From Bacteroidales bacterium (GTDB taxonomy: Bacteria > Bacteroidota > Bacteroidia > Bacteroidales > P3): DNA of 55,597 nt. Below the pieces are notes generated by a model, which saw only the letters and a list, made by a program, of their open reading frames with translations, was not told the DNA's origin and ran no database searches. The translations under genes were made by a program, and so were the position numbers. Location: assembly GCA_017633985.1 (NCBI GenBank), contig JAGBOF010000032.1, forward strand, positions 1 through 55,597, given 5' to 3'. Positions 1-55,597 of this stretch are shown here, piece after piece (within the stretch, counting starts at the first letter, position 1; each line of letters starts with the position of its first letter).

Positions 1-26
1 TACTACTTCCATCTCCTGTTAAAATT

Positions 27-68
27 CCGTCCGTCCGTCCATGTATATATGTTTGGACGGACGGACGG
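27..68. repeat. Perfect 14-bp inverted repeat made of CCGT/ACGG tetranucleotides
   Basis: The left arm (27-40) is a run of CCGT units and the right arm (55-68) is its exact complement, with a 14-base AT-rich loop. As RNA it forms a strong hairpin flanked by A and T runs, so it may be a bidirectional terminator at the window edge. The tandem tetranucleotide makes the stem length prone to slippage. No gene upstream is visible to test this. Confidence 0.7.
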
Positions 69-340
69 TTTTGAATAAAAATATTAACGCATTGATACGC
101 AATAAAATGCATGAAAATGCGTACTGAAACGACAAAACGGCACTGAAAAATTTTCTTTTGATACTTTGTTGTGAATTTTTGAAAAAACTGCGGACGCTTT
201 GGCGCATGCAAATCAGTTTAAACGTGCGGAATGCATAAAAATTTTAACGCCTTAAAAAATTATTAAAACGGCGTAAAAAAATATTTTAACGGCGTAAAAA
301 TTTCTTTAAACGCCTTCTTTTTTGAGAAAAATAAAACGGA
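69..340. other. Gene-free AT-rich stretch with degenerate AACGCC/GGCGTT motifs
   Basis: I see no convincing gene. Bases 240-320 hold four loosely spaced copies of TTTTAACGCC or AAAACGGCG in both orientations. The same motif forms terminators and short repeats elsewhere in the window (9921, 25010, 29905, 34190, 49050, 54310). Confidence 0.5.
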
Positions 341-365
341 AAAAGACGGACAAAATCCGTCTTTT
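341..365 (-). terminator. Intrinsic terminator of the outer-membrane protein gene at 407-1402
   Basis: A perfect 10-bp stem AAAAGACGGA / TCCGTCTTTT (341-350 / 356-365) with a 5-base loop. Read on the minus strand it follows the stop of the 407-1402 gene and runs into a T-rich tail. Confidence 0.8.
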
Positions 366-406
366 CCAAAAATAAACAACACACTGAATATTAGTTATTA
401 CGCATT

Positions 407-1402
407 TTACAGACCGAATATCACTCCGAAGGCGAAAGGTTTCAATTCTTTGCCGTAAGAGTCTTTGAAAATTGGTGTCAAAGAGTGCGAAGCGTAGAAC
501 GTCAGACCGTAAAACTGCACTCCTAAAGTTGCATCGGCTTTAAAGGTATTGAATTGGTTGAAGCTGCTGCCCGTGGAATTCTTCTGCTTGATGCCGTCTG
601 TTTTGAAGTTTTGTTTGAATCCCGTATGAGAATTGCGGTAATTCAAGCCTCCGACAACGCCTGCGTGCAGTTGTACATTGTGTGCCACACGTAAGTTAAG
701 CATCAAAGGAACGGTTATATAACGTGCCACAAGTTTGAATTTTCCTTTCGATACGCTGCCTGCCAAAGCTGAATTGTTGAAAACATCCAACGCAAAAGTA
801 TCGTCAAAACGGAACACATTGCTTTGCAGTCCCAATCCTGTGGAAACCCATAAGCGGTTGTCAGGACAGATGTTCAAAATGTAGGAAAAATCCCATTTGG
901 AGGACCATTTCAAAGAGTAAGCGTCATTACCGTCAGGGGTTGCAAACATACCGTCGTCAGACCAGTTCAGGTAGCCGTAACCGATAGCAAAATCGGAAGA
1001 TAATGTGCGTTTGCGGTTAGGTTTTTTGCCGCAGCAATCGTTGTTTTTCGGCGGTCTGTTGCCGTGTTTAGGCGGCATAAACTCTTTGAAAAATCCTTCA
1101 AAAAAGCCACTCGAATCGCTTTCGGTAAATTCCCAATTGCCGTCATCACCGCCTTTGAGGATAAAGGTTTTGGATAATCCGTTTAACAGTGCCGAGTCGT
1201 TACCGATAACGATAGTCGTGTCGAAATTAAAGGATTTGCCGTTGGTGATGATTGTCGTCGTATCGCTGTTACGCACGATTTTTAAGGTGTCTTCCGTGTT
1301 TGTTTTGCCCAAATCGGCAAGCAAACCCTGCGTGTTTGCGGATAAACCTCCCGCAGTCAATAAAAATAAAGCACCGGTTAATAAAATCTTTGTCTTTTTC
1401 AT
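407..1402 (-). CDS. PorT-like outer-membrane beta-barrel protein of sigma module A
   Basis: 331 residues from the ATG at 1402, which begins MKKTKILLTG and opens a clear signal peptide ending near SAN; the frame is open 21 codons further upstream but that extension looks unlike a secretory start. The middle carries a basic Pro/Lys/Asn-rich linker with CC. The C-terminal half reads as alternating strands ending in Phe-Gly-Leu, typical of Bacteroidota outer-membrane beta-barrel domains. It is paralogous to 6076-6864: both share KLVARY(I/V)TVPL, LHAG(V/L)(V/I)GG and NSHTG in the same order. It lies 25 bases after the anti-sigma gene, last in an apparent sigma/anti-sigma/barrel operon, so it may be a stress-sensed envelope protein. 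Substrate unknown. Confidence 0.75.
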   Translation of the reverse strand: MKKTKILLTGALFLLTAGGLSANTQGLLADLGKTNTEDTLKIVRNSDTTTIITNGKSFNFDTTIVIGNDSALLNGLSKTFILKGGDDGNWEFTESDSSGFFEGFFKEFMPPKHGNRPPKNNDCCGKKPNRKRTLSSDFAIGYGYLNWSDDGMFATPDGNDAYSLKWSSKWDFSYILNICPDNRLWVSTGLGLQSNVFRFDDTFALDVFNNSALAGSVSKGKFKLVARYITVPLMLNLRVAHNVQLHAGVVGGLNYRNSHTGFKQNFKTDGIKQKNSTGSSFNQFNTFKADATLGVQFYGLTFYASHSLTPIFKDSYGKELKPFAFGVIFGL

Positions 1403-1427
1403 TTTTGTATATGTTTTTTTGTTCGTA

Positions 1428-2222
1428 TTAAAACTTATATGCAATCCGTTCTTTTGCTTTGTCAATCATTCCGCCTGTCTTACGGTTCACGTAGTTGATA
1501 AACGGATTGTTGTGTTTGGGCTGTTCGGATTTGACGTAAATGATTTTGATTGTGTCCATATCGCCCGGCAATTCATCCACTTCCTGTATGTAAGTAACGG
1601 AGTTCTGCATTGCAATATCAGTATTGTCAGGTATTTGCTGCATTGAAGTATTCGTTTTGACCGCTATGTCGGAAGTGTTGTCCTCGGTTGCGTTTGCGGC
1701 ATCATTTTCAGGAATTGCAGTTGCGGACTGACTTTTTGTTTGAATGGGTTTGTCAATTGCAGCATAGGTTTCTTTTGCCTTTGTAAGCAGATTGCAGTCC
1801 TCATTCTTTGTGTCCGTATAAACATCTTCGGTTTGATTTTTTGCCTCCGTAAGGTTGGCTGCAATCTCTTTGCCCTCATCAACGCCTTCAACGCTTTGAT
1901 AAGACAGATTGTAAACGCCTTTTATAGCCAAAAGCAACACGATCATTGCAGCCGCACCGCTTATCCATTTCACATAGCGGCTTATCAGGATTATTTTCTT
2001 TGATTGGCTACCCGTTGCGGCATTGAACAATTCTTCCTTATCGCCGTATACGATATCCGAAGGTTCTTCTATGGTAAGTGCGGGGTCATACAAATTGAGC
2101 ATCTCTTTGTATTCGGGGTGCAAAGAAAGGTATTTATCCGCCTCTTTGACCTCCTGCGCAGAAAGATTACCCTCCGCATAGTCATACAATACAGCTTCAA
2201 TATTTTCTTTGGTTATTATCAT
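1428..2222 (-). CDS. Anti-sigma-like membrane protein, module A
   Basis: 264 residues. Residues 1-60 are a helical cytoplasmic segment (ITKENIEAVLYDYAEGNLS and following) suited to holding a sigma factor. One membrane helix lies at about 86-106. The rest is a Thr/Asn/Asp-rich periplasmic tail. No HxxxCxxC zinc motif is present, so this is not a ZAS anti-sigma by sequence. The role is inferred from position directly after an ECF sigma gene (31-base gap) and from the same order in module B. The first 60 residues are nearly the same as in 4512-5348, and the DNA coding them is close to identical over about 60 bases. Confidence 0.7.
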   Translation of the reverse strand: MIITKENIEAVLYDYAEGNLSAQEVKEADKYLSLHPEYKEMLNLYDPALTIEEPSDIVYGDKEELFNAATGSQSKKIILISRYVKWISGAAAMIVLLLAIKGVYNLSYQSVEGVDEGKEIAANLTEAKNQTEDVYTDTKNEDCNLLTKAKETYAAIDKPIQTKSQSATAIPENDAANATEDNTSDIAVKTNTSMQQIPDNTDIAMQNSVTYIQEVDELPGDMDTIKIIYVKSEQPKHNNPFINYVNRKTGGMIDKAKERIAYKF

Positions 2223-2253
2223 TGTTCTATCTTTGTTTTAATCCTGTTTTCAA

Positions 2254-2733
2254 TCAGTTTGCCGTCAATAATTTTGCTTTTACTTTTGCTCTGAAGATGT
2301 TTATTTTAACGTTTTCTTCGCTTATCTGAAGTGTTCGGGCTATTTCCTTTATTGAAAACCCGCTCCATTCTTTGAGCATCAGACATTGTTTCATTGTTTC
2401 GGGCAGTTTCTCAAGCAATATGTCGCATTGTTGTTTGTTTTCATAGTTGTTATGGGTTTTGGGGTTGCTTGGTTCATTCAAATCGTTGATTGACGAAGTT
2501 TCCTGTCTTATCTTGTTGTAGCGTATAAGTTTAAGCATTTTGTTGTGAGCGGTGATAAACAGCCAATTCTTTACTTTGGAGTTGTCTATTTTCGTTCTGT
2601 CCTGCCAAAGAGCCGTAAAAGTATCCTGCAGTATATCCTTTGCGTCATTCATATCCTGTAAGTTTTTCACAAGATAGCGCAATACGCCGTCGGAATAGTT
2701 GTTTATATGTTGTTTATAGTCTTTTTCAGTCAC
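2254..2733 (-). CDS. ECF-type RNA polymerase sigma factor, module A
   Basis: 159 residues, the usual ECF length. Region 2 is visible as the YLVKNLQD...AKDILQDTFTALW segment and the following WLFITAHNKMLKLIR. Region 4 is the helix-turn-helix LPETMKQCLMLKEWSGFSIKEIA with SEENVKINIFRAKVK. It should direct core polymerase to a small regulon that probably includes its own operon, since the upstream DNA shares a TTGTAACTTTT box with the second sigma operon. It is the first gene of the minus-strand operon sigma, anti-sigma, barrel. Confidence 0.88.
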   Translation of the reverse strand: MTEKDYKQHINNYSDGVLRYLVKNLQDMNDAKDILQDTFTALWQDRTKIDNSKVKNWLFITAHNKMLKLIRYNKIRQETSSINDLNEPSNPKTHNNYENKQQCDILLEKLPETMKQCLMLKEWSGFSIKEIARTLQISEENVKINIFRAKVKAKLLTAN

Positions 2734-2814
2734 TTGTTTATTGTTTTACGGTCCTTTTTACGTTGTCGGGACAGTTTTTTACCGCATGTGTTTATTATTA
2801 AAACCCCTGACACC

Positions 2815-2857
2815 CCCGAAAAGTTACAAATTGTTGCAAAAAAATTTCAATAAAAAA
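2815..2857 (-). promoter_or_regulatory. Candidate ECF-dependent promoter region of sigma module A
   Basis: On the minus strand a T run is followed by TTGAAATTTTTTTGCA and then TTGTAACTTTT. The same series, differing in about six bases, lies upstream of the second sigma gene (5970-6011). TAAC resembles ECF -35 boxes. This suggests one or both sigma factors read both operons. The -10 box cannot be placed with confidence. Confidence 0.5.
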
Positions 2858-2887
2858 GTCTTACAAGTTGATTTTCACCCATAAGAC
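2852..2887 (-). terminator. Terminator of the mntA-hepT operon
   Basis: The stem GTCTTA / TAAGAC (2858-2863 / 2882-2887) is followed on the minus strand by six T. It lies just after the hepT stop codon. Its T run merges with the conserved element upstream of sigma module A. Confidence 0.6.
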
Positions 2888-2907
2888 CGTTTATATTTTT
2901 TGTACAT

Positions 2908-3288
2908 TCAGAATTCATCCTCACTGTTTTCCCATTCCTCCCAATCAGTTTCGGATAAATACCTCTTAGCTTGCGATTTTATTTCAGGGATACTGTTGAT
3001 TGCCGTTCCCCAAAGTATTTTCGCTTCAATATTTGCGTAATCGTGAACAAGAACATGACGCATTCCTGCCACAACATCCCAAGGTGTTTGGGGATGGTTG
3101 CGTTTAAATGCTTTGGTAAGCATATATGCAGCCTCTCCTACGACTTCTACGTTTTTCATTACTGCATAATATATCTTTATATCTGCAATAAATTCTTCAT
3201 AAGTGGCACCTTCTACACATTTGGCGACGTTTTCGGAATATTTTATTATATCCTCTATGCGGCCTTTGTCTCTAGCTTTCTCTCTCAT
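2908..3288 (-). CDS. hepT: HepT-type HEPN ribonuclease toxin
   Basis: 126 residues, all helical in appearance, HepT/DUF86 family. The HEPN catalytic motif R-X4-H-X-Y is intact as R77, H82 and Y84. In characterised MntA-HepT pairs the HEPN protein is an RNase toxin and the partner adds AMP to the tyrosine of this motif. The start overlaps the end of mntA by 17 bases, the usual coupling. With all key residues present the pair looks functional. Confidence 0.85.
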   Translation of the reverse strand: MREKARDKGRIEDIIKYSENVAKCVEGATYEEFIADIKIYYAVMKNVEVVGEAAYMLTKAFKRNHPQTPWDVVAGMRHVLVHDYANIEAKILWGTAINSIPEIKSQAKRYLSETDWEEWENSEDEF

Positions 3289-3574
3289 ATATTAATATTT
3301 TATCTTTTTCTGCAGTTGCAGCTGCATACGGACGTAATGATCCGTCAACAACTAAATCTACATCTCTGTTAAGTAATTTTCTTAAATCCATAAGCATTCC
3401 CCCTTGCGTAAAAAGCGTAAAAGGTTTGCCTGAATAATCGGGAACAAAAAGTATGTCCACATCGCTGTTTTCCGTTTCTTCACCCCGTGCGAAAGAACCG
3501 AAAAGCCATGCCTTCAAAACGGGTTGTGTTTTGAAGTATTCGGCTATTTTCTCTGTCATTGCTTGTGTTGTCAT
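3272..3574 (-). CDS. mntA: MntA-type minimal nucleotidyltransferase antitoxin
   Basis: 100 residues from the ATG at 3574 (MTTQAM). An upstream in-frame ATG at 3601 adds nine residues and is less likely. The signature GS-X10-D-X-D is exact (G26, S27, D38, D40), with a further DVD downstream in RDVDLVV. The family AMPylates its HepT partner to neutralise it. It is first in a two-gene minus-strand operon with hepT. Three 21-base tandem repeats (3649-3711) lie in its upstream region. Confidence 0.85.
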   Translation of the reverse strand: MTTQAMTEKIAEYFKTQPVLKAWLFGSFARGEETENSDVDILFVPDYSGKPFTLFTQGGMLMDLRKLLNRDVDLVVDGSLRPYAAATAEKDKILIYERES

Positions 3575-3648
3575 AACTGAAATGATTATTTCCGTGCGCA
3601 AAGTTACGTATTTTTTCTTTAAAATTGCAAATTACTGCGTTATATTCA

Positions 3649-3711
3649 CTGTTTATTAAAATTAAAAAGCTGTTTATTGAGATTAAAAAGCCGTTTATTG
3701 AAATTAAAAAG
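3649..3711. repeat. Three tandem 21-base repeats
   Basis: Three consecutive 21-base units (3649-3669, 3670-3690, 3691-3711), each of the form CYGTTTATTRARATTAAAAAG, head to tail without spacers. They lie between the mntA start and the stop of the next minus-strand gene, so they could be operator repeats for the TA operon or slippage products. Confidence 0.75.
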
Positions 3712-3784
3712 GAGTCTTAAATGTAATAAAACTCCTTCCAACAACACACTATTTTTGAATTATGCTTTTAAGATAATATTTTCT

Positions 3785-4492
3785 TTACGGCTTTACCGAT
3801 TTCTTGAATCTGTTTACTTCATTTCTCAAATCCTTACACAGTCTGTCGCTTTCCATAATGTCATTTACGAGATATTTTCCCGAGATTACTGTCGAGTAAT
3901 CCTTACAATTCATCAGCAGGTTGACCATTCCGTTGATTTTTACTACGCTTGATTTGCCGTTTCCTACAAGTGCCAAAGTATCAACGGCAATATCTTTAAG
4001 ATTTACTACACATGCGGAAGACAAATCCAAGACTAATTTTCTTACCTTCGATTTTCCTCCGATAGAAACAACACTTGATTGTCCCAACTCCAGATAAAGC
4101 ACACCGCATTCCGCACCGTCTATAAAGTTTACAACACTTGCCCGCTCGGTTTCCAAATAAAACATATCTCCGTCCAAACAATCCTTGAAATTTACCACGC
4201 CTGACGGACCTATCTGCACATAATGCAGATTTTTATACATAATTGTAGCTATTGAACCGTCAGGAATCTTGCCTGTTTTGCCTTTTTTTCCGGCTTTTCC
4301 TTTATAATACGGTATGCGTATACCGGTTTGCTCCGATTTTACGAAATTAACGATACTTCTTGCACCCAAAACGAAATCCGAATAACTTTCCTGCGTCAAT
4401 GAGTCCGTAATCCGTTGGTATAATTGCCCGCAATACGACGGCAAACTAACGTTTAAAAGCAATAAGACAACTAAAAATTTTATCTTTTTCAT
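3785..4492 (-). CDS. Secreted beta-solenoid-like protein (GIN/DUF2807-like), module B
   Basis: 235 residues with a signal peptide (MKKIKFLVVLLLLNVSLPSYC). From about residue 95 a short motif recurs: SGVVNF, ASVVNF, SSVVSI, ACVVNL, SSVVKI, STVIS, each about 20-24 residues apart. Such regular hydrophobic pairs with small residues suggest stacked strands, as in the GIN/DUF2807 putative adhesin-head fold; the match is by pattern only. A basic KGKAGKKGKTGK segment precedes it. It is last in the module B operon, 19 bases after the anti-sigma gene, in the slot held by the barrel protein in module A. Confidence 0.6.
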   Translation of the reverse strand: MKKIKFLVVLLLLNVSLPSYCGQLYQRITDSLTQESYSDFVLGARSIVNFVKSEQTGIRIPYYKGKAGKKGKTGKIPDGSIATIMYKNLHYVQIGPSGVVNFKDCLDGDMFYLETERASVVNFIDGAECGVLYLELGQSSVVSIGGKSKVRKLVLDLSSACVVNLKDIAVDTLALVGNGKSSVVKINGMVNLLMNCKDYSTVISGKYLVNDIMESDRLCKDLRNEVNRFKKSVKP

Positions 4493-4511
4493 ATCTTTTT
4501 AATTTTAAATG

Positions 4512-5348
4512 TTAATATTCTGTTTTGTTTCCTGCAAATAATTCTTCTTTTGCATTGCTGAACCAACGTTTTACACGTTTCCAAAGCGTAGGTTTGTTGT
4601 TAAAGAAAATTATGCGGTATTCAAAATCTTCATAATCACTGACTGATACCTCTTGATTGTCATCCTGCAAATAAGAATCATTGTTTGAAGCCATTACGGC
4701 GAAGTTATCAGGGTCTGTTTCCCCGTTTTCAAAGGTGTCAAGTGTAGTTTGGGCAAGATATTCCTGCGTTTGGGAAATTTCTTCCGTAAAGTTGTCGTAA
4801 GTAGAAGGTGTAATACCGTTGCCTTCGGGCTGGTTATTTTCGCCCTGTGGTGTATTAATTTTGCCCCTTGCGGAATCAGTGTCGGAAAAAACAGTTTTTT
4901 TAGGTAAAAAAAAGGGTTTTTTTGCATCAAAAAAAGGGTTTTTTTCGGAATTATTCTGCGACGGGGCGGCGGAGATATGCGTCAAGGCATTATTAGTATC
5001 CGTAACAGAAGCATTGTTATGGCTGTCCTGATACATATAAATACTGCCTATTGCAATGATTATCAATGCCGCTGCGGCAACACCGCTTAAACGTTGTATA
5101 CGGCGCCTTATCAATACTTTATCTGCATGTTTGTTGCCGACGGTTTGCCTCAAAACCTCCTCTTTTTCAGCAAATACGTAAGCGTTTTCTTCGGGAATTT
5201 TCAGCATGGGGTCGTATTCAAGGAGCATTTCCTTGTATTCGGAATGCAGATTGAGGTACTTTTCAACCGCCTTGACCTCCTGCAAAGAAAGATTGCCCTC
5301 CGCATAGTCATACAATACAGCTTCAATATTTTCTTTTGTTATATTCAT
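4512..5348 (-). CDS. Anti-sigma-like membrane protein, module B, with an in-frame repeat element
   Basis: 278 residues. Residues 1-60 are almost the same as in the module A protein. A membrane helix lies at about 86-104 after an RRR cluster. The periplasmic tail is Asn/Thr/Asp-rich. Residues 134-160 (NPFF..KKPFF..KKTVF) are coded by a copy of the AAAAAA-NNN-TTTTTT repeat element found in three intergenic places, so the repeat has been accepted in frame in a flexible linker. It follows the sigma gene by 29 bases. Function inferred from position and paralogy. Confidence 0.7.
   Translation of the reverse strand: MNITKENIEAVLYDYAEGNLSLQEVKAVEKYLNLHSEYKEMLLEYDPMLKIPEENAYVFAEKEEVLRQTVGNKHADKVLIRRRIQRLSGVAAAALIIIAIGSIYMYQDSHNNASVTDTNNALTHISAAPSQNNSEKNPFFDAKKPFFLPKKTVFSDTDSARGKINTPQGENNQPEGNGITPSTYDNFTEEISQTQEYLAQTTLDTFENGETDPDNFAVMASNNDSYLQDDNQEVSVSDYEDFEYRIIFFNNKPTLWKRVKRWFSNAKEELFAGNKTEY
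4855..4974. repeat. Three-slot palindromic repeat element, copy 1 (within a coding sequence)
   Basis: Read on the plus strand the slots are AAAAAA-CAG-TTTTTT, then A-GGG-T, then A-GGG-T, separated by about five bases (TAGGT, GCATC). The flanks are degraded versions of the GC-rich arms seen in the other copies (GCCCCTTGCGG on the left, CGACGGGGCGG on the right). It is translated on the minus strand as part of the anti-sigma-like protein. Confidence 0.85.
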
Positions 5349-5377
5349 ATCCTAAATCAAATGTCCGGTATCCTGAA

Positions 5378-5905
5378 TCACATATCCTTTAATATTTCAC
5401 GCAATTTTTTTCTGGCACGGAACAGCGTTATTTTGACGTTTTGCTCGCTTATGCCCGTAATTTGCGAAATCTCGCTTGTCTTGTACCCTTCCCAATCCTT
5501 TAAAAGCAAACACGAACGCATATTTTCGGGCAATTGTTCCATAGCACGGTTTATAAGTTGTTTATTATCGTAATCGGTTTCCCTGCCGACGGCTTTAGCA
5601 TCATGAAAGTTATGCATCTCTTTAATACGGTCGGTTCTTATTTTAGTTTGTTTAAGGACGTTGAGCATATTTCTGTAAGCTACGGTAAAAAGATAGCTTT
5701 TCGCTTTTGCAAATTCAACATCCGTTTTGTTGTTCCAAAGAGTTATAAGGCTGTCCTGCAATATATCACGCGCATCTTCGTAATACTCCCCGCTGCAAAG
5801 ACCCGTGTCCGTATTCATACGGCTGCTGCGAAGATTCTTAACAAGAAAACGCATCACCCTGTCGCTTATTTGCATTACCGTATCCTTATATTCTTTGTCC
5901 GTCAT
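5378..5905 (-). CDS. ECF-type RNA polymerase sigma factor, module B
   Basis: 175 residues. Region 2 is DARDILQDSLITLWNNKTDV with SYLFTVAYRNMLNVLKQTKIR; region 4 is LPENMRSCLLLKDWEGYKTSEIS with SEQNVKITLFRARKKLR. It parallels the module A sigma factor but carries an extra insert (about residues 28-42) and is more diverged than the anti-sigma N-termini are. First gene of the operon sigma, anti-sigma, solenoid-like protein. Confidence 0.88.
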   Translation of the reverse strand: MTDKEYKDTVMQISDRVMRFLVKNLRSSRMNTDTGLCSGEYYEDARDILQDSLITLWNNKTDVEFAKAKSYLFTVAYRNMLNVLKQTKIRTDRIKEMHNFHDAKAVGRETDYDNKQLINRAMEQLPENMRSCLLLKDWEGYKTSEISQITGISEQNVKITLFRARKKLREILKDM

Positions 5906-5969
5906 TGGGTTTTAAGTCACTTATCAAGTCTTTTGTCCGACCGTTTTATAAGTATAACAATTCAAAGCG

Positions 5970-6011
5970 GCAAAAAGTTACAACAAAGTGCAAAAAAATT
6001 TCAATAAAAAA
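5970..6011 (-). promoter_or_regulatory. Candidate ECF-dependent promoter region of sigma module B
   Basis: Minus strand: TTTTTTATTGAAATTTTTT, GCA, then TTGTAACTTTTTGCCGC. It shares the TTGAAATTTTTTTGCA and TTGTAACTTTT blocks with module A (2815-2857) in the same order and nearly the same spacing. Probably the autoregulated promoter of the second sigma operon. Confidence 0.5.
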
Positions 6012-6044
6012 GGGTCTGAATGCCGTAAAAGGTTGTTTCAGACC
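6004..6044 (-). terminator. Terminator after the module B barrel gene
   Basis: Stem GGTCTGAA / TTCAGACC (6013-6020 / 6037-6044) followed on the minus strand by a CCCTTTTTT tail, just downstream of the stop at 6076. It separates the barrel gene from the sigma operon that follows. Confidence 0.75.
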
Positions 6045-6075
6045 TGATTAATAATTGAAGATGTGTATAAAACGT

Positions 6076-6864
6076 TTATATACCCAGCGAAATACCCCAA
6101 CTCATTGCGTGAGCAGAGAAATCGCTGTCGGATTTAAACGTGTTAAGTATTCCGTATTTGAAATAAAATGTCAGACGATACAAAGTAAATCCCGCCTGTG
6201 CGTCAAGTTTGAAAGGATTGAAGTCTTTGAACTCTTTTCTTGCCGTGTAGTCAAAATTATCTGCCGAAAGAAGGAATTTTTCCCCCGTATGGGAATTGTT
6301 AAAGTTCACTCCGCCGATAAGACCTGCGTGCAGGCTGAAAGGTTTTGACAACTTGTATTTGAATTGCAGCGGAACGGTGACGTATCTTGCCACCAATTTT
6401 TCCTCTGCCAGGTTACCCGAAGCAGTCAAAGGCGAAGGGAAATACACGTCTTGGAACTTAAAGATATTGCTTTCATATCCAAGACCCGTGTGAATGGAAA
6501 ACTGTTTGTTGCGGTAGAATATAATTTTCAGACGGATTGACCATTGTGTTCCGCCGTCGAATTTGTTTTTGTCCAAAGGATTGCCCGAAGCATCAAAAAG
6601 ACGGTTCGGCATAGTAAAATCCGTTAGTCCTAAATTACCGTAGCCTAAAGAAAGCCCCATAAGCGTTTTTCTTCCGGTAGCTTTTGCTTTTATCAATTTC
6701 CAACCCGGTATCTTTTCGCCGACACCCAATTCGTCCGCCTTTTCAACCACATTCTCCAAAATCTTTTCCTTCTTTTTCTTATTGGATTGTGCATCTGCAT
6801 CAGTAAGTCCGCAACATACCACAGCCAATAAACACATCAGTGCAATAATTCTTGTTTTTTTCAT
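6076..6864 (-). CDS. PorT-like outer-membrane beta-barrel protein, paralogue of 407-1402
   Basis: 262 residues from the ATG at 6864 (MKKTRIIALMC, signal peptide ending near ADA). The longer frame to 6930 adds 22 residues that do not look secretory. A short basic segment (NKKKKEK) follows the signal, then barrel strands ending GISLGI. Conserved blocks KLVARYVTVPL, LHAGLIGG and NSHTG align with the module A barrel. It stands just upstream of sigma module B but is separated by its own terminator, so the operon order is rearranged relative to module A. Confidence 0.75.
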   Translation of the reverse strand: MKKTRIIALMCLLAVVCCGLTDADAQSNKKKKEKILENVVEKADELGVGEKIPGWKLIKAKATGRKTLMGLSLGYGNLGLTDFTMPNRLFDASGNPLDKNKFDGGTQWSIRLKIIFYRNKQFSIHTGLGYESNIFKFQDVYFPSPLTASGNLAEEKLVARYVTVPLQFKYKLSKPFSLHAGLIGGVNFNNSHTGEKFLLSADNFDYTARKEFKDFNPFKLDAQAGFTLYRLTFYFKYGILNTFKSDSDFSAHAMSWGISLGI

Positions 6865-6955
6865 ATTTTTACTTATTGTTATTATAATTTTTCTGTAAAT
6901 CAAGGCAGACAAATGCGCCCTCCAGTACATATTATAATGTATAGTGTCCGTTTTA

Positions 6956-8230
6956 TCAGTCTATAATTGAAAATCCCGTAAATTTGTGTAAGCATTCGGG
7001 CACTTTGATGCCTTCAGGTGTCTGATTGTTTTCCAAAAGTGCGGCTACAATACGCGGAAGTGCCAATGCAGAGCCGTTAAGCGTGTGGCAAAGTTGCGTT
7101 TTGCCGTTTTCATCCTTGTAACGCAGCTTTAGACGGTTGGCTTGATAGCTTTCAAAGTTGGAAACGGACGAAACCTCAAGCCATCTTTGCTGTGCAGCGC
7201 TGTAAACTTCGAAATCAAAAGTCAGAGCGGACGTAAAACTCGTGTCTCCCCCGCAAAGACGCAGCACTCTGTACGGTAGATTCAGTTTATCCAGCAATCC
7301 GCCGACGTGTTTTTTCATTATTTCCAATTGTTCGTACGAATGATCGGGTGCGTCTATACATACTATTTCCACCTTATCGAATTGGTGCAGACGGTTAAGC
7401 CCTCTTACGTCCTTACCGTATGATCCCGCTTCTCTGCGGAAGCACTGCGAATAAGCGCAACGCTTGATAGGGAAATCCTTTTTATTAACTATCGTATCGC
7501 GGAATAGATTCGTTACCGGCACTTCGGCAGTGGGAATCATGTAATAGTTATCCAGCGTGATGACATACATTTGCGCTTCCTTGTCAGGTAGTTGTCCGGT
7601 AGCCAAAGCGGAAGCCTCGTTAACCATAAGCGGAGGTTGAACTTCCAAGTAGCCGTCTTTTTCGCCTTCTTCCAAGAAGAAATTAATCAATGCTCGTTGC
7701 AATTTAGCGCCTTTGCCTTTGTAGACAGGGAAACCTGCACCCGTTATCTTGTTTCCTAAATCAAAATCAATAATATCGTATTTCTTGCACAAATCCCAAT
7801 GAGGCAGGGCATCCTTTCCTAATTCGGGTATATTACCTACCATACTTACCACTTCGTTATCTTCTTCTCCTTTACCAGGAGCTACACTTGTGTGCGGAAG
7901 ATTAGGAATGGATAAAAGCAAGTTTCTTATCTCGGCTTCCTTTTGCGAATGTTTTTCCTGCAAATCTTTTTCCGCTGCTTTCAACTCGCCGGTCGCCGCT
8001 TTCTTTTCTTCAGCCGCTTGTTTATTGCCTTGTTTAAAGAGCATACCTATTTCTTTGGCGATAGCGTTTTGCTGAGATTTGTTATCGTCAAGTTGTTTTT
8101 GCAATTCACGGCGTGAATTGTCCAGTTCAATTACGCGGTTTATGCTTTCCTCGGCGTTTTTAAAATTCTTAACTTTCAACCTCTCTATTACGAAGTCTTT
8201 ATTTTCCTTTATAAAATTAGTCTGTAACAT
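6956..8230 (-). CDS. serS: Seryl-tRNA synthetase
   Basis: 424 residues from the ATG at 8230 (MLQTNFIKENKDFV). A 29-residue upstream extension is rejected because the -7 box (8264-8271, minus strand) lies inside it. Charges tRNA-Ser with serine using ATP in the cytoplasm. The N-terminal antiparallel coiled coil (about 25-105) binds the long tRNA-Ser arm. Class II motif 2 is visible at FRREAGSYGKDVRGL and motif 3 at GSALALPRIVAALLE. Length is normal for the family. Monocistronic by appearance, divergent from the flippase. Confidence 0.96.
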   Translation of the reverse strand: MLQTNFIKENKDFVIERLKVKNFKNAEESINRVIELDNSRRELQKQLDDNKSQQNAIAKEIGMLFKQGNKQAAEEKKAATGELKAAEKDLQEKHSQKEAEIRNLLLSIPNLPHTSVAPGKGEEDNEVVSMVGNIPELGKDALPHWDLCKKYDIIDFDLGNKITGAGFPVYKGKGAKLQRALINFFLEEGEKDGYLEVQPPLMVNEASALATGQLPDKEAQMYVITLDNYYMIPTAEVPVTNLFRDTIVNKKDFPIKRCAYSQCFRREAGSYGKDVRGLNRLHQFDKVEIVCIDAPDHSYEQLEIMKKHVGGLLDKLNLPYRVLRLCGGDTSFTSALTFDFEVYSAAQQRWLEVSSVSNFESYQANRLKLRYKDENGKTQLCHTLNGSALALPRIVAALLENNQTPEGIKVPECLHKFTGFSIID

Positions 8231-8263
8231 ATCTTTATTGTGTTTTACCGTTTTAACAAGTTG

Positions 8264-8271
8264 CAAAATTA
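8264..8271 (-). promoter_or_regulatory. serS promoter -7 box
   Basis: TAATTTTG on the minus strand matches TAnnTTTG and lies 33 bases before the chosen serS start, fixing that start. Confidence 0.7.
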
Positions 8272-8335
8272 CGATTTTTTGACGTAATAAATCAATCTCA
8301 TAATATTTTTCTGTCATTAATCTGTGAAATTATAT

Positions 8336-8343
8336 TATTTTTG
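8336..8343 (+). promoter_or_regulatory. Flippase promoter -7 box
   Basis: TATTTTTG followed by CAG, 27 bases before the ATG at 8371. It excludes the upstream TTG at 8341 as a start. Confidence 0.65.
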
Positions 8344-8370
8344 CAGTCGGTTAAAAATTTACAATATTCA

Positions 8371-9870
8371 ATGAGTGACATTAAAAAGTTAGCTGGACAA
8401 ACGGCAGTGTACGGTGTGCCGACTATTGTGGGAAGATTTCTAAATTATTTCCTTGTTCCTTTATATACATACAACATTGCCGCCAGTGATTACGGAATGG
8501 TGAGCGAACTTTACGCATACGTAGCCTTTTTGATGATAATCCTTACCTACGGAATGGAGACCGCATTCTTCCGCTATTCGCAGGAATACGACAAAAACAA
8601 AGTTTTCAATACCGCAATGCTGTCTTTGCTGTGCTCAACGTCCTTATTTCTGATCGTAACCTTCGTTTGCTTGAAACCTATCACCTCTGCGCTGGAATAT
8701 CAAGGACATCCGTCATACATAGTTCTGTTTTTACTGATTTTAGCCGTTGACACCTTAAAAGCAATACCATACGCACTGTTAAGAAGGGAGAATAAACCCA
8801 AACGGTTCGCCCTGATAAAGACTACGGATATATTTTCCAATATACTTTTCAATCTGTTCTTTATTGCATTGTGCCCGTATCTTTACAAAAACACTGACAT
8901 TGCGGCAGTAAAAGCGTTTTTCAATCCGGAGGATTTAGTTTTCTATATCTTTTTATCCAATCTTTTTGCATGCGTTATTGCAATGGTGATGCTTATACCC
9001 GAATACCGCAAATTCCGATGGGATTTTGATTTCTCCTTACTCAAAAAAATGCTCGTCTACGGATTTCCTGTTATGATAGGCGGTTTGGCGGGAATGGTTA
9101 ATGAAACATTTGACCGTATAGCACTCAAACATCTTGTCCGCACACCGCAGGAAATAACCGAACCTTCGCAGATTGCTTCGTGGAAGATGGCACAAATAGG
9201 AATATACGGGGCATGTTATAAATTAAGTATAGTAATCAGTTTGTTCATACAGGCATTTAAATTTGCAGCCGAACCGTTTTTCTTCTCCAAGATGAAAAAA
9301 GCTGACGCCAAACAGAGTTATTCGTCAGTGATGACCGCCTTTGTTATGTTTTTATCGCTTATCTTTCTGACGGTTATGGGATATATTGACATATTCCAAT
9401 ATTTTATGGGAAGCGAATACCGTGTCGGTTTGGCAGTTGTGCCTATCCTTTTGATGGCTAACATATTCCTTGGCATATATTATAATTTGAGTATATGGTA
9501 TAAGGTAACCGACAAAACCAAATGGGGAGCCGTGATAGCAATAATAGGAGCTGTGATAACATTGGCGGGCAATTATTTGTTGGTTCCGCAGATGTCATAT
9601 ACGGGTGCGGCAATAACGACGCTGATATGTTATACCGCTATAGCGGTTATTTGTTATTTCATGGGTCAACACTACTATCCCGTTGCCTATAATGTAAAAC
9701 GCTGTTTGTTTTATATATTTCTTGCAGTAGGATTTTATTTTGTTACGCTGGCAGTAAGAAATACGGGATGCAAAACGGTCTTCAATATAATAACCGCCAC
9801 AATCCTTATAATAATATATATAGGTATAGCATTCAAATTGGACATTAAACGGCTGTTAAAGGAGAGATAA
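8371..9870 (+). CDS. Wzx/MATE-type polysaccharide flippase
   Basis: 499 residues from ATG 8371 with about twelve to fourteen hydrophobic segments spread over the whole length. The start (TAVYGVPTIVGRFLNYFLVPLYT) is the typical first helix of the oligosaccharide flippase family. It probably moves lipid-linked sugar units across the inner membrane for surface glycan assembly. No glycosyltransferase lies next to it, so the substrate is unknown; window-wide sugar genes (gmd, fcl, DegT, nucleotidyltransferase) fit the theme. Confidence 0.85.
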   Translation: MSDIKKLAGQTAVYGVPTIVGRFLNYFLVPLYTYNIAASDYGMVSELYAYVAFLMIILTYGMETAFFRYSQEYDKNKVFNTAMLSLLCSTSLFLIVTFVCLKPITSALEYQGHPSYIVLFLLILAVDTLKAIPYALLRRENKPKRFALIKTTDIFSNILFNLFFIALCPYLYKNTDIAAVKAFFNPEDLVFYIFLSNLFACVIAMVMLIPEYRKFRWDFDFSLLKKMLVYGFPVMIGGLAGMVNETFDRIALKHLVRTPQEITEPSQIASWKMAQIGIYGACYKLSIVISLFIQAFKFAAEPFFFSKMKKADAKQSYSSVMTAFVMFLSLIFLTVMGYIDIFQYFMGSEYRVGLAVVPILLMANIFLGIYYNLSIWYKVTDKTKWGAVIAIIGAVITLAGNYLLVPQMSYTGAAITTLICYTAIAVICYFMGQHYYPVAYNVKRCLFYIFLAVGFYFVTLAVRNTGCKTVFNIITATILIIIYIGIAFKLDIKRLLKER

Positions 9871-9880
9871 AAACCGGTAA

Positions 9881-9948
9881 GCCGTAAGAAAAAATTAATC
9901 AGCCTGAATAATTTTTTCTTACGGCGTTTTAATAAAATAAAACGCCGT
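9881..9948 (+). terminator. Two overlapping hairpins between the flippase and atp genes
   Basis: Hairpin 1: a perfect 16-bp stem 9881-9896 / 9910-9925. Hairpin 2: ACGGCGTTTT / AAAACGCCGT at 9921-9930 / 9939-9948. They share ACGGC at 9921-9925 and so cannot both form fully. They end the flippase transcript and may also act in the other direction. Confidence 0.7.
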
Positions 9949-10045
9949 ATTATTTCAGTCTTTTGACGCTATAATTCGGTGAAACTATTTATCAGTGATT
10001 TTCTGTAAGTTAGTGGCGGGGTAAAATAATTTTTTGACATTTTTG

Positions 10046-10075
10046 TTTGTATAAATAAAAAAAGTGCTAACTTTG
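10046..10075 (+). promoter_or_regulatory. Promoter of the atpEFHA operon
   Basis: TTTG (10046-10049), an 18-base spacer and TAACTTTG (10068-10075), an exact Bacteroidota-type promoter. The 5' leader to atpE is about 65 bases and can fold CCAAATG / CATTTGG (10081-10087 / 10104-10110). A promoter directly before atpE shows the cluster is transcribed without atpB upstream. Confidence 0.75.
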
Positions 10076-10150
10076 AACATCCAAATGTTTAAGGACAACC
10101 GGGCATTTGGAAAATAATTTTAGTAAAATAAAACAATAAATTTAAAGACT

Positions 10151-10411
10151 ATGACAACACTAATGGTTATGCTACAAGCAGTTGCAGATTATTTGCCAAT
10201 GGGTTACGGTTTGGCAGGTATAGGTGCAGGATTGGCTGCAATAGGAGCAGGTTTAGGTATCGGAAATATAGGTAAGAATGCAATGGAAGCCATTGCACGC
10301 CAACCGGATGCGGTAAACGATATCCGTAGTAATATGATTATTGCAGCGGCATTGGTTGAAGCTGTTTCATTGTTCGCAGTTGTTGCCTGCTTGCTTGTAA
10401 TACTTAAATAA
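10151..10411 (+). CDS. atpE: F1Fo ATP synthase subunit c
   Basis: 86 residues, two membrane helices joined by the polar loop RQPD (50-53). The ion-carrying carboxylate is E70 in AALVEAVSLF; it is not followed by the Ser-Thr pattern of sodium-binding c subunits, so proton coupling is likely. The first helix is rich in GxGxG packing. Forms the rotor ring of Fo in the inner membrane. It is first in its transcript; atpB, normally just upstream in Bacteroidota, is absent. Confidence 0.95.
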   Translation: MTTLMVMLQAVADYLPMGYGLAGIGAGLAAIGAGLGIGNIGKNAMEAIARQPDAVNDIRSNMIIAAALVEAVSLFAVVACLLVILK

Positions 10412-10417
10412 ATTTAT

Positions 10418-10503
10418 GTAGGACGTAATATGTAGTATGTAGTATATACCTTGCACATTGTTTGGGTAATATATGCTGCGTACTGCATACTACATAAAAC
10501 TAT
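10418..10503 (+). promoter_or_regulatory. Intercistronic hairpin between atpE and atpF
   Basis: The 98-base gap holds a long imperfect inverted repeat: TTTATGTAG and TGTAGTATGTAGTATATA on the left against a right arm that ends GCATACTACATAAA. Such a stem after the c-subunit gene could protect its mRNA 3' end or slow read-through, giving the excess of c over b and delta that the ring needs. Inferred from structure and position. Confidence 0.55.
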
Positions 10504-10509
10504 TAAACT

Positions 10510-11004
10510 ATGGGACTATTGACACCCGGCATAGGACTTATTTTTTGGATGACATTGACATTCCTTATTGTCTTGTTTATACTCGGCAAATGGGGATGGC
10601 CCGTTATAATAAAAAGTCTTAAGAAAAGGGAAGAAGATATAAAGAATTCGTTGCTTGCCGCAGAAAATGCCAAAAAAGAAATGGAGAAACTCAAAGCAGG
10701 TAACGAAGAACTTTTGGCACAGGCACGGGAAGAAAGGGATAATATTCTTAAAGAAGCCAAACAGGCGGGTAATCAAATGATAGAAGATGCACGTCAGAAG
10801 GCTAAATCAGAGGCTGAAAAGATTATACTGCAAGCACGGGAGAATATAAACTTTGAAAAGGAAAAAGCAATCAAAGAAGTACAATCCCAGATGGCACAGC
10901 TGTCATTGGATATTGCCCAAAAAGTGCTGGAGCAGGAAGTTAAAGATCCTCAAATGAGTTCACAGTTGATTGCGAAGCAATTGGAAAAGATTAGTTTCAA
11001 ATAA
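10510..11004 (+). CDS. atpF: F1Fo ATP synthase subunit b
   Basis: 164 residues. One N-terminal membrane helix (about 9-27, IGLIFWMTLTFLIVLFILG) followed by a long charged helix rich in Ala, Lys, Glu and Gln (30-140), the peripheral stalk that dimerises and holds F1. Length and shape are normal. Two bases separate it from atpH. Confidence 0.93.
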   Translation: MGLLTPGIGLIFWMTLTFLIVLFILGKWGWPVIIKSLKKREEDIKNSLLAAENAKKEMEKLKAGNEELLAQAREERDNILKEAKQAGNQMIEDARQKAKSEAEKIILQARENINFEKEKAIKEVQSQMAQLSLDIAQKVLEQEVKDPQMSSQLIAKQLEKISFK

Positions 11005-11006
11005 AT

Positions 11007-11543
11007 ATGGACGAGAAAAGGCTGCAAAAACGGTACGCTCAAAGTCTTTTTGATTTGGCAAAGCAAAGGGATATTATCAATACGGTGTTTGACGATGTCA
11101 ATAACATACTTGATGTGTGCAATGACAACAGGGAATTGAATACAGTGCTGAAAAACCCTACAATAAAGCCGCTTAAAAAAAGAGAAATCTTATTTGCTTT
11201 GTTTGAAAACAAATGTGATGAACTTACGATGCGGTTTCTTTCGCTTATTACATCCAAAAGACGTGAAATTTATTTGAAAGAAATCTGTACGGCTTTTATT
11301 GAAACCTTTAATGCCTATAATAATATTAAGGTTGTCAAGGTTACTTCCGCTGCAAAGTTGAGTGAAGAAACTTTAAACACAATTAAGCAAAAAATAGAGA
11401 CTGCATTTTCATGCAAAGTGCAGACGGAAGAATATATCAATACAAATCTTATCGGCGGATTTATTCTTGAAACGGACGGTAAGCAGTACGATGCTTCTTA
11501 TTTGAGGAAACTAAACGATTTAAGAAAAGAAATAACTAAATAA
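11007..11543 (+). CDS. atpH: F1Fo ATP synthase subunit delta
   Basis: 178 residues, OSCP/delta family. The N-terminal helical domain ([23 protein letters not shown]) binds the top of the alpha subunits; the C-terminal part ends [28 protein letters not shown], the family signature. It links the peripheral stalk to F1. Translationally close to atpF and atpA (8-base gap). Confidence 0.93.
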
Positions 11544-11551
11544 TACGTAAA

Positions 11552-13135
11552 ATGGCAATTTTAAAACCATCGGAAGTTACGGCAATACTCCGTGAGCAAC
11601 TTACCAATTCTTCATTGGAGACACAATTAGAGGAAGTGGGTACAGTGTTATCAATAGGTGACGGAATAGCACGTGTTTACGGACTGTTGAACGCACAATC
11701 CGGTGAATTGGTTGAGTTCCATAACGGTACTCAAGGAGTTGTTCAGAATCTGGAAGAAGATAATGTCGGTATAGTATTGTTGGGTGATACGGGAGACATT
11801 AACGAAGGCGATACGGTTAAACGCACGGGCAGGATTGCTTCTTTGCGTGTGGGTGAAGGATTGCTTGGCAGGGTTGTCAATACGATAGGACAGCCTATTG
11901 ACGGTAAGGGAGATATTCAAGGCGAGACTTTGGAAATGCCTATCGAAAGGAAAGCCCCTGGTGTTATTTACCGACAACCCGTTGAAGAACCGTTGCAAAC
12001 AGGTCTTAAAGCCGTTGACTCCATGATTCCTATCGGAAGAGGACAAAGGGAACTCATTATCGGCGATAGGCAAACGGGAAAAACGGCTATTGCAATAGAT
12101 ACTATAATAAATCAGAAGGAATTTTATGAAGCAGGCAACCCTGTGTATTGCATTTATGTTGCATGCGGACAAAAAGGTTCTACCGTTGCCAATCTTGTAA
12201 AGACATTGGAACAGCATGATGCGATGAAATATACCGTTGTTTTGGCGGCTACCGCTTCCGATCCTGCAGCTATGCAGTTTTATGCTCCGTTTGCAGGTGC
12301 CGCAATAGGCGAATATTTCCGTGATACAGGACGTCATGCCCTTGTTATATATGATGATTTGTCCAAACAAGCCGTTGCTTACCGTGAAGTGTCATTGCTT
12401 CTTCGCCGTCCGCCAGGACGTGAGGCTTATCCTGGTGATGTGTTCTATTTGCATTCCCGTTTATTGGAGCGTGCCTGCAAGGTAATCAATAATGATGAGG
12501 TTGCAAAGCAGATGAACGATTTACCGTCGTGCTTAAAAGACAAAGTAAAAGGCGGAGGTTCCTTAACGGCGTTACCTATCATAGAAACGCAGGCAGGAGA
12601 CGTAAGTGCATACATCCCTACTAACGTTATATCTATCACGGACGGACAGATATTTTTGGAGAGTAACCTTTTCAACTCAGGAGTGCGCCCAGCAATCAAC
12701 GTAGGTATATCCGTATCGCGTGTAGGAGGCAAGGCACAGATAAAATCTATGAAAAAAATTGCAGGAACGCTTAAAATAGACCAGGCACAATACAGAGAAT
12801 TGGAAGCATTCAGCAAATTCGGCTCGGATTTGGATGCAACGACCAAGATGGTATTGGAAAAAGGGAAACGTAACGTGGAGATATTGAAACAAAATCAATA
12901 TTCCCCTATGAAAGTAGAGGAACAAGTTGCGGTAATTGCCTGCGGAACGAAAGGATGGTTGAGTAATATTCCTGTAAATAAGGTATTGGATTTCGAGAAA
13001 GACTACCTTACATTGTTGAATGCCCACTATAAAGATACTTTAACGGCAATTAAACAAGGCAAGATGGACGATGCAATCTTGGAAACCTTACATAAAGCCA
13101 CCCAAGAGGCATCTCACAAATATATAACCGAATAA
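11552..13135 (+). CDS. atpA: F1Fo ATP synthase subunit alpha
   Basis: 527 residues, full length. The P-loop GDRQTGKT lies at 171-178; the Arg-containing ISVSRVGG segment is present. Forms the non-catalytic nucleotide-binding half of the F1 hexamer. It ends its transcript: a terminator follows at 13158, and atpG, which normally comes next, is not found. Catalytic beta (atpD), gamma and epsilon must lie elsewhere. Confidence 0.97.
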
Positions 13136-13156
13136 TAATTTACCAAAATCATACTT

Positions 13157-13237
13157 CAAGGCAGACATATCACACTTTGTCTGCCTTTTTTATTGTTATA
13201 CTTTTTGTATTTCACAAAACTTTTGTACTTTTGCAGA
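13157..13237 (+). repeat. 81-bp direct repeat, left copy (terminator plus promoter)
   Basis: Bases 13157-13237 match 15059-15139 at about 74 of 81 positions with no gap. The repeat holds a complete terminator (stem AAGGCAGAC / GTCTGCCTT, 13158-13166 / 13179-13187, then T run) and a complete promoter (TTTG 13204-13207, TACTTTTG 13226-13233). The copies bracket 1.8 kb of accessory genes. Confidence 0.85.
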
Positions 13238-13267
13238 AAATGTAAATCGTAAAAGAGTAACAAACGT

Positions 13268-14233
13268 ATGAAAAAAATAATTTTAGTTTTTAGTGTCATA
13301 TTATTCTTCGTTGCATGCACAAACAACGATGGTAATAAGCAACAATCAAAAGAAATATCTAATAATTCGGAAAAGAAATCCTCTTCAAAAGAATTTTCAG
13401 TATATGATAGCTATCAAGAGTTGGAGAATCTATTTTATAAAGATGGTTGGTCTCCAAATATTGCATATTTTGATACATACCAATCACAAGAACTATGGTA
13501 TAATAAAGCTAAAACTAATTTGATACAATTCTTTGATTCCATATATCCTAATAAAAATCTTACAGACGAGGAGAAAGTTTCTGAACTTATAGACCAAATG
13601 CGAGAGGCAGTGGAGAGTGATAAATTAGACGGAAGTCCCGGAGGAATAGCTTCTCATTTTTGTCATCCTTTACAAACAAGCTATTTACGCTATGACGCTA
13701 TTGAAAATACTATTAAACTTGTAAAAAAGGATTCTTCTTTTATTAATGAAGTGAGTGCATGGGAGAAATTATATAATGCAATGGAAGACTTTATTCATCT
13801 GTTTGTATGGACAGATTCTGGCGGAGGCTCAATCGCAATATCAGCAACATGTGCATCTCTTACAGATATACTAAAGGATAGAATCCATAATATAGAAAAT
13901 ATCATAAAACTATATGAAGTGGAACACAGTATAAGAATCACTGATTATAAAAATGCAAGAAGTTTGTTTGAACGAGAGATAAACAAGCAAATAAAGAATT
14001 GTTTATATAGGATGGAAAAATATATTTCCGGTGAAGGTTCTGGAATTCTTACACTTGAAGATAAACGAGAAGCAGAACAAAATTTGAATGAAGAGAAGAT
14101 AAAAGTTTTAAAAACTCTTGATAACTGGATAAAACAAAGACATATCTGTGAAAGGGATAATAAAGAAATAACTTTTCTGACACACTATTTGATAAAAGAC
14201 CTTTCTACGATAATAATAGGGTTGGATGTTTAA
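13268..14233 (+). CDS. Lipoprotein of unknown function
   Basis: 321 residues. Signal peptide with lipobox FFVAC, lipidated Cys17, followed by an Asn/Lys/Ser-rich tether. The rest is helical and charged, with no motif I recognise. DNA is more AT-rich and codon use more A/T-ending than in the atp genes just upstream, pointing to recent acquisition. Own promoter within the 81-bp repeat. Confidence 0.7.
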   Translation: MKKIILVFSVILFFVACTNNDGNKQQSKEISNNSEKKSSSKEFSVYDSYQELENLFYKDGWSPNIAYFDTYQSQELWYNKAKTNLIQFFDSIYPNKNLTDEEKVSELIDQMREAVESDKLDGSPGGIASHFCHPLQTSYLRYDAIENTIKLVKKDSSFINEVSAWEKLYNAMEDFIHLFVWTDSGGGSIAISATCASLTDILKDRIHNIENIIKLYEVEHSIRITDYKNARSLFEREINKQIKNCLYRMEKYISGEGSGILTLEDKREAEQNLNEEKIKVLKTLDNWIKQRHICERDNKEITFLTHYLIKDLSTIIIGLDV

Positions 14234-14286
14234 TACATTCACATAGGAAATGAGAAAACAAAACTTGTCAATTCAAAATTTCTTTG

Positions 14287-14294
14287 TACTTTTG
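14287..14294 (+). promoter_or_regulatory. Promoter -7 box of the nucleotidyltransferase/HEPN pair
   Basis: TACTTTTG followed by CACAA, 21 bases before the ATG at 14316; the leader is very short. Confidence 0.65.
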
Positions 14295-14315
14295 CACAAA
14301 ATAATATAGTATATA

Positions 14316-14636
14316 ATGAAAATATCTGAACAAAATATATTTGAATTATTGAGGAAGACGGCAAATAGTGTCGTACCGTCTGACGGTAAGGCTATATTAT
14401 TCGGCTCAAGAGCAAGAGGAGATAATAGGGACGATTCTGATTGGGATTTACTTGTTATTTTCAATAAAGACAAACTTACTTGGGAAGATAAAAACAAAAT
14501 ATCTGACGCTTTCTATGATTTGGAATTACAGACAGGTCAGTTGATGATACCTATTATTCATACAAAGAAGTTTTGGGAGCAAACAAAACATACAATTTTT
14601 CATAAAGAAGTTGAGAGAGACGGTATTGTACTATGA
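14316..14636 (+). CDS. Minimal nucleotidyltransferase, MntA-like, second pair
   Basis: 106 residues. GS-X10-D-X-D is intact (G30, S31, D42, D44 in GSRARGDNRDDSDWD). The family pairs with HEPN proteins and acts as the neutralising AMP transferase in toxin-antitoxin modules. It overlaps the HEPN gene by four bases (ATGA). It belongs to a different subgroup from the 3272-3574 protein. Confidence 0.8.
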   Translation: MKISEQNIFELLRKTANSVVPSDGKAILFGSRARGDNRDDSDWDLLVIFNKDKLTWEDKNKISDAFYDLELQTGQLMIPIIHTKKFWEQTKHTIFHKEVERDGIVL

Positions 14637-15042
14637 GTTTAAGTAACGAAGAAAGGAAAGATATTGTTATCTACAGAACGGAGAAATCCCATAAGGCATT
14701 TGAACAGGCCAAACTTAATGTTGTTATTAAGTGCTGGGAAGTTGTCGCTTCCCGTTTGTATTATTCTGCTTATTATGCAGTATCTACATTATTGATTGCG
14801 GAAGGTTATACAACCAAAACGCATGAAGGAATAATCAATTCTTTCAGTTTGCATTTTATAAAGAAGGATTAGTTCCTAAAGAAATGGGAAGATTGTATAG
14901 AAATTTATTCGCATTGAGATTGTCGGGAGATTATGAAGACCATTTTGATGCAGAAGAAGCGGATGTCGTACCTTTGATAGAACCGACAAAACAATTGATA
15001 GATTTTGTTATTACAAAAGCAAAAGAAAAGTTGAATATTTGA
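14633..15042 (+). pseudogene. HEPN-domain partner, broken by a one-base frameshift
   Basis: The first frame runs 79 codons (LSNEERKDIVIYRTEKSHKA..., with the family segment SRLYYSAYYAVSTLL) and stops at 14872. The rest of the domain (KEGLVPKEMGRLYRNLFALR, GDYEDHF, AEEADV, PLIEPTKQLIDF) is open in the next frame to the TGA at 15040-15042. Adding one A in the AAA run near 14857 would restore a single ORF of about 136 codons. Either a real inactivating deletion or a sequencing error in a short homopolymer. Confidence 0.85.
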
Positions 15043-15058
15043 TATTACTTTAGATTCT

Positions 15059-15139
15059 CAAGGCAGGCAGATCAAACTTTGTCTGCCTTTTTTGTTATCA
15101 TATTTTTTGTATTTCACAAAACTTTTGTACTTTTGCAGA
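15059..15139 (+). repeat. 81-bp direct repeat, right copy (terminator plus promoter)
   Basis: About 91% identical to 13157-13237. The terminator half ends the HEPN transcript; the promoter half (TACTTTTG at 15128-15135) drives the structured RNA that follows. Confidence 0.85.
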
Positions 15140-15350
15140 CGATACAAATTGAGGAAGAATATATGTAAATAGAAAATAATATAAAGATATCAAGGAAATA
15201 TTGCGGAACTAAACGCACTTTTGTTCTTTAAAACCTAGACAACTTTAAAGAAACCATACAAAAGATCGGGTTGCAGTAACGATGCAGTATGTCATCGTGT
15301 ACTTTGTAGTTTGTATGGTGAAAAAAGGTAAGTCTAGGACCTTAAAGAGC
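15140..15350 (+). ncRNA. Recurrent structured RNA, copy 1
   Basis: Begins just after the promoter box at 15128. Stem A 15225-15231 / 15342-15348 (TCTTTAA / TTAAAGA); internal loop AA (15232-15233) against ACC (15339-15341); stem B CCTAGAC / GTCTAGG (15234-15240 / 15332-15338); then ACTTT; stem C ACCATACAAA / TTTGTATGGT (15253-15262 / 15310-15319); apical stem ACGATG / CATCGT (15279-15284 / 15293-15298). The same order with different stem sequences recurs in copies 2 and 3. No ORF. Ends 128 bases before a T9SS cargo gene. I do not recognise the family; it could be a trans-acting RNA or a long 5' leader. Confidence 0.75.
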
Positions 15351-15404
15351 AAATGATAAAAGTTCACGATATTTTTATATTCTGTCAAATAAAATTATTA
15401 ATCA

Positions 15405-15435
15405 GATGTAATCGAATAAAGTTAATTATTACATC
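15405..15435 (+). other. Hairpin between structured RNA copy 1 and the next gene
   Basis: Perfect 8-bp stem GATGTAAT / ATTACATC (15405-15412 / 15428-15435) with no T run, 43 bases before the start codon. It may be the 3' end of the RNA or part of the mRNA leader. Confidence 0.5.
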
Positions 15436-15477
15436 ACAAAACCGAGGGGCTTAATGGGATAACAAAGCAAAGCGATT

Positions 15478-16269
15478 ATGGTTAAATTAAACAAAGCCAT
15501 TAAACTTTTAACTATTGCTGTAATGATGTTGATTAGTGGTAATACCGGAGCACAAATCAGTGAACCTCAAGAATTTTTAGGAACCACTTTTATTAAATCT
15601 AATTATGAACAAGATGTTCTTGTGGCAAAACGTGACGGAGTACTTTATTTTTATAATAAAGATATGAAGCTTATAAAATCCACAACTATATATTCTTCTT
15701 TTTCGTCAAGTAACGATGATTATATAGAAGTGTATTGTATAGCAAAGAATGTTTTTACAAAAAGCAATAAGTACGAATTTGTAGCATACATTCGTAGTTG
15801 TGGAAATTTTAGAAAGGTTGGAATCTATAATGAGGACGGAGAATGTTTGTATTCATTCGGAGAAGGGACAGCGATCAATTCTGATGGAGAACCTTTCATA
15901 AGTTGTGGTAAATTGATCCTTCCTTTAGTAAAAGCATCTGTATATGATGGAGATTATTTTCAATCGGCAAACGATATTACTTATGTTTTTACACTACAAG
16001 GAGTTTTTAGTTCATCTCTTGACAATATTGTTCAAGGGCAAACTTCCGCAAAACTTTATCCTAATCCAGCAAAGCAATCCGTCACTGTGGAATATAATAT
16101 CCAAGGACAGATGCAACAGATGCGGATAACGGATATTAACGGACGTGTTGTTGCAAACTATTTGCTTGATCCGTCGCAAAAACAAGTTCAAATAGATACT
16201 TCCAATTATAAAAAGGGTGTTTATGTTTACAGTTACGGTAATACCTCGGGTAAATTCATAGTTCAATAG
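15478..16269 (+). CDS. Secreted protein with type IX secretion sorting domain
   Basis: 263 residues. Signal peptide to about residue 26 (ends NTGAQ). The middle resembles strand-rich repeats but I cannot assign a domain. Residues 192-263 are a type A T9SS C-terminal domain: KLYPNPAKQSVTVEY, MRITDINGRVV, then GVYVY and GKFIVQ at the end. Such proteins are exported by Sec and then by the PorLMN/Sov machine, often to the cell surface. This is good evidence that the genome codes a T9SS. Passenger function unknown. Confidence 0.88.
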   Translation: MVKLNKAIKLLTIAVMMLISGNTGAQISEPQEFLGTTFIKSNYEQDVLVAKRDGVLYFYNKDMKLIKSTTIYSSFSSSNDDYIEVYCIAKNVFTKSNKYEFVAYIRSCGNFRKVGIYNEDGECLYSFGEGTAINSDGEPFISCGKLILPLVKASVYDGDYFQSANDITYVFTLQGVFSSSLDNIVQGQTSAKLYPNPAKQSVTVEYNIQGQMQQMRITDINGRVVANYLLDPSQKQVQIDTSNYKKGVYVYSYGNTSGKFIVQ

Positions 16270-16314
16270 CAATGAATACAAATCAGCAGTAGAAATTAGT
16301 GAAGTTAAAAGTTG

Positions 16315-16350
16315 CAGAGACGTGATTTAGTTACGTCTCTGTTTGTATTT
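16315..16350 (+). terminator. Terminator of the T9SS cargo gene
   Basis: Perfect 9-bp stem CAGAGACGT / ACGTCTCTG (16315-16323 / 16333-16341) followed by TTTGTATTT. Confidence 0.85.
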
Positions 16351-16433
16351 ATGTAATGCAGAATACAAATAGACGGAATCTGTGCAACAAACAAATAGAA
16401 ACCTTGCTATAAGATTATATTGAAAATATATTG

Positions 16434-16441
16434 TATTTTTG
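16434..16441 (+). promoter_or_regulatory. Helicase promoter -7 box
   Basis: TATTTTTG followed by CACATTG, 34 bases before the helicase ATG at 16475. Confidence 0.65.
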
Positions 16442-16474
16442 CACATTGTAATTTCAGTATAGAAATCTTCATTT

Positions 16475-17887
16475 ATGCGTTACGGTTTTGCGGATATATT
16501 ATTAAAGCATATAGGGTTTGTGCCGACAAGTGACCAGAACAGATTGATAGGGTTGTTGGAAAAATTCGTATTTGACCCTTTAAGTACTGTATTTATCCTT
16601 AAAGGTTATGCAGGAACGGGAAAGACGACAATGATGAGCGCATTAATAAAATCGCTTCCCGCATTCGGAATAAAAAGTGTGCTGCTTGCTCCGACAGGCA
16701 GGGCTGCAAAGGTGTTGAGTCTTTATTCCGACAAAAACGCTTTCACAATCCACAAACATATCTACTTCACTCACAGGGACGACAACGCATTTACTTTCCG
16801 CTTAAAGGAAAATAAATACAAGGACACGATATTTATCGTTGATGAATCTTCAATGATTGGAATCGGAACCGCCAACGGTTTTATGGAACGCAATCTTTTG
16901 GACGACCTTATGGAATATGTCAGCCACGGAGAGCGCTGCAAACTGATTTTTATCGGAGATACCGCCCAACTTCCGCCTGTTAATGAGGTACTTTCGCCTG
17001 CTTTGGACAGCGATTATATGTCCCGTCATTACAATATCGCACCTGCCGAATACCAGCTCACGGAAGTTGTCCGCCAAGCGTTAGACAGCAACATTTTGAA
17101 GAATGCTTCCAATCTCCGTTACCGAATTGACAAAGAGAATTACGCATTGCCTTTATTTAAATTCCAATCTTCCGAAGATTTTAAAGCAATTTCGGCCGTG
17201 GATTTCGAAGATTATTTGCGTCAAGCCTACAATGAATACGGCGAAGACGAAGTTATCTGCGTCAGTCGCTCCAATAAAGCCGCCAATATCCTCAATAACC
17301 GCATCCGTTACACGATTTTGGACAAGGAGAACCAAATTGACAGCGGCGATAACTTAATGGCGGTGAAGAATAACTATTTTTGGCTGGACGATTATTCCAA
17401 ACAGGGCTTTATTGCTAACGGTGATATACTTAAAATCAAAAGAATTTTGGGCTATGAGGACAAATACGGCTACCATTTCGCAGATATTATTGCTTCGTTC
17501 AATGATTACGAAGACGAGGCGGACGTTGAGATGACCGTTTTGTTAGATACGCTTAATATAGAGAAGGCTTCGTTGGATATGTCGGGCGACGATTCGCTGT
17601 ATTACAAGATTTTTGACGAGTATTATAAAGATTGCGGAAACAAGGTGCAGGCGAAAAAGAACACATTGTCAGATAAATATTTCAATGCCGTACAAGTGAA
17701 GTTTGCCAACTGTCTTACATGCCATAAGGCGCAGGGCGGCGGTTGGAAGGCTGTGTTTGTGTTCCAAAACTACTTTACAGACGATATGCTTACCAAAGAT
17801 TATTTGCGTTGGTTATACACTGCCGTTACCCGAGCCAAAGAAAAACTGTTTCTTGTCAATTTCTCCGAAGATTTTTTCAAGAAATAA
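16475..17887 (+). CDS. RecD/Dda-like superfamily 1 DNA helicase
   Basis: 470 residues. Walker A GYAGTGKTT at 44-52, motif Ia LLAPTGRAAKVLS (70-82), DES Walker B at 123-125, motif III GDTAQLPP at 161-168, and C-terminal motifs TCHKAQGGGWKAVFV and YTAVTRAKEKLFLVNF. This is the short RecD-like helicase common in Bacteroidota, a 5'-3' ATP-driven unwinding enzyme by family. It has no RecB/RecC partner nearby. A decayed copy of its last ~90 bases sits at 20806-20898. Confidence 0.88.
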   Translation: MRYGFADILLKHIGFVPTSDQNRLIGLLEKFVFDPLSTVFILKGYAGTGKTTMMSALIKSLPAFGIKSVLLAPTGRAAKVLSLYSDKNAFTIHKHIYFTHRDDNAFTFRLKENKYKDTIFIVDESSMIGIGTANGFMERNLLDDLMEYVSHGERCKLIFIGDTAQLPPVNEVLSPALDSDYMSRHYNIAPAEYQLTEVVRQALDSNILKNASNLRYRIDKENYALPLFKFQSSEDFKAISAVDFEDYLRQAYNEYGEDEVICVSRSNKAANILNNRIRYTILDKENQIDSGDNLMAVKNNYFWLDDYSKQGFIANGDILKIKRILGYEDKYGYHFADIIASFNDYEDEADVEMTVLLDTLNIEKASLDMSGDDSLYYKIFDEYYKDCGNKVQAKKNTLSDKYFNAVQVKFANCLTCHKAQGGGWKAVFVFQNYFTDDMLTKDYLRWLYTAVTRAKEKLFLVNFSEDFFKK

Positions 17888-17954
17888 GGCGGCATAGCTG
17901 CGATTGATAATTGCTGAATTGTACATAAGCGTTGCCCCGATGCTTATCATTTTT

Positions 17955-18058
17955 GCCCCATCGCACGTTAATTTGAAAAAAAGGGTTTTTTCTTATCAAA
18001 AAAACAGTTTTTTTAGTACAAAAAAAGGGTTTTTTTCAGATTCTTTCCGCACGGGGCA
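17955..18058. repeat. Three-slot palindromic repeat element, copy 2
   Basis: Slots on the plus strand are GGG, CAG, GGG between A and T runs, spaced by CTTATC and AGTAC. Outer arms GCCCCATCGCACGTTAATTTG and CGCACGGGGC are degraded inverted repeats. Lies 70 bases after the helicase stop. Confidence 0.85.
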
Positions 18059-18236
18059 AAACCAAGAAACGGGAGGGTACAATTAGATTGCAAAACGGCA
18101 AAAATCATATCGGGTTTGATAGCCGTAGGATGAGAAGATGCGGCGGTATTTTGTAATAAACAAACCAAAAAATCCGTCTTTACGGCAATAATATTCAGAC
18201 TTAACAATATGTCATTACTATCTCAAAAAACTTTCG
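18059..18236. other. Gene-free spacer before structured RNA copy 3
   Basis: No gene, hairpin or promoter stands out until the TATTTTTG box at 18237. The flank just after the repeat element carries degenerate GC-rich units like those around copies 3 and 4. Confidence 0.4.
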
Positions 18237-18244
18237 TATTTTTG
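18237..18244 (+). promoter_or_regulatory. Promoter -7 box of structured RNA copy 3
   Basis: TATTTTTG followed by CAAGTG; the RNA structure begins within ten bases. Confidence 0.65.
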
Positions 18245-18249
18245 CAAGT

Positions 18250-18466
18250 GCTTATCGGCGGATAAGTGATAGCGGTCGTTTATAGGCTGTTATCTTGCTT
18301 GAAATATGGAAGCGTTATGCTTATTATAGCTTGTCATCAAAAGCGTGAGAAACTTTGAATAAACAAGATTAGCATGGTGGTTCTGTCATTGCCAGCCTTG
18401 GCGTGATTTCCATTAGGGTTATATCTTTTTATTCGGGTTATTATCATTCTCACGCACCTTGATGAG
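18250..18466 (+). ncRNA. Recurrent structured RNA, copy 3
   Basis: 5' hairpin CTTATC / GATAAG; hairpin AAGC-GTTAT-GCTT (18310-18322), the same as in copy 2; stem A TCATCAA / TTGATGA (18334-18340 / 18459-18465); loop AA (18341-18342) against ACC (18456-18458); stem B GCGTGAGAA / TTCTCACGC (18343-18351 / 18447-18455); ACTTT; stem C GAATAAA / TTTATTC (18357-18363 / 18428-18434); core TTGGCGTG (18399-18406) and ATTAG shared with copy 2. Stems differ in sequence but not in order from the other copies. The next gene starts 128 bases later. Confidence 0.75.
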
Positions 18467-18592
18467 GGATATAACAGAAAGTTATTAATATGTATTAGTG
18501 GTTTCACGCTTTCTTGTTAGTGATTAATTAAAAAAGGTGTGCAACAAGGGCGCACTTTCCTTAAGAAACCGCAAGGAAACAAATGTAAGACA

Positions 18593-19177
18593 ATGAAAAA
18601 ATTACGATTCTTGTCAGTTATTGCAGTGTTGATGTTCTGCAATTGTAACATTTTCGCACAAAAAGAACATCTTAAGTTTTCCGGTATTGAGATTGACGGA
18701 AGCATTACCCGGTTCCAATCCAAGCTTATATCAAAAGGGTATGTATCGTACACAGACTTGAACAGTAAATTGCCTGCCGGGTCCCGTGCTTTCAAAGGAA
18801 CATTTGTGAATAATAAAGTGCTTGCTTGTGTTTATTATGATGAAAGCAGTAAGAACGTGTACAAAGTAAAGGTTGTTGTAGAGGATTTATCAGAAGATAT
18901 GGCAAAACAAAAGTTAAACGAATTTAGAAAATTGTTTAACCAGAAATATGAGGCTTATTTTATTGAGGATAAAGATTCTTTTATTTTAGTACCAATGAGA
19001 GATGTCAATCTTTCAGATGATGTAGACAAATGGAAAAATTCTTTGGGAGAAATAGATGTCTATATAAGAAAAAATGAATCTTTGTATAATTATCCATATC
19101 ATTATAGTCTGCATGTAGATTACACAGACCAAATAAACTCGGAGAAACACGAAAATTCGGTTATAGAAGATTTGTAA
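18593..19177 (+). CDS. Small secreted protein of unknown function
   Basis: 194 residues from ATG 18593 (MKKLRFLSVIAVLMF). The signal peptide ends near FAQ. The mature part begins HLKFSGIEIDGSITRFQSKLISKG, a pattern I associate with a Bacteroidales-restricted family of small periplasmic proteins of unknown role. The frame is open 18 codons upstream but that part lacks a secretory start. Preceded by structured RNA copy 3 and a short hairpin region (18534-18560). Confidence 0.65.
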   Translation: MKKLRFLSVIAVLMFCNCNIFAQKEHLKFSGIEIDGSITRFQSKLISKGYVSYTDLNSKLPAGSRAFKGTFVNNKVLACVYYDESSKNVYKVKVVVEDLSEDMAKQKLNEFRKLFNQKYEAYFIEDKDSFILVPMRDVNLSDDVDKWKNSLGEIDVYIRKNESLYNYPYHYSLHVDYTDQINSEKHENSVIEDL

Positions 19178-19209
19178 AAGGTAATAGTTTTCTTTGTTTT
19201 ACGTATAGT

Positions 19210-20064
19210 ATGAACAGTGTAATGTATCTAATATTTGCAGCTTTAGTTGTAGTATTTGTTATCTTTGTAGCAGGAGGTAATAAGCGGAGATCAAACAAGA
19301 AGATTGACAAGCAGAAGCAACCGCATAATAAAGCAACAACATACAGCAATAACAACACTACGGAGAGTTATAACAATTCTTACGGTGATGCTGTGGGAAT
19401 TAAAGGTATGCAGGGCGAAGATAATATAAGGACAAAACTGTCAGCATTGCCGCAGGATTATGTTGTGTATAATGATGTCTATATTAAAGTTAATGAACGT
19501 TCGGTTCAGATTGACCATGTCGTGATTTCCGCTTACGGTATCTTTGTTATAGAGACCAAGAACTATACGGGTAATATTTACGGTACCGATGATGCCGAAT
19601 ATTGGAGTAAGTACATTCATAACAATGAGTATAAGTTCCGCAATCCTTTGAAGCAAAATTACTATCATCTGAAGTCTTTGCAGGAAATACTTGCTTTGCC
19701 GCGAAACTTATTCGTTCCGATAGTTGTTTTTGCGGATAAGGCAGATATAAAATGCGAAACACGGGAATTTGTTATATACGCCAAGCAATTAAAAAGCACA
19801 ATATACGGATTCAAAACCCCGATAATGACAACGGAGGCGGTAAATTACGCAATAAACAGACTGAATGCGTCCTTGATATTGGATAAAGACAGAGAGAAAC
19901 GGCATGCTAATTCAATTAACCAATATATAAAGGAAAAGAATGAACTGATCAATCAAGGTATATGCCCGAGATGTAAAGCAAAGTTAGTTGAAAGAAACGG
20001 GAAATACGGAAAGTTTTTAGGCTGTTCTAATTATCCGCTTTGTACATTTACAAAAGAATTATAA
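19210..20064 (+). CDS. NERD-domain membrane protein with C-terminal topoisomerase-type zinc ribbon
   Basis: 284 residues. An N-terminal membrane helix (about 4-22), a basic Asn/Lys linker, a NERD nuclease-related domain (about 65-180; QIDHVVISAYGIFVIETKNYTG contains the conserved D and ExK-like residues) and a four-Cys zinc ribbon at the end (CPRC...LGCSNYPLC). NERD plus this ribbon suggests a DNA- or RNA-handling enzyme tethered to the membrane. Function unproven for the family. Probably in one transcript with 20084-20728. Confidence 0.85.
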   Translation: MNSVMYLIFAALVVVFVIFVAGGNKRRSNKKIDKQKQPHNKATTYSNNNTTESYNNSYGDAVGIKGMQGEDNIRTKLSALPQDYVVYNDVYIKVNERSVQIDHVVISAYGIFVIETKNYTGNIYGTDDAEYWSKYIHNNEYKFRNPLKQNYYHLKSLQEILALPRNLFVPIVVFADKADIKCETREFVIYAKQLKSTIYGFKTPIMTTEAVNYAINRLNASLILDKDREKRHANSINQYIKEKNELINQGICPRCKAKLVERNGKYGKFLGCSNYPLCTFTKEL

Positions 20065-20083
20065 ACAAAAAAACATAAGAGCA

Positions 20084-20728
20084 ATGAAGAAAATAGTTTT
20101 ATTAGTTGCTGCAGCTTTAATGTTATCTGCGTGCAGCAAATCACCGGAAGAAAAAGCAAATGTCTTAATTAAAGAACATTTACAGAAAACTTTGTATCAC
20201 CCGGATAAATATGACCCTGCGGAGACGGTTATTGACAGTGCTTTTTCTCCTGCAGATGATCCTGAATTTCATCAGAAGCTTTTTGACGCATATAAGCTTT
20301 CTGTGCAAATCTCTGAAATAGAAGATCAAATTAAGAAAGCAAAGGCTACTATGTCAATTTATCAGAATAACCCATTCGGAGATGGATATATACGTAATCA
20401 GTATGATCAGGCAAAGGAAGAATATGAATCATTACTTGCGCAACAGGAGAAGTTGCAGGAAAAAGGCGCAAAGATGAAAGCAGAGTTTGATTCAATGGGT
20501 AAGAAATTCAAAAAAGAAGGCAAGAAATTTATAGGATTTAAGGCAAGTCACAAATTTCGTTGCCAAAATAACGCAGGGCAAACTCTTTTTGGCAATTACT
20601 ACTATCTTTTTGATAAAGACATAACACAAATTCTGGAATCATTGGACATTGACGGCGATGAATACAAGACTCTTCAGATGATGTTTGATCAAATTCATGA
20701 GATGGCAGAAAGCGAGGTAGAACAATAA
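20084..20728 (+). CDS. Lipoprotein with coiled coil, unknown function
   Basis: 214 residues. Lipobox LSAC (Cys17). Residues 20-60 (SPEEKANVLIKEHLQKTLYHPDKYDP) resemble a small family found in many Bacteroidales as lone lipoproteins. A heptad-rich stretch lies at about 75-150. Starts 20 bases after the NERD gene. Confidence 0.7.
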   Translation: MKKIVLLVAAALMLSACSKSPEEKANVLIKEHLQKTLYHPDKYDPAETVIDSAFSPADDPEFHQKLFDAYKLSVQISEIEDQIKKAKATMSIYQNNPFGDGYIRNQYDQAKEEYESLLAQQEKLQEKGAKMKAEFDSMGKKFKKEGKKFIGFKASHKFRCQNNAGQTLFGNYYYLFDKDITQILESLDIDGDEYKTLQMMFDQIHEMAESEVEQ

Positions 20729-20777
20729 GTTTCTATCTGCGATGGAATAGATGCATTGTATTTATTCCAAAAAATAG

Positions 20778-20824
20778 TAAAAGCCACAAGCAAAATAGTC
20801 ATTATAAAGATTATTTGCTTGTGG
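20778..20824 (+). terminator. Hairpin after the lipoprotein gene
   Basis: CCACAAGCAAA pairs with TTTGCTTGTGG across an AT-rich loop, followed by TTATAT. The right arm lies inside the helicase-derived fragment at 20806-20898. Confidence 0.6.
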
Positions 20825-20898
20825 TTATATCTTACTGCCGTATTGCCAAATGAAAGAAGATTCTTAAACCTTTCTCCGAAGAATTTTTCAAGAAATAA
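20806..20898 (+). pseudogene. Decayed copy of the 3' end of the RecD-like helicase gene
   Basis: Bases 20806-20898 align with 17798-17887: shared blocks AAAGATTATTTGC, GGTTATA, ACTGCCGT and TTTCTCCGAAGA with TTTTTCAAGAAATAA at the end, with small gaps. It is a fragment left by duplication or recombination; the small ORF read across it in another frame is not a gene. Confidence 0.75.
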
Positions 20899-20967
20899 AA
20901 AATCGCCGAAATCCGCAATAATTTTGCGACAATTTCCTTAATAAAAAATCGCCGAAATCCGCAATAA
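20894..20967 (+). repeat. Two 28-base direct repeats
   Basis: Bases 20894-20921 and 20940-20967 are the same (they contain TCGCCGAAATCCGC), separated by 18 bases. They directly follow the helicase fragment and precede the promoter at 21016. Confidence 0.8.
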
Positions 20968-21015
20968 ATTTACGCTTTTTCCCGCAATTTGTTTGGTAAG
21001 TTCAATAATTTCAAG

Positions 21016-21023
21016 TAATTTTG
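21016..21023 (+). promoter_or_regulatory. Promoter -7 box of the DUF4143 ATPase gene
   Basis: TAATTTTG followed by CAATCTG, 21 bases before the ATG at 21045. It rules out the upstream TTG at 21021 as the start. Confidence 0.65.
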
Positions 21024-21044
21024 CAATCTGAAAATGTCAAGAGT

Positions 21045-22313
21045 ATGGAAGAGCAAAATTATATATACAGAATAGGCGACAGATTGTTAGAAGAACATAT
21101 GGAATCCTCAGGTGCCGTGCTTATTGAGGGTGCTAAATGGTGCGGAAAGACAAGTACAGGCAAGCATTTGGCAAAAAGTATTCTTTATATGCAAGACCCT
21201 GACGAGTTTCAGGCAAATATGCGAATTGCGGAGTCAAAACCGTCATTGCTTTTGCGGGGAGAAAATCCCAGATTGATAGATGAATGGCAGATGGCACCTG
21301 TTCTTTGGGATGCAGTCAGATTTGAAGTGGATAAACGCGGCGGAAAATTCGGACAGTTTATACTTACGGGTTCTGCAGTCCCGAAAGACAACAAAACAAT
21401 GCACACGGGAACGGGCAGAATATCAAGGATGTTACTGCGACCTATGACTTTGTTTGAATCAAAAGAATCTAACGGCGATGTTTCTTTGAAATCATTGTTT
21501 GACGGTAACACCGAAATAGAATCTTTCAGCACCTTGACAATAGAAGATATAGCACACGTGATTTGCAGAGGTGGTTGGCCGGCAGCAGTTGTACAGAAGG
21601 CGAAAAATTATAAGGTTGCGGAAAATTATGTTGAGGCTGTAATCAATATGGATGTACATAGGGTGGACGGCGTTGAGAAAAATCCGCAACGGGTACGTAT
21701 GTTGATGAAATCATTGTCACGCAATATTTCAACCCTTGCCACATTAAAAACCATTCAAGAAGATATTCAAGCCAACGATATTGCTATTTCAGAAAACACT
21801 TTAAACTCTTATTTGAATGCATTGCGGAGAATTTTTGTTGTAGAGGACATTCCTGCGTGGCAACCCTCACTTCGCTCCAAGACTGCGATAAGAACTTCGG
21901 CTAAAAGGCAGTTTGTGGATCCTTCGATTGCAACTGCCGTTTTGAAGGCCAAACCTGACGGGCTTTTAAAGGACTTTGAATTGTTCGGATTCTTGTTTGA
22001 AAGCCTTTGCACGCGAGATATACGCGTTTATTCGCAGGCTAACGACGGCGAAGTCTTGCATTACAGGGACAAAAACGGACTTGAAAGCGACCTGATTATA
22101 AGATTGAATGACGGAAGATGGGCTGCGATAGAAGTAAAGATGGGAAATAAGCAAGTGGAGCAAGCATCCAAGAACCTAATTAAGCTGAAAAGCAAAGTGG
22201 ATACCGACAAAATCGGCGAGCCTTCATTCCTTATGGTGATAACTGCAGGACAGTATGCATACAAAGATAAAAACGGTGTATTGATTTGCCCGATAGGTTG
22301 CTTAAAAGATTAA
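21045..22313 (+). CDS. AAA_14/DUF4143 family ATPase
   Basis: 422 residues. Walker A GAKWCGKTS near residue 30, Walker B region LIDEWQ, sensor FILTGSAVP, then the DUF4143 domain whose end (YRDKNGLESDLIIRLNDG followed by AAIEVKMG) carries a D...ExK arrangement like PD-(D/E)XK nucleases. The family is common in mobile and variable regions of bacteria and archaea; cellular role unknown. Own promoter. Confidence 0.85.
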   Translation: MEEQNYIYRIGDRLLEEHMESSGAVLIEGAKWCGKTSTGKHLAKSILYMQDPDEFQANMRIAESKPSLLLRGENPRLIDEWQMAPVLWDAVRFEVDKRGGKFGQFILTGSAVPKDNKTMHTGTGRISRMLLRPMTLFESKESNGDVSLKSLFDGNTEIESFSTLTIEDIAHVICRGGWPAAVVQKAKNYKVAENYVEAVINMDVHRVDGVEKNPQRVRMLMKSLSRNISTLATLKTIQEDIQANDIAISENTLNSYLNALRRIFVVEDIPAWQPSLRSKTAIRTSAKRQFVDPSIATAVLKAKPDGLLKDFELFGFLFESLCTRDIRVYSQANDGEVLHYRDKNGLESDLIIRLNDGRWAAIEVKMGNKQVEQASKNLIKLKSKVDTDKIGEPSFLMVITAGQYAYKDKNGVLICPIGCLKD

Positions 22314-22352
22314 GAGATTACAGTAAGTATATAATGTAATATTTTCCATCTC

Positions 22353-23276
22353 CTATTTATTGATATACTTCTTAATTATAGGAACTAAAAGTAAGGTTCT
22401 TTTGTCTGCACCTTGTTTGCCGAGATGGTAAGGAGTATTATAGTTCAGACTGTCTGGAAAAGCAAATACTTCAGACGGACATTCTTGCTTAAGATTATAT
22501 TTCTTGTAGGTTTCTTCTACTCGCTTGACATTTTCTTGTAGAGTTGCAAAAGATGTTTTTGCAATTACAGGTGGCACTATTATAACTTTGGCACCTTTTT
22601 CTTCTGTTTGTTTAATTTTACTGCTTAAATAGTTAAAATATTTTTCGGAGAAATCATCCTCATTAAACGGTTTATAGTGCCTAAAGTCGGTTTTGGGTTT
22701 ATCCCAATGAGCAACAATATCTCCGTTTTTGTTAAATGACGAAAGGGCATAAGCACTCCATTTAGTATTTTTGTGCAATAGTATATGTTTGTAATAATCC
22801 TTCTTGAGAGTTAGTACAGAAGGGATATTACTGAATACGTTTTTCCATTGTAATATATTAAAACTCTTTCCGAGGTAAGGATATAGGAAAAATAATTGTG
22901 ATAATGCTTCTTCTCCGTCCCAAGAACCGTAGGGCTGATGATATTCAGGAGCAAGAACTACTATATCTCCTTGTTTGGCATACTTACAAAATTCATCCAT
23001 CATAGCTTTCATGCCGATACCTGCATGAATGGAGGTGTTTATTACCTGCATTTTTAAACTGTCTTCCAGTAAAAGTGAGTTTATACCGAAAGTGACATTA
23101 CTGCCTCCTATAAATATTACGGCATTATCTCTGTCAGGATTTTTTACTGCATCAACTTTCTTTTCCCAAGCAAGAAAATATGCATCGGGATTACCCTTTA
23201 AAACGAATAAAATTACACTTGATACGGCAATTATCACTATTGCCAATATTGAGAACTTAATTAGAAACTTTTTCAT
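22353..23276 (-). CDS. SGNH/AlgX-like membrane-anchored partner of an MBOAT acyltransferase
   Basis: 307 residues from ATG 23276; the codon before it is GTG and is not preferred. One N-terminal membrane anchor, then FIGGSNVTFGINS, the Gly-Ser-Asn block of the SGNH-like proteins that travel with MBOAT genes. It follows the MBOAT gene by 12 bases. By analogy with DltD, PatB and AlgX it would pass or remove acyl groups on an extracytoplasmic glycan. The catalytic Asp/His pair was not confirmed. Confidence 0.75.
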   Translation of the reverse strand: MKKFLIKFSILAIVIIAVSSVILFVLKGNPDAYFLAWEKKVDAVKNPDRDNAVIFIGGSNVTFGINSLLLEDSLKMQVINTSIHAGIGMKAMMDEFCKYAKQGDIVVLAPEYHQPYGSWDGEEALSQLFFLYPYLGKSFNILQWKNVFSNIPSVLTLKKDYYKHILLHKNTKWSAYALSSFNKNGDIVAHWDKPKTDFRHYKPFNEDDFSEKYFNYLSSKIKQTEEKGAKVIIVPPVIAKTSFATLQENVKRVEETYKKYNLKQECPSEVFAFPDSLNYNTPYHLGKQGADKRTLLLVPIIKKYINK

Positions 23277-23288
23277 CACAATAATTAT

Positions 23289-24707
23289 TTAGAATTGAAA
23301 GTAAATAAACTGTCCACCGTTATAAACACCGTACAATAATATATAAAATACTAATGCAATGTATGAAATGTATCTTACAATGCAGTATTTTGAATGCATA
23401 AAATTAAATTTCAGGCTGTATTCATCTTTAATGTCTTTGGCAATAAGTATGAATAATGACATAAAGCTAAATACCATTAAGGATCTGTTGTTGATAAATA
23501 TTCCGCTATGTTCCGTGAAGATTTTACTTATAATATTAAAGGCGTCATCTACGGTGTTGGCACGGAAGAATATCCATCCGAAGCAGGCGATTAGAAATAC
23601 TACGGCGATGCTTATAAGTTTTGCTATCGGTTTGTTTTGTTTCATCTTTCCGAAATAATGTCTGTACAGATTGTCAAGGCAGATAAATACACCGTGCCAC
23701 AGTCCCCAAAGAACAAATGTCCAATTCGCACCATGCCAGATACCACTTACCAAAAACGTTATCATCAAATTTGTCAAGTGTCTTGCGTATCGTACCCTGT
23801 TTCCGCCTAATGGTATGTACACATAGTCCATAAACCACGTTGAAAGGGAGATATGCCACCGTTTCCAGAACTCTTTGATGCTTAAAGCCAAATACGGTCT
23901 GTGAAAATTCTCCATTAGGTTAAACCCCATCACTTTTGCCGCTCCTCTTGCTATAAGCGAATAACCTCCGAAGTCACAATAAATTTGGAAAGTGAAGAAT
24001 ACCGTCGCTAAGATAAGGGAATTTCCGTTGTGTTGGGCGACATTGTTATACACTGCATCAACATATTCTGCTAATCGGTCTGCTACGCACAGTTTCATAA
24101 AATATCCCCACAACATCATCTTACATCCTTCCACTGCGTTGTCATAATTGAATGGGTGTTCTTCGTGAAACTGCGGTAAAAGGTTTTTTGCACGTTCTAT
24201 AGGACCGGCTACCAGCTGCGGAAAGAAACTTACAAACAGTGCGTAGGTAAAGAAATTCTTTTCCGCCTTAATCGTGCCTCTATAAACGTCTATTGAATAA
24301 CCCAATGCTTGGAATGTGTAGAACGATATGCCGACAGGAAGCAATATATCCAAATTTGGCACCGTCCATCTTACGCCTAATAGTTCCAAGACGTTAAATA
24401 AGCTTTCGTTTATGAAGTTAAAATATTTGAAAACGAAGAGAATGGCAAGGTTTATTACAAGTGAAGTAACCAAGAATGCTTTTTGCTTTCGTTTGTTGCC
24501 TTGATACTTTTCTACAAATAGACCGCAGCCGTATGTTATAGCCGTTGATGTCAGTATAAGCACTGCATACACAGGCTTCCAGTTCATATAGAAATAGTAA
24601 GAGGCAAGAAGCAAAAAGATATTCTGATATTTCGCCCGTCTAAGAGCATAAAAGATTATGCAGACGGAAGGAAAGAATAATAAAAACTCAAAACTATTGA
24701 ACAACAT
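23289..24707 (-). CDS. MBOAT family O-acyltransferase (AlgI/DltB-like)
   Basis: 472 residues with about ten membrane helices. The family pattern is clear: PVGISFYTFQALGYSIDVYRG, FVSFFPQLVAGPIERA, FWKRWHISLSTWFMDYVYIPLGGNR and the active His in SGIWHGANWTFVLWG. It moves acyl groups across the inner membrane for O-acetylation of a surface or wall polymer. First gene of a two-gene minus-strand operon with a leader of about 230 bases. Confidence 0.93.
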   Translation of the reverse strand: MLFNSFEFLLFFPSVCIIFYALRRAKYQNIFLLLASYYFYMNWKPVYAVLILTSTAITYGCGLFVEKYQGNKRKQKAFLVTSLVINLAILFVFKYFNFINESLFNVLELLGVRWTVPNLDILLPVGISFYTFQALGYSIDVYRGTIKAEKNFFTYALFVSFFPQLVAGPIERAKNLLPQFHEEHPFNYDNAVEGCKMMLWGYFMKLCVADRLAEYVDAVYNNVAQHNGNSLILATVFFTFQIYCDFGGYSLIARGAAKVMGFNLMENFHRPYLALSIKEFWKRWHISLSTWFMDYVYIPLGGNRVRYARHLTNLMITFLVSGIWHGANWTFVLWGLWHGVFICLDNLYRHYFGKMKQNKPIAKLISIAVVFLIACFGWIFFRANTVDDAFNIISKIFTEHSGIFINNRSLMVFSFMSLFILIAKDIKDEYSLKFNFMHSKYCIVRYISYIALVFYILLYGVYNGGQFIYFQF

Positions 24708-24737
24708 GGCACTTTGAGTTTTTTAATTATACAAAAA

Positions 24738-24773
24738 ACATTGCAGACAAGTCTTGTTGCTTATCTGCAATGT
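24738..24773 (-). promoter_or_regulatory. Attenuator-like hairpin in the MBOAT operon leader
   Basis: On the minus strand a 14-bp stem with one G-U wobble (24760-24773 / 24738-24751) is followed by TTTTTTG and lies 30 bases before the MBOAT start. It has the form of an intrinsic terminator inside the leader. On the plus strand the wobble becomes a mismatch, so the minus-strand RNA fits better. Confidence 0.65.
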
Positions 24774-24858
24774 TTTATTATTTATACTGAATACACAATT
24801 TAAGGCAATAACTTGCCCGTTTAGTGTGTTAATATCATTAACTGAACTTCGTAAATAC

Positions 24859-24866
24859 CCCCCCCC
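24859..24866 (-). other. Run of eight C in the MBOAT leader
   Basis: Eight consecutive C on the plus strand (G on the RNA) in the leader between the promoter at 24946 and the hairpin at 24738. Homopolymers of this kind can vary in length. Confidence 0.7.
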
Positions 24867-24945
24867 TCAGTGGGTTACAAATATTGTTTACTTTATTTCT
24901 TAACATTAGCATAGTATTTTTATGAATTATCTATAGTTTCAGTTG

Positions 24946-24953
24946 CAAAATTA
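24946..24953 (-). promoter_or_regulatory. MBOAT operon promoter -7 box
   Basis: TAATTTTG on the minus strand followed by CAACTG, about 238 bases before the MBOAT start. Confidence 0.55.
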
Positions 24954-25004
24954 GTATATTTTTTTCACCTGACAAAGAAAAAATTACACTTTTTTAAAAT
25001 AAGA

Positions 25005-25084
25005 CGGCGTTTTATTTCAACGAAATGCGATATCAGTAAAATAAAACAGCGTTTTATTTTTACCAAACGGCGTCTTATTTTGAC
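25005..25084. repeat. Long imperfect inverted repeat of the GGCGTTTTATTTT family
   Basis: AATAAGACGGCGTTT at the left and AAACGGCGTCTTATT at the right pair except at the centre of the GC block; an inner AAAACAGCGTTTTATTTT unit lies between. The remaining bases to 25290 show no gene. Confidence 0.6.
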
Positions 25085-25299
25085 AAGGTATTAAGGCGGC
25101 ATATCCAGTCAGCGTAAAAAGGCAAGAATATCGGATTCTGCAATTGTAAATATAGGTAACATCTATGTATTAAACCAGCATACAAGATTACTAATACATC
25201 ACACATAAATATTATTCAGGAAACGGTAAATTTTATTAAATCTATCAGCTTGTTTATAAGGTTAAGGCAAACGGGAAACGGTATTTCGTAAAAATAATT

Positions 25300-25307
25300 T
25301 ATCTTTG
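25300..25307 (+). promoter_or_regulatory. Promoter -7 box of the aminotransferase-fucosidase operon
   Basis: TATCTTTG followed by CAG, 22 bases before the ATG at 25330. Confidence 0.65.
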
Positions 25308-25329
25308 CAGTCTAAAATTTCATGAATCT

Positions 25330-26460
25330 ATGAGAAAAATACAGATGGTTGATCTGCAAACGCAGTACAATAAAATAAAAAATGAAATAGATGCGGCAAT
25401 AAACAGTGTTATATCTTCCGCTCATTTTATAAACGGTGAGTCTGTCAAGGAGTTCTCGGATAATTTGGCGCAATATCTGAAAGTAAAACATGTGATTCCT
25501 TGCGCCAACGGCACGGATGCTTTGCAGATAGCATTGATGTCTTTGAATTTAAAACCGAGTGACGAAATCATTTGCCCTGATTTTACTTTTATCTCCTCTG
25601 CAGAGGTTATCGGACTGTTGAAACTGCATCCTGTATTGGTTGATGTGGATTATAATTCGTTTACTTCTACGCTTAAAAATATAGAATCGGCAATTACAGT
25701 CAAGACAAAAGTGATTATTCCCGTACATTTATTTGGGCAGGCTGCCGAAATGGAAGCCATAACGGAACTTGCACGGAAATATAACCTCTATGTAATAGAA
25801 GATACTGCCCAGGCATTGGGATCGGACTACATTTTCTCTGACGGAAGTCGTAAAAAACTCGGTACAATAGGCACAATAGGTTGCACATCTTTCTTTCCGA
25901 GCAAAAATTTAGGTTGTTACGGTGACGGCGGAGCGTTGTTTACCGATGATGATATGCTTGCAGAACGTATCAAAATGATAACAAATCACGGCAGTAGGCA
26001 AAAATATTATCACCAAATCATTGGCTGCAATTCCAGATTGGATTCTTTGCAGGCTGCAATACTGAATGTCAAACTGCAATACTTAAATCAATACATTGAA
26101 AGCAGACAACAGGCAGCCCGTTATTACAGCGAACATCTTAAAGACACGGAAGGTTTAATTATTCCGCAGGAAAACGGCTATTCTACGCATACTTACCATC
26201 AGTATACATTGAAAGTCAAAGACGGAAAGCGAGATAGTCTTAAGGAATTCCTAAACAGCAGAGATATTCCCGCAATGATATATTATCCCGTGCCGCTTCA
26301 CCGCCAGGAAGCATTCAAAACAATAGCCCGTGCACACACATCGTTGGAAATATCCGAGCAATTATCCCGGGAAGTCTTGTCTTTGCCGATGCATACCGAA
26401 TTAACACAGCAGCAACAAGACTATATAATATCTGCAATCAAAGAATTTTTTAAACAATAA
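25330..26460 (+). CDS. DegT/DnrJ/EryC1/StrS sugar aminotransferase
   Basis: 376 residues. PLP-dependent transfer of an amino group to a keto sugar nucleotide. The PLP lysine is K192 in FFPSKNLGCYGDGGA; the cofactor Asp is in VIEDTAQALG (about 157-164), and CANGTDAL at 58-65 binds phosphate. Full family length. Product may be an N-containing deoxysugar for O-antigen or capsule. Followed after 19 bases by a fucosidase, an odd pairing of biosynthesis and degradation. Confidence 0.92.
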   Translation: MRKIQMVDLQTQYNKIKNEIDAAINSVISSAHFINGESVKEFSDNLAQYLKVKHVIPCANGTDALQIALMSLNLKPSDEIICPDFTFISSAEVIGLLKLHPVLVDVDYNSFTSTLKNIESAITVKTKVIIPVHLFGQAAEMEAITELARKYNLYVIEDTAQALGSDYIFSDGSRKKLGTIGTIGCTSFFPSKNLGCYGDGGALFTDDDMLAERIKMITNHGSRQKYYHQIIGCNSRLDSLQAAILNVKLQYLNQYIESRQQAARYYSEHLKDTEGLIIPQENGYSTHTYHQYTLKVKDGKRDSLKEFLNSRDIPAMIYYPVPLHRQEAFKTIARAHTSLEISEQLSREVLSLPMHTELTQQQQDYIISAIKEFFKQ

Positions 26461-26479
26461 GTAAATTGACGGACATATT

Positions 26480-28204
26480 ATGCGTAAATCGGTTTATATA
26501 TTGTTGTTTGCCTTTATTTTGACGCAGTGCCATTGCCTTAAAGCGCAGCAACAGCAAAATTTTCCCGCATGGTTTGACAGTGTTAAACTGGGAATAATGA
26601 TTCATTACGGACTTTATTCGGTTCCTTCCTATTCTGACCGCGAGCAATACGCAGAATGGTTTTACAAAGGCTTTGTTACAGACGACACTTTGCGGCAAAA
26701 TTTCGTTAAACGCGTATACGGAGATAATTTTTCCTATTTTGATTTCACCAAATACTTCAAAGCCGAACTTTTTGATGCCGATCAGTGGATTGATTTATTC
26801 AAAAAAGCAGGTGCAGGTTACATAGTATTTTCTTCCAAACACCATGACGGTTTTTGTTTGTGGGACACCAAGACGACGGATAAGAATTCCGTGAAAGCGC
26901 CTTCGCACCGTGATTTCTTAAAAGAACTTAAAACAGCATGCAATAGACACAATATCCGTTTCGGATTATATTATTCTTTGATGGAATGGGATAATCCTGT
27001 CTTTAGATGGTCTTTTGACACAGTCGGCATAGATAAATATGTCAATGATTACTTAATTCCGCAGTTCAAAGAGTTGGTTGATTTGTATAAACCGTCACTT
27101 GTCTTTGCTGACGGGGATTGGGATTTTGATTATAAGACGCTTCGCAGCGGAGAGATGGTAAATTATCTTACCGAAAAGGTAGGAAAGGATGAGGTGATCG
27201 TAAATAACCGTTGGGGTAATGGTAATCCTTACGGTTTTCTTACGCCTGAATATTCTGCAGGCATAAATGTCAAAAACCGTCCGTGGAGTGAGTGCCGCAG
27301 TTTGGCAAGAAGTTTCGGTTTGAACCGACTTTCGCCGTTGGAAGACTATCTCTCGGCGGAGGAATTGATAAAACATTTCGTTCAATTGGTGAGTATGGGC
27401 GGCGGATTGATGCTTAATGTCGCTCCGTCGGCTGACGGACAGATTCCTTTGATTCAACAGGAGCGTTTGTTGCAACTTGGGCAGTGGCTTGAGGTTAACG
27501 GCGAGGCTGTATACGGAAGTAAACCCTATAAGACGCCTTATCTGACCGAGGATAAGACGGAAAATATCACCGCATCATCGCTTGATTTTGATTGGGTGCG
27601 CAATGCTCCCGTTAAGAACTGTACGGAGGATAATTTTTCAATACTTTGGACTAATACTTATACGCCTGAAAAAAGCGAAACGTTGACATTCGAGCTTCAA
27701 GCGGATGATCAGGCTGAGGTTTTTGTATCCGAAAACGGCAAGAAGTTGTTTAACGGAACTGCCACCAAGAATGCGCCGCTTAAGTTCGCATTGGATTTCA
27801 AAAAAGACAGGAAATATTCCTTTGAAGTGAGGTATGAAGAAATCGATGTGGAGGCTTATTTGCATTTAAAGGCTGAAGACAAAGACGGCAATACTTTTGA
27901 TTTTGCGGGGGATAAGCAATGGTCGGGTAAGGTGCATTGGCAGCAGCCTGTGATGTTTTTTACAACCAATAATAGCAATCTTTACGCCGTTGTGACGCAG
28001 GATTTGGGCAAACAATTGGCGTTTGATATAGACAATGTGCCAGATAAAAATATGAAAATTACGCTTTTGGGCAGTGACAACGTTGATCTGCCTTGGCAAT
28101 ACAACAACGGACGGATTGTAATCGATTTGTCAAATCTGACAATGGCTGATATAAAAAGCCGATACGCCTATGTATTCCGTTTGGAAGGATTTTTAAAGCA
28201 GTAA
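26480..28204 (+). CDS. GH29 alpha-L-fucosidase, secreted
   Basis: 574 residues. Signal peptide ending near KAQ; a Cys at 17 could be a lipobox. GH29 catalytic domain with WFDSVKLGIMIHYGLYSVP (31-49), SSKHHDGFCLWDTKTT (118-133), FADGDWDFD near 209-217 with D211 the likely nucleophile, and NNRWG. The C-terminal third is a strand-rich carbohydrate-binding region. It releases L-fucose from host or dietary glycans in the periplasm or outside. The product can enter through FucP coded at 42936. Confidence 0.93.
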   Translation: MRKSVYILLFAFILTQCHCLKAQQQQNFPAWFDSVKLGIMIHYGLYSVPSYSDREQYAEWFYKGFVTDDTLRQNFVKRVYGDNFSYFDFTKYFKAELFDADQWIDLFKKAGAGYIVFSSKHHDGFCLWDTKTTDKNSVKAPSHRDFLKELKTACNRHNIRFGLYYSLMEWDNPVFRWSFDTVGIDKYVNDYLIPQFKELVDLYKPSLVFADGDWDFDYKTLRSGEMVNYLTEKVGKDEVIVNNRWGNGNPYGFLTPEYSAGINVKNRPWSECRSLARSFGLNRLSPLEDYLSAEELIKHFVQLVSMGGGLMLNVAPSADGQIPLIQQERLLQLGQWLEVNGEAVYGSKPYKTPYLTEDKTENITASSLDFDWVRNAPVKNCTEDNFSILWTNTYTPEKSETLTFELQADDQAEVFVSENGKKLFNGTATKNAPLKFALDFKKDRKYSFEVRYEEIDVEAYLHLKAEDKDGNTFDFAGDKQWSGKVHWQQPVMFFTTNNSNLYAVVTQDLGKQLAFDIDNVPDKNMKITLLGSDNVDLPWQYNNGRIVIDLSNLTMADIKSRYAYVFRLEGFLKQ

Positions 28205-28260
28205 GATGCGGTTTTACGGTCGCCTTTCGGCATCTTTATGACGCCTTAAGCCGTATGAGT

Positions 28261-28369
28261 GCCGCCCCGTGGCGTTTTAATTCAGAAAAAACCCTTTTTT
28301 TGACCCGAAAAAACAGTTTTTTTGCATCAAAAAAAGGGTTTTTTCTGAATTAAAACGCCACGGGGCGGC
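28261..28369. repeat. Three-slot palindromic repeat element, copy 3 (perfect 43-bp arms)
   Basis: The left arm 28261-28303 and right arm 28327-28369 are exact reverse complements over all 43 bases. The 23-base centre (28304-28326) contains the palindrome AAAAAACAGTTTTTTT. Slots on the plus strand are CCC, CAG, GGG. Arms begin GCCGCCCCGTGGCG. It is the best-preserved copy. Confidence 0.95.
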
Positions 28370-28483
28370 AGTAACACGCTAAAGGGCAAAAACCAAACGC
28401 ATAAAAGCATCGTTTTGATAACTCAAAACTGCGGTATTTCACAAAACAAACGCCGTATTCGGTAACAAATGATTTTATTTTCG

Positions 28484-28491
28484 TAACTTTG
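28484..28491 (+). promoter_or_regulatory. der promoter -7 box
   Basis: TAACTTTG followed by CAAAAA, 26 bases before the der ATG. Confidence 0.65.
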
Positions 28492-28517
28492 CAAAAATTA
28501 TTTAACTTTTTACGGCA

Positions 28518-29831
28518 ATGAGCAATATAGTAGCAATAGTAGGACGTCCGAACGTAGGCAAAAGTACGCTTTTCAACCGTTTGACAGGCACAAAAAGTGC
28601 AATTATTGACCCAACCAGCGGCGTAACACGCGATCGCCATTACGGCAAAAGCAACTGGAACGGCAAAGAATTCAGCGTTATTGACACGGGCGGCTATATG
28701 ATAGGCGGAGATGATGCTTTTGAAAAAGAGATTTGCCAACAGGTGCGCATAGCTATCGATGAGGCTGACGCGATACTGTTTCTTGTTGACGCCAAAGAGG
28801 GCATCACTTCCATGGATGAAGACGTTGCCGACATATTGCGCCGCAGCAATAAAAAGACTTTGCTTGTTGTCAATAAAGTTGATACATTCGCCAAATCCAT
28901 GACCGTATCCGAGTTCTACTCTTTGGGTTTGGGTGAATTATATGAGATATCCGCAGCCAACGGAAGCGGTACGGGTGAATTATTAGATGAATTGGTTAAG
29001 GATTTTTCCGATAAGGAAACATTCAAAGACGAAGATGCCGATTTGCCGCATCTTGCCGTTGTGGGAAGACCCAATGTGGGTAAATCTTCGTTCATAAACA
29101 TGATAACAAATCAGGACCGTAACATCGTCAAAGACCTTGCGGGTACGACAAGAGACAGTATCAATACGCGTTATAACCTGTTCGGTTTTGATTTTGTGAT
29201 TGTTGATACGGCGGGATTGCGCAAAAAGAACGCCGTTAAGGAGAATATAGAATTTTATTCGGTAATGCGTGCGATACGTTCGCTTGAAATGTCCGACGTT
29301 TGCATACTTGTGGTTGATGCTTCGGTAGGTTTTGATGCCCAAGACCTGAATATTCTTTCTCTTTGCGAAAGAAACAACAAGGGAGTGGTGATTTGCGTCA
29401 ATAAATGGGACAAAGTGGAGAAGGAAACCAACACTATGAAACATTTTGAGGAAGAAATACGCAACAAGACTGCACCTTTTACCGATATTCCTATTATTTT
29501 CACATCCGTAATCAACAAACAAAGGATTTTTAAGGTACTTGAAACCGCCAGGGATGTGTATGAAAACCGCCGAAGGAAGATTCCTACCAGCAGACTTAAC
29601 GAAGATATACTTCCGATAGTAAAAGAGCAAAATCCGCCTGCAGAATACAAAGGCAAAAGGGTTAAAATAAAATATATTACGCAGTTAAAAACTCCTTATC
29701 CGCAGTTTGTGTTTTATTGCAATCTGCCTCAATACGTCAAACAGGATTATATACGTTTTTGTGAGAACAAACTGCGTGAGTATTACGACTTCCACGGCGT
29801 TCCCGTAACGGTTTACTTCCGCGAGAAATAG
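28518..29831 (+). CDS. der: Ribosome assembly GTPase Der (EngA)
   Basis: 437 residues. Two tandem G domains: GRPNVGKST (9-17) with DTGG and NKVD, and a second GRPNVGKSS near 182 with DTAG and NKWD, followed by the KH-like C-terminal domain (about 355-437). Essential in 50S subunit maturation. Normal length. Confidence 0.97.
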   Translation: MSNIVAIVGRPNVGKSTLFNRLTGTKSAIIDPTSGVTRDRHYGKSNWNGKEFSVIDTGGYMIGGDDAFEKEICQQVRIAIDEADAILFLVDAKEGITSMDEDVADILRRSNKKTLLVVNKVDTFAKSMTVSEFYSLGLGELYEISAANGSGTGELLDELVKDFSDKETFKDEDADLPHLAVVGRPNVGKSSFINMITNQDRNIVKDLAGTTRDSINTRYNLFGFDFVIVDTAGLRKKNAVKENIEFYSVMRAIRSLEMSDVCILVVDASVGFDAQDLNILSLCERNNKGVVICVNKWDKVEKETNTMKHFEEEIRNKTAPFTDIPIIFTSVINKQRIFKVLETARDVYENRRRKIPTSRLNEDILPIVKEQNPPAEYKGKRVKIKYITQLKTPYPQFVFYCNLPQYVKQDYIRFCENKLREYYDFHGVPVTVYFREK

Positions 29832-29904
29832 GGTTTTTCAGATATTCTGCGGTACTTACTGTTTAGAAAACCGTATTGCAGGACATAAGACAGCGGTTTA
29901 TGAA

Positions 29905-29944
29905 ATTAAAGAGGCGTTTTATTTTATTAAAACGCCTCTTTAAT
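29905..29944. terminator. Bidirectional terminator between der and folB
   Basis: A perfect 16-bp stem (29905-29920 / 29929-29944) containing GAGGCGTTTT / AAAACGCCTC, with an 8-base loop; T-rich in both directions. Confidence 0.85.
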
Positions 29945-29965
29945 TCTTTAAAATGTTGTTTATGA

Positions 29966-30316
29966 TTATCCTTTCAATAACACGCTTACCTTATCCATCT
30001 GTCCGCCTACGGGAGGATTGAGTTTAGATATTTTAAGCGTGATGTCGGTGATATTTTTGAAGTTTTCTTTGACAGCATTGATGATCCGCCTGCCCACATG
30101 CTCCAATATATGCGACGGTATTGCCATCTGCTGTTTGATAACAGCGTAAACCTGTGAGTAATCAACCGTGTCAAGGACGTTATCCGTGATTTCGGCTTTT
30201 TGTGTATCGGTTTCAAACCAAATACTTACACAAAAATCCGTGCCTATCACCTGTTCCTCTTCGAAACATCCGTGATAGGCATAGAATTTCATATTTTCAA
30301 TTGAAATTTGTGACAT
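29966..30316 (-). CDS. folB: Dihydroneopterin aldolase
   Basis: 116 residues. Makes 6-hydroxymethyl-dihydropterin in folate synthesis. Signature residues: IENMKFYAYHGCFEEEQVIGTDF (catalytic region with E and Y near the start), DTVDYSQVY and ILEHVGRRI, ending SKLNPPVGGQMDKVSVLL. Nine bases after pheS. Confidence 0.93.
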   Translation of the reverse strand: MSQISIENMKFYAYHGCFEEEQVIGTDFCVSIWFETDTQKAEITDNVLDTVDYSQVYAVIKQQMAIPSHILEHVGRRIINAVKENFKNITDITLKISKLNPPVGGQMDKVSVLLKG

Positions 30317-30325
30317 TTTGAATTG

Positions 30326-31360
30326 TTATAAAGTCGCAGCAAATTGGTTTAAAAAGCGTACGTCGTTTTCAAAGTATTGTCTTAAATCCTTAACGTCGTA
30401 CTTAAGCATGGCAATACGTTCAATGCCCATACCGAAAGCGAATCCCGAATAAACATCAGGGTCAATGCCGCTGGCTTTAAGTACATTAGGGTCTACCATT
30501 CCGCAACCCAATATCTCCAACCAACCTGTGTGTTTACAGATATTGCAACCCTGTCCGCCGCAAATAGTACAGGATATATCCATTTCCGCACTCGGTTCGG
30601 TAAACGGGAAGTATGACGGACGCAAACGTATCTGCGTTTCGCTGCCGAACATTTCTTTTACAAAATAAAGCAATGTCTGTTTAAGATCTGCGAAACTTAC
30701 ACCTTTATCTATATATAATCCTTCAACCTGATGGAATATACAATGGGCGCGTGCCGATATGGCTTCATTGCGGAACACTCTTCCAGGAGCAATGATGCGG
30801 ATAGGCGGTTGGTTATGCTCCATCGTGCGCACCTGTACGGATGAGGTATGGGTACGGAGCAATACGTTGTTGCCGTCTTCGCGGTTCTCTACAAAGAATG
30901 TGTCTTGCATATCCCTGGCAGGGTGTTCAGGCGGGAAGTTAAGTGCAGAAAATACATGCCAGTCATCTTCTATTTCAGGACCTTCCGCAACCGTATAGCC
31001 AAGACGGGAGAAAATATCAATTATTTCCTTTCTTACCGTTGTCAAAGGATGGATACTGCCTAAGGAAAGCAAATCGGCAGGCCGTGTAAGGTCTTCTTTA
31101 GGTTTTAATTCCTCTTGTTTCTGGGCTATGGCTTCTTTAAGATTCTCTATTTTGTCCTGAACGGCACTTTTTAGTTCATTTAAAAGAATTCCCGCTTCTT
31201 TTTTCTGTTCGTTAGGCACCTCTTTGAATTTGGCAAACAGGTCATTCATCAAACCTTTCTTGCCAAGATATTCTATTCTTGCCTTTTCTATTTCTTCAAG
31301 TGTGGAGGCTGACAGAGTTTTTACTTCCTCCAGTTTTTGTTTTATAATTTCCTGTAACAT
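30326..31360 (-). CDS. pheS: Phenylalanyl-tRNA synthetase alpha chain
   Basis: 344 residues from ATG 31360 (MLQEIIKQKLEEV); a 12-residue upstream extension overlaps the previous gene and is not used. Class II catalytic core: HPLTTVRKEIIDIF, DTFFVE, LLRTHTSSVQVR, FRNEAISARAHCIFHQVEG and GFAFGMGIERIAMLKY. The CTICGGQGCNICKHTGW cysteine cluster is common in this chain. The N-terminal coiled coil binds tRNA. pheT is not adjacent. Confidence 0.96.
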   Translation of the reverse strand: MLQEIIKQKLEEVKTLSASTLEEIEKARIEYLGKKGLMNDLFAKFKEVPNEQKKEAGILLNELKSAVQDKIENLKEAIAQKQEELKPKEDLTRPADLLSLGSIHPLTTVRKEIIDIFSRLGYTVAEGPEIEDDWHVFSALNFPPEHPARDMQDTFFVENREDGNNVLLRTHTSSVQVRTMEHNQPPIRIIAPGRVFRNEAISARAHCIFHQVEGLYIDKGVSFADLKQTLLYFVKEMFGSETQIRLRPSYFPFTEPSAEMDISCTICGGQGCNICKHTGWLEILGCGMVDPNVLKASGIDPDVYSGFAFGMGIERIAMLKYDVKDLRQYFENDVRFLNQFAATL

Positions 31361-31388
31361 GATTATGTGGTTAAAGAAATTTTCCTCT

Positions 31389-32090
31389 TTATTCAATTAT
31401 TTTGACAGTCATACGTATGTCTTCCGTAGGTCTGTCATTGCGGTCGGTATTGACTGCTGCAATTTTATCAATCACATCCAAGCCTTCAACAACCTGTCCG
31501 AAAACGGTATAATCCCCGTCAAGGAAAGGTACACCGCCATCTTTAGTATAGGTTTGGCGTTGCAATGAAGTAAATGTCTTACCCATACGCATTTCAAGGT
31601 TATCAAGTTCCGCAGGAGTGTAGACTTTGCCTTGGCAGATATAGAACTGACAAGCCGAAGACGCTTTCTCAGGGTTCATATCCCTTGCTGCTGCCAATGC
31701 GCCTTTCTTATGAATGATGTTTCCGCTGATTTCGGCAGGAACTTTGTAGCCTAGATCGCCGTTACCGAGAATTTGACCCTTTTGAGCGGTCTTGCTGTTA
31801 GGATCTCCTCCCTGAATCATAAATCCTTGTATAACTCTGTGGAAAAGGGTTGAGTCCAAAACGCCTTCGTTCACTATTCTGATAAAATTGTCTCTGTGCT
31901 GCGGAGTTTCGTTATACAAAACGGCTTTCATATCTCCGTAAGGTGTTGAAATTAATACCATAGTCTGTTTTTCTTTTTGCGTGTTAGTTTCCGTATTTTC
32001 AGATGTTTGTGCGGTTTTATTTGACTTACATCCCGTAAAAACCATGCTTAAAACGGCAAATAAAGTTAAAATTTTTTTTGTGCGTCTCAT
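31389..32090 (-). CDS. Cyclophilin-type peptidyl-prolyl isomerase lipoprotein
   Basis: 233 residues. Lipobox FTGC (Cys21), a Thr/Asn/Lys-rich tether, then a cyclophilin domain from about 45: DNFIRIVNEG, FHRVIQGFMIQGGDP, GALAAARDMNPEKASSACQFYIC, DGDYTVFGQVVEGLDVIDKI. It catalyses proline isomerisation in the periplasm during protein folding. 28 bases before pheS. Confidence 0.92.
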   Translation of the reverse strand: MRRTKKILTLFAVLSMVFTGCKSNKTAQTSENTETNTQKEKQTMVLISTPYGDMKAVLYNETPQHRDNFIRIVNEGVLDSTLFHRVIQGFMIQGGDPNSKTAQKGQILGNGDLGYKVPAEISGNIIHKKGALAAARDMNPEKASSACQFYICQGKVYTPAELDNLEMRMGKTFTSLQRQTYTKDGGVPFLDGDYTVFGQVVEGLDVIDKIAAVNTDRNDRPTEDIRMTVKIIE

Positions 32091-32174
32091 TTTTTTTCTT
32101 ACATTTGCAAACTGAAATAATCAGTTTAGATTTAACAAAAATTTTAAAATGCAATATTACAAAAAAAAATTGTC

Positions 32175-32528
32175 ATGAAGAAGAATATTTGGAAAACTTT
32201 TGCACTAATTTTATTTTTTGCAACCCTAATGCCTTGTTTCAGTTCATGCAGTGATGATTTGGACGGATGCGGATTAACAGTTATCGTGATGGATGCCATA
32301 ACCGGAGAAAGAGTTGCCGATGCGGCAATTCACGTATCGCAAGGTTCGGGAACAATATACAGAGACGGTAAAACAAATCATGACGGCGAGGCAAAATTTA
32401 TGTTTGACCATGAGGCAATATTCAATATTAATGCTTCAATAGGGGAAGCCCCTAACGTGAAAAACGGAAGTTCTACCGTAAGATTGAAATTCGGGGAAGT
32501 TATAACGAAAGAAGTTTTGGTACAATAA
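32175..32528 (+). CDS. Small lipoprotein with an Ig-like carboxypeptidase-regulatory fold
   Basis: 117 residues. Lipobox FSSC (Cys25), an acidic DDLDGC segment, then a beta domain LTVIVMDAITGERVADAAIHVS, DGKTNHDGEAKF, typical of the CarboxypepD_reg/transthyretin-like fold. Role unknown. Convergent with recX, 14 bases apart. Confidence 0.75.
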   Translation: MKKNIWKTFALILFFATLMPCFSSCSDDLDGCGLTVIVMDAITGERVADAAIHVSQGSGTIYRDGKTNHDGEAKFMFDHEAIFNINASIGEAPNVKNGSSTVRLKFGEVITKEVLVQ

Positions 32529-32542
32529 AGAAATACGGACAT

Positions 32543-33016
32543 TTAAAGCCCGTATTCTTTAAACAAATCTTCGATTAATTCGGTTTCAAAGCCGTGTGAA
32601 GTTAAAAAATACTGTAAACGGTATTTCCTTTGATAATTATCTTCCACTTTGAGGGAAGATAATTTTTTATTGAATAAGTGTTCCAAAACCTGTTTGTATT
32701 CTTCTTCGTTTATTGCGGCGAAAGATTTATTTATATACTTAAGCGAAATGCCTTTTGACATTAACATACGTTTTATTTTAATCCTTCCCCAACGGCTTTG
32801 CCGTATTTTACTGCGTGTATATATGTCTGCAAAACGCTGTTCGTTGATATAATCTTCTTCAATCAACCGTCCGACTATTTTTTCCGATGTCTTATAGTCA
32901 AGACCTTTCTTTATAAGTTTATCCTTTACATCTTTTGCGGAATTTTCCTGCAGACTGCAATATTTTTTTGCATATTCCAGTCCTTGTTCAAATGTATTCA
33001 GATTTTTTTGCTTCAT
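32543..33016 (-). CDS. recX: RecX regulator of RecA
   Basis: 157 residues from ATG 33016 (MKQKNLNTFEQGLEYAKKY). Three-helix repeats with the family pattern RFADIYTRSKIRQSRWGRIKIKRML. Restrains RecA filaments. recA is not in the window. Confidence 0.88.
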   Translation of the reverse strand: MKQKNLNTFEQGLEYAKKYCSLQENSAKDVKDKLIKKGLDYKTSEKIVGRLIEEDYINEQRFADIYTRSKIRQSRWGRIKIKRMLMSKGISLKYINKSFAAINEEEYKQVLEHLFNKKLSSLKVEDNYQRKYRLQYFLTSHGFETELIEDLFKEYGL

Positions 33017-33083
33017 ATAAAAGTAAAATTTTTGCAAAGATAAATATTTTTTATAAAAAACAAGTTGTTAAACAAATATTTAA

Positions 33084-33091
33084 TATCTTTG
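33084..33091 (+). promoter_or_regulatory. Promoter -7 box of the serpin-like gene; leader is absent or nearly so
   Basis: TATCTTTG ends seven bases before the ATG at 33098. With transcription normally starting about seven bases after this box, the mRNA is leaderless or close to it. Confidence 0.6.
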
Positions 33092-33097
33092 CAAAAT

Positions 33098-34135
33098 ATG
33101 AAAAAACTTTCAAAATTATTAATTATCCTGCTGTTGTTACCGACGGTATTATTGGTTTGCTGTAATAAAAAAGAAAACAGCCTTTACGGTATTTCAATAT
33201 CGCCTAACACCATGATGGGAACGCCTGCCGAGATGTTTTCTTTGCAACAAATCAAAATGTTTCAGGCTGCCAATAATCTGACATTCATTCTTATTGAAAC
33301 GTTGTCGAAAGACAGCACGGTTAATAACTTTGCCATTGCACCGATGTACATGATTAATAATTTACTGACGGATACTACTATAGACAAGTGGACAAAGGCG
33401 TATTCCGAATATTACGGCATGTCGGTGCTTTCGCATTCTGCGGCGTTGAATGCAGTGAATTCTTTTTTGAAAACGGTTAATGATATTGATTCATCGCTGA
33501 ATATTGAAAGCGAAGCGGGGTTTGCGGACATGAAGAGCATGAATATTGTCCAGAGATTGCACATTAAACTGATGTATCCTGATTCCGCTCCGAACGATAT
33601 AGATAATATTTTTACAACTATTGATAATAAAAAACCGCGTCTGGATTTTATGACCGTAAGCGATAATATCAGGGCATTGATAACGGACCGTGAACAGGTA
33701 ACCGAGCTTGTTCTGGGTAACGGTAATTATATGCTTATGTTGATAAGACCGTTGAATCAGTCAATAAGAGAATATGCTGCGGATTTTACGGAAGAAAAAT
33801 ATTTGCAATTCATTAACGGCATGCAGGAAAGAAAGATTAATGTTTCTTTGCCGCTGTTTTCTTTGCCGGATACTGTTTATAACCTGCCTTTGCCGTCATA
33901 TAACGGTGAAGATACCGTAATAAATTTCCCAGTTACATTGAATATAATACCCGAATTGACCGTTCGGGCGGCTACGGCTGCCGAATTATCGGACAAAACG
34001 GCAACAGAAATCAACAATAATATATTACAGACCAACAGTTCGGCACCTATAAAATATAATTCACCGTTTTTGTTTATTATAAGGGGCAAAAACTCAAATC
34101 TTATCATGTTTGCCGGGCTGTATGCAATGCCTTAA
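33098..34135 (+). CDS. Serpin-like lipoprotein, degenerate
   Basis: 346 residues from ATG 33098. Lipobox LVCC (Cys20 or 21). The layout follows serpins: NLTFILIETLSKDSTVNNFAIAPMYMINNLL for the first helices (serpin N-F-S-P block with A for S), INVSLPLFSL for the v-x-LP-x-F block, and SPFLFIIRGKNSNLIMFAGLYAMP for the final P-F-L-F-x-I strand. The hinge of the reactive loop is not the Ala/Gly/Thr-rich form of inhibitory serpins. It could be a non-inhibitory or decayed serpin anchored in the outer membrane. Confidence 0.7.
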   Translation: MKKLSKLLIILLLLPTVLLVCCNKKENSLYGISISPNTMMGTPAEMFSLQQIKMFQAANNLTFILIETLSKDSTVNNFAIAPMYMINNLLTDTTIDKWTKAYSEYYGMSVLSHSAALNAVNSFLKTVNDIDSSLNIESEAGFADMKSMNIVQRLHIKLMYPDSAPNDIDNIFTTIDNKKPRLDFMTVSDNIRALITDREQVTELVLGNGNYMLMLIRPLNQSIREYAADFTEEKYLQFINGMQERKINVSLPLFSLPDTVYNLPLPSYNGEDTVINFPVTLNIIPELTVRAATAAELSDKTATEINNNILQTNSSAPIKYNSPFLFIIRGKNSNLIMFAGLYAMP

Positions 34136-34163
34136 AAACCATCATTATACAAAAGGTGAAAAT

Positions 34164-34213
34164 AATCTGCGTGATTATTTTACTGAAACGGCGTTTTATT
34201 TTATTAAAACGCC
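34164..34213 (+). terminator. Terminator/repeat after the serpin-like gene
   Basis: GGCGTTTT / AAAACGCC (34190-34197 / 34206-34213), followed by a T-rich tail. The 27 bases at 34164-34190 occur again without change at 54334-54360. Confidence 0.75.
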
Positions 34214-34293
34214 TTATTATTTTTGCGGGACGGCGTTTTGAAATTTTATTGTAATTCAATAATAAAATATCTTGTCATTTCGCAAAACTTTTG

Positions 34294-34301
34294 TACTTTT
34301 G
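34294..34301 (+). promoter_or_regulatory. Promoter -7 box of structured RNA copy 2
   Basis: TACTTTTG in the context CGCAAAACTTTTG-TACTTTTGCA, close to the promoter in the 81-bp repeats. Confidence 0.65.
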
Positions 34302-34304
34302 CAC

Positions 34305-34500
34305 AAGTTAATAAGGGATATTATCCCTATGGATTTGACAAAGAAGAAGCGTTATGCTTATAATGTTGCAATAGAAAACCTGGAAAACTTTCTGATGCCA
34401 ACGACATTTAGATATAAGGATATAGCTGGTCTTATGCTTTGGCGTGGACTGCTATTAGATATCTAAATGTTACAGGTAATTTCCAGGACCTTCTATTGCG
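34305..34500 (+). ncRNA. Recurrent structured RNA, copy 2
   Basis: 5' hairpin GGGAT / ATCCC (34315-34319 / 34323-34327); hairpin AAGC-GTTAT-GCTT (34347-34359); stem A GCAATAGAA / TTCTATTGC (34368-34376 / 34491-34499); loop AA (34377-34378) against ACC (34488-34490); stem B CCTGGAAA / TTTCCAGG (34379-34386 / 34480-34487); ACTTT; inner stem ACATTTAGATAT / ATATCTAAATGT (34404-34415 / 34459-34470); core TTGGCGTG (34439-34446) and ATTAG. A 45-codon ORF inside it (from 34329) is taken as chance. Confidence 0.75.
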
Positions 34501-34580
34501 GATAAGTAAGACACAGTTCCACGTTTCTGTATTATATAAATGTGTCAATAGGAACTGACGGCACTGTAAGGCAATAGAAG
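34490..34580 (+). promoter_or_regulatory. Possible switch: outer stem of RNA copy 2 versus the XRE ribosome-binding region
   Basis: CTTCTATTGC (34490-34499), the 3' strand of stem A, is fully complementary to GCAATAGAAG (34571-34580), the ten bases before the XRE start codon. Pairing with 34368-34376 leaves the start free; pairing downstream would mask it. The region between also holds CAGTTCC / GGAACTG. Confidence 0.5.
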
Positions 34581-34784
34581 ATGCATATAGGTCAACATAT
34601 CAAAACCGTAATGAGAACCAAAAACGTTACCGTGACGGATTTGGCTGGAAAGATAGGTACTACGCGCACCAATATGCATAAGATATTCCGTAAAGAGAAT
34701 ATAGACATTGCTTTATTGATGAAAATATCCAAAGAGTTGCAACACGATTTCTTCAAAGATATATCTTTGGAAAATACCTTCTGA
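34581..34784 (+). CDS. Small XRE-like helix-turn-helix protein
   Basis: 67 residues, one HTH domain only: MHIGQHIKTVMRTKNVTVTDLAGKI, TTRTNMHKIF, then IDIALLMKISKELQHDFF. The shape fits small XRE-family transcription factors of Bacteroidetes genomes. It starts 80 bases after structured RNA copy 2 with its ribosome-binding region in the possible switch. Ends before a perfect 8-bp hairpin (34804-34823). Confidence 0.8.
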   Translation: MHIGQHIKTVMRTKNVTVTDLAGKIGTTRTNMHKIFRKENIDIALLMKISKELQHDFFKDISLENTF

Positions 34785-34803
34785 TTTTTATACCCCGATA
34801 CTA

Positions 34804-34823
34804 CTGTATCCGATAGGGATACA
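34804..34823 (+). terminator. Hairpin after the XRE gene
   Basis: CTGTATCC / GGATACAG (34804-34811 / 34816-34823); no long T run follows, so terminator strength is uncertain. Confidence 0.5.
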
Positions 34824-34872
34824 GTGTCCAAAAGCGATACATATAATTTAGATAAATACAGAATTCAGTTTG

Positions 34873-34880
34873 TATTTTTG
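34873..34880 (+). promoter_or_regulatory. Promoter -7 box of the 34940 gene cluster
   Basis: TATTTTTG followed by CAAAAG, 60 bases before the ATG at 34940. Confidence 0.6.
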
Positions 34881-34939
34881 CAAAAGTAAATTATTAACAT
34901 TTTAATCCTGTAGTACCCAGGTAAAGGTATAATTAAATC

Positions 34940-35470
34940 ATGAAAATAAAAAAAGTATTAGTAGCATCTTTATTATTGATGCTTGTGCAAATGAACAGCA
35001 ATGCATTTGCAAGAAATGAAGGAGTCCAGGACGGATATAGAGGATTCGTTGATGCGGGCTACTCTTTAGGTGTCGGAGATTGGGGTTTAGACCGAAGTTC
35101 TATTTCTACAATCCATGGTTATCAATTTAATCCTTACATTTTTCTTGGAGGAGGAGTTGGAGTCAATTATTATTCAGATGTAGAGTTTTTATCAGTACCT
35201 ACATTTGTGGCATTCAGATCAGATTTTATTGATGGAGGTATATCTCCATTTGCGGAAGTGAGACTCGGATATTCTACCGGGGACTTGAATGGCATCTATT
35301 TTTCACCGAATGTTGGTTGCAGATTTGGGTTAAGCAATAATTTTGCAATTAATGTATCTTTAGGATATGATTTAGAACAAATCAATGTCAGAACAGTGTA
35401 TGGAAGATATTATTCTGATCATAAGAAAATGTGCGGTGCTTTTACTTTCAGAGTAGGAATAGAATTTTAA
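34940..35470 (+). CDS. Small outer-membrane beta-barrel protein
   Basis: 176 residues. Signal peptide ending near NAFA. The mature protein alternates glycine-rich strands (GFVDAGYSLG, FLGGGVGVNYY, SPFAEVRLGYSTG, SPNVGCRFGL, INVSLGYDL) and ends FRVGIEF with a terminal Phe, like eight-stranded OmpA/OmpX-type barrels. First of three consecutive envelope genes. Confidence 0.75.
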   Translation: MKIKKVLVASLLLMLVQMNSNAFARNEGVQDGYRGFVDAGYSLGVGDWGLDRSSISTIHGYQFNPYIFLGGGVGVNYYSDVEFLSVPTFVAFRSDFIDGGISPFAEVRLGYSTGDLNGIYFSPNVGCRFGLSNNFAINVSLGYDLEQINVRTVYGRYYSDHKKMCGAFTFRVGIEF

Positions 35471-35488
35471 GATTAATACTCAACAGAG

Positions 35489-36019
35489 ATGTTAAAGAGA
35501 ATTATACTATTAATAGTGAGTATTATATGTATTCAATATATACTCTTTAGTCAAGACACAACGGTTACAATCTCTGCGGGCACATATATTCCTATTACTA
35601 ATCTAAATGAGGTACGTGCAAGTAAGGTTAAACAAGGAGAACCTGTAGAATTTATTGTTTCTCAATCTGTCCGAATAGATAATATAGAAGTTATTCCTTA
35701 TAATTCTATTGTAAGAGGAGTGGTTAGGGAAGCAAAAAAGAGTAAGATCTTCGGAAGAGGCGGTAAGTTAAAGATTCAAATTGAGAATCTTCAATTACAA
35801 AATGGGCAAACTATCCCCATAGCAAATAAAACATTGAACTTTGACGGAGATAATAGGTCTTGGGTTCCTTGGGCAGGATGTATCGGAGGTGTTTTTCTTG
35901 TAGGAACGGGATTGGGATTACTGTTTATTCCTGGTGAAAGAGCGGAAATTCCTGCAGGATACAGTACATCGGTAACGGTAAGTTCCGATACGGATATCAA
36001 AGTAAAGGTTAAAAAATAG
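35489..36019 (+). CDS. Envelope protein of unknown function with a glycine-rich hydrophobic segment
   Basis: 176 residues. Signal peptide ending near LFSQ. A beta domain follows (TVTISAGTYIPI, GEPVEFIVSQSV, VIPYNSIVRGVVREAKKSK), reminiscent of domains that bind or stiffen cell-envelope structures. A Gly-rich hydrophobic stretch (WAGCIGGVFLVGTGLGLLFIPG, about 130-151) could insert in a membrane. Unknown function. Follows the barrel gene by 18 bases. Confidence 0.6.
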   Translation: MLKRIILLIVSIICIQYILFSQDTTVTISAGTYIPITNLNEVRASKVKQGEPVEFIVSQSVRIDNIEVIPYNSIVRGVVREAKKSKIFGRGGKLKIQIENLQLQNGQTIPIANKTLNFDGDNRSWVPWAGCIGGVFLVGTGLGLLFIPGERAEIPAGYSTSVTVSSDTDIKVKVKK

Positions 36020-36029
36020 TTAATATGAT

Positions 36030-36060
36030 ACAATAGGTTAAGCATTGCTTAACCTATTGT
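36030..36060 (+). other. Perfect 15-bp inverted repeat between two genes
   Basis: ACAATAGGTTAAGCA pairs exactly with TGCTTAACCTATTGT around a single T. No T run follows, so this may be an intercistronic stabiliser or protein-binding palindrome rather than a terminator. Confidence 0.7.
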
Positions 36061-36070
36061 AATAATAGTA

Positions 36071-36541
36071 ATGAGAAATATTGTAAGGGCTGTAATAATT
36101 TTTGTGATATTACATAATTTGAGCTATGCACAGATACAAAACACATTTTTTGCATGTAAATTAGGAGAGACTTATAGTTTAATTGCAGAAGATATACTGG
36201 CGTATCAGGTTCATCCGATATTTATGAATGTATCGTCAACAGAAGATTCTGTTATAGATATAACAATAACAATCAATCAGAAGATTAATATTGAGGATTA
36301 TAATTGGGATAAATGTATATTGGGATTTGAAAAGACATCTGATAAATTCTTCAATATAGAATTTGTTAATTACGGAACATGGCGTGATTTCTATAAGACC
36401 CTTTATGCAAAATTGTCCGCACAATATAAAGCTTACATCTTATCACACGAATGCAATAATTTGATTGCTCAAGACAATAAGTACAAGATGCACCTATTTG
36501 TCAAAGATGATGAATTGCATTTGATTTATAGTTGTAAATAG
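36071..36541 (+). CDS. Small secreted protein of unknown function
   Basis: 156 residues. Signal peptide ending near SYAQ. No recognised domain; strand-rich centre with DSVIDITITINQKINIEDY. Low GC. Third of the envelope trio, closed by a terminator at 36604. Confidence 0.55.
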   Translation: MRNIVRAVIIFVILHNLSYAQIQNTFFACKLGETYSLIAEDILAYQVHPIFMNVSSTEDSVIDITITINQKINIEDYNWDKCILGFEKTSDKFFNIEFVNYGTWRDFYKTLYAKLSAQYKAYILSHECNNLIAQDNKYKMHLFVKDDELHLIYSCK

Positions 36542-36603
36542 AATATATTACAATATTTATTTATACAATTCAAGTTAAATCCGTAGGCGTAAGAGCAGTT
36601 GTT

Positions 36604-36633
36604 AAAGGAGGTTTCAGCGATGAAACCTCCTTT
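36604..36633. terminator. Bidirectional terminator
   Basis: Perfect 13-bp stem AAAGGAGGTTTCA / TGAAACCTCCTTT (36604-36616 / 36621-36633) with a GCGA tetraloop, between convergent genes. Confidence 0.85.
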
Positions 36634-36673
36634 ATAATATAATAATGTCTTTTTTATAGTAGATGCAAGGAAT

Positions 36674-37678
36674 TTATCTCACGGTTGTGAAAGCACCGAG
36701 CGACAATTCTTCCGTATGTTTGCTGTATATGGCATTATTGCCTAACATAGAATTCTCCAAAACGGCATTCTCTATCACCGTATCGTGTGCCGCAATTGTG
36801 TTTCTGACAACAGAATTCTTTACAACCACATTATCTTCCAACGAAACGTAAGGACCGATTACCGAATTCTCCAAACGCACATTCTTTCCTATATAACATG
36901 GTTCTATTACGACGGAATGATTGTTTTCAAGCGAAGAATCCACGGTGTTAAGTCCCATATTAAGGCACAATAACCGCTGATTGGTATTGACAACAGCGTC
37001 TTTGTTTCCGCAATCCAGCCATTCCTTAACCGTTTCGGTTGTAAAGGCAAATCCGTGTTGCAACATATTTTCCAGACAATCCGTAAGCTGATATTCTCCC
37101 CCGTGCATAATGTTTTCATCCATCAAACGCTGAATCTCTTTATACAATCTCTCACCCTCACGGAAGTAATAAATACCTATAATCGCCTCATTGCTTACAA
37201 ATTCTTTCGGTTTTTCAACAAAAGCCGTTATCTTACCGCTTTGACCATCCTTTTTAACCACTCCGAAAGCCGACGGATTTTCCACATGCGAAGTCCAAAT
37301 GATACCTTCCTTTGTTAAATCCATTGTAAAGGACGCATCAAACAAAGTATCCGCAAAAGCAACGACCGTATTTCCCGTAAGAATTTCGCGGGCCTGCCAA
37401 ATAGCGTCGGCAGTGCCCAATGCAACGTGTTGATGGTATATTTTGCCTTCGGCACCCAATGAACGGGCAACTTCTATCAACTCTTTTTCAACCTGATCAC
37501 CGAAATCCCCGACAACAAAGCCTATATTATCAACCTTCACTCCGCAAGTCTTGACTATTTCTTTGCAAAGTATTTTGACGATCTCCTGTCCGCAGACTTT
37601 GATTAGCGGTTTTGCCGTCGTAAGTGTATGCGGGCGTAATCTCTTACCCATTCCCGCCATAGGTATTATAATATTCAT
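36674..37678 (-). CDS. Sugar-phosphate nucleotidyltransferase with left-handed beta-helix tail
   Basis: 334 residues. The N-terminal Rossmann part starts MNIIIPMAGMGKRLRPHTLTTAKPLI, the NDP-sugar pyrophosphorylase signature. About residues 250-334 show hexapeptide repeats (IGKNVRLENSVIGPYVSLEDNVVVKNSVV). It joins a sugar-1-phosphate to an NTP; whether the sugar is glucose, mannose or another cannot be told. Could be GDP- or dTDP-linked given gmd and DegT genes nearby. Confidence 0.85.
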   Translation of the reverse strand: MNIIIPMAGMGKRLRPHTLTTAKPLIKVCGQEIVKILCKEIVKTCGVKVDNIGFVVGDFGDQVEKELIEVARSLGAEGKIYHQHVALGTADAIWQAREILTGNTVVAFADTLFDASFTMDLTKEGIIWTSHVENPSAFGVVKKDGQSGKITAFVEKPKEFVSNEAIIGIYYFREGERLYKEIQRLMDENIMHGGEYQLTDCLENMLQHGFAFTTETVKEWLDCGNKDAVVNTNQRLLCLNMGLNTVDSSLENNHSVVIEPCYIGKNVRLENSVIGPYVSLEDNVVVKNSVVRNTIAAHDTVIENAVLENSMLGNNAIYSKHTEELSLGAFTTVR

Positions 37679-37871
37679 AACAGTTATAGTTTGTTTTAAA
37701 TTAATAATTCAACTCTAAGCGGCAAAGATACGACAATTTTGTTTTCATAGGCGTGATACTGCGTTAATATTTTTATGTAATGCGGCAATAATAACGCTTA
37801 TCAATGCCTGCGGAGTGGGTTTGCGGAGTGCTTTATTGCAGGTTATGGGTGCTTTGACGCATATTGTTTTT

Positions 37872-37974
37872 GCCCCGTGGCGTATTAATTCGAAAAAAAC
37901 AGTTTTTTCAGGTTAAAAAAAGGGTTTTTTTACATCAAAAAAACCCTTTTTTTGAAAATAATACGCGATAGGGC
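37872..37974. repeat. Three-slot palindromic repeat element, copy 4
   Basis: Slots on the plus strand are CAG, GGG, CCC, spaced by CAGGTT and ACATC. Outer arms GCCCCGTGGCGTATTAATTC and AATAATACGCGATAGGGC are imperfect inverted repeats. Confidence 0.88.
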
Positions 37975-37977
37975 GAA

Positions 37978-38092
37978 AACGATATGCTGTAAGGCGATAA
38001 CAGTACGTGATAAAGCGGAAACAAAATGCGGTAAAGTAAAAACCAGACGTGATAGGGCGGCAGTTTTATGTAATAAGGCTGCGGTTTTATGA
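37978..38092. repeat. Degenerate tandem repeat next to element copy 4
   Basis: About five loose units of roughly 20-24 bases with the core GTRATARGGCGGNAAC. The antisense frame is open but repetitive, so I do not call it a gene. Similar sequence follows copy 3 (28370-28440). Confidence 0.5.
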
Positions 38093-38210
38093 ATATCCGC
38101 AAAAGGTTTATTATGCAAAAATCCGTTTATTGACAGTAAGCGTTTGGTAATATGGGTATGCGGGGCAATGAAACGGAAAAATTAAAATTTTTCATGTAAA
38201 AATATTGTTG

Positions 38211-38218
38211 TATCTTTG
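38211..38218 (+). promoter_or_regulatory. FecCD permease promoter -7 box
   Basis: TATCTTTG followed by CACATTG, 45 bases before the TTG start at 38263. Confidence 0.6.
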
Positions 38219-38262
38219 CACATTGAAAAAATAACATGCAACTTTAATAAAATTATATCGCT

Positions 38263-39228
38263 TTGAAAACCAAGGATATTATATATTACGTCATTCTTAC
38301 GTTGATTGTTATCGGTCTTTGCGTGATTGCTTCGTTTTTCGGGTCGGTTGATATCAGCAATATGACCGATGCTGACAAATATATATTGTATCATATCCGT
38401 ATTCCGCGAACTTTGATGTGTATGGTGGCTGGAAGTACGCTTGCCGTGTGCGGTTGTGCTTATCAGGCGGTATTCAAAAATCCTCTTTCCGATCCTTATA
38501 TCCTCGGGGTGTCATCGGGGGCAAGTTTAGGGGCGTCTTTGGCTATTGTTTTCGGATTGGACTTCTTTATTTTCGGCGTAACGCTGATTTCTTTTCTCAC
38601 CGCACTACTCACAGTCTTCATTATAATGAAATTATCACAGGTCGGCAACCGTATGCATACCACAACGCTGTTGCTTGCCGGCATTTCAATGAATTTTCTT
38701 ATCTCCGCAATCATTTCAATTATCATGTTTATCGACCAAGAAGACATGCACAAGATTTATTTCTGGACAATGGGTTCATTAAGCGGAATAAAATACAGGG
38801 ATGTTGCCGTAACGTTTTGTTTTTCTTTGGTGGGGATAGTTTTTATACGCCTTTACGCAAAGCGTTTGAACGTTTTATTGCTCGGAGATATGCAGGCCAA
38901 TTCGTTAGGTGTCAATGTTGAGAAAACAAAACGCACGGTGCTTATAGTAAGTACTCTTATGACGGCGGCAGTTGTCAGTTGTACGGGCGTGATAGGCTTT
39001 GTGGGGTTGGTGGTTCCGCATATTGTCCGCTTGATTGTAGGAGGTGACAACCGCAGGATAATACCTTTTTCGGTTTTCGGGGGAATGATTTTCATGCTCT
39101 CGGCGGATATTATCGCAAGGAATGCAGCCGCTCCGAGTGAGTTACCTATCGGCTCGATAACTTCGCTTGTCGGTGCACCGTTTTTCATTTATCTTTTGTA
39201 CAATGCGAAAAAGAAATTGCACTTTTAG
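38263..39228 (+). CDS. FecCD/BtuC-type ABC transporter permease, orphan
   Basis: 321 residues from a TTG start at 38263 (no ATG or GTG gives the complete first helix). About nine to ten membrane helices; family blocks YILYHIRIPRTLMCMVAGSTLAVCG, FKNPLSDPYILGVSSGASLGA, VSCTGVIGFVGLVVPHIVRLIVG and ELPIGSITSLVGAPFFIYLL. Imports iron-siderophore, haem or cobamide by family. The binding protein and ATPase normally beside it are missing here, so partners must be elsewhere. Confidence 0.9.
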   Translation: MKTKDIIYYVILTLIVIGLCVIASFFGSVDISNMTDADKYILYHIRIPRTLMCMVAGSTLAVCGCAYQAVFKNPLSDPYILGVSSGASLGASLAIVFGLDFFIFGVTLISFLTALLTVFIIMKLSQVGNRMHTTTLLLAGISMNFLISAIISIIMFIDQEDMHKIYFWTMGSLSGIKYRDVAVTFCFSLVGIVFIRLYAKRLNVLLLGDMQANSLGVNVEKTKRTVLIVSTLMTAAVVSCTGVIGFVGLVVPHIVRLIVGGDNRRIIPFSVFGGMIFMLSADIIARNAAAPSELPIGSITSLVGAPFFIYLLYNAKKKLHF

Positions 39229-39281
39229 CAATTTGTTCATTATAAATACTGTATAAATTTCATTATATAAAATAATTTTTA

Positions 39282-39307
39282 TAATTTTGCACCTGTTTAA
39301 ACAGGTG
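39282..39307 (+). promoter_or_regulatory. gmd operon promoter with palindrome at the transcription start
   Basis: The -7 box TAATTTTG (39282-39289) is followed at once by CACCTGTTTAAACAGGTG (39290-39307), a perfect 18-bp palindrome covering the expected start. It could be an operator or a 5' hairpin that protects the mRNA. Confidence 0.65.
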
Positions 39308-39333
39308 TAAAATTAAATTAATTGTATAAGAAT

Positions 39334-40416
39334 ATGAAAAAGACAGCGCTTATCACGGGAATTACCGGTCAGGACGGTAGTTTTTTAGCTGAATTCTTAC
39401 TTGGAAAAGGTTATCAGGTTCACGGTATTTTGAGACGGTCGTCTTCATTTAATACGGGCAGAATAGAACATATTTATTTGGATGAATGGGTAAGGGATAT
39501 GAAACAACAGCGTCTTATTAACCTGCATTGGGGTGATATGACGGACTCTTCGTCCCTTATAAGGATAATCAATACGGTTAAACCTGACGAAATATATAAT
39601 TTGGCGGCACAGTCGCATGTCAAAGTCTCCTTTGACGTACCTGAATATACGGCGGAAGACGATGCAATAGGCGTTTTGCGTTTGTTGGAGGCTGTAAGAA
39701 TCTGCGGTTTGGAGAAGACATGCAGAATTTATCAGGCATCAACGTCGGAACTTTACGGATTGGTTCAGGAAGTTCCGCAAAAAGAAACCACACCTTTCTA
39801 TCCGCGTTCTCCGTACGGCGTTGCAAAACTTTACGGCTTCTGGATAACGAAAAATTACCGTGAAAGCTACGGTATGTATGCCGTTAACGGAATTCTTTTC
39901 AACCACGAAAGTGAACGAAGAGGCGAAAACTTCGTTACCCGTAAGATAACATTGGCTGCAGCACGTATTGCACAAGGTTATCAGGACAAGTTATATTTGG
40001 GAAATCTGAATTCTTTGAGAGATTGGGGCTATGCAAAAGATTATGTTGAGTGCATGTGGTTGATTTTGCAACAAGAAAAACCTGAAGATTTCGTAATTGC
40101 AACGGGTGAATACCATACTGTGAGGGATTTTTGTACGCTTGCATTTAAGGAAACGGGCATTGAACTTCGTTGGGAAGGCACGGGAGTTGACGAAAAAGGC
40201 ATAGACGTTAAGACGGGTAAGGTTTTGGTTGAGGTAGACCCGAAATACTTCCGCCCTGCAGAAGTAGACCAACTTTTAGGCGACCCTACAAAAGCAAAAA
40301 CACTGCTTGGATGGAATCCGCGTAAGACTTCGTTTGAAGAACTTGTAAAGATAATGGTTCAGCACGATATGAAATTCGTCAGAAAACTGTATTTGAAAGC
40401 ACAACAGCCTGAATAA
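39334..40416 (+). CDS. gmd: GDP-mannose 4,6-dehydratase
   Basis: 360 residues from ATG 39334 ([15 protein letters not shown]). First step of GDP-L-fucose synthesis: GDP-mannose to the 4-keto-6-deoxy sugar, NADP as hydride carrier. Motifs: [13 protein letters not shown], catalytic S/T...YGVAK (Tyr-X3-Lys), and [16 protein letters not shown], specific for GMD. The stop overlaps the fcl start by one base. Confidence 0.97.
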
Positions 40417-41357
40417 TGGAAAAGACAAGTAAAATATACGTTGCAGGTCACAGAGGTATGGTCGGCAGTGCGATAGTCAGGGAATTAAAACGCCAGGGCT
40501 ATACGAATATTATCACACGCACCCATGCAGAATTGGATTTGACAAGACAGAAAGATGTTGAGGATTTTTTCAAATCCGAAAAGCCTGAATATGTATTCCT
40601 TGCTGCTGCAAAAGTAGGCGGAATCATTGCCAACAGTCAGCATCTTGCGGATTTTATGTATGACAATATGATTCTGGAAATGAATGTCATTCATTCCGCA
40701 TGGCAAAACGGTTGCAAGAAACTGGAATTCTTGGGTTCGTCTTGCATTTATCCGCGTTTGGCTCCGCAACCGATGAAAGAGAGTTGCCTTTTAACTTCCG
40801 AATTGGAGAAGACTAACGAGGCATATGCGCTTGCTAAAATATCGGGATTGAAATATTGCGAATATTTAAACAAACAATACGGCACGGATTACATAAGCGT
40901 TATGCCTACCAACCTATACGGTCCTAACGATAACTATCATCCTGAACATTCCCATGTGCTTCCTGCCCTTATACGCAGATTTCATGAAGCTAAGACCCAG
41001 AATCTGCCTTCGGTTACCTGTTGGGGAGACGGCAGCCCGTTAAGGGAATTCCTTTATGTGGATGATTTGGCAAACCTTTGCGTATTTCTTATGAATAACT
41101 ATTCGGGTAGCGAAACCGTTAATGCGGGTACGGGAAAAGAAATCACAATTAAAGAACTTACGCAGTTGGTTGCAAAGATTATTGACTATAAAGGAGAAAT
41201 TCTTTGGGATACTACACGTCCTAACGGCACACCGAGAAAACTTTTGGATGTAAGTAAAGCCAAACAGTTAGGATGGCAGTACTCTACGGAATTGGAAGAC
41301 GGAATCAGATTGGCTTATCAGGATTTTTTAGATAATCCTTACAGAGCGGAAAGATAA
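40416..41357 (+). CDS. fcl: GDP-L-fucose synthase
   Basis: 313 residues. Epimerase/reductase that turns GDP-4-keto-6-deoxymannose into GDP-L-fucose with [16 protein letters not shown] at 10-20, [21 protein letters not shown] (Tyr-X3-Lys) and NLYGPNDNY are diagnostic. Coupled to gmd by overlapping stop and start. Confidence 0.97.
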
Positions 41358-41367
41358 TATAAGTAAT

Positions 41368-42522
41368 ATGAATAAACGGGTTTTTGTATCGGGATGCTAT
41401 GATATGCTGCACAGCGGGCATGTTGCTTTTTTCAAAGAAGCATCCCAATTCGGAGATTTATATGTCGGCATAGGCAGTGACAGGACTATTTTGGAATTAA
41501 AGAACCGCAGGACGATAAATTCGGAACGTGAGCGGTTGTATATGGTAAAATCTATACGTTATGTGCGTGATGCGTGCATCAATACGGGCAGCGGCATAAT
41601 GGATTTTATTGAAAGTGTTGACAGATTTAAACCGGATATCTTTGTAGTCAATGCTGACGGTTCTACGCCGGAGAAAGAACAATTCTGTAAGGAAAGAGGC
41701 ATTGAATATATCGTATTGGAGCGTACTCCCGAGGATGGTTTGGAAGCCAGAAGCACAACCTCTTTGCGGAATACGGTAAAATCACAGATTCCTTACCGTA
41801 TTGATTTGGCGGGAACGTGGATTGATCAACCGTATGTATCCAAATATCACGGCGGTTGGGCTATTACCGTTTCCATAGAGCCTACACAGGAGTTTGAGGA
41901 GCGTAGTGGTATGAGTACTTCCACAAGAAAAGCCATCAAGAAATTGTTCCCTTACCAGTTACCTGACTATAATCCTGAATTGTTAGCGAAATTGGTGTTT
42001 TGTTTTGAGAACGAGCCGACATTGCAACAGTATGTATCGGGAGCACAGGATTCAATAGGAATTTGTATCCCTGGTTTGGTACGTCATTATTATAACGGTA
42101 ACTATTGGCCTGATAAGATAGAACAATGTGATGACGAAAGCATATTGTCATGGCTTGAGGAACATATCTGTTTAGTTCACACATTTAACCGACCTGCCGA
42201 TACACATGTAGATGCCGATACAAATATTTCCGAAGAAGGTGTAAAGGCATTGGCAGATGCAGCCGAAGGAGCATGGAATGCTATAATGAACAAAGATTTA
42301 ACGGAGTTTGCAAAATATTTCAATGCTTCATTTGATGCACAAATCAAGATGTTTCCGCACATGGTGTCAGAGGAATTGCAAAAATATATAAACCTTTACA
42401 AGGAAAAGTCTTTGGCATTGAAATTAAGCGGAGCAGGCGGAGGCGGTTACTTAATATTACTTGTGGACAAACCGTTGGAAAATTCAATAAGAATAAAAAT
42501 ACGCAGAAAAGACAATCTATAA
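41368..42522 (+). CDS. Cytidylyltransferase-like domain fused to a GHMP kinase domain, likely fucose-activating
   Basis: 384 residues. Residues 1-135 are a HIGH-family nucleotidyltransferase (VFVSGCYDMLHSGH, HSGH at 15-18; RSTTSLR at 128-134 as the second site). Residues 141-384 are a GHMP kinase: YRIDLAGTWIDQP (143-155) is the first family motif and KLSGAGGGGYLILLV (352-366) the last. The usual glycine/serine ATP loop (P-x3-GLGSSA) is replaced by SGAQDSIGICIPG (224-236), so kinase activity is in doubt. In the fucose operon it is a candidate L-fucose kinase and/or nucleotidyltransferase, replacing the large FKP of Bacteroides. FucP, mutarotase and fcl neighbours support this; chemistry is inferred. 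Confidence 0.75.
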   Translation: MNKRVFVSGCYDMLHSGHVAFFKEASQFGDLYVGIGSDRTILELKNRRTINSERERLYMVKSIRYVRDACINTGSGIMDFIESVDRFKPDIFVVNADGSTPEKEQFCKERGIEYIVLERTPEDGLEARSTTSLRNTVKSQIPYRIDLAGTWIDQPYVSKYHGGWAITVSIEPTQEFEERSGMSTSTRKAIKKLFPYQLPDYNPELLAKLVFCFENEPTLQQYVSGAQDSIGICIPGLVRHYYNGNYWPDKIEQCDDESILSWLEEHICLVHTFNRPADTHVDADTNISEEGVKALADAAEGAWNAIMNKDLTEFAKYFNASFDAQIKMFPHMVSEELQKYINLYKEKSLALKLSGAGGGGYLILLVDKPLENSIRIKIRRKDNL

Positions 42523-42524
42523 AA

Positions 42525-42854
42525 ATGAAACGTTATTGTCAGACACTTGAATTGAGAGATGATCCTGAACTGATAAAGAAATATGTTGAGGTTCATTCTG
42601 ACGTTTGGCCTGAAATTAAGCAGGGACAACGTGAAGTAGGTATTTTGGATATGCAGATATATATTCACGGCAACAAATTGTTTATGATCTGTGATACCGT
42701 TGATAATTTTGATTGGGAAAAGGATATGCAGAGACTTGCAACCTTGCCGCGTCAGGCGGAATGGGAAGCATACGTCAGCCGATTCCAAGGATGTGACCCT
42801 AATGCATCTTCCAAGGACAAATGGCAGTTGATGGATAAGATTTTTCAATTATAA
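42525..42854 (+). CDS. L-rhamnose/L-fucose mutarotase (RhaM-type)
   Basis: 109 residues, RhaM/DUF718 family. MKRYCQTLELRDDPELIKKYVEVHSDVWPEI shows the family Tyr and His (YVEVH); MICDT and WPE are typical. It interconverts alpha and beta anomers. In this operon L-fucose is the likely substrate. Two bases after the fusion gene. Confidence 0.88.
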   Translation: MKRYCQTLELRDDPELIKKYVEVHSDVWPEIKQGQREVGILDMQIYIHGNKLFMICDTVDNFDWEKDMQRLATLPRQAEWEAYVSRFQGCDPNASSKDKWQLMDKIFQL

Positions 42855-42896
42855 AAATACATATAAATATATTGTGGCGGCGGTTGAATGTAATAT

Positions 42897-42904
42897 TATC
42901 TTTG
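42897..42904 (+). promoter_or_regulatory. fucP promoter -7 box
   Basis: TATCTTTG, 32 bases before the fucP ATG; gives fucP its own start beside read-through from the gmd operon. Confidence 0.55.
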
Positions 42905-42935
42905 TAAAATAAATAGAGTTCAAAAAGTAATAAGT

Positions 42936-44258
42936 ATGGACAAAAAAGAATCTACAAGTATTTTTAAGACAAAGGACGGTGTGAATTATTTACTGCCGTT
43001 TATTGTCGTTACACTTTGCTTTGCATTATGGGGATTTGCCAATGATATTACCAATCCTATGGTTAAATCTTTTTCCAAGATTTTCCGTATGAGTGTCACC
43101 GACGGGGCATTGGTTCAGGTAGCTTTCTACGGAGGTTACTTTGCTATGGCTTTTCCGGCAGCGATGTTTATAAGAAAATTTTCATATAAGAAAGGTATAC
43201 TTTTAGGACTGGGATTATATGCTTTCGGAGCTTTGATGTTTATACCTGCGTCGGCAACGGGAAATTATTATCCTTTCCTTTTGGCTTACTTTATCTTAAC
43301 ATGCGGATTGTCTTTTTTGGAAACGAGTGCCAATCCTTTCGTTCTGTCAATGGGAGAACAGCAAACGGCAACAAGGAGATTGAATTTTGCCCAGGCTTTC
43401 AATCCTATAGGATCATTGGCAGGTATGTTTGTCGCCATGAATTTTATTCAGGCAAAATTGAATCCTATGTCATCGGCAGAACGGGCAACATTAAATGATA
43501 CGGACTTTGAGGCATTGAAGCAAGCGGACCTTTCGGTATTGATAAAACCCTATGTAGCGATAGGAATAGTGTTAGTCGTTGTTTTTATTGTTATGTTGCT
43601 GATGAAAATTCCGCAAAGACAGGTGCAGGACAGCACGGTATCAAGAAATTTAGGGGCAACCTTGAAGCGGTTATTAAATAACAAGATTTACAGGGAAGGT
43701 GTATTGACTCAATTCTTTTATGTGGGTGCTCAAATCACTTGTTGGACTTTTATCATTCAGTACGGAACGCATGTATTTATGCAGGAAGGTATGACAGAAC
43801 AGGCAGCTGAAGTTTATTCACAAAGACTTAATATCATTGCCATGGTATTATTCTGTTGTTCCCGTTTTATAGGAACCTATTTAATGAAGTATTTTAAACC
43901 TGCAAGATTGTTAAGTATATTTGCTACGGGAGGATTCTTGCTTTTGTTGGTTACCATATTTGCAGGCGGAAGAATAGGCGTATATTCATTAGTAGGCGTT
44001 TCTGCTTTTATGTCACTTATGTTTCCTACCATATATGGTTTGGCATTGGGTAACGTAGGACAGGATGCAGAAGTAGGTTCGGCAGGTTTGATTATGGCGA
44101 TATTGGGCGGCAGTGTATTGCCCGCATTACAAGCCATGATTATAGATAAAAAGGAAGTATTCTCGATGCCTGCAGTTAATGTATCGTTTATCGTTCCTTT
44201 GATTTGCTTCTGTGTAGTCTTTATTTACGGATTAAGAAGTTATAAAGCGCTTAAATAA
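42936..44258 (+). CDS. fucP: L-fucose:H+ symporter
   Basis: 440 residues, twelve membrane helices, FHS family of the major facilitator superfamily. LPFIVVTLCFALWGFANDITNPMVKSF near the start is the FucP signature (with the coupling Asp), and FLETSANPFVLSMG and GLIMAILGGSVLPALQ are conserved. Imports fucose freed by the GH29 enzyme. Confidence 0.93.
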   Translation: MDKKESTSIFKTKDGVNYLLPFIVVTLCFALWGFANDITNPMVKSFSKIFRMSVTDGALVQVAFYGGYFAMAFPAAMFIRKFSYKKGILLGLGLYAFGALMFIPASATGNYYPFLLAYFILTCGLSFLETSANPFVLSMGEQQTATRRLNFAQAFNPIGSLAGMFVAMNFIQAKLNPMSSAERATLNDTDFEALKQADLSVLIKPYVAIGIVLVVVFIVMLLMKIPQRQVQDSTVSRNLGATLKRLLNNKIYREGVLTQFFYVGAQITCWTFIIQYGTHVFMQEGMTEQAAEVYSQRLNIIAMVLFCCSRFIGTYLMKYFKPARLLSIFATGGFLLLLVTIFAGGRIGVYSLVGVSAFMSLMFPTIYGLALGNVGQDAEVGSAGLIMAILGGSVLPALQAMIIDKKEVFSMPAVNVSFIVPLICFCVVFIYGLRSYKALK

Positions 44259-44268
44259 AAGCGTATAT

Positions 44269-45066
44269 CTAAATAAAGGATTGTACTTTGCAAAGACGGT
44301 GGGAATATTTTTCCTTACCGTCTTCGTTAGTTATAATACCGTTTGCATCAAGCGTATCAATACGGACTTTACCGCTGCAGTGAATGATTTGATTTCCCCC
44401 GAGGTATATGCCTACATGCGTTATTTTACCTTGTTTGTTATCAAAAAAGCAAAGATCACCTGATTTGATACTTTCAAAGCTTACATTATTGCCTTGTGTT
44501 GCCTGCTCAAAGGCATCTCTTTTCAGTTTAATTCCGGCAAATCTGAATACATTTTGGGTAAATCCGCTGCAATCCATTCCTAATATACTTTTACCGCCCC
44601 ATTGATACGGAGTATTTAAGTAAAGTAATGAAACAGCCTTAATAAGAAGTGGATTGCACTTTTCTGTCGGAATAACGCTGCCCTCGGATAATGCAAAATT
44701 GTGATTATTTATTGAAAAGACTTTATCTGGTAATACGGCAGCCATCGGGACTGTGATAAAGCCGTCATCGGTTTTGATTTTAGCAACTGAAGATGATACA
44801 ATGTATTTATGCGAGATGCATTGGTTTATGTTATCAGACAATTTACCTGGTTCATACAGTAAAATATTCCGTTTATCCGTCCAACCTTCATAATCATCAT
44901 AAGTATTGCGGATTTTAAACCAAGAATCGGTGATTTCATTTTCTCCCTTATATTCATCAATGACAGATACAGTATCACCGAATAATAATTGTGTGACTTG
45001 CTCGGCAGAACTTTCCGCCTTTTTTCTTACAGGCACAACGCCAAGATAACAAAAACCGTTGTACAT
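44269..45066 (-). CDS. NlpC/P60 family peptidoglycan hydrolase with SH3-like domains
   Basis: 265 residues from ATG 45066, which overlaps the upstream stop (TAATG). N-terminal SH3b-like repeat (NGFCYLGVVPVRKKAESSAEQVTQLLFGDTV) and a second after it; C40 peptidase at the end with Cys in MDCSGFTQNVF, His in ITHVGIYLGGNQIIH and His in the last motif. Cuts gamma-D-Glu-DAP bonds. No obvious signal peptide at the chosen start, so it may act in recycling or be exported another way. Confidence 0.9.
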   Translation of the reverse strand: MYNGFCYLGVVPVRKKAESSAEQVTQLLFGDTVSVIDEYKGENEITDSWFKIRNTYDDYEGWTDKRNILLYEPGKLSDNINQCISHKYIVSSSVAKIKTDDGFITVPMAAVLPDKVFSINNHNFALSEGSVIPTEKCNPLLIKAVSLLYLNTPYQWGGKSILGMDCSGFTQNVFRFAGIKLKRDAFEQATQGNNVSFESIKSGDLCFFDNKQGKITHVGIYLGGNQIIHCSGKVRIDTLDANGIITNEDGKEKYSHRLCKVQSFI

Positions 45067-45653
45067 TATAATTTTCCTGCTTCTATACAATAGATAATAC
45101 GCTCTATTATACGGTCTTCTTCATTGTTTTGCGGATCAAAAGTTCCTTTTAGATTAATTCCCATTGCTTTTGTTGTAGCCGCAGCCATTGTTGCTTTGAC
45201 TCCGCCGCCGAAGGTCTTGATTAGATTGTATGATGAAAACCCTGTCTGACGGTAAATCAATTTTGACAATAATTTAGCTTGCTCTTTGCTTAAACTTTTG
45301 CTTCTGTCAGAGAATTTATTCTTAACGTCAGTATATGCCTGTTTCTTTATTTTATTTTGTTGAGCTTCATTTTGGGATTTGTCTATCATGGAAGAATAAG
45401 CATTGAATAACAGTTGGGCATCTTTTGCAATAGGATAAGTTTTTTTTACATTGCGTATAAGTTTGGAATATTTACGTTGTTCTTCAGGAGTTAAAGGAGA
45501 GATATATCCTTTTACAATCACAGGTTCCAAATAAGACATGGGTATAGTATCTCCTTTATATATAGTACCGAAAACGGTTATTCCACCTTCTTTCTGTGCA
45601 TATAGTGCAAAGCAAACAAATGTTAATAACGTTAAAACAAATATCCTTTTCAT
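45066..45653 (-). CDS. DUF4294 family secreted protein
   Basis: 195 residues. Signal peptide ending near LYAQ. The body EQRKYSKLIRNVKKTYPIAKDAQLLFN matches the DUF4294 pattern known from many Bacteroidota. Function unknown; coupled by overlap to a peptidoglycan hydrolase, so an envelope role is possible. Confidence 0.8.
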   Translation of the reverse strand: MKRIFVLTLLTFVCFALYAQKEGGITVFGTIYKGDTIPMSYLEPVIVKGYISPLTPEEQRKYSKLIRNVKKTYPIAKDAQLLFNAYSSMIDKSQNEAQQNKIKKQAYTDVKNKFSDRSKSLSKEQAKLLSKLIYRQTGFSSYNLIKTFGGGVKATMAAATTKAMGINLKGTFDPQNNEEDRIIERIIYCIEAGKL

Positions 45654-45674
45654 ATTTATATAATATTAAACTGT

Positions 45675-46934
45675 TTATTTCTTATTTGCCGTATTCAGGA
45701 TTTCATTTTCCAGAATTTTTTCGGCATATTCTTTTGTTATGGTTATTTCTTGTTTATCTTTTTCATCAGGAGCCATGAACATCAAATCATTCATAACGTT
45801 TTCCATAATACTCCTTAATCCCCGTGCACCCAAAGAATAATCCAAAGCAGTCTGAACGAAGTAATCAAGAGCATTATCATCAAAATAAAGTTGCTTTCCG
45901 TCCATTTCAAACAACTTTTGATATTGTTTGGTTATGGCATTCTTCGGTTCAACCAATATGCGTTTCAAGGCTTTTGCATCAAGTTTATCCAGTGATGTCA
46001 AAACAGGGAAACGTCCTATCAATTCAGGAATCAAACCGAATTTTTTAAGATCCTGTGGTTGTGCATACTTCAAATACTCTTCAGTATCAATATGGTCTCT
46101 TTGCAAAGATTCTGAAAAACCTATGGCATGAGAGTTCATACGTGCGGCAATATTTCTTTCAATTCCGTCAAACGCTCCTGCAGCAATGAACAAAATGTTG
46201 CGGGTATCTACTTGTATAAATTTTTGTTCGGGATGTTTTCTTCCTCCTTCGGGCGGAACGTTTACAATTGTTCCTTCAAGAATTTTAAGTAAGGACTGTT
46301 GGACACCTTCACCCGATACGTCTCTTGTAATTGAAGGATTGTCACCTTTTTTTGCTATTTTGTCTATTTCGTCAATGAAAACAATTCCTTTTTGTGCTTT
46401 CTCAACGTCATAATCTGCGTTTTGCAATAAACGTGTTAAGATATTTTCAACATCTTCTCCCACATAACCGGCTTGAGTCAGTGTCGTAGCATCGGCAATG
46501 CAGAAAGGAACATTCAGAAGGTTTGCAATCGTGCGGGCAAGAAGAGTTTTCCCTGTACCCGTTTCACCTATCATGATGATATTTGACTTATCCAGTTCAA
46601 CATCATCTACTTTTTTTCCTCCCGCTATGTAATTCAACCGCTTATAATGATTGTAAACAGCAACGGAAAGTATTTTCTTTGCTCTTTCCTGTCCTATTAC
46701 ATATTGATTGAGAAAAGAAAAGATTTCTCTGGGTGTTTTCAGATCGATATTTTCGTTGCTTATGTGATTGTGCAGCCTTTTTTCTTCGGCCATCGCTTTG
46801 TTTATTTCCCTTAAGCAATCATCGCAGACACCTATTCCTTTAAACATTGACGGGACAAACGTATTTACATGGTTTATGTCACGTCCGCAAAAAGCACAAA
46901 CTTCTTTTATGTCGTTATTTTCTTGTTTTGCCAT
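45675..46934 (-). CDS. clpX: ATP-dependent unfoldase ClpX
   Basis: 419 residues. N-terminal zinc finger CAFC...CDDC, Walker A GETGTGKT, pore-loop region GYVGEDVE, Walker [10 protein letters not shown] and sensor-2 GARGLRSI. Feeds tagged proteins to ClpP. clpP and tig are not adjacent, unlike the common order; upstream is a sugar transporter gene with a 9-base gap. Confidence 0.97.
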
Positions 46935-46943
46935 TGTAGATTT

Positions 46944-48191
46944 TTACTTTTTCAGTCCGATAGTGTGGCCTTTGACGGCATACCATAATATATAAAGGTA
47001 GCAAGGCAGGAACAAAAGGTAAGGAGTCTTGGTATTGCCGATAATATCCGACAGACTGCCGTACAAAAGAGGAATTAAAGCACCGCCGACAATTGCCATA
47101 ATCAACAATGCCGATGCAAAAGAAGTATGTTTTCCTAATTTGTCTATTGCCAAAGCCCAAATAGCACCCCACATTACGGAATTAGAAAACGAAAGCAATA
47201 TAAGGAACACCAAAGATGTAACACCGCTTGAAAGAAGAGCAATAACTACAAATGCAAGCGAAAGAATATTGCAGTAAACAAGGGCTTTAGTCTGGTTTAA
47301 GTATTTAGGTATTAAAATAATTGTCGATATGTAACCTACAAGCAATGCAGCCAAGGCAAACATTCCTATTTTCGAATATATGGTATCAGGTAAACCTATG
47401 GATTTACTGTAAGGTACCAATGTGTCTATCGCCATTACTTCTGCACCTTCGTAGAAGAACAATGCCAATACGCCTAACCATAAATAAGCAGGTAGTTTTG
47501 TTTTAGCCGTGTCGTTACCTGTCGGTTCGCTGTCGCTTGAAGAATTGATGTCAGGCAGTTTTGCCAAATAAACCATCCATGCTATTAAAAGCAATCCGAA
47601 TGCCATTATAATATAAGGTAATATTATTCTGTGGGCAAGGTCGTTCAATAAAACGATTTGTTCAGCTCCTGAAGCTGATGCTATATTTGCCGAAACGGCA
47701 TCGAAATTGGATAATAAGGCTTTCGAAAAGATATAAATACCTACTATTCCTGCAATTTTGTTGAACAGTCCCATTATACACATTCTTTGAGTTGCCGACT
47801 CAATAGGACCTAAAATCGTAACGTATGGGTTAGCCGCCGTCTGCAAAAGAGCCAATCCCGTTCCCTGAACGAATAATCCTATAAGGAATACAAGATAATT
47901 TCTGTTCATTGCCGCAGGTATGAATATCAAACAACCTAATGCCATTACTGACAAACCTAAAGACATTCCTTTGGCGAAGCCTGTTTTCTTCAATATGCCG
48001 GCTGACGGCAATGCCATCACAAAATAAGAGATGTAAAAAGCAAATGTAACTAAATAAGCCTGCGTATCGCTTAACTGACATGCGGTTTTCAAAAACGGAA
48101 TCAACTGATTGTTCAACCAAGTTATGAATCCGAAAGTAAAATACAGTATACCGATAATGGTAAGACTGAAAGCATAACTGTTTTTCTTCAT
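46944..48191 (-). CDS. FHS-family sugar MFS transporter (GluP/NagP-like)
   Basis: 415 residues, twelve membrane helices. FTFGFITWLNNQLIPFLKTACQLS and ALLQTAANPYVTILGP are typical of glucose/galactose or N-acetylglucosamine permeases of Bacteroidota. Distant paralogue of FucP in this window. Substrate cannot be fixed from sequence. Confidence 0.88.
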   Translation of the reverse strand: MKKNSYAFSLTIIGILYFTFGFITWLNNQLIPFLKTACQLSDTQAYLVTFAFYISYFVMALPSAGILKKTGFAKGMSLGLSVMALGCLIFIPAAMNRNYLVFLIGLFVQGTGLALLQTAANPYVTILGPIESATQRMCIMGLFNKIAGIVGIYIFSKALLSNFDAVSANIASASGAEQIVLLNDLAHRIILPYIIMAFGLLLIAWMVYLAKLPDINSSSDSEPTGNDTAKTKLPAYLWLGVLALFFYEGAEVMAIDTLVPYSKSIGLPDTIYSKIGMFALAALLVGYISTIILIPKYLNQTKALVYCNILSLAFVVIALLSSGVTSLVFLILLSFSNSVMWGAIWALAIDKLGKHTSFASALLIMAIVGGALIPLLYGSLSDIIGNTKTPYLLFLPCYLYILWYAVKGHTIGLKK

Positions 48192-48400
48192 TTCAATTGT
48201 GTGTTAATTCAAAATAAAGTGCAAATTTACAAAAATATCTTAATAAAACCGTAATTTATAAATTTTATTTATCTCAATGATTTGTTGTACATACATTATG
48301 GGTTACGGAGATTATTTATCAGAAGAAAAAAGCATGATAACAAATAAACATGCCGCTTATTCGGCGGATTGTTATATCGGCGGAATTTTATAAAGAGATG

Positions 48401-48649
48401 TTATAAGAAGAAAATAATGTACAATGATACCCAGAATGCTATTCCGAAAATTATTCCTAACGAAGAAAAAGTTCTCGCACGCTGCGAACATTTTACAGAA
48501 AGGTTATATTTGTCAGGATGACGGTAGTATTTGAAAGTTTTTTTGCCGTAATGGATTCCGAATAACCCTATCGGAAAGAACAGCACCGTCGCAATAATTG
48601 ACGGTATTCTGTAAGTATTCGGACAATATCCCTCGCTGATGCTCATCAT
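48401..48649 (-). CDS. CD225/dispanin-like two-helix membrane protein
   Basis: 82 residues. Two membrane helices (about 15-33 and 62-81) joined by a short cytoplasmic loop with SVKCSQRARTF, the layout of CD225/dispanin proteins, where S-x-K-A-R follows the first helix. Bacterial role unknown. Own promoter TATCTTTG at 48686-48693 (minus). Confidence 0.65.
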   Translation of the reverse strand: MMSISEGYCPNTYRIPSIIATVLFFPIGLFGIHYGKKTFKYYRHPDKYNLSVKCSQRARTFSSLGIIFGIAFWVSLYIIFFL

Positions 48650-48685
48650 TTATACATTTATTAATTACTTGCTTAAAAGATTTTG

Positions 48686-48693
48686 CAAAGATA
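48686..48693 (-). promoter_or_regulatory. Promoter -7 box of the CD225-like gene
   Basis: TATCTTTG on the minus strand followed by CAAAATC, 37 bases before the start at 48649. Confidence 0.6.
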
Positions 48694-48727
48694 TAACAAT
48701 AATTGATAATAAGCAAATAATTTTTTC

Positions 48728-48736
48728 GGGGGGGGG
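48728..48736. other. Run of nine G upstream of the CD225-like promoter
   Basis: Nine consecutive G about 35 bases upstream of the -7 box, close to where a -33 element or an activator would bind. A homopolymer of this length can slip. Confidence 0.7.
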
Positions 48737-49143
48737 TGAAAATAATTTAATATTTCGCGGTTTAATCAGATGATAATGAGATAAAAAAGAAAAATGGTTA
48801 AAAAAGACCTAAAGAAGTCTATAATGCGCCAGAAGCGGTTATTGTGCTGCGGTTTTAAAGACACAATTAAAAATAATTATGGGTTTTTATAAAAAGATGA
48901 TTCATCTTAACAGAGAAAGGAAAGGATTTTATACTGAATTAAGCCGCCTGAATGTTTTGATAAACGGACTTTTTTGTGGAATAAAACGCAAGGATAAATC
49001 AGCAAAAAACCGCTTCATTTAGGCGAAACATTTTTATGTAAAAATAAAACGCCGTTTTAAAAAAATAATCAGGCGTTTCAGTAAAATAATCAGGCGTTTT
49101 AATTTGCTCAAACGACGTGTTTTTGCAACGGTTTGTTATACTG
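48737..49143. other. Gene-free region with GGCGTTTT-family repeats
   Basis: No gene seen. Bases 49047-49101 hold AAAACGCCGTTTTAA and two AATCAGGCGTTT units; 49074-49096 is a near copy, inverted, of the sequence shared by 34164-34190 and 54334-54360. These probably terminate the minus-strand gene at 49144. Confidence 0.5.
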
Positions 49144-50121
49144 TTAGTTATACATGAGGTTACAACCTCTTAAAGCGGAGTGATCCAAACGCCCTAAAAT
49201 CTCAAAACTTCCGTCTTCGGATTGTATGCCGATATCTTCCGTCTGAATGAAAGAACAGGTTTGTGTATTTGCCAAATCAATTATATTTATAATGCCGTTA
49301 CGGTTGATAAGGTTTGGACTTTTGGGGTCGCTTACCTGTTTTATGCACACTTTCATTTGTGCGGGACAGCGGAATCTGCCGTCTTTAACAGCGTATGCCT
49401 GTGAAAATAACTCGCACATGCCGTATTCAGACGCTATATTATCCACCCCGAAACCTTCTTTCAATATGCCGTGCAGCTCCTTCTTAGACATTTCACGGCG
49501 TCTTCCTTTCATACCTCCCGTTTCGAAAACGATGGTGCTATGTAGGCGGAATTTTTTCAGTTCAATCAAATCCAAAAGTGCGTAAGTGACGCCGAAAAGA
49601 ATGGTTTTTATGCCTCGGGCTTCATTATCTTCCAAAATATTTATCACATCCGTCAGATTATTTTTAAAGAATCCGCTTTGTTTATAACGGCTGATGTTTG
49701 TAAAGTGGTTCATCATGCAGATAAGTGACGAATGCTCCTGTTCCAAATAATTGGGCAAAAGACAGATGTAGCAATAATCCTTTGCATCACCGTAAAATTG
49801 GCTGAAACAACTGCGTGTGTTGTCAAGGTATTGTTGTTTGGAAAAAACATTGTGGCGGGAGCGTTGCATGGAAGATGTTCCCGAAGAAAGAAAATAATCT
49901 TCCGGCATTTCATCAGGGCGGCATGATACATTATGGGATTTGAAAAAACTTATAGGCAGATAAGGAATATCTTCAATGTGTTTAACCTCTTTTGTATTTG
50001 TAAGTTCGCACCATTTGCGGTATACACCGTTGTGCTCGTATTGATATGCGAATGTCTTTAAAGCGAGAGTCCCGAAATCTTTTTCACTTTTTATATTGAG
50101 AAAATCAGTATTTAAATTCAT
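49144..50121 (-). CDS. LuxE-like acyl-protein synthetase
   Basis: 325 residues from ATG 50121; a longer frame to 50142 starts inside the mrdA promoter. The ANL-type phosphate loop is FLSSGTSSMQRSRH (about 84-97), with IVFETGGMKGRRREMSKKELH and ASEYGMCELFSQAY as later family blocks. LuxE-type enzymes activate acyl groups with ATP and hold them on a Cys. Here no LuxC or LuxD is near; role open (aryl polyene or lipid modification are possible). Confidence 0.8.
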   Translation of the reverse strand: MNLNTDFLNIKSEKDFGTLALKTFAYQYEHNGVYRKWCELTNTKEVKHIEDIPYLPISFFKSHNVSCRPDEMPEDYFLSSGTSSMQRSRHNVFSKQQYLDNTRSCFSQFYGDAKDYCYICLLPNYLEQEHSSLICMMNHFTNISRYKQSGFFKNNLTDVINILEDNEARGIKTILFGVTYALLDLIELKKFRLHSTIVFETGGMKGRRREMSKKELHGILKEGFGVDNIASEYGMCELFSQAYAVKDGRFRCPAQMKVCIKQVSDPKSPNLINRNGIINIIDLANTQTCSFIQTEDIGIQSEDGSFEILGRLDHSALRGCNLMYN

Positions 50122-50131
50122 TTTTTTATTG

Positions 50132-50139
50132 TAATTTTG
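50132..50139 (+). promoter_or_regulatory. mrdA-rodA promoter -7 box
   Basis: TAATTTTG followed by CATCC, 50 bases before the mrdA ATG. Confidence 0.65.
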
Positions 50140-50188
50140 CATCCTTATTTTATAATAACGTAAAAAAGCGGATAAAAGTGCAGGACAA

Positions 50189-52075
50189 ATGAAAAACAGT
50201 CTTTCTTCAAGGCGTTATGCGGTGATCGGAATATTTGTTGCGGTAGGCGTGATATATATTCTGCGTTTGTTTTACCTGCAAATTTTTGACGATACATACA
50301 AACAACTTGCCGACAGGAATGCTTTAAGGTACGTTACCCAATACCCTTCACGCGGATTGGTGTATGACCGCAACGGAAAGTTATTAGTGTATAATGAAGC
50401 GGTGTATGATTTGATGGTAATTCCTCGTCAGGTGAAAAATTTGGACACTAATTTGCTTTGTTCCTTGCTTAAGATAAGCAAAGAAGATTTTGACAAAAAG
50501 ATGGAGAAGGCTAAAAAGTACAGTACTTATGCTCCGTCGTTTTTTGAAAAGCAAATATCCAAGGAAGACTTTGCCGCATTGCAGGAAAAGATATATTTGT
50601 TTCAGGGATTTTATGCCCAAAGCCGTACTTTGAGGAAATATCCCGATTCGGTTGCCGCCGCAGTATTGGGATATATAGGTGAAGTGAACGAAAAGAAGAT
50701 AGAGGAAGACGGATACTACAAGCGGGGTGACTATATAGGTATGAGCGGTTTGGAAAAAAGTTATGAAAAGTACTTAAGGGGCATAAAGGGAAGTAAGATA
50801 ACGCTTGTTGACGTACATAACAGGGAAAAAGGATCTTTCCAAAACGGTAAATACGACAAGGCGGCGGTTGCAGGGGATAATCTTTACTCTACAATAGATC
50901 TAGAATTGCAGAAATATGCGGAATCTTTAATGAAAAACAAACGCGGAAGTATAGTAGCCATAGAACCTTCTACGGGAGAAGTGCTTTGTTTTGTTTCCGC
51001 ACCTACATACGACCCTAATTTACTTGTCGGACGTGTAAGGGGAGCAAATTATAAGAAACTTGCAGAAGATATTTCCAAGCCTTTGTTTAACCGTGCTTTG
51101 ATGGCGGAATATCCTCCAGGCAGTATATTCAAAGTAGCACAGGCTTTGATAGCATTGGATATGGGAGTTATCACGCCGTCTACGGGTTTTCCGTGTGACA
51201 AAGGGTTGGTAGGATGCCATAACCATCCTTCGGCTCCGAGTGTAAGGGATGCTATAAAGATGTCATGTAACCCTTATTTCTACAGAGTGTTCCAACGTGA
51301 GGTGCAAAGAATGAATCCTTCTACGGGAAAGATTGACAGCAAATACGGATTGAGCCAATGGACGGAAGCAATGTTTAAAATGGGCTTCGGAATACGTTTG
51401 GATATAGATTTACCAAGCGTAAGAAAAGGGCATATACCTGACACGGCGTTTTACAATAGATGGTATCCTACGGGATGGAACTTCTATACGATTTATTCTA
51501 ATTCCATAGGACAGGGAGAAGTAACGGTAGTGCCTATACAGATGGCGAATTTTGCAGCACTTGTTGCCAACAGAGGCTGGTATATAACGCCTCATCTGGT
51601 TAGATCGATAGGTGATGAAAATAAGAGATATTATCTTAAGAAATACAGACAAAAGAATTATTCTACAGTAGATGCTTCTTGGTGGGATGTAGCCGTTGCA
51701 GGAATGTATGGAGTCGTTCACGAAGGCGGCGGAACGGGACACAGGGCTGATGTGCCGGGATTGGATGTTTGCGGAAAGACTGGCACTGCCCAGAATTCGG
51801 GAGCGGATCATTCGGTATTCATATCTTTTGCTCCGAGAAACAATCCTAAAATTGCAGTATCGGTTTATGTGGAGAATGCACGAGGCGGCGGCGGTACATG
51901 GGCAGCTCCCATTGCCGGATTGATAATAGAAAAATATATCAAACGTGAAGTGGAACGCAAAGAGACGGAACAACAATATATGGAAGCCGCTCCTTGCCAA
52001 CCTTTACCGATAGGAAGATCTGCCGCGAAGAAACCTACCGAAGAAAAGAAGGATTCATCAGCAGTAAATAATTAG
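50189..52075 (+). CDS. mrdA: Penicillin-binding protein 2 (elongasome transpeptidase)
   Basis: 628 residues. One N-terminal membrane helix, dimerisation domain (RNALRYVTQYPSRGLVYDRNGKLL), and transpeptidase domain with SxxK in PPGSIFK, SxN in SCN and KTGT in VCGKTGTAQN. Cross-links peptidoglycan in sidewall growth together with RodA. mreBCD, often just upstream in Bacteroidota, is absent from the window. Confidence 0.95.
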   Translation: MKNSLSSRRYAVIGIFVAVGVIYILRLFYLQIFDDTYKQLADRNALRYVTQYPSRGLVYDRNGKLLVYNEAVYDLMVIPRQVKNLDTNLLCSLLKISKEDFDKKMEKAKKYSTYAPSFFEKQISKEDFAALQEKIYLFQGFYAQSRTLRKYPDSVAAAVLGYIGEVNEKKIEEDGYYKRGDYIGMSGLEKSYEKYLRGIKGSKITLVDVHNREKGSFQNGKYDKAAVAGDNLYSTIDLELQKYAESLMKNKRGSIVAIEPSTGEVLCFVSAPTYDPNLLVGRVRGANYKKLAEDISKPLFNRALMAEYPPGSIFKVAQALIALDMGVITPSTGFPCDKGLVGCHNHPSAPSVRDAIKMSCNPYFYRVFQREVQRMNPSTGKIDSKYGLSQWTEAMFKMGFGIRLDIDLPSVRKGHIPDTAFYNRWYPTGWNFYTIYSNSIGQGEVTVVPIQMANFAALVANRGWYITPHLVRSIGDENKRYYLKKYRQKNYSTVDASWWDVAVAGMYGVVHEGGGTGHRADVPGLDVCGKTGTAQNSGADHSVFISFAPRNNPKIAVSVYVENARGGGGTWAAPIAGLIIEKYIKREVERKETEQQYMEAAPCQPLPIGRSAAKKPTEEKKDSSAVNN

Positions 52076-52078
52076 TTT

Positions 52079-53347
52079 ATGGATAAGAGGGATAAGGGAA
52101 TATTAGCAAACGTTGAATGGAAGGTTGTTATAGCCTGGCTGTTTTTGATATTGGTCGGATGGTTGAATATTTACGCAGCAGTATATGATGCAGACCATTC
52201 CAGCATATTCGATTTCTCCTGCAGGTACGGCAAACAAATGATATGGATTGCAGCATCCTTGATTATCGCTTTGTTTGTTATGATAATGGATCCGAAGTTC
52301 TTTTCACAGACCGCATACCTTATATATATAATATGTATAGGAATGTTGGTGCTTGTCCTCGGTGTGGCAACGGCGACAAAAGGAGCAAAAAGCTGGTTGG
52401 GTATAGGTGAATTCGGTATACAACCTTCGGAGTTTGCCAAGTTGGCTACGGCATTGGCATTGGCAAAGGTGTTGTCGGCTATTAATGTGGATATGAAACA
52501 ATGGAGTACCCGCTTGACGGCAATAGGAATTATTGCGTTGCCTATGTTGTTGGTCCTTTTGCAGAACGATACCGGCAGTGCATTGGTGTTCTTTTCTTTC
52601 GTATTCGTATTATTCCGTGAAGGATTGTCATCTACGGTTTTGATATTGGGGGCAGCTGCAATAGTGTTGTTTGTCCTCGCATTGGTGGTTAATCCTTTTA
52701 TATTAACGGGAGTAATCATTGCTGCCGTTATGATTGCATATTTTATATTGCACGGGCGTAACCACAGAGTAAAGTTTATTTATTTTTTAGGCATAATGTT
52801 TTTTGCCGCAGCAGTTATATTCGGTGTGCAATTCGGATATAACGAAGTATTGGAATCACATCAAAAGGACAGGATAGAGGTATTGTTAGGGCAGAAGCAG
52901 GACGATAAAGGTGTGGGTTATAATGTCAATCAGAGTAAGATAGCAATAGGTTCGGGCGGTTTGCTGGGTAAAGGATTCTTACAGGGGACACAGACGAAGT
53001 TTAATTTTGTCCCCGAACAGGATACAGACTTTATTTTCTGTACTGTAGGTGAAGAATGGGGCTTTTTAGGCAGTGCTTTGGTCGTTATAGTGTTCATTTG
53101 GCTGTGCGTAAAGATTATAAAAATGGCTGAAAGGCAACGGAGCAATTTTGCAAGAATATACGGTTACGGAATTGCAAGTGTTATCTTCTTTCACGTTATG
53201 GTAAACATAGGAATGACAATAGGTCTTTTACCAGTAATAGGTATTCCTCTTCCGTTTTTGTCATACGGCGGTTCGTCCTTATGGGCATTTACCTTGATGT
53301 TGTTTATTTTTGTCCGTCAGGATGCCTCACGGGGAGATTTGGTATAA
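52079..53347 (+). CDS. rodA: RodA peptidoglycan glycosyltransferase (SEDS)
   Basis: 422 residues, about ten membrane helices. SEDS motifs: GAKSWLGIGEFGIQPSEFAKLA, QNDTGSALVF, FVPEQDTDFIFCTVGEEWGFLG and GIPLPFLSYGGSS. Polymerises lipid II as partner of PBP2. Three bases after mrdA. Confidence 0.95.
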   Translation: MDKRDKGILANVEWKVVIAWLFLILVGWLNIYAAVYDADHSSIFDFSCRYGKQMIWIAASLIIALFVMIMDPKFFSQTAYLIYIICIGMLVLVLGVATATKGAKSWLGIGEFGIQPSEFAKLATALALAKVLSAINVDMKQWSTRLTAIGIIALPMLLVLLQNDTGSALVFFSFVFVLFREGLSSTVLILGAAAIVLFVLALVVNPFILTGVIIAAVMIAYFILHGRNHRVKFIYFLGIMFFAAAVIFGVQFGYNEVLESHQKDRIEVLLGQKQDDKGVGYNVNQSKIAIGSGGLLGKGFLQGTQTKFNFVPEQDTDFIFCTVGEEWGFLGSALVVIVFIWLCVKIIKMAERQRSNFARIYGYGIASVIFFHVMVNIGMTIGLLPVIGIPLPFLSYGGSSLWAFTLMLFIFVRQDASRGDLV

Positions 53348-53369
53348 GTAATCTAAAATAATAAAGTAT

Positions 53370-54284
53370 ATGAAAAAACTGTTGTTTGTATTTTTCGGAT
53401 TGTTGAGCCTGTCATTGACGGCACAGGAATTATTCGTTGCGACATATAATATACGTAATAAGAATTCGTGGGATTCTATTAACGGCAATGTGTGGCAGAA
53501 ACGTTATCCCGTTATATGCGGACAGATAAATTTTGAACAACCTGCGGTATTCGGAGCACAGGAAGTTTTAAACAATCAACTTAATGATATGTTAAGTTTG
53601 TTGGACGGTTACGGATATATAGGTGTCGGACGTGATGACGGCGATAAAGAAGGAGAGTATTCCGCAATATTTTATAAGAAAAGTAAGGTTGAAAAACTTG
53701 ATGAAGGATGGTTTTGGCTTAATACCACGCCTGACAAACCTGTAAAGGGTTGGGATGCGGCTTGTGTAAGGATTTGTACGTGGGGAAAGTTTAAAGATAA
53801 GTCTTCGGGTAAGAATTTTTACTTTTTTACGCTGCATATGGACCACGTAGGAGTTGTTGCACGCAGGGAAAGTGCCAAATTGATAGTACAAAAAGTGAAA
53901 GAAATTGCGGCGGGACAGCCTGTTATTATCACGGGAGATTTTAATGTTGATCAGAATAATGAAATTTACGGTATATTTACCGATTCGGGTATATTGAAAG
54001 ATTCTTATGAGGATGCGAGATTGCGTTTTGCAGAAAACGGAACGTTTAATTCGTTCAATCCGGAGTTGAGAACATATTCCAGAATAGATCATGTGTTTGT
54101 TTCTCCTGAAATTTATGTGGATAATTATGCGGTTATGACAAATTGTTATTGGGTTGAAGGCGTTGATACCGCTAAAGAATCCGTTAAGGGACACGATGCG
54201 CCGCAAGAAATTGATTTTAAAGTATATTCACGCAGATTGCCGTCGGATCATTACCCTGTTTTCGTACGATTGAAACTGCCTTAA
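53370..54284 (+). CDS. Endonuclease/exonuclease/phosphatase family protein, secreted
   Basis: 304 residues. Signal peptide ending near LTAQ. EEP fold motifs: YNIRNKNSWD, FGAQEV (catalytic Glu), THMDH as LHMDHVG, TGDFNVDQN, RIDHVFVS and LPSDHYPVFV at the end. It could cleave phosphodiesters of DNA, lipids or sugar phosphates outside the cytoplasm. 22 bases after rodA. Confidence 0.88.
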   Translation: MKKLLFVFFGLLSLSLTAQELFVATYNIRNKNSWDSINGNVWQKRYPVICGQINFEQPAVFGAQEVLNNQLNDMLSLLDGYGYIGVGRDDGDKEGEYSAIFYKKSKVEKLDEGWFWLNTTPDKPVKGWDAACVRICTWGKFKDKSSGKNFYFFTLHMDHVGVVARRESAKLIVQKVKEIAAGQPVIITGDFNVDQNNEIYGIFTDSGILKDSYEDARLRFAENGTFNSFNPELRTYSRIDHVFVSPEIYVDNYAVMTNCYWVEGVDTAKESVKGHDAPQEIDFKVYSRRLPSDHYPVFVRLKLP

Positions 54285-54310
54285 TAAAGAATTGATTCAC
54301 AAATAAATAA

Positions 54311-54387
54311 AAAAGACGGCGTTTTAAGAAATTAATCTGCGTGATTATTTTACTGAAACGCTGTTTTAATTTATTAAAACGGCGTCT
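54311..54387 (+). terminator. Terminator/repeat after the EEP-family gene
   Basis: AAGACGGCGTTTTAA pairs with TTAAAACGGCGTCTT apart from one base, enclosing the 27-base sequence (54334-54360) shared with 34164-34190. A T-rich tail follows. The rest of the gap to 54640 is AT-rich without a gene. Confidence 0.65.
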
Positions 54388-54622
54388 TATTTTTGCCTAA
54401 TGACACGCCATTAATTTATATATGTGTCACAATGTAAAAAATCACTGCTTATTGGCTATAGTGTGCAGATTTGTTGTAAAATTCAGAAATTTTGAACAAA
54501 AAACAAGGGAATTTTGCCGATTTAACGGATAATATGAATTGAAAGTTTGCTTATTTATAATGTTGATATTTAAATGAATAGAAATAATAACGAAAAATTA
54601 TTAACATTTTTTTGTAAATTTA

Positions 54623-54654
54623 TTTGGCAGGTATGAAAAGTTGTTGTAATTTTG
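54623..54654 (+). promoter_or_regulatory. rplU-rpmA promoter
   Basis: TTTG (54623-54626), 20-base spacer and TAATTTTG (54647-54654), 52 bases before the rplU ATG. Confidence 0.75.
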
Positions 54655-54705
54655 CAATCCGTTTCAGAGATAATTCTGAAGTGAAATTTAAAGAAAAGTA
54701 AAACG

Positions 54706-55014
54706 ATGTACGCAATAGTAGAAATAGCAGGACAGCAATTCAAGGTTCAAAAAGATCAGAAGATATTTGTAAACCGTCTTCATCAAGATGAGAATACGGA
54801 TATTACTTTTGACACCGTAATGCTTAAGGCTGACGGCGACAAAATAGAAGTCGGTGCGCCTAAAATAGCCGGAGCAAGCGTAGAAGCACACATTATCAAG
54901 CATATAAAGGGTGATAAAGTGTTGGTATTTCATAAGAAAAGAAGAACAGGTTATCAAAAAATGAACGGTTCCCGTCCTTTCTTAACTCAAATACAGATAA
55001 AGGACATTAAATAG
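54706..55014 (+). CDS. rplU: 50S ribosomal protein L21
   Basis: 102 residues. MYAIVEIAGQQFKVQKDQKIFVNRL is the L21 start; KGDKVLVFHKKRRTGYQKMNGSRP the RNA-binding end. Binds 23S rRNA domain I. Followed by rpmA as is usual. Confidence 0.97.
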   Translation: MYAIVEIAGQQFKVQKDQKIFVNRLHQDENTDITFDTVMLKADGDKIEVGAPKIAGASVEAHIIKHIKGDKVLVFHKKRRTGYQKMNGSRPFLTQIQIKDIK

Positions 55015-55052
55015 AAATAATTGTTGAACTTAAAGCAGAAAGGGTTTGAGAT

Positions 55053-55310
55053 ATGGCACATAAAAAAGGTGTTGGTAGTTCAAGTAACGGACGTGAATCA
55101 CATAGCAAGAGATTGGGCGTTAAGATATTCGGCGGTCAGAAATGTATTGCAGGCAATATTATAGTACGCCAAAGAGGTACGGTTCATAATGCAGGAGAGA
55201 ATGTAGGAATGGGAAAAGATCATACATTGTTTGCATTGAAAGACGGAATCGTAGAATTTAAAAGAGGCAGATTTGACCGTTCTTATGTATCTGTGAAAAC
55301 AGAGGCTTAA
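55053..55310 (+). CDS. rpmA: 50S ribosomal protein L27
   Basis: 85 residues. [24 protein letters not shown] is the flexible N-terminus that reaches the peptidyl-transferase centre. No N-terminal extension as in Firmicutes. Strand centre [18 protein letters not shown] is conserved. Confidence 0.97.
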
Positions 55311-55322
55311 GAGAAAAAATAC

Positions 55323-55360
55323 AGCAGAATTAAAGGTTGTAAATATAAACTTTATTCTGC
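55323..55360 (+). terminator. Hairpin after rpmA
   Basis: GCAGAAT with AAAG pairs with CTTT and ATTCTGC across a short AT loop; no clear T run follows, so read-through to the rRNA is possible. Confidence 0.5.
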
Positions 55361-55387
55361 ACTCATTACCCAAACGGCATTTGTAAT

Positions 55388-55461
55388 TAAATACCGATCC
55401 AAATTAAGTCGTGAGACTGATTCTATATTGCAGATGTTTTTATCAAGGGTAAATACCGATC
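55388..55461 (+). repeat. 12-base direct repeat upstream of 23S rRNA
   Basis: TAAATACCGATC occurs at 55388-55399 and 55450-55461, 62 bases apart, in the leader of the rRNA gene. May be part of the rRNA precursor signals. Confidence 0.5.
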
Positions 55462-55505
55462 ATTGACAAGACAGAGACATACAAAAGCGAGAGCACGAGG
55501 ATAGA

Positions 55506-55597
55506 GAAGTTAAGAAAGAGTACATAGGGGGATGCCTAGTGGCTTTCAGAGGCGAGGAAGGACGTAACAAGTTGCGAAAAGCTGCGGGGATTGGCAA
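55506..55597 (+). rRNA. 23S ribosomal RNA, 5' end (cut by the window edge)
   Basis: The stretch GTTAAGAAAGAGTACATA, GGATGCC, TCAGAGGCGAGGAAGGACGTAAC and GCGAAAAGCTGCGGGGATTGG aligns with the first ~90 bases of bacterial 23S rRNA. The start is placed by counting back from GATGCC as in E. coli and is good to a few bases. No 16S or tRNA precedes it; rpmA ends about 195 bases upstream. Confidence 0.92.

What the first reader, a model, noticed from the sequence alone, without database searches (positions are those of the whole stretch)
15140..34500. A recurrent structured RNA with three covarying copies (15140-15350, 18250-18466, 34305-34500)
Each copy follows its own TAnnTTTG promoter and folds into the same nest: outer stem A (7-9 bp), an internal loop always AA on the 5' side and ACC on the 3' side, stem B (7-9 bp), then ACTTT, an inner stem of 7-12 bp and an apical stem. 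Stem A is TCTTTAA, TCATCAA or GCAATAGAA, yet the opposite strand changes to match each time; B and C covary the same way. Copies 2 and 3 also share the hairpin AAGC-GTTAT-GCTT, the core TTGGCGTG and ATTAG. Downstream genes are unrelated (T9SS cargo, small secreted protein, XRE factor), which favours an independent ncRNA family over a single-pathway riboswitch. I do not recognise it among tmRNA, RNase P, SRP, 6S or common riboswitches.
Basis: partly seen in the sequence, partly recalled or inferred. Interest (0 to 1): 0.93.

Follow-up and report, generated by a model that had tools for sequence, protein, structure and literature searches.

The report
Portable multi-pseudoknot leader RNA family
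The three sequences belong to a large, apparently undescribed family of folded RNAs that bacteria of the Bacteroidota place, with their own promoter, just in front of many unrelated genes, where they probably act as a shared switch for expressing the gene.

Summary
All three copies are homologues; this genome has 22, and relatives occur across Bacteroidales and more thinly elsewhere in Bacteroidota. No Rfam 15 family matches. Stems P1, A and B covary strongly (293 double-changed cells; 0 of 500 shuffles reach it). Against a free-standing ncRNA: a TANNTTTG promoter box sits about 54 nt before the first hairpin (92 of 105), and a same-strand ORF follows in 104 of 107 copies, its start codon a median 83.5 nt after stem A'. 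The proteins are unrelated (104 in 74 clusters). RNAs at least 95% identical precede unrelated genes in unrelated surroundings (7 of 9 pairs, one only partly testable), so the module is shuffled. One strand (GCGUG) can pair locally, or with a downstream strand followed by a U-tract (51 of 76; shuffled 2.5). I read it as a cis-acting attenuator with a pseudoknot terminator. The RNA family is near certain, cis action likely, switching inferred, the signal unknown.

The parts
15128..15135 (+). copy 1: -7 promoter box TACTTTTG
15201..15361 (+). copy 1: RNA core (P1-like hairpin 15202-15217, A 15224-15231/15342-15349, AA/ACC loop, B 15234-15242/15330-15338)
   Evidence: model match 63.7 bits; helix coordinates
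15294..15370 (+). copy 1: PK1, strand ATCGTG (15294-15299) with CACGAT (15365-15370), then ATTTTTATATT
   Evidence: sequence
15478..16269 (+). gene led by copy 1: 263 aa, T9SS C-terminal sorting domain
   Evidence: Pfam PF18962, E 5.2e-12
18237..18244 (+). copy 2: -7 promoter box TATTTTTG
18310..18477 (+). copy 2: RNA core (P1 18310-18322, A 18334-18340/18459-18465, B 18343-18352/18446-18455)
   Evidence: model match 97.9 bits; sequence
18400..18509 (+). copy 2: PK1, GGCGTGA (18400-18406) with TCACGC (18504-18509), then TTTCTTGTT
18593..19177 (+). gene led by copy 2: 194 aa, signal-peptide-like start, no Pfam family
34294..34301 (+). copy 3: -7 promoter box TACTTTTG
34347..34510 (+). copy 3: RNA core (P1 34347-34359, A 34369-34376/34491-34498, AA 34377-34378/ACC 34488-34490, B 34379-34387/34479-34487)
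   Evidence: model match 119.7 bits
34441..34524 (+). copy 3: PK1, GGCGTGG (34441-34447) with CCACGT (34519-34524)
34514..34557 (+). copy 3: helix E, CAGTTCC (34514-34520) with GGAACTG (34551-34557)
   Evidence: sequence; helix covaries in the 37-copy alignment, which does not include this copy
34581..34784 (+). gene led by copy 3: 67 aa, Cro/C1-type HTH
   Evidence: Pfam PF13443, E 7.7e-08

Best explanation
A new family of structured 5' leader RNAs. SHOWN by comparison: each copy has its own -7 box about 54 nt before hairpin P1; the core holds P1, stem A, an AA/ACC internal loop, and stems B, C and D, knotted by four interactions: PK2 (just 5' of A with just inside C), PK3 (after D' with after A'), PK1 (strand k1, GCGUG, in the D arm with a strand some 15-40 nt after A'), and E, which pairs into the loop of hairpin F near the start codon. 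INFERRED: it acts in cis as a gene-independent expression switch. k1 can pair locally (hairpin D2) or with the downstream strand that runs into a U-tract (PK1). D2 would let polymerase pass; PK1 would work as a pseudoknot-type intrinsic terminator and release an RNA of roughly 230-270 nt. In read-through transcripts E/F folds just ahead of the start codon and may tune translation. The signal (small molecule, protein or RNA) is unknown. Promoter plus RNA behaves as a portable module found before unrelated genes, in different genera and on plasmids.
For: Covariation: 57 distinct copies, P1/A/B 93.9% paired against 67.8 shuffled, 293 double-changed cells against 67.0; alignment made without structure, ten helices, 90.3 against 80.0%, 226 against 79.6 double-changed cells, slid partners 37-46%. 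Position: promoter box in 92 of 105, against 9, 4 and 3 of 103 further upstream; start codon spacing. U-tract after the PK1 strand in 51 of 76, shuffled mean 2.5, maximum 7. k1 has a local partner in 67 of 76 and a downstream partner in 76 of 76. In distant L256 the strands before and after k1 are the same six letters, followed by a long T run. Gene-independence: 74 clusters in 104 proteins; no Pfam or NCBIfam family in more than 7 of 86.
Against: No transcript or termination data. D2 has no covariation in the 37-copy alignment. Swap tests: D2 6 of 76 and PK1 9 of 76 copies in the top 5%, near the 3.8 expected; in the 17 copies with divergent k1, D2 6 and PK1 3. In the wider-window test E reaches only 4 of 76. 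25 of 76 copies lack a clear U-tract. 4 of 10 distant homologues have no tightly placed start codon. Unrelated downstream genes give no hint of a ligand.
Confidence: 0.55

Rival explanations
1. Trans-acting ncRNA: transcription normally ends at the U-tract and the RNA works elsewhere in the cell; the next gene is reached by read-through or merely shares the place.
For: Own promoter box, U-tract after PK1, high structural complexity, unrelated neighbours, four distant copies without a close start codon.
Against: Same-strand ORF with a near-fixed start-codon distance, not seen in three control positions; the E/F helices beyond the U-tract covary.
Confidence: 0.2
2. Translation element: a folded leader that recruits ribosomes or protects the mRNA, constitutive rather than regulated, in organisms that use Shine-Dalgarno pairing little (recalled).
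For: Near-fixed distance to the start codon for any gene; a knotted element (E/F) just ahead of it; gene-independence.
Against: U-tract directly after PK1 and the double use of k1 are not expected of a constitutive element.
Confidence: 0.15
3. DNA-level element: a recombination or transposition site that folds as single-stranded DNA, with covariation kept at the DNA level.
For: Near-identical cores at unrelated places; different RNA-gene units at the same site in the window genome and G008; almost no G-U pairs in stem B.
Against: Promoter box at a fixed place; frequent G-U pairs in PK3, D and E; start-codon spacing; no recombinase among the commonest downstream families listed (first 25 shown).
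Confidence: 0.08

Closest known systems
Riboswitches and other transcription attenuators (mode of action)
   Same: structured leader ahead of an ORF; alternative pairing of one strand; helix followed by a U-tract
   Different: downstream genes share no pathway (74 clusters in 104 proteins); the terminator helix would be a long-range pseudoknot; no ligand known
FopS/GibS multicopy sRNAs of Bacteroides (PMC11697453, passages seen)
   Same: many paralogous copies per genome in Bacteroidales
   Different: no Rfam FopS, GibS or BTnc match on these RNAs (one search finds FopS elsewhere in L110); FopS described there as sRNAs, these as leaders
Bacteroidales-1, Bacteroides-1, Flavo-1, 6S-flavo motifs (table in PMC2864571, passages seen)
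   Same: structured RNA motifs of the same phylum
   Different: none of these families matched in the Rfam scans
omega/HEARO RNAs and IS110 bridge RNAs (recalled)
   Same: structured RNA directly upstream of an ORF, linked to mobility
   Different: the following ORF differs almost every time and no nuclease or recombinase family dominates

Membership tests
Any Rfam 15 family | match to one of 4227 covariance models | tested here: not met
   no match on the RNAs in the window, eight Bacteroidales loci or ten distant loci
Riboswitch | conserved structured leader in cis upstream of an ORF | tested here: met
Riboswitch | downstream genes share a pathway that hints at a ligand | tested here: not met
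   74 clusters in 104 proteins; no family in more than 7 of 86
Riboswitch | specific ligand binding | not testable with these tools
   needs in-line probing or binding assays
Intrinsic-terminator attenuator | G+C-rich helix followed by a U-tract | tested here: met
   U-tract after the PK1 strand in 51 of 76, shuffled 2.5; the helix is long-range, not a simple hairpin
Intrinsic-terminator attenuator | competing antiterminator pairing | tested here: inconclusive
   local D2 partner in 67 of 76, but no covariation in 37 copies and limited swap support
Intrinsic-terminator attenuator | measured termination and regulated read-through | not testable with these tools
   no transcript data
omega/HEARO RNA, IS110 bridge RNA | RNA adjacent to its nuclease or recombinase gene | tested here: not met
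   no such family among the 25 commonest listed for 86 downstream proteins; rarer ones not listed
Integron attC site | cassette array with an integron integrase nearby | not tested
   copies lie on many contigs; integrases were not searched for
FopS/GibS sRNA | match to RF04319 or RF04182 | tested here: not met
   matches only elsewhere in L110, not on the RNA

The most novel reading that the evidence does not exclude
A portable RNA switch: a promoter plus four-pseudoknot leader that moves between loci, plasmids and genera as its own unit, puts whatever gene lies downstream under one common signal, and uses a pseudoknot as its transcription terminator; a phylum-wide regulon defined by an RNA instead of a DNA-binding protein.
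Probability: 0.3. Interest if true: 0.94.

Novelty: new variant of a known kind. Interest (0 to 1): 0.86.

Why it matters
It may be one of the commonest unexplained leader RNAs of gut bacteria: 143 of 392 sampled Bacteroidales genomes by a strict, capped search and 22 copies in this genome. It precedes surface and secreted proteins, small DNA-binding proteins and, on plasmid pBUN1, a beta-lactamase. If it is a switch, one signal would control a large, fast-changing set of accessory genes, and its presence before unrelated genes shows regulation travelling separately from the genes regulated. The central prediction, k1 choosing between D2 and PK1, can be tested directly by compensatory mutation.

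Tried and rejected
A 17-letter sequence pattern with up to 3 mismatches is not enriched in the genome over its reversed control (508 and 464 against 600 and 577), so structure models were used. The locus scan read only the window (the loci were in another file); loci were scanned. RNAalifold on the model alignment found P1, A and B only. Known RNA families: no match; the miRNA-like hits near 28.3 kb are below their gathering scores and off the RNAs. A shared mobilisation context: in L169 the upstream gene has a Mob_Pre domain, in L138 and L144 the upstream ORFs have no Pfam match, and the nearest upstream ORFs of the other copies look different (by eye, not by family search). Phage link: 0 stretches of viral contigs with the pattern, one unverified phage record. 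E. coli: no match with the pBUN1 leader. Recent mass amplification: a 187-nt core reached at most 88% identity in 393 sampled genomes, two candidates scored per genome. Literature: eight searches of the held library listed no paper that I recognised as describing it. I saw listings, and passages found by term in PMC11109978, PMC7366714, PMC10989005, PMC8040213, PMC2864571, PMC11697453 and PMC9723704; no paper was read whole. PMC8040213 reports 3161 candidate RNAs whose supplement could not be opened here; its HMP2_1881 (108 bp, Bacteroidetes, near radical SAM genes, expressed) could be a piece of this RNA. PMC11697453 mentions a second paralogous sRNA family (BTnc020 and others) that I could not compare. 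The 2017 list of 224 candidate RNAs (recalled) is not held.
Full report
CHECKING THE OBSERVATION. The three copies were read directly. Each folds better than its shuffles (z -4.34, -5.34, -6.02). A scan of both strands of the window for stem A, AA, stem B ... B', ACC, A' returns only these three with at least 15 bp. The window has no Rfam match at gathering thresholds, and no match on the RNAs at E up to 10 in 15.0-35.0 kb.

FINDING RELATIVES. A DNA search with copy 3 in 61 related genomes gave a 78% full-length homologue in G008, a further copy in the own genome (contig 35) and shorter matches (49 of 61 genomes at E up to 1, many at chance level). Reading 20 places showed the same A-AA-B...B'-ACC-A' plan with different stems in 12 of the first set of loci printed. 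A model from eight copies with P1, A and B only matched 14 of 14 genomes of the genus at E up to 0.1, 22 places in the own genome. With the larger model R2, built on sequences that include them, all 22 reach E 4e-10 or better in a 567 kb search. R2 matched 143 of 392 Bacteroidales genomes at E up to 1e-4 with seven candidates scored per genome, and 17 of 296 genomes drawn from the phylum, one of them the own genome. A pattern scan of named genome contigs gave 108 stretches; among the 80 fetched, R2 matched 78, and the two without a match are the records titled Pasteurellaceae and Euryarchaeota. The titles include cultured Bacteroides, Phocaeicola, Prevotella, Xylanibacter and Butyricimonas.

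STRUCTURE. On 57 distinct model-aligned copies P1, A and B pair in 93.9% of cells (shuffled 67.8) with 293 double-changed cells (shuffled 67.0), 0 of 500 shuffles; that alignment leans towards the model. A MAFFT alignment of 37 copies made without structure was scored against ten helices, P1, PK2, A, B, C, D, PK1, PK3, E and F, drawn on copy L169: 90.3% of cells paired against 80.0, 226 double-changed cells against 79.6, 0 of 500 for both; further pair types 92 against 82.9, 1 of 500; partners slid by 1-3 columns pair in 37-46%. A partner-swap test on 76 non-redundant copies (3.8 expected in the top 5%) gave PK2 21, C 33, PK1 12, PK3 9 and E 4, so E is not supported in that wide-window form. 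The AA/ACC loop sits one pair further out in one subtype. Ten distant homologues keep the plan with other stems (by eye).

WHERE IT SITS. TANNTTTG lies 30-120 nt upstream of P1 in 92 of 105 copies, median 54 among those, against 9, 4 and 3 of 103 in the next three windows. In 104 of 107 copies an ATG-started ORF of at least 45 aa follows within 330 nt on the same strand, median 83.5 nt after stem A', 78 of 104 within 66-115; the three without are L050, L056 and L068, the last with only 141 nt available. Among copies with 500 nt available the figure is 76 of 104, against 5 of 103 on the opposite strand upstream, 15 of 78 at 700 nt further and 13 of 103 from 600 nt before. The 104 proteins form 74 blastp clusters, the largest of 10; of 86 scanned, the commonest Pfam families are the T9SS sorting domain (7) and HTH_26 (6). 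Seven plasmid records have a similar stretch: on pBUN1 it lies directly ahead of blaMUN-1, on a Parabacteroides plasmid ahead of a DUF4433 gene. PLSDB tables hold no RNA genes, so missing annotation there says nothing.

MOBILITY. Of 9 pairs of RNAs at least 95% identical, 7 share neither a similar downstream protein nor similar upstream DNA; at 85% or more, 105 of 109. For one of the seven (L043/L047) L043 has only 97 nt upstream, so its upstream side could not be tested; three of the seven are the triple L149, L119, L169. Aligned, that triple matches closely from P1 to the PK1 strand, less closely back to the -7 box, and is unrelated outside. At one site the window has copy 1 with its T9SS gene, while G008 has, after the same upstream neighbourhood (93% and 85% identical, ending at window 15140), a copy-3-type RNA with its HTH gene (77% to window 34279-34773). 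Homologous recombination or gene conversion between copies would explain this; I did not search for a dedicated enzyme.

MECHANISM. After the PK1 3' strand the sequence is T-rich: at least 7 T in 9 within 14 nt in 51 of 76 copies, shuffled mean 2.5 and maximum 7; in the own genome 17 of 21. Strand k1 has a possible partner just upstream (D2, 67 of 76) and one downstream (PK1, 76 of 76). In L256 the strands before and after k1 are the same six letters and the second is followed by a long T run. The simplest reading is a choice between a local hairpin that lets transcription go on and a pseudoknot that ends it, upstream of a second knotted element (E/F) near the start codon. Shown: pairings, U-tract, position. 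Inferred: termination, switching, signal. Against it: D2 does not covary in the 37-copy alignment; swap support for D2 and PK1 over all copies is close to chance (6 and 9 of 76) and clearer for D2 only among 17 divergent copies (6, with PK1 3); a third of copies lack a clear U-tract; four of ten distant copies have no tight start codon.

COMPARISON AND NOVELTY. It works like an attenuating leader, but the usual mark of a riboswitch, a shared pathway downstream, was tested and not met. Rfam scans gave no family on the RNAs. Eight searches of the held library listed nothing that I recognised as a description; one large candidate list (PMC8040213) could not be opened and may hold a fragment. I therefore rate it a new variant of a known kind, with the portable, gene-independent switch as the bold reading.

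Noticed in passing
window 15411-15467 and L092 near 3542 (own genome, contig 30): Copy 1 and another own-genome copy share a second conserved stretch between the RNA and the start codon, around CCGAGGGGCTTnATGGGATAACAAAG; both lead similar secreted proteins. It may be a second RNA element.
   Followed up: no
L067, L148, L149, L161: A motif GTTGyrCCCGACAC lies between the RNA and the gene in four copies.
   Followed up: no
L157, L181, L184: A different 3' part (ACGCTTGAACCGA...) follows the core, and the next ORF is further away; perhaps a third subtype.
   Followed up: no
window 13158-13237 and 15061-15140: An 80-nt terminator-plus-promoter-like stretch is repeated and flanks a block with a nucleotidyltransferase gene (PF18765); the two copies look about 90% alike by eye, and each matches G008.
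   Followed up: partly
L216 (plasmid pBUN1) 3001-3261: The RNA lies directly ahead of a beta-lactamase gene and behind mobV; described only.
   Followed up: partly
alignment A6, stem B: Stem B changes almost only by double substitution, with 3 G-U cells in about 510, while PK3, D and E have many G-U pairs. Unexplained.
   Followed up: no
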